IMG/VR virus record: IMGVR_UViG_3300010885_025146
Location: 1-20,345 of that record
Strand: one strand, 5' to 3'
DNA: 20,345 nt
Origin: a virus
Of the stretch, positions 1-20,345 are shown piece by piece. Both the position numbers and the translations under genes were made by a program. The notes under the pieces are model-generated. The model ran no database searches. It saw only the letters and a list, made by a program, of their open reading frames with translations, and was not told the origin of the DNA. Positions within the stretch are counted from its first letter, which is position 1. Every line of letters begins with the position of its first letter.

Positions 1-287
1 GCTTCCTTGGCGACTTCGCGAGGATATACATTAGCTCCGTCTATAGTACCGCTAAATAGACGGACATCTTCAATTAGTCGGTTCTGAGTAGTGAGAAAGA
101 GAACGTGGAAATGTTCTCTTTCTTCTTTTGCCAGCGTTAAAAGTAAATAGTCGGTAGTATGACTAGGAGTTATAAAAGTATTGCATGCATGAGTTTTTAA
201 AGATTGTCTTAGTAGTGTTAACGCATTATTTACAACACTATCTAAGTCTGATCTGTACTCTACAGCCGTTTCTTGTTTGATTTTCAT
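1..287 (-). CDS. radC: RadC-like JAB-domain protein, C-terminus cut by window edge
   Basis: This is an open frame reading leftward from an ATG at 285-287 with no stop before base 1, so only about 95 N-terminal codons are present. The translation contains EREHFHVLFLTTQNRLI and FSGTIDGANVYPREV, which match the conserved entry to the RadC/JAB (MPN+) domain. The family metal site (a downstream HNHPSG-type motif) would lie just beyond the window and cannot be checked. RadC proteins are common on phages and plasmids; despite the name, a direct repair role is not established. The gene follows two small leftward genes and is separated from them by a hairpin at 305-333. Assignment to the RadC family is firm; the function is not. 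Confidence 0.85.
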   Translation of the reverse strand, partial: MKIKQETAVEYRSDLDSVVNNALTLLRQSLKTHACNTFITPSHTTDYLLLTLAKEEREHFHVLFLTTQNRLIEDVRLFSGTIDGANVYPREVAKE

Positions 288-304
288 TGTGCTATTCCAA
301 AAGT

Positions 305-333
305 AAAGGCTTACAGGGATACTATAAGCCTTT
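305..333. terminator. Hairpin, possible bidirectional or attenuating terminator
   Basis: A perfect 9-bp inverted repeat, AAAGGCTTA (305-313) and TAAGCCTTT (325-333), encloses an 11-nt loop. On the + strand it runs into TTTTATTAATTAATT. On the - strand the run after the stem is the weaker ACTTTTGG. It sits between the 60-aa gene and the radC-like gene, both read leftward, so it could attenuate or process the leftward transcript before radC. Confidence 0.5.
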
Positions 334-346
334 TATTAATTAATTA

Positions 347-529
347 TTAATGCTTGTTAACTCTTTTATATGCTTGTAGATCTATAAAAGCTAAGATTCT
401 ACAATTTATAGAACGATATTTACGTTCTAAAGCTGGATAAGTTAAACCATTACGCTTATCCCTATGACGTAGTAAACAATCGTCATAAATAGGATAAGCG
501 AACAAGAATAGTAGTGTATGAGTTATCAT
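347..529 (-). CDS. Small hypothetical protein, 60 aa
   Basis: I do not recognise this protein. It begins MITHTLLFLFAYPIYDD and is rich in Tyr, Arg and Lys (RHRDKRNG, ERKYRS), with no clear membrane segment beyond a short hydrophobic start. The start lies 8 nt downstream of the stop of the 203-aa gene. The GGGGAA run that ends that upstream gene can act as its ribosome binding site, which argues for a translated downstream cistron rather than a chance ORF. Alone, a 60-codon frame in AT-rich DNA would be weak evidence. The spacing and shared direction with both neighbours raise it. Confidence 0.55.
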   Translation of the reverse strand: MITHTLLFLFAYPIYDDCLLRHRDKRNGLTYPALERKYRSINCRILAFIDLQAYKRVNKH

Positions 530-537
530 CTATTCCC

Positions 538-1149
538 CTATTCCCCTATTAGTAAAGCAGTGACTTCTTCATTAAATTCTACTCTTATCCCTACATCGTT
601 TAGACCTTCCGACAGCTTAGATAAGGGTTTGTGCCCTAAAAGCTCTAAGTTATCCCAGATGAAATTAACTTCGTCTGTATAGACTTCAAAGATTTTACTG
701 GTCTTAGTTGGTCGTTTAACACTATCAATTAATAATAAAATATTGCTGTTAAAATGTGCGGTTAACAACTCTTTCAAATTAGGTTTTACACCTTCGCCAT
801 GTTTTAACGCTAGTTTACCAGTCGATACATGTTTTAAATAATCACTAGTCGGTTTAGATTTAACTAACTCGACTAGTAATAGACTAATTAAATGCGCATA
901 GTCAACTAATATTAGGGTTTCTGGTAGTAGATGAAACCGAACTTCGGTTCTGCCTGTTAGACAGTCAAAGTTAACGACTTCAACGTCATTAGATAGCTTC
1001 CATCCTATTTCAAGGTTATTAGTCTTACCCATACCTTTGTTGTATGAGTCAAGAAGGTTTTTCACTGCTTGTGGTAAACCTTCATTATTTAAGATTTTAG
1101 TAGTTGTTTCAGTTATTTTATCAGTTATTTTATCAGTTATTTTTCTCAT
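538..1149 (-). CDS. Hypothetical protein, 203 aa, with N-terminal KITD repeat
   Basis: This is a protein of unknown function. After MR it opens with three tandem copies of a four-residue unit (KITD, KITD, KITE) encoded by three 12-nt direct repeats at 1108-1143. The rest is a mixed alpha/beta globular sequence with hydrophobic stretches such as TLILVDYAHLISLLLVELV (about residues 78-96) and NILLLIDSV, too polar overall to be a membrane protein. The start is set by TTGGAGAATTAAAAATG, with a GGAG 8 nt before the ATG. The gene heads a leftward cluster reaching radC. A long structured leader (1176-1247) and a TATAAT-containing promoter near 1289-1315 lie upstream, suggesting that expression is regulated. 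Confidence 0.85.
   Translation of the reverse strand: MRKITDKITDKITETTTKILNNEGLPQAVKNLLDSYNKGMGKTNNLEIGWKLSNDVEVVNFDCLTGRTEVRFHLLPETLILVDYAHLISLLLVELVKSKPTSDYLKHVSTGKLALKHGEGVKPNLKELLTAHFNSNILLLIDSVKRPTKTSKIFEVYTDEVNFIWDNLELLGHKPLSKLSEGLNDVGIRVEFNEEVTALLIGE
1108..1143 (-). repeat. Three tandem 12-nt repeats inside the 203-aa gene
   Basis: On the - strand AAAATAACTGAT occurs twice in a row and then a third time ending in GAA. Each unit is four codons, so gain or loss of a unit would keep the reading frame. The repeats give the KITD repeat at the N-terminus of the 203-aa protein. Confidence 0.9.
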
Positions 1150-1175
1150 TTTTAATTCTCCAATTTTGATTATAT

Positions 1176-1247
1176 GATAGTCGGATGACTATCTTAAAAG
1201 ACTCTAGTAATAAAGCCTTTTAAGATACTATCTAACAAGATAGTATC
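1176..1247 (-). promoter_or_regulatory. Structured leader with three competing hairpins
   Basis: Three perfect inverted repeats overlap in the leader of the 203-aa gene. In + coordinates the first is GATAGTC (1176-1182) with GACTATC (1187-1193). The second is TATCTTAAAAG (1190-1200) with CTTTTAAGATA (1217-1227). The third is GATACTATCT (1224-1233) with AGATAGTATC (1238-1247). The middle pairing shares four bases with each outer hairpin, so in RNA it would exclude both. This is the geometry of an RNA switch or attenuator. The same elements could instead be operator sites acting as DNA. The pairings are seen directly; the regulatory role is inferred. Confidence 0.6.
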
Positions 1248-1288
1248 AAGTCCATCCAAATTTTTAAAGAGTGTTTACTACAGTAGTT

Positions 1289-1315
1289 ATTATACATGCT
1301 TATAGTGTACGGCAA
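1289..1315 (-). promoter_or_regulatory. Putative leftward promoter
   Basis: On the - strand a perfect TATAAT (+ coordinates 1289-1294) lies 15 nt downstream of TTGCCG (1310-1315), a partial match to TTGACA. The 15-nt spacing is short. The 11-mer ATGTATAATAA around this -10 recurs exactly in the rightward promoter at 1868-1878, which supports both. Initiation here would give a leader of about 130 nt containing the hairpins at 1176-1247. Confidence 0.45.
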
Positions 1316-1356
1316 CATTTTATTTTAGTAGATTAACTATTTTTATTTATTTGTTG

Positions 1357-1418
1357 TTGGTCGGTTAGTCGGTTAGTCGGGTCGGTTAGTCGGGAAGTTG
1401 GTTAGTCGGGAAGTTGGT
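1357..1418 (+). repeat. G-rich tandem repeats (GGTTAGTCGG)
   Basis: The 10-mer GGTTAGTCGG begins at 1363, 1371, 1384 and 1400, and the 16-mer TTAGTCGGGAAGTTGG occurs twice back to back (1386-1401 and 1402-1417). The block is non-coding. It starts a strongly G/T-biased strand that continues to 1774. It could be a protein-binding array or part of an origin. Confidence 0.85.
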
Positions 1419-1479
1419 TTAGATACTTGCTTGGTATATCAGCGGCTTATAATATCTTTAGATTTATCAATGGGTTAAT

Positions 1480-1770
1480 AGGTGATTAGGTCGGTTTGTT
1501 GTGGGTTCTGTAGGTTTTGTTAATAAAATCAATGGGTTACGGTTTTGGCGGTTTGGGTGGGTTTGGGGATTGATCTGGAGGGATTGGCGTGTGGTGAGGC
1601 TTATCGGTGGTTTAGTGTGGCGGGGAGGGTTTTGGCGTGTGGTGGGGCCCTTATTAGTGTATGAGTCGCCAAGAATTTTTTGTGTGTATTAGTATGAGGA
1701 GTCGCTGAGGTTTTTTTTGTTTGTGTGGAGGAGGGAGTGTGGGAGGAGGGAGGGAACACGTCCTTGTGTT
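1480..1770 (+). other. Non-coding G/T-rich island with diverged internal duplications
   Basis: The + strand here is almost all G and T, unlike the AT-rich genes around it. It includes closely spaced G runs (GGGTGGGTTTGGGG near 1556, GGGGAGGG near 1622). TTGGCGTGTGGTG occurs at 1584-1596 and again at 1632-1644. A longer degenerate tandem pair covers about 1653-1687 and 1688-1728, both units holding ATTAGT, a GAGTCGC core and a T run. The short open frames through it encode only Gly/Trp/Arg/Val-rich strings, or their complement, and I do not take them as genes. Confidence 0.75.
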
Positions 1771-1774
1771 TTTG
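1711..1774 (+). repeat. Left arm of 64-bp perfect inverted repeat
   Basis: Bases 1711-1774, from eight T to TTTTTG, are the exact reverse complement of 20282-20345. The match stops at 1775/20281. On the other side it may be longer, because the right arm meets the window end. The arm lies in the G/T-rich island just upstream of the iteron-like repeats. Confidence 0.95.
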
Positions 1775-1776
1775 AC

Positions 1777-1817
1777 AAAGTGCATATACTACAATAAAGC
1801 GCATAACAAAGTGCATA
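1777..1817 (+). repeat. Three iteron-like direct repeats AAAG(T/C)GCATA
   Basis: AAAGTGCATA at 1777-1786, AAAGCGCATA at 1796-1805 and AAAGTGCATA at 1808-1817 are direct copies; the first and last extend to CAAAGTGCATA. They lie between the inverted-repeat arm and an AT-only-like tract (1820-1885) that ends in the promoter. Direct repeats followed by an AT-rich stretch are the usual layout of iteron origins, and also of repressor operators. Confidence 0.65.
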
Positions 1818-1848
1818 CAATAAAACTATAAAATAATTATTAATACTA

Positions 1849-1876
1849 TTGTATAAAACCAAAATTAATGTATAAT
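1849..1876 (+). promoter_or_regulatory. Putative rightward promoter for the 188-aa gene
   Basis: A perfect TATAAT (1871-1876) lies 16 nt downstream of TTGTAT (1849-1854), a weak -35. A start near 1883 would leave a leader of about 46 nt before the ATG at 1929, with GAGG at 1917-1920 as ribosome binding site. Another TTGACA at 1772-1777 overlaps the end of the inverted-repeat arm but has no good -10 at normal spacing. Confidence 0.6.
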
Positions 1877-1928
1877 AAACACATCGGATTATTTCAATTC
1901 GACTTTTATAAACTTTGAGGATATTAAA

Positions 1929-2495
1929 ATGAGTACAGAAACAGAAGTAAAAGTAGCTGCTCCACGAATCGTGACTATGGAAGACGGTACACAAGTTAAC
2001 TTTGGTAAATTAGCCAAACAAATCGCAGTAGTTGAAGACTCAACTATTACATTCAAGCTATTCAATGGTCGTTTGGTTACTTGGACAGTTGACACAGTAG
2101 GCTTAAACGAGTTTCAAAAAACAGTATTCTTATTCGGTCTAGTAGAAAAGATTAAATCTAATACTAGTTCTGTTAAAAACCTTGCAGAACTTGAAGTAGC
2201 TATTAAAAAGCAAATCGCACTACTAGAAGCTGGTCAGTTCTACACTCGTACTGGTAGTAATGGTATCTTGTTGTTAGATAACTTACAAAAAGCTTATGCT
2301 ACTGTTAAAGCACGTCAAGCAGGTTTTGAACATCTAGCTGATTTGGCTAACCCAGAAGCAGTAAAAGAAGTTCTAGCTCTTTTTGAAGGTTTCACTAGAG
2401 AACAAAAGACTTCTATTCGTAAAAACCGTGATGTTATCATTGTTAAAGCTACTTTAGACGCACAAGTTGCTAATGGTAGTGAAGAATTAGTCTAA
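1929..2495 (+). CDS. Conserved-looking phage protein of unknown function, 188 aa
   Basis: I recall similar early phage proteins that carry a PRIVTMEDGTQVNFGK-like start, but know no function for them. The protein is soluble, with no signal peptide or membrane segment. Residues 1-60 look beta-rich (ITFKLFNGRLVTWTVDTVG) and residues 70-188 mainly helical. It stands alone: a promoter directly upstream, GAGG 8 nt before the ATG, and a strong terminator 25 nt after the stop. Five of its seven Arg codons are CGT, whereas the rest of the window prefers AGA, a pattern usual for highly expressed genes. I infer an abundant, early-expressed protein, perhaps DNA-binding or host-directed; the role is unknown. 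Confidence 0.9.
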   Translation: MSTETEVKVAAPRIVTMEDGTQVNFGKLAKQIAVVEDSTITFKLFNGRLVTWTVDTVGLNEFQKTVFLFGLVEKIKSNTSSVKNLAELEVAIKKQIALLEAGQFYTRTGSNGILLLDNLQKAYATVKARQAGFEHLADLANPEAVKEVLALFEGFTREQKTSIRKNRDVIIVKATLDAQVANGSEELV

Positions 2496-2520
2496 GAATT
2501 AACTATTAGTTATTAAAAGA

Positions 2521-2550
2521 AAGGGCTTCTAGTAATAGACAGCCCTTTTT
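2521..2550. terminator. Strong intrinsic terminator between convergent genes
   Basis: AAGGGCT (2521-2527) pairs with AGCCCTT (2541-2547) across a 13-nt loop and is followed by a run of T (2546-2550). On the opposite strand the stem is followed by TCTTTT, so it can serve both the rightward 188-aa gene and the leftward operon that ends at 2565. Confidence 0.85.
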
Positions 2551-2564
2551 ATTGGTTTTTTTAA

Positions 2565-2759
2565 TTAATCTTCTTCATAACAAAATCTTGTAGAGTCTTC
2601 TTTCTTAACACTCATATAAGTTCGATACAACAAAACAAACTCCTTTTTACAGCCAAAACAACGATGTAAGGTTTCTACTACATCATCTTCTTCTATAGAA
2701 AATCTAGGGTCTGAACTTGTTGAAAAGTTGTCTTTATCTTTACAATAAGGGCATAGCAT
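2565..2759 (-). CDS. Small zinc-ribbon protein, 64 aa
   Basis: Two CxxC pairs, C3/C6 (LCPYCK) and C34/C37 (HRCFGCKK), are spaced as in a zinc ribbon, with a polar acidic loop between them. Such small ribbons bind nucleic acid or act as adaptor domains; no specific partner can be named. The start is supported by AGGAG 8 nt upstream of the ATG. It is the last gene of the leftward operon and ends 15 nt before the bidirectional terminator. The zinc-ribbon call comes from the cysteine pattern alone. Confidence 0.75.
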   Translation of the reverse strand: MLCPYCKDKDNFSTSSDPRFSIEEDDVVETLHRCFGCKKEFVLLYRTYMSVKKEDSTRFCYEED

Positions 2760-2781
2760 AAGGTAATCTCCTATTAGTTAG

Positions 2782-3210
2782 TTATTCGTATTCATAACAG
2801 CGAAGAGTTAATTCATCTAAGGTTATAGGTCTGGCGTATTTCCATTCAGAACGTTTACCTACAAAAGGATAATCATATTCATCTATATTGTACGATACTA
2901 TTTCATCAATAAAACGCTCATTAGGGGCTTCTAAGTTGTCTGAATAATCACTTACCCAACATAGAATAGGTTTGATAATATTGTCATACCAGTTAGAACC
3001 CTTACAAAAATTTTCACAGCTGATAAATGACTGTGATAGTGAGAGTTTTTCCCAACATTCATTTTCTTTCTTACGCCATAGATCATTATTCATTATCTTA
3101 AGGTTTATTCCACTTTCTTTTTCCACTACAACACAACCACTACCTAACCAAGTATAAAGTTCAGCTAGACTTTTAAAAGTATTATCTTGTTCTTTCATAT
3201 CTTTATTCAT
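2782..3210 (-). CDS. Hypothetical protein, 142 aa
   Basis: Not recognised. The protein is acidic and Trp/Tyr/Cys-rich (LWRKKENECWEKLSLSQSF, YDNIIKPILCWVSDY, FVGKRSEWKYARPITLDEL) with no membrane segment. The start has AGAGG 5 nt upstream; a second Met four codons in is possible. It lies between the zinc-ribbon gene and a pair of overlapping small genes, all read leftward. The compact aromatic composition resembles other small phage accessory proteins, but I see no motif that gives a function. Confidence 0.8.
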   Translation of the reverse strand: MNKDMKEQDNTFKSLAELYTWLGSGCVVVEKESGINLKIMNNDLWRKKENECWEKLSLSQSFISCENFCKGSNWYDNIIKPILCWVSDYSDNLEAPNERFIDEIVSYNIDEYDYPFVGKRSEWKYARPITLDELTLRCYEYE

Positions 3211-3262
3211 ATAAACCTCTTTTTAATGTACTGTGATTAATTAACTTTAAATGTGTATACCT

Positions 3263-3568
3263 TTAATAATAAATATGAATACTAAGAGCTTGTCTTTTAA
3301 TCATATTATAAGCTAAAAGAAACTCACACACTTCTTCTTCAGTTTTAAGTTTTTTAGGGTATCTTTCCTTACTATAAGGTAGGTTAGGTATAAGCATGTA
3401 ATCCTTCAGTTTACATAAGAAATATGTTTTATTCTTAAATCTAATATACCCGAAAATACTATTCTCTTTATCAGCTATAGCTAAAACGTCTTCTACGTCT
3501 GCTCCTTGTATTTGGTTAAGTATAGTAGATGTAAGTTTCTTTTTAGTTGTTATTAGTTCTATTTCCAT
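3263..3568 (-). CDS. Hypothetical protein, 101 aa
   Basis: Not recognised. It begins MEIELITTKKKLTS and alternates beta-like stretches (NSIFGYIRFKNKTYFLCKL) with a C-terminal helix (TEEEVCEFLLAYNMIKRQAL). Its start overlaps the last 26 nt of the upstream gene. AAAAGG 7 nt before the ATG provides a ribosome binding site, consistent with translational coupling. It resembles the neighbouring 95-aa protein in having a beta-rich core followed by a short helix, so the two could be related or interact; this is only an impression. Confidence 0.75.
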   Translation of the reverse strand: MEIELITTKKKLTSTILNQIQGADVEDVLAIADKENSIFGYIRFKNKTYFLCKLKDYMLIPNLPYSKERYPKKLKTEEEVCEFLLAYNMIKRQALSIHIYY

Positions 3569-3830
3569 TATTTAACCTTTTAGTACTTTCTACAAGTTCC
3601 ATAAATTGTTGTGCTTCTTCTAAAGTCTTGAAAAGATGGTTTAATACAGTTTCAGAACAATTTAGATATATTTTACCTATATACTTAAAACCTAAATCCT
3701 CCGCTAATAAGTTTTCCTCATTTACTACTACTTCAGCTCCTTTGGAAAGCTTTTTTACTGTTATATATGTGATAATCTCTGCATCTATAATAGCATACGT
3801 ATCAGGGCATGGTTGTACTCTTATAAACAT
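3543..3830 (-). CDS. Hypothetical protein, 95 aa
   Basis: Not recognised. The sequence is beta-rich at the start (CPDTYAIIDAEIITYITVKKL, GFKYIGKIYLNCSE) and ends in a helix (LFKTLEEAQQFMELVES) and a polar tail of Asn and Arg. The start is supported by AAAGGAAG upstream, a sequence that lies inside the end of the preceding 30-aa gene, whose stop overlaps this start by 10 nt. The overlaps on both sides mark it as part of a tightly coupled leftward operon. Confidence 0.78.
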   Translation of the reverse strand: MFIRVQPCPDTYAIIDAEIITYITVKKLSKGAEVVVNEENLLAEDLGFKYIGKIYLNCSETVLNHLFKTLEEAQQFMELVESTKRLNNGNRTNNN

Positions 3831-3913
3831 GCTAAACTTCCTTTACAAGTATTGAGTGCACCTTTCTTCAACCTTATTGTTATATACTCTTTACCTTCTG
3901 CTTCTACTATCAT
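3821..3913 (-). CDS. Very short gene, 30 aa, coupled to the UvrD-like helicase
   Basis: The ATG at 3911-3913 overlaps the TGA of the helicase gene as ATGA, and the TAA at 3821-3823 overlaps the start of the 95-aa gene by 10 nt, so the frame exactly fills the gap between two real genes. The product starts MIVEAEGKEYITIRLKKG and is a small, basic peptide with a beta-like front half and two Cys residues near its end. I know no family. It could be a functional microprotein or a translated spacer that keeps coupling between the helicase and the 95-aa gene. The overlaps are seen directly; translation is inferred. Confidence 0.6.
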   Translation of the reverse strand: MIVEAEGKEYITIRLKKGALNTCKGSLACL

Positions 3914-5358
3914 AAACCTACTCCTATTCTAATTTCTTCTGCTTCGTGTTTTAATTTATCAGAACAATGTATAACCTCTTCTATAATAGCAGGTAAGATA
4001 ACCTTATACTTTGCTCTTGTAACAGCTACATATAATAATTCTAAAGTTTGTCCAGTTAGCAGTAACTCAATATCACTAAAACCTTCTTTCTGATAGAAGA
4101 TATCATCATGAAGAGTTACTTCATTCCATTCTAAACCTTTAGCTTTATGCACCGTAGTTATAGTATAATCAGCTTGTTCAGGTCTATCTACAATGACAGA
4201 TTTTATTCTATTAATGTTCTTAGTTAAACCACCATCACCTAAAGTTCTAGTTAGTTTTATTAGACGAGCTAAGTTAGGCATATCTTCACTAGCTTCGTAT
4301 AATTCTACATAAGTTCTATATTGACTTAACTCTTTATTAGGGTATTTAACAGGTTCTTTAAACAATAAAGCAGATATATGATACATCTTACTCCATAACT
4401 CTTTTAAATCTCCGATAATAAATACTTTTTTACCTTCTGCTTCTGCTTCTAGTAGAAGGGTTAAGAAGGAGTTATTAGTTCTTACTAGTACAGCAGCGTT
4501 CTTCTTATTCCAGTCTAAAGGTTCTACAGCGGTTCCTATTATGTTTCTAGTATTACCAAGTATACTAGTTAACTTAGTAGCTTTATCAGCAATATCTTGA
4601 GTAAAGCGGAATGACTGTGTTAAGTAGGTTTCTTTAAAACTATCGCCTACTCTAGCCATAGCATTAATAGCACCACGCCATTCATAAATTGCTTGATATT
4701 CGTCACCTACTAGTATTATTTGTGCTTGTTGATTAAGTATAATACTTAGGATAACTGGCGAACTATCTTGTGCTTCATCAAGGTAAATTACATCGTAAGG
4801 TAGAATATGTTTTCTTAGTTGAAATAGTTTAAGATAAGTATCAGGTGTTATTTTACAAGGACGATCTTCATCACACATATTTTTCCAGTATTCTAGGATA
4901 TACTTTTTATCAATGTTAGGGTAATCGGCTTTTACAAAGTCTTCCAAACTATAAGAAGCACTTTGTGAAAAAGCTTTTATTACTTCTACTACTTCAACTC
5001 TTAGTTTTTTAAGGTCTGCTTTAATAGCTCCTGTTGTGTTATTAATAACATCATCTTTTATAACATCATCAAAAGAGTAGAAACCTTGTAGTTTCTTTTT
5101 AAACTTGTAGTTGATTATATCTCTATAAGCTAAAGAATGTATTGTTCTGCATTCTACATTAGAAGGGAACTTACTAGCTGCTTCATCAGCTATACTTTTA
5201 TTAAAGGCGATATAAAGAGAAGGTTTTTTAATCTCTTTAGCTACTTCTACTAGTGTTGTTGTTTTAGCCGCACCAGCAAAGGCTTTTACTACTAGGTTAT
5301 TACCTTGTTTTGCTAAGTCTACTATGTTTTGTTGTTCTTTGGTTCTTGTAAAAATCAT
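3910..5358 (-). CDS. UvrD/PcrA-like superfamily 1A DNA helicase, compact
   Basis: An ATP-dependent 3'-5' DNA unwinding enzyme is predicted. The SF1A motifs come in order: Q-motif-like EQQNIV (residues 8-13), Walker A AFAGAAKTTT (26-35, Lys32), DEAQD (194-198), VGDEYQAIYEWRGA (217-230), QSFRFT (248-253), TTVHKAKGLEW (401-411) and YVAVTRAK (443-450). At 482 residues it is much shorter than cellular UvrD (about 720), so the 1B/2B accessory domains are reduced. Walker A has Ala where most have Gly (AGAAKT for AGAGKT), a variant I believe also occurs in phage helicases. GGAG 6 nt before the ATG fixes the start, which overlaps the upstream stop as ATGA. It probably acts in replication restart, recombination or transcript removal. 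Confidence 0.93.
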   Translation of the reverse strand: MIFTRTKEQQNIVDLAKQGNNLVVKAFAGAAKTTTLVEVAKEIKKPSLYIAFNKSIADEAASKFPSNVECRTIHSLAYRDIINYKFKKKLQGFYSFDDVIKDDVINNTTGAIKADLKKLRVEVVEVIKAFSQSASYSLEDFVKADYPNIDKKYILEYWKNMCDEDRPCKITPDTYLKLFQLRKHILPYDVIYLDEAQDSSPVILSIILNQQAQIILVGDEYQAIYEWRGAINAMARVGDSFKETYLTQSFRFTQDIADKATKLTSILGNTRNIIGTAVEPLDWNKKNAAVLVRTNNSFLTLLLEAEAEGKKVFIIGDLKELWSKMYHISALLFKEPVKYPNKELSQYRTYVELYEASEDMPNLARLIKLTRTLGDGGLTKNINRIKSVIVDRPEQADYTITTVHKAKGLEWNEVTLHDDIFYQKEGFSDIELLLTGQTLELLYVAVTRAKYKVILPAIIEEVIHCSDKLKHEAEEIRIGVGL

Positions 5359-5576
5359 TTTCTGCTCCAGTCTTTAATCAAATCTTTTGGGATTGTATAA
5401 TTTATTCGCTGCATTTCATTTATTAAACTATCTTTTTGTAGATGGTCTATATAGTTATTGTATGTTAAGGTTCTTAAACATACATCTTTTCTTCCTTGCT
5501 CCTGTTCTCTAATCTCAGGCATATACTCTTCCTTAAAGGTTCTATCTACTTTTCGTTTGTTCCAGTAACAGATCAT
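5355..5576 (-). CDS. Hypothetical protein, 73 aa, upstream of the helicase
   Basis: Not recognised. It is a basic, polar protein (WNKRKVDRTFKEEY, EQEQGRKD, LIKDWSRK) with no membrane segment. I chose the ATG at 5574-5576 because GGAG lies 7 nt upstream and it overlaps the preceding stop as TGATG. A GTG one codon earlier (5579) is only 4 nt from the same GGAG. The end overlaps the helicase start as ATGA, so expression should be coupled to the helicase and a functional link is plausible. Confidence 0.72.
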   Translation of the reverse strand: MICYWNKRKVDRTFKEEYMPEIREQEQGRKDVCLRTLTYNNYIDHLQKDSLINEMQRINYTIPKDLIKDWSRK

Positions 5577-5866
5577 CACAATACTCCGTAACTATTGTCT
5601 AATTCAATGTAACTATTCTCTAATTGTACATTAGCATACTTCTTAGCTTCTACTAATTCAGCTTTAGAAGTAGATTTATTAAGAACTTGTAATACTTCAG
5701 TAATATAATTATCTCTAAATTGTATTTGCTCTCTTAGTCTTTCTTCTACTCTATCAGAACTTTTAACTTTTTTATTTTGTAAGTTATGTATAATACCAGA
5801 TACACTTTTAATTATATCTTCTTGTCTTTGTTTTGCTTCTATTACAAGTTTAGTTGGTTTTCTCAT
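5576..5866 (-). CDS. Hypothetical protein, 96 aa, probably coiled-coil
   Basis: Not recognised. Residues 8-85 are highly charged with regular hydrophobic positions (LVIEAKQRQEDIIKSVSGII, RVEERLREQIQFRDNYITEV), which suggests a long helical or coiled-coil protein. The start uses CGGAG 8 nt before the ATG and overlaps by one base the stop of the 40-aa gene as TAATG. The stop overlaps the next gene as TGATG. No function can be assigned beyond membership in the helicase operon. Confidence 0.8.
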   Translation of the reverse strand: MRKPTKLVIEAKQRQEDIIKSVSGIIHNLQNKKVKSSDRVEERLREQIQFRDNYITEVLQVLNKSTSKAELVEAKKYANVQLENSYIELDNSYGVL

Positions 5867-5988
5867 TATATTAACTCCGATAATTCATTGTATTTAATTT
5901 TATAACCTTTACTTAAGAATAAATCTACTGTGTTAAGGTCTTTTGTTTCTACTATTACATATTTATTAAACAGTATAAATGTTGTCAT
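5866..5988 (-). CDS. Short gene, 40 aa, filling an operon gap
   Basis: An ATG at 5986-5988 opens a 40-codon frame ending at a TAA (5866-5868) that shares one base with the next gene's ATG. Its start overlaps the last 23 nt of the upstream gene. GGAAAGAG directly before the ATG gives a ribosome binding site, though closely spaced. The product (MTTFILFNKYVIVETKDLNT, then a helix-like SKGYKIKYNELSELI) looks like a small folded alpha/beta unit. No family is recognised. The fit between neighbours is the main evidence that it is real. Confidence 0.65.
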   Translation of the reverse strand: MTTFILFNKYVIVETKDLNTVDLFLSKGYKIKYNELSELI

Positions 5989-6310
5989 ACTCTTTCCAAA
6001 ATAATTGTTCTATTTTATTCATTTCTTTATTAATATACTTATCTAAGAATTTAAACTGCTTTTCACTAAGGTTAAAACTAGTGTTAGTAGGATATCCGTC
6101 ATAGTCACAAGTGTTACAAACAGCCTCAAGAACTTCTATGTTGGTAAGTTCTGCGTATTCTGCTTCACAAAAGAAACTACTTGATTTTCTTTCCCCGTAC
6201 ACAAAGCATTCTAATAAAAGATCTACTTCATGGATAATACAAGGAATCACTAAATCATGTTCTAAGCTGGGATTAATGCCAGCAAGGTTTAGAGTATAAG
6301 CGATTTTCAT
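5966..6310 (-). CDS. Hypothetical protein, 114 aa, first of the leftward operon
   Basis: Not recognised. It starts MKIAYTLNLAGINPS, has acidic and Cys-containing central segments (FFCEAEYAEL, AVCNTCDYDGYP) and ends in a helical segment (EKQFKFLDKYINKEMNKIEQLF). The two Cys in CNTC alone do not make a metal site. I prefer the ATG at 6308-6310; a TTG two codons upstream (6316) is in frame but no better served, and neither has a strong ribosome binding site. As the first gene after the divergent AT-rich region it probably lies nearest the leftward promoter. Confidence 0.75.
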   Translation of the reverse strand: MKIAYTLNLAGINPSLEHDLVIPCIIHEVDLLLECFVYGERKSSSFFCEAEYAELTNIEVLEAVCNTCDYDGYPTNTSFNLSEKQFKFLDKYINKEMNKIEQLFWKEYDNIYTV

Positions 6311-6440
6311 GTTCAATTTTTTAATTATATTTAAAAGATGGTTTAATATAACATAAAAATTAATTTAATCCTAGATTTAATTTTTTTATTTTATTTATTT
6401 GTTGTATTAATATAAGAATAAAAATTATTTGGGTTTTAAA
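6311..6440. promoter_or_regulatory. AT-rich divergent promoter region
   Basis: The leftward operon and the long rightward operon diverge from this stretch, which is nearly all A and T. TATATT (- strand, 6345-6350) and TATAAG (+ strand, 6411-6416) are possible -10 elements, but neither has a convincing -35 at normal spacing. The presence of promoters is inferred from gene order; the exact sites are not resolved. Confidence 0.45.
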
Positions 6441-6542
6441 ATGCAAAAAATTAAAAAAATATGTGAATCCTACTTGTGCATTTTAAAAAAGTGTGGAATA
6501 ATAGCCTCACGTTATCAAAACGGCTTTAATCATGGTGGTTAG
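6441..6542 (+). CDS. Possible short leader gene, 33 aa
   Basis: An ATG at 6441 opens a 33-codon frame (MQKIKKICESYLCILKKCG at the start) that ends 27 nt before the next gene. It is basic and Cys-rich. A weak GGG lies 8 nt before the start. It may be a small protein or leader peptide of the rightward operon, or chance in AT-rich DNA. The two halves of its product (Lys/Cys-rich, then ASRYQNGFNHGG) match no family I know. Confidence 0.35.
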   Translation: MQKIKKICESYLCILKKCGIIASRYQNGFNHGG

Positions 6543-6569
6543 AGTTTATAATCAAAACTGGAGTGTGTT

Positions 6570-6977
6570 ATGACTAAAGTATTATTAGGTAAATTGAAAG
6601 ACAACAATGAAGCTTGTTATCTCACCAAACATGAATGGTCTTGTGGCTGGTATTGGTCTTTTGGTTGGCTAGGAAATAAAGACTCACACTATCATTTTAG
6701 TGCTTTTTTAAAAGATAGTAGACTAGTTTCAGAAGTATTTGAAACTACTAATATAAGCAAAGATGCTTGGTGGGTAATAAGGGATTTGTTTGTACAAGCC
6801 TATGCTTTACAAAAAGCGGCTGAAGTGTATCATCGTGGTGGTGGTCAAACAAGCAAACTAGGTACTACAGACTTAGTACGCGATAAAGATATGGTTACTA
6901 GACTTAATCAAGACTTAGAGAAAGTATTAGATACTTTATGGGCTTTTGTATTAGAAGCTATAAAGGAGGGTAAATAA
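6570..6977 (+). CDS. Conserved-looking phage protein of unknown function, 135 aa
   Basis: The protein is strikingly aromatic at the N-terminus (HEWSCGWYWSFGWLGNKDSHYHF, residues 21-43), then helical (ISKDAWWVIRDLFVQAYALQKAAEVY), then a Gly-rich loop (HRGGGQTSK) and a final helix. I recall this aromatic pattern in early proteins of phages of Gram-negative bacteria but know of no assigned function. The start has CTGGAG 7 nt before the ATG, preceded by TATAATCAAA, the same leader that precedes the gene at 7383. It heads the long rightward operon. Confidence 0.88.
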   Translation: MTKVLLGKLKDNNEACYLTKHEWSCGWYWSFGWLGNKDSHYHFSAFLKDSRLVSEVFETTNISKDAWWVIRDLFVQAYALQKAAEVYHRGGGQTSKLGTTDLVRDKDMVTRLNQDLEKVLDTLWAFVLEAIKEGK

Positions 6978-6979
6978 TC

Positions 6980-7333
6980 ATGACATACGATATAAACCAC
7001 GTTATAAACCACGTTTACACAGGCACACCAGACTACTTTGCAGGTACTAACCTGCCAACTGTACAAGTAGAAGTAGATAGCAATACTACTTATCAAGATA
7101 TAAAAGATATGTTGTTGGATAGTAACTATAGCCATCTTTATCAGTTAGAACTAAAAGAAGAGTTTCAACTTGATATTTATGAGCAAGCTGTAGAAGATAT
7201 TTTCAGTGATATTGCTAGACTAGGTAATTTAGGAAATACTCCTTACGTTTTTGAAGATATTGAATATTGCGAAGACTATCCTTGTTATTCAATCTTTACT
7301 GTAAATCTAGTAGAACAAACAGAACAATATTAA
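6980..7333 (+). CDS. Hypothetical acidic protein, 117 aa
   Basis: Not recognised. It is strongly acidic and Tyr-rich (TYQDIKDMLLDSNYSHLYQLELKEEFQLDIYEQAVEDIF in its middle third), with a C-terminal acidic stretch ending FTVNLVEQTEQY. No membrane segment or metal motif is seen. AAGGAGGG before the start is a strong ribosome binding site although spaced long. It begins 2 nt after the preceding stop. Small acidic phage early proteins often mimic DNA or inhibit host enzymes, but nothing here shows that directly. Confidence 0.82.
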   Translation: MTYDINHVINHVYTGTPDYFAGTNLPTVQVEVDSNTTYQDIKDMLLDSNYSHLYQLELKEEFQLDIYEQAVEDIFSDIARLGNLGNTPYVFEDIEYCEDYPCYSIFTVNLVEQTEQY

Positions 7334-7382
7334 ATTTTACGACTAATATAAAGTAAAAACTATAATCAAACTGGAGCAAGTA

Positions 7383-7643
7383 ATGAACCTACAAGATTTA
7401 ATAAATAAAAGAGTCTTTCTAACAGACTCACAGCAAAATTCACTTATAACAGTAATAGCTTTTGGTAAGAAACAAGAAGTTAAAAGACTAATAAAAGAAG
7501 TGATAAAGAACAAGTTCTTTACAGTCTTTGACGGTAGCATTTACAGTGAGAAGTTCACTGTTAAAGCTGATGAAGTAGTTTACAATGGTAGTAAGAAAGA
7601 TTTAAACGATTTAATCAATGTCATATTAAAGGGAGCAAGATAA
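7383..7643 (+). CDS. Hypothetical protein, 86 aa
   Basis: Not recognised. It is a small basic protein with alternating beta-like segments (NSLITVIAFGKKQEVKRLIK, NKFFTVFDGSIYSEKFTVKADEV), which suggests a small beta-rich fold. CTGGAG 7 nt before the ATG and the upstream TATAATCAAA repeat the leader of the gene at 6570. The stop is directly followed by the ATG of the next gene (TAAATG), so the two are likely coupled. Confidence 0.8.
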   Translation: MNLQDLINKRVFLTDSQQNSLITVIAFGKKQEVKRLIKEVIKNKFFTVFDGSIYSEKFTVKADEVVYNGSKKDLNDLINVILKGAR

Positions 7644-7952
7644 ATGTCAAACAATACAATCAAAAAGACTATAAAGTTATGTCTATTAGGCTCATATAAC
7701 AAAAACAAAGAAATAAACATACGCGCTTTTCCTGAAGGTTACGCTTTTATAGCTGGGGATGATGAAATAGTATTAGTAGACGGGTATGAAGTAGAAGTTA
7801 TCGTAGAAGGTTTAGTAGAACAAGATATAATAATAAAAGCAATAGAAACATTAGAAGCTAAAAAAACTAAACTTTTATCAGATAATGTGAAGAATGTAGC
7901 TTTTATTGATAGCAAAATAAACCAACTAAAACTACTAACTTTTGTAGGTTAA
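7644..7952 (+). CDS. Hypothetical protein, 102 aa
   Basis: Not recognised. The N-terminal 60 residues look beta-rich (KLCLLGSYNKNKEINIRAFPEGYAFIAGDDEIVLVDGYEVEVIVEG), and the C-terminal part is a helix pair (IIIKAIETLEAKKTKLL, KINQLKLL). GGGAG stands 10 nt before the ATG. It sits immediately before the Dda-like helicase, 3 nt apart, so it may be a helicase accessory protein, which is inference from position only. Confidence 0.8.
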   Translation: MSNNTIKKTIKLCLLGSYNKNKEINIRAFPEGYAFIAGDDEIVLVDGYEVEVIVEGLVEQDIIIKAIETLEAKKTKLLSDNVKNVAFIDSKINQLKLLTFVG

Positions 7953-7955
7953 CGC

Positions 7956-9275
7956 ATGGCACTTAATAAAGATCAGGAAAGTGCCTTGCACACTATAACT
8001 AAAATATGGTGGAAGAGTAACGAAATATTCATGGTGTTGGATGGAGCTGGAGGCACTGGTAAAAGTTACCTAGTAGACTCAGTTCTTTCTACTTTAAACT
8101 GTACACCGTTACTCTTAGCTCCTACTAATGAAGCTCTTAAACAGCTAAAAGATAAAGTTAAAGGTAAGTACGATTTTAAGACTGTTCATAGTGCGTTAGG
8201 TATTATTCCTAGCAAGACTGAGAAAGACTTAAAGTTTGAACAAGTTAAATTACCTAACTTCTGGGAAGAGTATAATCTTTGTATTATAGACGAAGTTAGT
8301 ATGTTAGACGACTTCTTACTAGACATACTGCTTGATATAGGGATTAAAATCCTATTTGTAGGGCATAGTTCACAGTTACCGCCAGTAACACAGAGAAGAT
8401 TAAGTACGGATAAATGTATTAGTCCTGTGTTTACTAAAAACTTTAGAACTATTACCTTAAAACAGCCTATGCGTAATACTGGGGAGTTATGGGAGTTTAA
8501 TAACTATTTAGACTCGATAATATATTCTGCTATAACATTTGTTCCAGATACTTTTGATATAACTAAGGCTGATTTAATGACACTACTTAATACTAGTGTA
8601 GATGATTTTTTAACTGATAAAACTAAAATAGCTTTATGGACTAATGACGGTGTTAATGTATACAACCAAAAGGTAAGAAAGATTATTCATGGTGAGAAGG
8701 CAAGAAGTGAAAAATTCTTACCTAAAGATAGAATCATATTAACTACGCCTTTAAACCTAATTCATAACCTAGAAGCTAAGAAACAGTATGATCTATTTAA
8801 AAGCTTTGATAGTAAGGTTGAAGTAGATACTTTGTTCACTAATAGTAAGGGTACTGTGGTAGGCTCTACTAGAGTAGTAGTTAAAATTAACTCTACTCTA
8901 GTCATACCTTGTTTTAAACTATCAGTTAGATTTGATGATTCCCCAGAAAATGTACTAGATATTTATACTTGTGAAGATGAAAAAGACCGTAATAGTATAG
9001 CGATATACTATGAACATCAAGCATGGACTATTAAAAACTCAGTTGAACGTGGTAGAGCTTTTCAAAGAAGACGCTTCATGCTTGGATGTTTTGGGGATAT
9101 AAAACATTTTTATGCTTGTACCAGCCACCGACTGCAAGGTAGTTCTGTACCTAATATTATTGTTATTGACTCTGATATAAGAAAAAACTCTAATATTATA
9201 GAACAAAAGAAGACACGTTATGTTGCTTGTAGTAGAGCTATCAACAATCTTTACTTTTTTAGAGGTATTTTATAA
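7956..9275 (+). CDS. Dda/RecD-like superfamily 1B DNA helicase
   Basis: A 5'-3' DNA helicase of the T4 Dda/RecD2 type is predicted. Motifs: Q-motif-like LNKDQESAL (3-11), Walker A GAGGTGKS (30-37, Lys36), LLAPTNEA (motif Ia, about 53-60), IDEVS (111-115), GHSSQLPPV (136-144), a late TSHRLQGSS segment (motif V) and RYVACSRAINNLYFF (motif VI). The length of 439 residues equals that of T4 Dda. Motif III has His in place of the usual Asp (GHSSQ for GDxxQ), which is unusual. Such helicases load at forks and remodel proteins on DNA. The stop overlaps the next start as TAATG. It complements the 3'-5' UvrD-like helicase on the other strand. Confidence 0.93.
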   Translation: MALNKDQESALHTITKIWWKSNEIFMVLDGAGGTGKSYLVDSVLSTLNCTPLLLAPTNEALKQLKDKVKGKYDFKTVHSALGIIPSKTEKDLKFEQVKLPNFWEEYNLCIIDEVSMLDDFLLDILLDIGIKILFVGHSSQLPPVTQRRLSTDKCISPVFTKNFRTITLKQPMRNTGELWEFNNYLDSIIYSAITFVPDTFDITKADLMTLLNTSVDDFLTDKTKIALWTNDGVNVYNQKVRKIIHGEKARSEKFLPKDRIILTTPLNLIHNLEAKKQYDLFKSFDSKVEVDTLFTNSKGTVVGSTRVVVKINSTLVIPCFKLSVRFDDSPENVLDIYTCEDEKDRNSIAIYYEHQAWTIKNSVERGRAFQRRRFMLGCFGDIKHFYACTSHRLQGSSVPNIIVIDSDIRKNSNIIEQKKTRYVACSRAINNLYFFRGIL

Positions 9276-9679
9276 TGTTTGCTCCTATACCAGTAGAACC
9301 AGAAATAGTTAAATATGAAAGTGGTTTTACAGAAGATCAAGAACATGAGATAGTTTTAAAACATAGTTTAATATCTAAAAGGAATCTTACAGAAGAACCT
9401 ATAACACTAGAGGAATTTAGAGATGTTATTGTTCCTTATTTCAGAGTTAAAAGAACAGAAGCATTTAATCTTAATGTTGGAAAGGAGAAAGTAAAGAAAG
9501 AAAGAGTAGTTAAAGAAAAGGTTGTAAAGGAGAAAGTAGTTAAGGAAAAGAAGTTAACTAAAAAGGAGATAGAGAAGCAGATAATGAGTTTAGCTTTTAA
9601 AAAGGCTAGAGGTGAAGACCTTACTGAAACTGAACAAGAATTTTTTGATAAACATGTAGTTAAAGAGGAATTGATATGA
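9275..9679 (+). CDS. Lys/Glu/Val repeat protein, 134 aa
   Basis: Not recognised. The N-terminal half is acidic (EPEIVKYESGFTEDQEHEIV, EEPITLEEFRDVIVPYF). Residues about 68-98 form a basic repeat (KVKKERVVKEK, VVKEK, VVKEKK) built on a VVKEK unit, followed by a helical tail. The repeat looks like a charged single helix or flexible basic linker that could contact DNA or a partner protein. It starts on the last base of the helicase stop with AGAGG upstream, and its end overlaps the next start as ATGA, so it is fully embedded in the operon. Confidence 0.8.
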   Translation: MFAPIPVEPEIVKYESGFTEDQEHEIVLKHSLISKRNLTEEPITLEEFRDVIVPYFRVKRTEAFNLNVGKEKVKKERVVKEKVVKEKVVKEKKLTKKEIEKQIMSLAFKKARGEDLTETEQEFFDKHVVKEELI

Positions 9680-10407
9680 GTATTAGTACAGAGAAAGAGT
9701 ATAATACAAGAAGCGGGTTAAAGGTGGAACTCTGTGATTTTTCAACACTTATTTCTAAGCCTGTAGTAGTAGGCTATGTTTTAGATTCCAACGGCAAAGT
9801 ACCGACTATTTGGAGTAAAAATACTGGTAAATGTGTTTATAGGAAGCAATTTTTAGAACCTTATGACCTGATAGAAGTTAAAAAAGAACAAGAAGTGGTA
9901 GATATGAATGTTGACATCACTAAAGAATATACTAATATTCAAGGGCGTAAACCAACACTACTTGCTTATTTACCAGAGTATAGTACAACTTATGGTGAAG
10001 ATATTGAATGTTTAGCCCTTTATAAAGATGTTGTCATAGGCCAAATAGTAGCATCTTTTGGTGGTGCTATTGTAGTCTGGGATAGAAAAACAGGCAAAAC
10101 ATTATTCCCTATCTATTATAGGAATGATTATGATCTTATACCCGTAGAAGCTCCAACACAAAAAGAGCCTGATAAATATGATCTTAACTTAGACGATTAC
10201 TTAATGGTGTGGGACACTGAAGACATGCAATTAGGAGCATACTTTTCTCATGTAGATTCAGAAGGTTATATAAATGTTTTTAATTTTGGTTATAAACTTA
10301 CTGATGTAGAAGATCGTATAAAAAGACTAGAAAACACATTTAAAATGCCTATTAATACTATACCAAGAGTAGTGAGATTTAAACACTACAAGAAACTAGG
10401 AATTTAA
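9676..10407 (+). CDS. Hypothetical protein with two related halves, 243 aa
   Basis: Not recognised. The first two thirds contain two similar segments: GYVLDSNGKVPTIWSKNTGKCVYRK near residues 33-57 and GQIVASFGGAIVVWDRKTGKTLFP near residues 117-140. Each has a hydrophobic strand, (I/V)W, a K-T/N-GK turn, and is followed by YDLI(E/P)V. This suggests an internal duplication of a beta-rich domain. The remainder (VWDTEDMQLGAYFSHVDSEGYIN) may be a third diverged copy. The start uses the ATGA overlap with the previous gene. No catalytic motif is seen. Confidence 0.82.
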   Translation: MSISTEKEYNTRSGLKVELCDFSTLISKPVVVGYVLDSNGKVPTIWSKNTGKCVYRKQFLEPYDLIEVKKEQEVVDMNVDITKEYTNIQGRKPTLLAYLPEYSTTYGEDIECLALYKDVVIGQIVASFGGAIVVWDRKTGKTLFPIYYRNDYDLIPVEAPTQKEPDKYDLNLDDYLMVWDTEDMQLGAYFSHVDSEGYINVFNFGYKLTDVEDRIKRLENTFKMPINTIPRVVRFKHYKKLGI

Positions 10408-10408
10408 A

Positions 10409-11431
10409 ATGAAAAGACTAGATACAATTTTCCCTGTCGCCTTCTCGAACACTATGATGCAAGATATCTGGAAGTGTGAGCTATACTTCTTTAGAGCGCA
10501 TTGTCAAAAGCTTATTAGTGTAAATAGAAAAAGTAGTGACCTTATAGCAGGAGGACATTTCGCTAAAGGTTGTGAACTAGTAAGAAAGTCCTACTTTAAT
10601 GAGAATCGTGCAGTTGACGAAAGCATAGAAATAGGGTATAATTATATACTTGACGCTGAAGACACAGGTGACCCAATAAAGAGCAATGAACGCCTAGCAA
10701 CTACTTTAAAGAAGTATTTTGAACGGTTTCCTTTAGATGGTCAAATTACGCCAGTTAAACTAGTAGATGGTACTCATGCTATTGAGTATAACTTTGAGTT
10801 TGATCTGGGTATTCCTCACCCAGAACTAGAAGGAGTTAATCTAACTTATAAAGGTAAACTAGATGGCCTTTATGAAAGAAGATTCCAAGGTAAAAGAATT
10901 AATTGTTATGTCGTAGATGAAAAGACTTGTAATCAAGTTAGCAGAGTCAACGGTAGTAAGTTTGTAGATATAACAGCAGAAGAAGATATCTATAAGACTG
11001 ACGGGCAGTTTATTGGGTATCATTGGGCAGCTAGACAACTAGGTATTGAGACTACCTCAAGTCTTATCTATAAAGTACCAATACTAACTAAACATGAAGA
11101 CGCTTTTGAACTTACAGTTCCTATCAACTATTTTATGATTTTCCACTGGTATAATTCTACCGTTAGTAAGATCGCTGAATTAGTAGAAAAGTATAAGTAC
11201 CTGAAGCTAAACAATACAACTGAAGGTTTTGTACCACAATTTGCATTCCACCCAAGTTATACAGGTAATTCTTGTCTTGCTTATAAAAGACTGTGTACAT
11301 ACGCTGAAGGTTGTAAAATACCAGAAGGTGATGAGATATTAGGCAGCAGTATGAAACAAGTAGTATGGGATTCTGTTAGTAAAACAGAAGTTAGTTTGAC
11401 TGAGTATAAGAAACTAAAGGGTTATAAATGA
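10409..11431 (+). CDS. PD-(D/E)XK nuclease with Cas4/AddB-like cysteine set
   Basis: A RecB-family exonuclease is predicted. The core motifs are D152 in GKLDGL, then D170-E171-K172 in VVDEKT, which supply the metal-binding Asp, Glu and catalytic Lys, followed by Gln200 in TDGQFIGY (RecB Q-motif). His50 in AGGHFAKG may complete the site. One Cys near the N-terminus (C23, WKCELYF) and three near the C-terminus (C289, C296, C302) match the layout by which Cas4 and AddB clamp a 4Fe-4S cluster across the nuclease domain, though the C-x6-C-x5-C spacing is its own. The next gene encodes a RecA-fold ATPase and overlaps as ATGA, so the pair likely works in phage recombination or end processing. Confidence 0.85.
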   Translation: MKRLDTIFPVAFSNTMMQDIWKCELYFFRAHCQKLISVNRKSSDLIAGGHFAKGCELVRKSYFNENRAVDESIEIGYNYILDAEDTGDPIKSNERLATTLKKYFERFPLDGQITPVKLVDGTHAIEYNFEFDLGIPHPELEGVNLTYKGKLDGLYERRFQGKRINCYVVDEKTCNQVSRVNGSKFVDITAEEDIYKTDGQFIGYHWAARQLGIETTSSLIYKVPILTKHEDAFELTVPINYFMIFHWYNSTVSKIAELVEKYKYLKLNNTTEGFVPQFAFHPSYTGNSCLAYKRLCTYAEGCKIPEGDEILGSSMKQVVWDSVSKTEVSLTEYKKLKGYK

Positions 11432-12279
11432 GAATCAAACAAGCAATAATACTTTTATATGGTCTTGGTTGTGTAGGTAAGTCTTTTAGTCTTGCTACTT
11501 TATTCAAACTGAGAGATATCAGACATAACCAACGTGTTATACTATTAAGTACAGAAAAGAATAGTCTTGATGGTATAGAACGTGGTTTAGCGCACTATAA
11601 GATAAAGTTAGAAGAAGGTCAATTCTATTATACGGTTATTAAACCTAAACAAGCTAAAGCTTTTAAACAGGAATTAATAGCACTTAAGAAGTTTGCTTCT
11701 GAAACTGTTAGCCAAACACAAAGTACAGACAAGAATAGTAATGCTAATAAAGACAAGTATACTTACTTTATTGATGTTATTGGTGGTTTAGAAACTTTTA
11801 CTGGTGTTGATTATGTTACAGGGGAGGAGGTTAAATTAGGTAATATAGCAGAACTAGGAGAAGAAGATATTCTAATAGTAGATGGTCTTTCACCTATTAT
11901 TCATGGTATGTGGAGTCTTCTACAAGGAGATAGAAAGGTAAACCAGATAGGTGATTATCAAGTAATACAGAAACAAATTAACGACTTCACCTATCAACTA
12001 GTTAATAATATAGAATGTAGTCTTATTATGTTAGCTCATGCTGATAGAATCATGGATGATATAGAAAAGGTGGAGAAGATAAGAGTAGCTTTAGATGCTG
12101 GAGTTGCTTTATCAGGTAAGTACATAGGTAAATACAGTGATGTAGTGTATGCTTATATAACTGCAGCAGGTAAAAGAGTCTGGACTGGTAAAAAAGTAGG
12201 TGTAGAGTTGGCGGTAAGGAATTTTCCAGAACAAGACCAACTTGAACCTGATTTTTCTTTATACAACTTTTTTAAGTAG
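11428..12279 (+). CDS. RecA-fold ATPase, possible Sak4-like recombination protein
   Basis: A single RecA-like ATPase domain: Walker A GLGCVGKS (12-19, Lys18), a strand with STEKNSLDGIERGL (41-54), a putative Walker B ILIVDGL (148-154, Asp152), then SLIMLAHADR (198-207), where the His resembles the sensing position of RecA-type cores. Residues about 95-108 are a Ser/Thr/Asn-rich insert (TQSTDKNSNANKDK). Phage ATPases of this type are annotated as Sak4-like single-strand annealing proteins or simply AAA ATPases. Position between an exonuclease and a putative SSB supports recombination. The start overlaps the previous stop and has AAAGGG upstream. The ATPase fold is sure; the Sak4 role is inferred. 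Confidence 0.82.
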   Translation: MRIKQAIILLYGLGCVGKSFSLATLFKLRDIRHNQRVILLSTEKNSLDGIERGLAHYKIKLEEGQFYYTVIKPKQAKAFKQELIALKKFASETVSQTQSTDKNSNANKDKYTYFIDVIGGLETFTGVDYVTGEEVKLGNIAELGEEDILIVDGLSPIIHGMWSLLQGDRKVNQIGDYQVIQKQINDFTYQLVNNIECSLIMLAHADRIMDDIEKVEKIRVALDAGVALSGKYIGKYSDVVYAYITAAGKRVWTGKKVGVELAVRNFPEQDQLEPDFSLYNFFK

Positions 12280-12286
12280 TCTTGCT

Positions 12287-12442
12287 ATGTTTAGAAGTTT
12301 TATTTACAAAAGAGAGTTTCTTAAAGATAGAAAGCGTACTTATAAATTATCTTGTCCTAGTAGGTTATGGGCTATTATTAATAAAGATAGAATTAACTAT
12401 CGTAAAAGAAGGAAGGTTGAATATGAAACGTACAAAATGTAA
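12287..12442 (+). CDS. Possible small basic protein, 51 aa
   Basis: The ATG at 12287 opens a frame whose product is very basic (REFLKDRKRTYKL, NKDRINYRKRRKVEYE), which could bind nucleic acid. It begins 8 nt after the ATPase stop and runs 20 nt into the next gene. No good ribosome binding site precedes the ATG. It fills an otherwise empty stretch of about 140 nt in a compact operon, which is the main argument for it. I rate it as uncertain. Confidence 0.35.
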   Translation: MFRSFIYKREFLKDRKRTYKLSCPSRLWAIINKDRINYRKRRKVEYETYKM

Positions 12443-12593
12443 ACTAAAAGGTTCTTCTAATATGAAGAAAGATACTTATGTAATAGCAGCTAATGGTGAG
12501 AAGGTTTTTAAACAAGGTTTTAGAGGGTTTAAAGGTTTCTCATATCATCCAACTAAAGGTTTTAAGAAAGTTTCTGATTATAAACCAGACTAA
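12423..12593 (+). CDS. Small basic hypothetical protein, 56 aa
   Basis: AAGGAAGG ends 6 nt before the ATG at 12423, the best ribosome binding site in this stretch, so I start the gene here rather than at the ATG 141 nt upstream in the same frame, whose extension (hydrophobic LVLVGYGLLLIKIEL) looks like untranslated background. The protein is basic and aromatic (MKRTKCKLKG, then FKQGFRGFKGFSYHPTKGF), with a repeated F-x2-GF pattern. No family is recognised. After it, 12594-12702 holds no gene and no clear promoter or terminator. Confidence 0.65.
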   Translation: MKRTKCKLKGSSNMKKDTYVIAANGEKVFKQGFRGFKGFSYHPTKGFKKVSDYKPD

Positions 12594-12702
12594 TCTTATT
12601 TATAGGCCGATACCTATACGGATACTACATCTACCCGTTAGATAGACTAGATAATGTACCTAGAATTAACTTAAACTAATTAAACTAAACAGGAAAAAAA
12701 TC

Positions 12703-13359
12703 ATGGCGAAGAAAGAAACAGAAAAAAGATCATTTGGCTTTAATACAACTAACCTAGCTACAGCACCTTTATTACTAGAAGAAGGTATCTACACTGGTAT
12801 AATGGCTAACCCTTCTGTGGTTGGGAAAGAAAATAAACAACATATTAGCATTACCAAAGAAAAGAAGTATGATAAAGTTTCTAAGAAGTACGAAGAAACT
12901 GACGAATGGATTATAGAAGGTAATATATTCTTTGGGGTTACTCTTACCGACCCAAAAGCTATAGAAGCTCTACAACGTGAAGAACCTAAAGTATTTGGTG
13001 GTAGAATACGTTTATCGTTCGATAAAGAAACCTTAACACTAGTTGATAATCCTGTTTTAGGTGCTTGGTTGTCTGCTCTAGGACTACATGAAACAAACTT
13101 TTCTGAGAATGTAGACTTTGCTTATAATGAAGATATTACAGTACCAGAAGAGTTGACGTCAGTACCTAATATTATAGATATGCTTAACTCTTTAGAATAT
13201 CAAAGAGCTATGTTTAATGATATCTGTAATGCAGCTAATAATGTACCTGTACGAGTACATGTTAAAAAACAACCACAGTACAATAACAAAGCTGTACTAG
13301 AAAATATCATTAATACTGGTAACTTTAACGACTTTTGCGGTATTTTAGCAGCAGAATAA
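12703..13359 (+). CDS. Candidate single-stranded DNA-binding protein, 218 aa
   Basis: The function is inferred mainly from place and size. The gene lies between recombination genes and the DNA polymerase, where phages often encode SSB or a polymerase accessory protein. The sequence begins MAKKETEKRSFGFNTTNLAT, has beta-rich stretches (LLEEGIYTGIM, EWIIEGNIFFGVTL, RIRLSFDKETLTLVDNPVL) suggestive of an OB-like barrel, and a later basic segment (VPVRVHVKKQPQYNN). It lacks the acidic tip typical of cellular SSB, although it ends ILAAE. AGGA is present before the ATG. An alternative is a DUF669-type phage recombination accessory protein. Confidence 0.55.
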   Translation: MAKKETEKRSFGFNTTNLATAPLLLEEGIYTGIMANPSVVGKENKQHISITKEKKYDKVSKKYEETDEWIIEGNIFFGVTLTDPKAIEALQREEPKVFGGRIRLSFDKETLTLVDNPVLGAWLSALGLHETNFSENVDFAYNEDITVPEELTSVPNIIDMLNSLEYQRAMFNDICNAANNVPVRVHVKKQPQYNNKAVLENIINTGNFNDFCGILAAE

Positions 13360-13375
13360 TCTTTACTTAGTCTTT

Positions 13376-13406
13376 AGGAGGGTAGAAATATCCTCCTTTT
13401 AAGGAG
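13376..13406 (+). promoter_or_regulatory. Hairpin and alternative SD-pairing element before DNA polymerase
   Basis: AGGAGG (13376-13381) pairs perfectly with CCTCCT (13392-13397), which is followed by TTT, a weak terminator or attenuator. The same pyrimidine stretch (CTCC, 13393-13396) can instead pair with the polymerase ribosome binding site AAGGAG (13401-13406). The first pairing would leave that site free and the second would cover it. The pairings are visible; the switch role is inferred. Confidence 0.5.
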
Positions 13407-13410
13407 TTTT

Positions 13411-15984
13411 ATGTTAAAAAGATCAGAATTTCCTAGAAGTAAGAATGTATTTGTTATAAATGATGTACCAGTAAAACAAGAATTAGAGTCTGGAGATAAG
13501 TTTAGTGCTGTTAGTAACATGAGTTTGTTAACCGCACTAAGAACAGGAAAGATTAATAATATTCAAAAGGAACAAGTTGATAAAGACTATAAAGGTATAA
13601 AAGCTTCTGATATCTATACTTCTTACCTAAGTTACAGAGGGTTTGAAGAAGGTTCATTTGATTTTAAGAAGGAGTTATGTAAAGGTAAGGATAGATTAGA
13701 AGATGAAGAGTATGTTCAACTAGAACATCAAAAAGATGTTTGGGTTATGCGGTGGCTGTGGGATGAATTACAAGCATTACTAGAAGAGATACGAGTAGTA
13801 AAACCTAAAATGATTATTGTTACTGGTAAATGGAGTTTGTTTCTATTAACTGGTTGTACTTCTCTTGTTACGAATCAAGGCAACTACAAAGATAAAAAAC
13901 CTTTAGGAGGGTTAAATAAATTCAGATCAAGTATATTAAAACCACATGAGTGTTTTGGAATAGAGAATACTATCTTAATCCCTATCTATCATACCCTTAA
14001 CGCTATAACTATGCCTGATAAGCAAGTTATAATGCGTCTGGATATAGAAAAATTAGGATGGATGTATCATATAATAATGGAAAAAGGAGTTGAATACTAT
14101 ATAAGACCAGATAAGACTTATATAATAGGAAATGATAAGGTAGTTATACTAGATTATCTAAGAGAGTTACAAACAGTTTTAGATAAAGAACCAACTAAGG
14201 TATCTATAGATATCGAAACAATTTACAATTCAACTATTGATTGTATTGGTTTGGCTTACGAAACTGATAGAGGTATTTGTATACCTTTTGCATCTAAGGA
14301 TATGCCTTCTTTATTTAGTATTCAAGACGAAGCTTTAATACTAGAAGAATTGTTTAAAGTAATGGCTCACCCTAACTGTTTACACGTTGGACAGAATTAT
14401 AGTTATGATTGTCAATACTTCTATAAGCTATGGGGTATAAATGTAAAAGCTACTACAGATACTATGATCTTACATCATGTTCTGTTTAACTATTTACCAA
14501 AAGACCTTGCGTTTCTAGCTAGTCTATACTGTGAAACTTATTCCTACTGGAAAGATGAAATAGAAGCTACTAAGGAAAGTCCTGATATTAGATGGAAGTA
14601 TAACGCTAAAGATGTTATGTATACTTTAGAGATTAGTAATATATTAGAAGATATATTAGCTGGTGAATCTAAAACATTACAAGATTTTTATAAGTTTCAA
14701 CAAGATTCATTAGCTCCTGCTTTAGTAGACATAATGAATAGAGGAGTTAAAGTAGATTTAGAAAAGAAACAACAACTGCTAGACGAACTATCTTCTCTTT
14801 TAGCCCATATAGAAACAACTGTTAATAGTATTCTTGGAATGGAGGTCAATCTAAAAAGTTCTCAGCAGATTAAAAATCTATTTATGAACTTTTTTAATGT
14901 CGAACCAGTTATAGATAGAAAAAGAAAAACAGAAAGCTTTGGAAGCGAAGCAATGTTAGTTTACCTAGACTTGTACCCAATGTTAAAACCTATCATAACT
15001 CTCATATTAGAATACCGTTCTATTGGTATATTTGTTAGAACCTTCTTATCCGCTAAAGTAGACGATGATAACAGAATGAGAACTAGTTATAATGTAGCTG
15101 GTACTAGAACGTATAGACTTGCTAGTAGAAAGAATGCTTTTGGTAATGGTATGAATTTACAAAACGTACCTAGTAAAGGAAAGATTGATCTTACATACTC
15201 TCTTATGAATTTCGATATGGATACTGAAATAGAAGAAGACGTTGATATTACTACTCCTATATACGGCATTAGTAAACTACCTAACTGTAAAGAGTTATTT
15301 ATCTGTGAAGAAGACGAAATGTTCTTTGATATAGACTTAGCAGCAGCAGACGCTCGAATTATGGCTTGGGTATCTGGCTCACCTTTCCTAACTACTTTAT
15401 TTGAAGACCCTGAAGGAGACCCTTACCTACTATTAGCAATAGAATACTATAATGATAATACTATAACTAAAAAAGACTATAGAAGACAGATATTTAAAGC
15501 AGTAGTACATGGGACAAATTATTTAGGCAAAGCTAAGACTTTATCTGCTAAAGCTGGTTTGTTGGTACATGAAATAGATAAAATCCAAAAATTCTACTTT
15601 AGTTTATGTCCTGAAATTCCTAAACTACATGATGATATAGAAAGACAAGTAAGAAGTAGAGGTTATTTAGAGAATGTATGGGGGGCTAGAGGTTGGTTTT
15701 TAGATCATAATGATCCTATGTTAATGAATAAAGCAGTAGCTTGGGTTGGTTCTTCCCCTGTAGGTATATTGATTAACAAAGGTCTTGTATCTATAAGAGA
15801 AAAAGATAAAGACATAAAAGTTCTATTACAAGTTCATGACTCTTTAGCTGGTGTGTTTAAAAGAACTGATACTACAGCTAAAGATAGAATAATACAACAT
15901 TGTAGTATACCCTTACCATTTGAAGTTCCTAGGATTATACCTGTTAGTATTAAAACTAGCTTGACAAGCTATGGTGCTTGTTAG
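13411..15984 (+). CDS. Family A DNA polymerase with UDG-like N-terminal domain
   Basis: This is the phage replicative polymerase. Residues 1-220 align by pattern with a uracil-DNA glycosylase fold (VFVINDVP, DIYTSYLSYR, KPKMIIVTGK, ILIPIYHTLN), but the catalytic GEAPG and HPS motifs are lost. The 3'-5' exonuclease is intact: D267/E269 (SIDIET), N329/D333 (GQNYSYD), Y397/D401 (YNAKD). Polymerase motif A is DIDLAAADARIM (D642, with Asp647 where Glu is usual), motif B runs R692-K696-His700-Y704, and motif C is QVHDS (D810, Ser for Glu). His700 takes the place of E. coli Phe762. No 5'-3' exonuclease domain is present. AAGGAG before the ATG lies in a possible switch hairpin. Next come dUTPase and ThyX. 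Confidence 0.95.
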   Translation: MLKRSEFPRSKNVFVINDVPVKQELESGDKFSAVSNMSLLTALRTGKINNIQKEQVDKDYKGIKASDIYTSYLSYRGFEEGSFDFKKELCKGKDRLEDEEYVQLEHQKDVWVMRWLWDELQALLEEIRVVKPKMIIVTGKWSLFLLTGCTSLVTNQGNYKDKKPLGGLNKFRSSILKPHECFGIENTILIPIYHTLNAITMPDKQVIMRLDIEKLGWMYHIIMEKGVEYYIRPDKTYIIGNDKVVILDYLRELQTVLDKEPTKVSIDIETIYNSTIDCIGLAYETDRGICIPFASKDMPSLFSIQDEALILEELFKVMAHPNCLHVGQNYSYDCQYFYKLWGINVKATTDTMILHHVLFNYLPKDLAFLASLYCETYSYWKDEIEATKESPDIRWKYNAKDVMYTLEISNILEDILAGESKTLQDFYKFQQDSLAPALVDIMNRGVKVDLEKKQQLLDELSSLLAHIETTVNSILGMEVNLKSSQQIKNLFMNFFNVEPVIDRKRKTESFGSEAMLVYLDLYPMLKPIITLILEYRSIGIFVRTFLSAKVDDDNRMRTSYNVAGTRTYRLASRKNAFGNGMNLQNVPSKGKIDLTYSLMNFDMDTEIEEDVDITTPIYGISKLPNCKELFICEEDEMFFDIDLAAADARIMAWVSGSPFLTTLFEDPEGDPYLLLAIEYYNDNTITKKDYRRQIFKAVVHGTNYLGKAKTLSAKAGLLVHEIDKIQKFYFSLCPEIPKLHDDIERQVRSRGYLENVWGARGWFLDHNDPMLMNKAVAWVGSSPVGILINKGLVSIREKDKDIKVLLQVHDSLAGVFKRTDTTAKDRIIQHCSIPLPFEVPRIIPVSIKTSLTSYGAC

Positions 15985-16014
15985 TCCATAACCACAACAA
16001 AAGAGAGAAATAAA

Positions 16015-16497
16015 ATGAAATTTAAAAAAACAAGCCAAGCTAAGATACTAGAAGCACACGGTTTAGACTTTACACCAGTAAGAGCAACAGAAGGTTCAGT
16101 AGGTTATGACCTGAAAGCTTGTATAGAAGATGATTATATTTTTGTAAGACCAAAAGAGATAGTAAGAATATCTACAGGTATACAAGTTGATTTAAGTAGC
16201 CCAGAGTCGACTATGTTTTCTAATACTATCTTAGGTGGTTTTATCTACCCAAGAAGTAGTTTAGGGATTAAAGGACTTACATTAGTCAATACTACTGGGG
16301 TAATTGACGCTGATTACAGAGGAGAGATTTTACTAATAGTTACTAATAATAGTGAAAATGCTATCCATATTGCAAGAGGTGATAGAGTAGCGCAATTAGT
16401 TATAAGAGCTTGTTTTGTAGAAGAGTTTAAAGAAGTTGAGGAGCTGGAAGAGAGTAATAGAGGTGAAGGTGGCTTTGGAAGTACAGGTAAAAAGTGA
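16015..16497 (+). CDS. dut: dUTP diphosphatase (dUTPase)
   Basis: The enzyme hydrolyses dUTP to dUMP and pyrophosphate, keeping uracil out of DNA and supplying dUMP to thymidylate synthase. All five motifs of the trimeric family are present: GSVGYDLKA (I), PRSSLGIKGL (II), GVIDADYRGEI (III), RGDRVAQLV (IV) and the C-terminal NRGEGGFGSTG (V). The length of 160 residues is normal. A small insert (PESTMFSNTILGG) precedes motif II. The gene follows the polymerase by 30 nt and its stop overlaps the next start as TGATG. ThyX, which uses its product, is two genes on. Confidence 0.96.
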   Translation: MKFKKTSQAKILEAHGLDFTPVRATEGSVGYDLKACIEDDYIFVRPKEIVRISTGIQVDLSSPESTMFSNTILGGFIYPRSSLGIKGLTLVNTTGVIDADYRGEILLIVTNNSENAIHIARGDRVAQLVIRACFVEEFKEVEELEESNRGEGGFGSTGKK

Positions 16498-16694
16498 TGA
16501 GTGCGGAAGATCTTTCTACCTATCACCGAACAAGTGTAGAAGCTGCTAAGTATTTAGGCATACACCTATTAGAACTCAACAAGTACATAAACAAAAAACA
16601 AATAGATTTTATAGTAAGAGACCATAACCGTATGTTCTGTTTAAAAGAACTCCAACGATTTAAACAAGAAGTATTACTTAATAAAGAGGATTAA
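16497..16694 (+). CDS. Small helix-turn-helix (excisionase/MerR-like) protein, 65 aa
   Basis: The segment TSVEAAKYLGIHLLELNKYINKKQIDFIV matches the pattern of small winged HTH proteins of the excisionase/MerR type, in which a first helix with EAAKYLG is followed by a recognition helix and then a wing ending in FCLKELQRF. It is therefore probably a DNA-binding protein, perhaps a regulator of the operon or an Xis-type factor. I chose the ATG at 16497, which overlaps the dut stop as TGATG; a GTG one codon earlier is possible. No integrase is present in the window, so an Xis role is not implied. Confidence 0.7.
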   Translation: MSAEDLSTYHRTSVEAAKYLGIHLLELNKYINKKQIDFIVRDHNRMFCLKELQRFKQEVLLNKED

Positions 16695-16695
16695 A

Positions 16696-17415
16696 ATGAG
16701 CAAAACACAAGATAATACAATACACTGCCTAGATCATGGTTTTGTTAAACTCCATAATATAGCTTCTATGATACCAAGAAGAGAACAGGAGTTTGACGTT
16801 TCAGACATAGACCCTGCTAAAGTAGCTAGAATTAGTTTAGACAATCTACTAGAAGATAGAAAGAAAAGTTTAGATATGGAGTTAGTAGAATATCTGCTAA
16901 AACACGAACATTCATCACCTATAGAGTTTACAATGGTTTGGTTAGAGTTTAAACTACCAATATTCGTTGCTAGACAGTTCATGCGGCATAGAACCTTTGC
17001 TTATAATGAAGTTAGTGGTCGTTATGTTACTTTACCAGAAGAATTTTATATTCCTGCTGTAGTAGGAGGTAAATCTAAAAGTGTTAAACAAGGACAAGAA
17101 AATAATTTAGAGTTTGACAAGCAAGTTGATTTTCAAAAAGCTTTATTTGACCAATGTACTAATAGTTATAGCTTGTATAAATCCGCTTTAGAAGATGGCG
17201 TAGCTCCAGAACATTCTCGCTTGTTCTTGCATCTTAATCATTACACTCATTACGTTTGTAAAGTTGATTTACACAACTTGATGCACTTTTTACAGTTAAG
17301 AATGGATGCACATGCACAAATAGAAGCTAGAATCTACGCTAATGCAGTTTATACCTTGCTTTGTGATCAAATACCTGATACAATGGAGTTGTTTGATAAG
17401 TATAAATTAAAGTAA
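16696..17415 (+). CDS. thyX: FAD-dependent thymidylate synthase ThyX
   Basis: This enzyme makes dTMP from dUMP using methylene-tetrahydrofolate and reduced FAD. The signature RHRTFAYNEVSGRY (residues 97-110) fits RHRxxSxNxxSxRY except for Ala at the first Ser position (A102). The rest shows the expected EHSSPIEFTM, FARQFMRHR-type core (VARQFMRHR) and a C-terminal HLNHYTHYVCKVDLHNLMHFLQLRMDAHAQIEAR segment with the HAQ-type end. GAGG precedes the ATG. It ends just before a terminator at 17452. With dUTPase nearby, it gives the phage a folate-sparing thymidine supply. Confidence 0.95.
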   Translation: MSKTQDNTIHCLDHGFVKLHNIASMIPRREQEFDVSDIDPAKVARISLDNLLEDRKKSLDMELVEYLLKHEHSSPIEFTMVWLEFKLPIFVARQFMRHRTFAYNEVSGRYVTLPEEFYIPAVVGGKSKSVKQGQENNLEFDKQVDFQKALFDQCTNSYSLYKSALEDGVAPEHSRLFLHLNHYTHYVCKVDLHNLMHFLQLRMDAHAQIEARIYANAVYTLLCDQIPDTMELFDKYKLK

Positions 17416-17451
17416 AGTCTTGGTAGTAGACGCTCCTAAACTACCACATTC

Positions 17452-17479
17452 AGTAGGGTGTAAAAGCCCTACTCTTTTT
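17452..17479 (+). terminator. Intrinsic terminator after thyX
   Basis: AGTAGGG (17452-17458) pairs with CCCTACT (17467-17473) over an 8-nt loop, followed by CTTTTT. It lies 36 nt after the thyX stop. It divides the rightward operon into two transcriptional parts, or gives partial termination, since no clear new promoter is seen after it. Confidence 0.85.
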
Positions 17480-17500
17480 AACAAATTTACAGAAGGGATT

Positions 17501-17725
17501 ATGCTCTCAGAGAAAAGAAAACTTAACAAGAATAATACTAGTGGTGCGAAGGGTTTAACTTTCTTACCATTATGGAAGAAGTGGAATTGTAGAATAGCCT
17601 ACAAAAAGAATATCTATAGAGCTTATTTTGACGAAGGTGATAAGAATAAGGCTATAGAGTGGTTAACTAATACTAGGAAAGAACTCAATGAAAGAGATAA
17701 AGCAAACTACAAAAGTATGTCCTAA
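17501..17725 (+). CDS. AP2-domain-like small protein, 74 aa
   Basis: The stretch NNTSGAKGLTFLPLWKKW followed by NCRIAYKKNIYRAYFDEGDKNKAIEWL matches the AP2 DNA-binding fold (SGxKG, a W-x-x-W-x-x-R-I strand, a third strand, and an amphipathic helix). In phages this domain usually accompanies HNH homing nucleases; here no HNH motif is present, so it is a lone AP2 unit or a nuclease remnant. I start at the ATG at 17501 with AGAAGGGATT upstream, because the in-frame upstream TTG (17420) would translate through the thyX terminator. It overlaps the next gene by 38 nt. Confidence 0.65.
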   Translation: MLSEKRKLNKNNTSGAKGLTFLPLWKKWNCRIAYKKNIYRAYFDEGDKNKAIEWLTNTRKELNERDKANYKSMS

Positions 17726-17870
17726 TTGTGGTAATGAAGATTTACTTTTATTTAGTACGTTAGATTTAAAGACTTGTTCTGATTGTGATACTGATATTAG
17801 TTGGTTTAAGGAAGAAGGACAAACAGATTTATTTAGTTTTGGAAAAGTAAATCATACTAATAGAGAGTAA
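17688..17870 (+). CDS. Small zinc-ribbon protein, 60 aa
   Basis: C11/C14 (VCPNCGNE) and C30/C33 (KTCSDCDT) form two knuckles of a zinc ribbon, with a hydrophobic hairpin between them (DLLLFSTLDL) and a conserved-looking end, ISWFKEEGQTDLFSF. I recall a small phage family with this LFSTLDLKxCxDC...WxxEEGQ pattern but know no function. GGAAAG lies shortly before the ATG, within the AP2 gene that it overlaps in another frame. Nucleic acid or protein binding is likely. Confidence 0.75.
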   Translation: MKEIKQTTKVCPNCGNEDLLLFSTLDLKTCSDCDTDISWFKEEGQTDLFSFGKVNHTNRE

Positions 17871-17873
17871 TAG

Positions 17874-18086
17874 ATGAAAAAAGTTAAAGTAGAAGCAGAC
17901 CATAGAAATATTACAATACATGAAGCAGTTGCTTGGACAGATAAAAACTGCACTTTAGATGATGTTAGAAAGCGTTTAAGAAGTAGATCAGTAGCTTTTA
18001 TACTTCTTAAACATCTAAGAGAGAGTGTTATCTACATTAACACACTAGAAAACGAATTGACAGAACTAAGAAAAGGTAAAATATGA
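17874..18086 (+). CDS. Hypothetical protein, 70 aa
   Basis: Not recognised. It is a helical, basic protein: DDVRKRLRSRSVAFILLKHLRESVIYINTLENELTELRKGK covers most of its length and could be a helical hairpin or coiled coil. The gene starts 3 nt after the zinc-ribbon gene and overlaps the ligase start as ATGA, so it is translationally coupled to ligase. Confidence 0.75.
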   Translation: MKKVKVEADHRNITIHEAVAWTDKNCTLDDVRKRLRSRSVAFILLKHLRESVIYINTLENELTELRKGKI

Positions 18087-18967
18087 AAAACATGCAAAAA
18101 GTTCTACACTATCACATTGAAGAGGCTAAAAAGAAACCAAAAATACTAGGTGATTATATAGTTTCTGAAAAACTAGATGGTTGGTTTACTACGATAAGTT
18201 TTAATACTAAAGTAGGTTGGTTATTTCCTAAATCATCTAGCGATAGAATAATACCTTCAATGACTCATGCTAAAGAGTATTTTGAACGGTTACCAGTACC
18301 TAATAGAAATATTAACCTAATTGCAGAAGCATATATACCAGATATGGACTTCTACACTATGAATGGTATATTTAACAGAAGTAAAGGTGAATGTCAAGGA
18401 AGGGATGTAGAGTTCTATATTCACGACATTCTTCATACTTCAGCAGTTAGCAACGATCTTCTAACAGATAGACGTACTGCTTTAGAAAGAATGAAATCTA
18501 TTAGAGAGCTTTGTTTAGAGCATAATAAGAAGATTAAAGAAGTTAAACCATTAGTCATTACAAATAACAGTAAAGAATGGTTCAGACATTTTGATGATAT
18601 TACTTATTCTGGTGGTGAGGGTATAATACTTAAACAAGCTGATAGCTTCTACCACCAAGGCAAACGTAACTCTAGTCTTATGAAAATGAAATTAGAAGAT
18701 ACTTTTGATCTTTTATGTGTTAACATGTATAAAACTATAGGAGAGAAAGGTAATGAGAATTTAAATCTACTGTTAAAAGATAAAACTGGAAGAGAACAAC
18801 CAGTAAGAATAGGTAAACATGAAGATATAGAACATTTTACTAATGTTGAAAGTCCTATTGGTAAAGTAGTTGAGATTAAAGTTATGAAAAGAAATGAAGA
18901 TGGTAGTTACAGAGAACCTAGATTTGTAGCTATTCGCGAAGATAAAACTATTAATGAGATTGACTAA
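18083..18967 (+). CDS. ATP-dependent DNA ligase
   Basis: The enzyme seals nicks using ATP. Motif I SEKLDGWF gives nucleophile Lys30, motif III contains E82 (LIAEAYIP), motif IIIa is FYIHDIL (111-117), motif IV GGEGIILK (177-184) and motif V MKMKLEDTFDL (Lys201/Lys203). Residues 1-205 are the nucleotidyl-transferase domain and 210-294 an OB fold (LLKDKTGREQPVRIGKHEDI). At 294 residues it is a minimal phage ligase. The stop overlaps the 29-aa membrane peptide as TAATG. It acts with the polymerase on lagging-strand or repair nicks. Confidence 0.94.
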   Translation: MKNMQKVLHYHIEEAKKKPKILGDYIVSEKLDGWFTTISFNTKVGWLFPKSSSDRIIPSMTHAKEYFERLPVPNRNINLIAEAYIPDMDFYTMNGIFNRSKGECQGRDVEFYIHDILHTSAVSNDLLTDRRTALERMKSIRELCLEHNKKIKEVKPLVITNNSKEWFRHFDDITYSGGEGIILKQADSFYHQGKRNSSLMKMKLEDTFDLLCVNMYKTIGEKGNENLNLLLKDKTGREQPVRIGKHEDIEHFTNVESPIGKVVEIKVMKRNEDGSYREPRFVAIREDKTINEID

Positions 18968-19056
18968 TGATAACATATATAAGTAATAATATTATAACGC
19001 TTCTAGCTTTTATTAGTTGTCTGACTTACCTATATTTTTGGTGGAAGAAGCTATGA
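18967..19056 (+). CDS. 29-residue single-pass membrane peptide
   Basis: The ATG shares a base with the ligase stop (TAATG), and the 29-codon frame ends in a TGA that overlaps the next ATG (ATGA). The product has a polar start (MITYISNN), a 16-residue hydrophobic stretch (IITLLAFISCLTYLYF) and a WWKK end, so it is a typical small inner-membrane protein with a cytoplasm-side positive tail. No family is known to me. The evidence is the double overlap and the clean membrane pattern. It could regulate a host membrane protein or be a holin-like remnant; neither is shown. Confidence 0.6.
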   Translation: MITYISNNIITLLAFISCLTYLYFWWKKL

Positions 19057-19082
19057 AATATATGGGAAGTAAGAACAGATAA
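19053..19082 (+). pseudogene. Possible remnant of a DNA adenine methylase start
   Basis: An ATG overlapping the previous stop as ATGA opens MKYMGSKNR and then meets TAA. MKYMGSK(N/R)R is the characteristic N-terminus of D12-type (Dam-like) DNA adenine methyltransferases, which begin with the AdoMet-binding M(K/R)YxGSK segment. The following bases give no continuation in any frame: the same frame gives only a short tail with stops, and 19083-19150 has no further gene. This could be the fossil start of a deleted methylase gene, or chance identity over nine residues. Confidence 0.4.
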
Positions 19083-19150
19083 GATACTGGAAGTAAAAGA
19101 GCAGTAGAAAAACTATTTATATTGTAATATTAACATAAAGAGGACAAATA

Positions 19151-19762
19151 ATGAGAATACTTATACTAGATACAGAAACAACAGGCATAGCTTCTACAGA
19201 TGAAGTACTAGAGCTTGCCTACATCACTATTGACAATAACTTTATTACACAACAAACTTTTGTAGCAAAGTACCGTCCTAGTGTTCCGATTAACCCACAT
19301 GCTCAAGCAGTACATGGAATAGAGTTTAAAGACTTATTATCCTACCCTTTATCGAGAACTATTGACTTAGGACAAGAAAAGATAGATTTTATAATAGGTC
19401 ATAATATCAGTTTTGATAAACGTATGTTAATACAATCAAATAAAGGTTTAGAATCTATCTTAGAAGAAGCTAAGTATATTGATACTATGGCTTTAGCTAA
19501 GCTTATTACTAAAAGTACAGGTGTTAAGTTTCTAAATAATAAACTTGATACTTTAGTGGAACACTACTATCCAACCGCTTCTAGTGGTCTGATAGAACTA
19601 CAAAATAACTCTAAATACCATGATGCTTTGACTGACTGTAGAAAAGTTAATATAGTATTAAATGCTGTGAGGAATGTATTTCCTGCTCTTACTACTGTAG
19701 AATCTATGTATGAGTTCTTAGAAAGTGTAGCTCCTAAAAATAAAACTAAGAAAGAAGGTTAA
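19151..19762 (+). CDS. DnaQ-like DEDDh 3'-5' exonuclease
   Basis: A proofreading-type exonuclease is predicted. Exo I is ILDTETTG (Asp7, Glu9), Exo II is IIGHNISFDKRML (Asp in SFDKR), and Exo III is the HDALTDC segment, which supplies the His and Asp of the DEDDh type. The AVHGIE element between Exo I and II is typical of PolC/epsilon-like exonucleases. At 203 residues it is a stand-alone domain. The polymerase already carries its own exonuclease, so this may trim other 3' ends, degrade host DNA, or act in recombination. GAGGA is 8 nt before the ATG. Confidence 0.92.
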   Translation: MRILILDTETTGIASTDEVLELAYITIDNNFITQQTFVAKYRPSVPINPHAQAVHGIEFKDLLSYPLSRTIDLGQEKIDFIIGHNISFDKRMLIQSNKGLESILEEAKYIDTMALAKLITKSTGVKFLNNKLDTLVEHYYPTASSGLIELQNNSKYHDALTDCRKVNIVLNAVRNVFPALTTVESMYEFLESVAPKNKTKKEG

Positions 19763-19764
19763 AA

Positions 19765-20088
19765 ATGGCTAAGATAGAAGAAGCATTATTAGAAAGAAAG
19801 AATATGTATGGCGATTTTGAAGACCATGCTAGGATAAGTCAAGAACTTAAACACCTATTTGAAATTCAACTAGAAGAGAAAGGTAAAAAACTGCCACCTT
19901 ACCAGAAAGAAGCAGTAGACATGGTTTTTCACAAACTAGCTAGGGTAGTTAATGGTGATAATTACTACATAGACAGTTGGCGTGATATAGTAGGTTATAT
20001 GCAACGTGTTGTGGAGATACTAGAAAGAACTGAAGGTAGTACAGATTGTACTGTTACTAAGTTCACTGTTTCAGGAGTTAAAGTATAA
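19765..20088 (+). CDS. DUF6378-like phage protein, 107 aa
   Basis: The pattern ERKNMYGDFEDHARISQELK, then YQKEAVDMVFHKLARVVNGDN, then DSWRDIVGYMQRVVEIL is that of the phage DUF6378 family (RxxxYGxF, K-x-AR-xxNG, DSWxDIxGY), identified from memory and not by a search. It is an all-helical small domain. The family is often found among phage nucleotide-metabolism and replication genes, which fits the neighbouring ligase, exonuclease and ThyX/dUTPase, but the reaction is unknown. AAGG precedes the ATG. Its stop overlaps the next gene as TAATG. Confidence 0.8.
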   Translation: MAKIEEALLERKNMYGDFEDHARISQELKHLFEIQLEEKGKKLPPYQKEAVDMVFHKLARVVNGDNYYIDSWRDIVGYMQRVVEILERTEGSTDCTVTKFTVSGVKV

Positions 20089-20279
20089 TGGAATGGTTAG
20101 CAATAAGTGCAATAGTATTAGCAATACTCATGTGTGTTTGTTTAGTCTGTACTGCTTATTATTGTTATAGTAATTTAGAAGATTTTACTTTGTTCTTTAG
20201 TATGATGGGTTGTTACTTTGGTCTTGTAGCTTGTGTATTTATTATAATTGAAGTAGTTAAAGTTAGTTTTATGGTTTAA
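20088..20279 (+). CDS. Small membrane protein with two transmembrane segments, 63 aa
   Basis: Two hydrophobic stretches are seen, roughly residues 3-27 (LAISAIVLAILMCVCLVCTA) and 34-59 (FFSMMGCYFGLVACVFIIIE), joined by a short acidic loop (YSNLED). It is rich in Cys and Tyr. A small two-pass membrane protein could be a holin-type or host-membrane-targeting protein, but no endolysin gene adjoins, so I leave the role open. The start overlaps the previous stop (TAATG), with AGGAG upstream. It ends the rightward cluster, 2 nt before the right inverted-repeat arm. Confidence 0.75.
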   Translation: MEWLAISAIVLAILMCVCLVCTAYYCYSNLEDFTLFFSMMGCYFGLVACVFIIIEVVKVSFMV

Positions 20280-20281
20280 CC

Positions 20282-20345
20282 CAAAAACACAAGGACGTGT
20301 TCCCTCCCTCCTCCCACACTCCCTCCTCCACACAAACAAAAAAAA
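20282..20345 (-). repeat. Right arm of the 64-bp perfect inverted repeat
   Basis: This is the exact reverse complement of 1711-1774. It starts just after the last stop codon and runs to the last base of the window (eight A), so the true repeat may continue. On the + strand this arm is C/A-rich, mirroring the G/T-rich left arm. Confidence 0.95.

Follow-up and report, generated by a model that had tools for sequence, protein, structure and literature searches.

What do two exact inverted arms around the replication genes of an uncultivated phage signify, when one of the arms ends with the contig itself? The DNA analyzed (20,345 bp; hereafter "the window") is the whole of virus record IMGVR_UViG_3300010885_025146. 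Its left arm (1711-1774) matched the reverse complement of its right arm (20282-20345) at 64 of 64 positions, so the 64-bp perfect inverted repeat of the original prediction is exact. The identity stopped at 1774 toward the module, and at 20345 it was cut off by the contig end: as predicted, the right arm ends there, and it does so because the record itself ends; only 64 bp of the second repeat copy are visible within the window. The runner-up inverted repeats of the window were only ~18-32 nt long and 72-89% complementary, which excludes a chance origin of the arms; a third copy of the arm sequence was not found within the window. Neither arm lies within a convincing gene, as had been claimed: the left one sits in a 780-nt noncoding stretch (1150-1928), and the right one starts 2 nt past the stop of the ORF at 20088-20279 (in the relative G001, the last module gene terminates 24 nt within the repeat).

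Between the arms lie the replication and nucleotide genes (Table 1), as had also been proposed, while outside them only a RadC fragment (3-287) was found. When the 203-aa flank protein (538-1149) was compared with repeat proteins of relatives, the only match was a weak one to a single G003 flank protein. A polymerase search gave no match in bacterial genomes, and in plasmids only matches of ~22-25%. An alignment of polymerases that included those of distant phages proved too variable to support pattern searching.

Table 1. Features of the window
Feature	Position	Strand	Evidence
Left flank, inferred continuation of repeat (one copy visible)	1..1710	.	Motif common with G001 repeat copies; GGCGACY enrichment
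RadC-like JAB domain protein, cut by contig end, left flank	3..287	-	PF04002 5e-12
203-aa protein, no family match; first gene outward of left arm	538..1149	-	ORF
C/A-rich, G-poor tract read outward from module (C 37%, G 8%); candidate common boundary for transcription termination	1340..1774	-	Composition
Motif copy GCGACTCATACACTAATA, outward from module	1652..1669	-	Motif search, enrichment
Motif copy GCGACTCCTCATACTAATA, outward from module	1687..1705	-	Motif search
Left arm, inverted repeat; M-side edge of proposed long repeat	1711..1774	+	Exact reverse complement of 20282-20345; position matches inner edge of G001 7,751-bp repeat
Single-copy replication module (M), 18,507 bp from arm to arm	1775..20281	.	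Gene content; core common to G001, G003, G009
First gene inside left arm; G001 orthologue at same module end	1929..2495	+	36% identity to G001
UvrD-like helicase	3910..5358	-	PF00580, phrog_1967
Dda-like helicase	7956..9275	+	phrog_325
Exonuclease-like protein (weak exonuclease-family match)	10409..11431	+	phrog_1218 7e-7; alignment with relatives
Sak4-like ssDNA-annealing/recombinase ATPase	11428..12279	+	phrog_124 9e-9
DNA polymerase family A	13411..15984	+	PF00476
dUTPase	16015..16497	+	PF00692
ThyX	16696..17415	+	PF02511 6e-41
ATP-dependent DNA ligase	18083..18967	+	PF01068, phrog_114
DnaQ-like 3'-5' exonuclease	19151..19762	+	PF00929
Last M gene, reads outward, stop 2 nt short of right arm	20088..20279	+	ORF
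Right arm, truncated by contig end; repeat probably runs on past contig	20282..20345	-	G002, G005, G030, G032, G034 have like ends

No match came from a search of viral contigs for the exact arm pattern or from a megablast with the window as query and annotated phages as target, and in the comparison set no contig is closely related to the window's virus or to the side that its record lacks. Relatives in that set had inverted repeats of their own: i) in G001, inverted copies of 7,751 bp (99.9% identical, 7 mismatches) stand on both sides of a 24.6-kb replication module with the same core genes as the window; ii) the replication-module contig G002 (same phage as G001, other sample) has exact 127-bp inverted ends; iii) so does that of G005 (polymerases 34-51% identical); iv) the contigs G030, G032 and G034, which hold the late (virion) module with TerL, have exact 121-bp inverted ends. 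This late module (L) measures 28-31 kb in relatives. Many other late-module contigs ended without an inverted repeat, and a further tail-gene search yielded no additional late-module contig with an intact end. The outer end of the G001 repeat, used as query for the missing late module, matched G001 alone. Among the bacterial genomes searched as a host clue, two TerL relatives occurred in Patescibacteria MAGs; in these MAGs the exonuclease and Rep_3 queries had no match, and a search for the contig start in inverted copy found none.

All four junctions came together on a single contig in G035, which runs through the late module, a 6,034-bp repeat, the replication module and both edges of a second repeat. 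Its positions 1-49 are the inverse of 28812-28860, and 66288-66315 the inverse of 34818-34845; these two edge pairs place the inverted repeat at 28812-34845 (6,034 bp) and imply a circle of 72,272 bp, with which the contig ends are consistent, the second copy being visible only by its two edges. In this contig the repeat lies inside, with L on one side and M on the other, and its edges differ, one facing each module. Taken over all contigs, two single-copy regions are bounded by the repeat: M in the window, G001, G002 and G005, L in G030, G032 and G034, and both in G035. We conclude that the window very probably derives from an uncultivated tailed-phage lineage whose genome is a quadripartite circle (M, inverted repeat, L and the repeat again in inverse orientation). 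As this plan explains the genome best, the arms would be the M-side margins of a repeat that exceeds 64 bp.

The symmetry of G001 at both ends, and the inverted ends that M contigs and L contigs each have, would also fit a linear genome that has long terminal inverted repeats or a pair of linear segments sharing terminal repeats. However, neither head nor packaging genes were seen in G001, whose outer ends have fibre-like ORFs only, so that it is not a complete phage. Moreover, segments with shared ends would show the same edge to both, whereas G035 shows L-facing and M-facing edges on one contig, and the M-repeat-L order is also present in G003 and G009. We thus regard linear forms as quite improbable. 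G003 (55 kb) and G009 (66 kb) cross a single repeat region with no inverted repeat seen: either these contigs stop short of the second copy, or their lineages lack one.

An assembly or amplification artefact at the contig end (fold-back or chimera) would fit a right arm that ends precisely there, and a fold-back-like end does exist in the set, as a near palindrome at 54774-55027 of G003. Yet the pattern recurs at module boundaries in eight contigs (the window, G001, G002, G005, G030, G032, G034 and G035) from several metagenomes and in 0 of 20 controls, and this recurrence makes a fold-back artefact very unlikely. The 20 controls, contigs from other phages that encode a Dda-like helicase, had no inverted terminal repeats, and four of them had direct ones; direct terminal repeats were also present in G006 and G008, and three complete distant phages were without long inverted repeats. 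Other contigs of the set have direct terminal repeats of these lengths too (121 and 127), which again speaks against an artefact and is what assembly overlap would be expected to give at a genuine repeat. The contigs break off at the edge of the repeat, and the exact repeats that they have there are of lengths typical of assemblers. Of the three readings originally offered for the arms, the best supported is that of a contig which broke at a repeat of more than 64 bp, relatives here having inverted copies of 6-7.8 kb. The reading in which the arms belong to a longer terminal inverted repeat held for "longer" but failed for "terminal", since in the circle implied by G035 the repeat is internal and another single-copy module follows it. 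We infer that the window's repeat runs past 20345 and spans at least the left flank.

As for the third reading, inversion of the 18.5-kb segment is plausible, by analogy with any long inverted repeat. Inverted repeats also surround the small fibre switches of phages P1 (C segment) and Mu (G segment), which are driven by serine invertases; the unit here is instead a whole replication module, and no serine invertase was detected. A switch of such a kind, i.e. an ordinary circular phage in which a recombinase flips M at a short (~64 bp) inverted repeat and both orientations are mixed, would leave exact inverted repeats at both ends of a long segment, just as observed. In Halobacterium virus PhiH1 it has a precedent in a tailed virus, where a large functional segment (the 11-kb invertible L-region) is bounded by an inversion-mediating element, ISH1.8 (PMC6210493). 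In PhiH1, however, an insertion sequence, found on one side or on both, plays this part, whereas the repeat here is an initiator-bearing block in which no transposase was noticed. A short-repeat switch also predicts contigs that branch into two flanks at the outer end of the repeat, but G002 and G005 enter the same sequence for 127 nt at both ends, and the near-identical inverted block is kilobases long in G001 (7,751 bp) and G035 (6,034 bp). Domains of tyrosine (PF00589) and serine (PF00239) recombinases were found in 0 of 13 contigs, near-complete G035 included, by searches that did match in most control genomes; protelomerase (PF16684), the hallmark of N15-type telomere phages, was likewise found in 0 of 13. 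We regard the short-repeat switch as improbable.

In relatives the repeat of the proposed quadripartite circle is associated with replication initiators. That of G001 encodes a plasmid-type Rep_3 initiator (PF01051, PF21205) and that of G035 two, and in G003 and G009 Rep_3 lies at the flank equivalent to the repeat; both winged-helix domains (Rep3_N and Rep3_C) scored above the Pfam cut-offs in G001, G003 and both G035 genes. The window ends before the part of the repeat that carries Rep_3 in relatives. As a control, Rep_3 was sought in 31 Dda-bearing contigs and found in none. The motif GCGAC-N6/7-ACTAATA is present in the window's left flank and elsewhere, in 1.1 Mb searched, only in the two G001 repeat copies. 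When this flank was pooled with the repeat regions of G001, G003 and G035, GGCGACY was the most enriched word; it recurs in the repeat regions with irregular spacing, and its copies may be iterons that the initiator binds at an origin. The Rep_3-bearing end of L was considered as proof of mirror copies and dropped, because late gene order varies between lineages and G021, where the orientation of Rep_3 is at odds with a simple mirror, does not fit.

The edges of the repeat share a skewed composition. The left arm forms the inner end of ~435 bp (1340-1774) that are strongly enriched in G and T, and all eight repeat edges tested ranked, for C minus G, among the highest 0.02-1.8% of the genome to which they belong. 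An intrinsic-terminator scan of 1100-2000 found none and the right arm folds no better than shuffles (z -0.2), thus a hairpin terminator is unsupported in the window; from composition, our guess for its repeat edge is a Rho-type stop. A dispersed short element with a regulatory role (a terminator or a promoter region), present by chance twice in inverse orientation, would suit a right arm just past a stop codon, a noncoding left arm and the strong hairpin at the L edge of G035 (z -5.1). Such an element is nonetheless highly unlikely, as the repeats of relatives span 6-7.8 kb with coding genes, and the window has an arm that folds like its shuffles and no third copy.

How a quadripartite phage might work can be proposed from gene content and analogy. 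Homologous recombination or gene conversion, via the Sak4-like and exonuclease-like proteins, would probably keep the repeat copies identical, and the same exchange would, with similar probability, flip M relative to L. The C-rich, G-poor edges might halt transcription out of M and L ahead of the replicon, a suggestion we make with some reserve. More speculatively, each repeat would hold a Rep_3 origin (some with two initiator genes), and recombination between these twin origins, besides flipping M against L, might during replication create double rolling circles and with them concatemers for packaging. As far as we found, such a twin-origin strategy has no description for tailed phages, and the open-access literature yielded no precedent for a quadripartite tailed phage.

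Parallels exist in other replicons. Chloroplast genomes have the kind of circular map that G035 implies and share the two near-identical inverted copies, the two single-copy regions and the breakage of short-read assemblies at the repeat, and their isomers are equimolar according to Palmer 1983 as cited in PMC3147054; unlike them, the genome implied by G035 is that of a tailed phage of ~72 kb, with Rep_3 initiators in the repeat where chloroplasts have rRNA genes. In herpes simplex virus 1, two unique segments (UL and US) are flanked by inverted repeats and inversion isomers are known (PMC3147054), but its genome is linear, with several repeat types and an unrelated kind of host. Inverted repeats likewise divide the circular yeast 2-micron plasmid, where they measure 599 bp and recombine through Flp/FRT, and where inversion during replication can amplify the plasmid by a double rolling circle (PMC3147054); the phage repeats, on the other hand, are ten times longer and carry initiator genes, and no site-specific recombinase domain was detected.

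If true, the quadripartite reading extends a chloroplast- or herpes-like genome plan to tailed phages, and whether inverted-repeat exchange drives phage concatemer formation becomes testable. It would also bear on viral metagenomics, because quadripartite phage genomes tend to split in short-read assembly into a replication contig and a virion contig, each with short inverted ends. Inverted ends are one sign used for calling a viral contig complete. In CheckV, 624 inverted-end contigs were counted in IMG/VR, and 33.2% of those with estimates were high-quality (PMC8116208); split quadripartite contigs could be part of the reason for this low share, and structure-aware binning could rejoin the replication and virion halves.

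The main finding was a genome architecture common to four divergent lineages of uncultivated phages: i) the window; ii) the related contigs G001 and G002; iii) the contig G005; and iv) the contigs G030, G032, G034 and G035. Its plan is that of chloroplast DNA, with a replication module (M) and a late/virion module (L) set between two inverse copies of a long repeat. The 64-bp perfect inverted repeat of the original prediction was confirmed in the window (64 of 64 positions), where the next best candidates were imperfect and 18-32 nt long; that first observation is correct and of more interest than originally stated. Since the window is an entire virus record of 20,345 bp, its right arm is cut at the contig end. 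The left arm is the module-side edge of a 435-bp tract, C/A-rich in the direction leading away from the module. The arms enclose the replication module of a phage (two helicases, one UvrD-like and one Dda-like, exonuclease-like and Sak4-like proteins, family A polymerase, dUTPase, ThyX, ligase and a DnaQ-like exonuclease), and no virion genes were found there. Near the left arm, an 8-nt unit (GGTTAGTC and variants) with a telomere-like look is arrayed where this tract, G/T-rich on the window's strand, has its outer end, and ACAAAGTGCATA, a possible regulatory site, occurs twice, 31 bp apart, immediately inside the arm.

Coordinates of repeats and neighbouring features (L-numbers denote stretches of related contigs, in their own coordinates)
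Feature	Contig	Position
Arms, exact reverse complements	Window	1711-1774; 20282-20345
8-nt array	Window	1351-1416
GCGAC-N6/7-ACTAATA, left flank	Window	1652; 1687
ACAAAGTGCATA pair	Window	1775-1825
tRNA-Ser(GCT) gene	G001 (IMGVR_UViG_3300024982_000007, 40,139 bp)	L012:12316-12401
Polymerase interruption with small ORF	G001/G002	L003:11946-12239
Imperfect palindrome, right end	G003	L105:14774-15027
16-bp tandem repeat	G009	L124:1-143
Tail genes at opposite L ends	G034	L178:7179-8263; L177:1-509
L	G035 (IMGVR_UViG_3300048672_000386, 66,315 bp)	50-28811
Repeat (6,034 bp)	G035	28812-34845
M	G035	34846-66287
Inverse match of first 49 nt	G035	28812-28860
Inverse match of last 28 nt	G035	34818-34845
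GGCGACC/T then TTAATA-like stretch, M to L	G035	L164:9904-13500 (29904-33500)
GGCGACC/T then TTAATA-like stretch, M to L		L011:7336-7616; L103:17783-18053

A polymerase search returned two contigs at 51% identity, G001 and G002, which are the same phage from different samples. In G001 the module lies between inverted 7,751-bp copies that differ at seven bases, and the G002 contig stops exactly 127 bp into the repeat on both sides. At its left boundary the G001 repeat takes in at most the final 13 nt of a gene for tRNA-Ser(GCT) and so provides the tRNA 3' end; the right boundary falls inside the final codons of the last module gene. The family A polymerase of G001 and G002 is split by ~0.6 kb with a small ORF, which may be an intron encoding a homing endonuclease; the window gene is continuous. 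G005 (20,613 bp), a more distant relative, ends in exact 127-bp inverted repeats.

Among 35 loci from a terminase search, three contigs of 28-31 kb (G030, G032 and G034) carry head, packaging and tail genes and end in exact 121-bp inverted repeats. In G034 a tail gene runs into the repeat from each end of L; the two genes differ but enter it in the same frame, which leaves at least 39 of their C-terminal residues identical. In G030 and G032 the terminal genes at both ends stop in the repeat or at its edge. G035 shows all four junctions in a single contig: its end matches fit the order L, repeat, M and a second, inverse repeat copy assembled at its two edges only, which implies a circle of 72,272 bp. 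Two terminase relatives, L257 (49%) and L258 (42%), are on contigs assigned to MAGs of Patescibacteria (Roizmanbacteria, Paceibacterota), which hints weakly at the host.

No inverted terminal repeat occurred among 20 other contigs with a Dda-like helicase, while four of the 20 had direct terminal repeats (121, 123, 127 and 127 nt), as did the comparison contigs G006 and G008 (127 and 114). Given these similar lengths, assembly overlap at a genuine longer repeat is the best account of the exact inverted ends (121 and 127). No terminal direct repeats were found in the clade's M or L contigs, which is what an assembly split at the repeat would give, and three complete distant phages had no long inverted repeat. 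The proposal that the window contig broke at a repeat longer than 64 bp is supported by the 6,034- and 7,751-bp repeats of its relatives and by the overlap-type ends; inversion of the bracketed segment, proposed as well, is possible.

The G001 repeat codes for a plasmid-type initiator of the Rep_3 family (PF01051 and PF21205, both above cut-off) and for small proteins; it also contains fibre-like ORFs, and the outermost of these continues off the contig end. On the longer contigs G003 and G009 Rep_3 lies at the equivalent site right of the module and is followed by virion genes, so that the Rep_3 block sits between M and L. The G035 repeat holds two Rep_3 genes, one read toward L and the other toward M; Rep_3 was absent from all 31 Dda-bearing contigs of other phages. 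G003 closes on the right with an imperfect palindrome into which a piece from 0.6 kb upstream is inserted, probably an assembly fold-back. A 16-bp tandem repeat (CGCACGCACGCGCACC) opens G009, on the side of the replication module that faces outward.

Two lines of sequence evidence favour a window repeat extending beyond 64 bp. Across 1.1 Mb of related contigs GCGAC-N6/7-ACTAATA occurred only in the window's left flank and both G001 repeat copies, oriented outward in each, and in none of 100 shuffled windows. A word count confined to flank or repeat regions (window, G001, G003 and G035) ranked GGCGACC and GGCGAC/GCGACC highest, and GGCGAC, spotted by eye ahead of that count, ran from M to L 14 times versus 2 in the opposite direction; the window taken alone has a single GGCGAC in that orientation, which is not significant. 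The GGCGACC/T motif may be a site for the initiator, for partition or for recombination.

The layout, the Rep_3 genes and the near identity of the copies are direct observations; homologous recombination may keep the copies alike. Such inverted repeats yield inversion isomers in chloroplasts and HSV-1, and double rolling circle replication of the 2-micron plasmid is linked to inversion (PMC3147054). A phage that carries an initiator in both repeats, along with recombination genes of its own, could make concatemers by a 2-micron-type route; no tyrosine recombinase, serine recombinase or protelomerase was found in 13 contigs. The nearest phage case found was the PhiH1 L-region with ISH1.8 (PMC6210493), which differs in depending on an insertion sequence. 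Among the open-access papers searched there was no precedent for a quadripartite tailed phage, so the novelty of the plan is provisional.

Read from the single-copy side, each of the eight tested repeat edges was rich in C and poor in G, within the top 0.02-1.8% of same-genome windows. Such a composition would suit the stopping of outgoing transcripts, as at Rho-dependent terminators. When four edges were folded, those of the window and G002 did no better than shuffles, and those of G035 and G005 did better.
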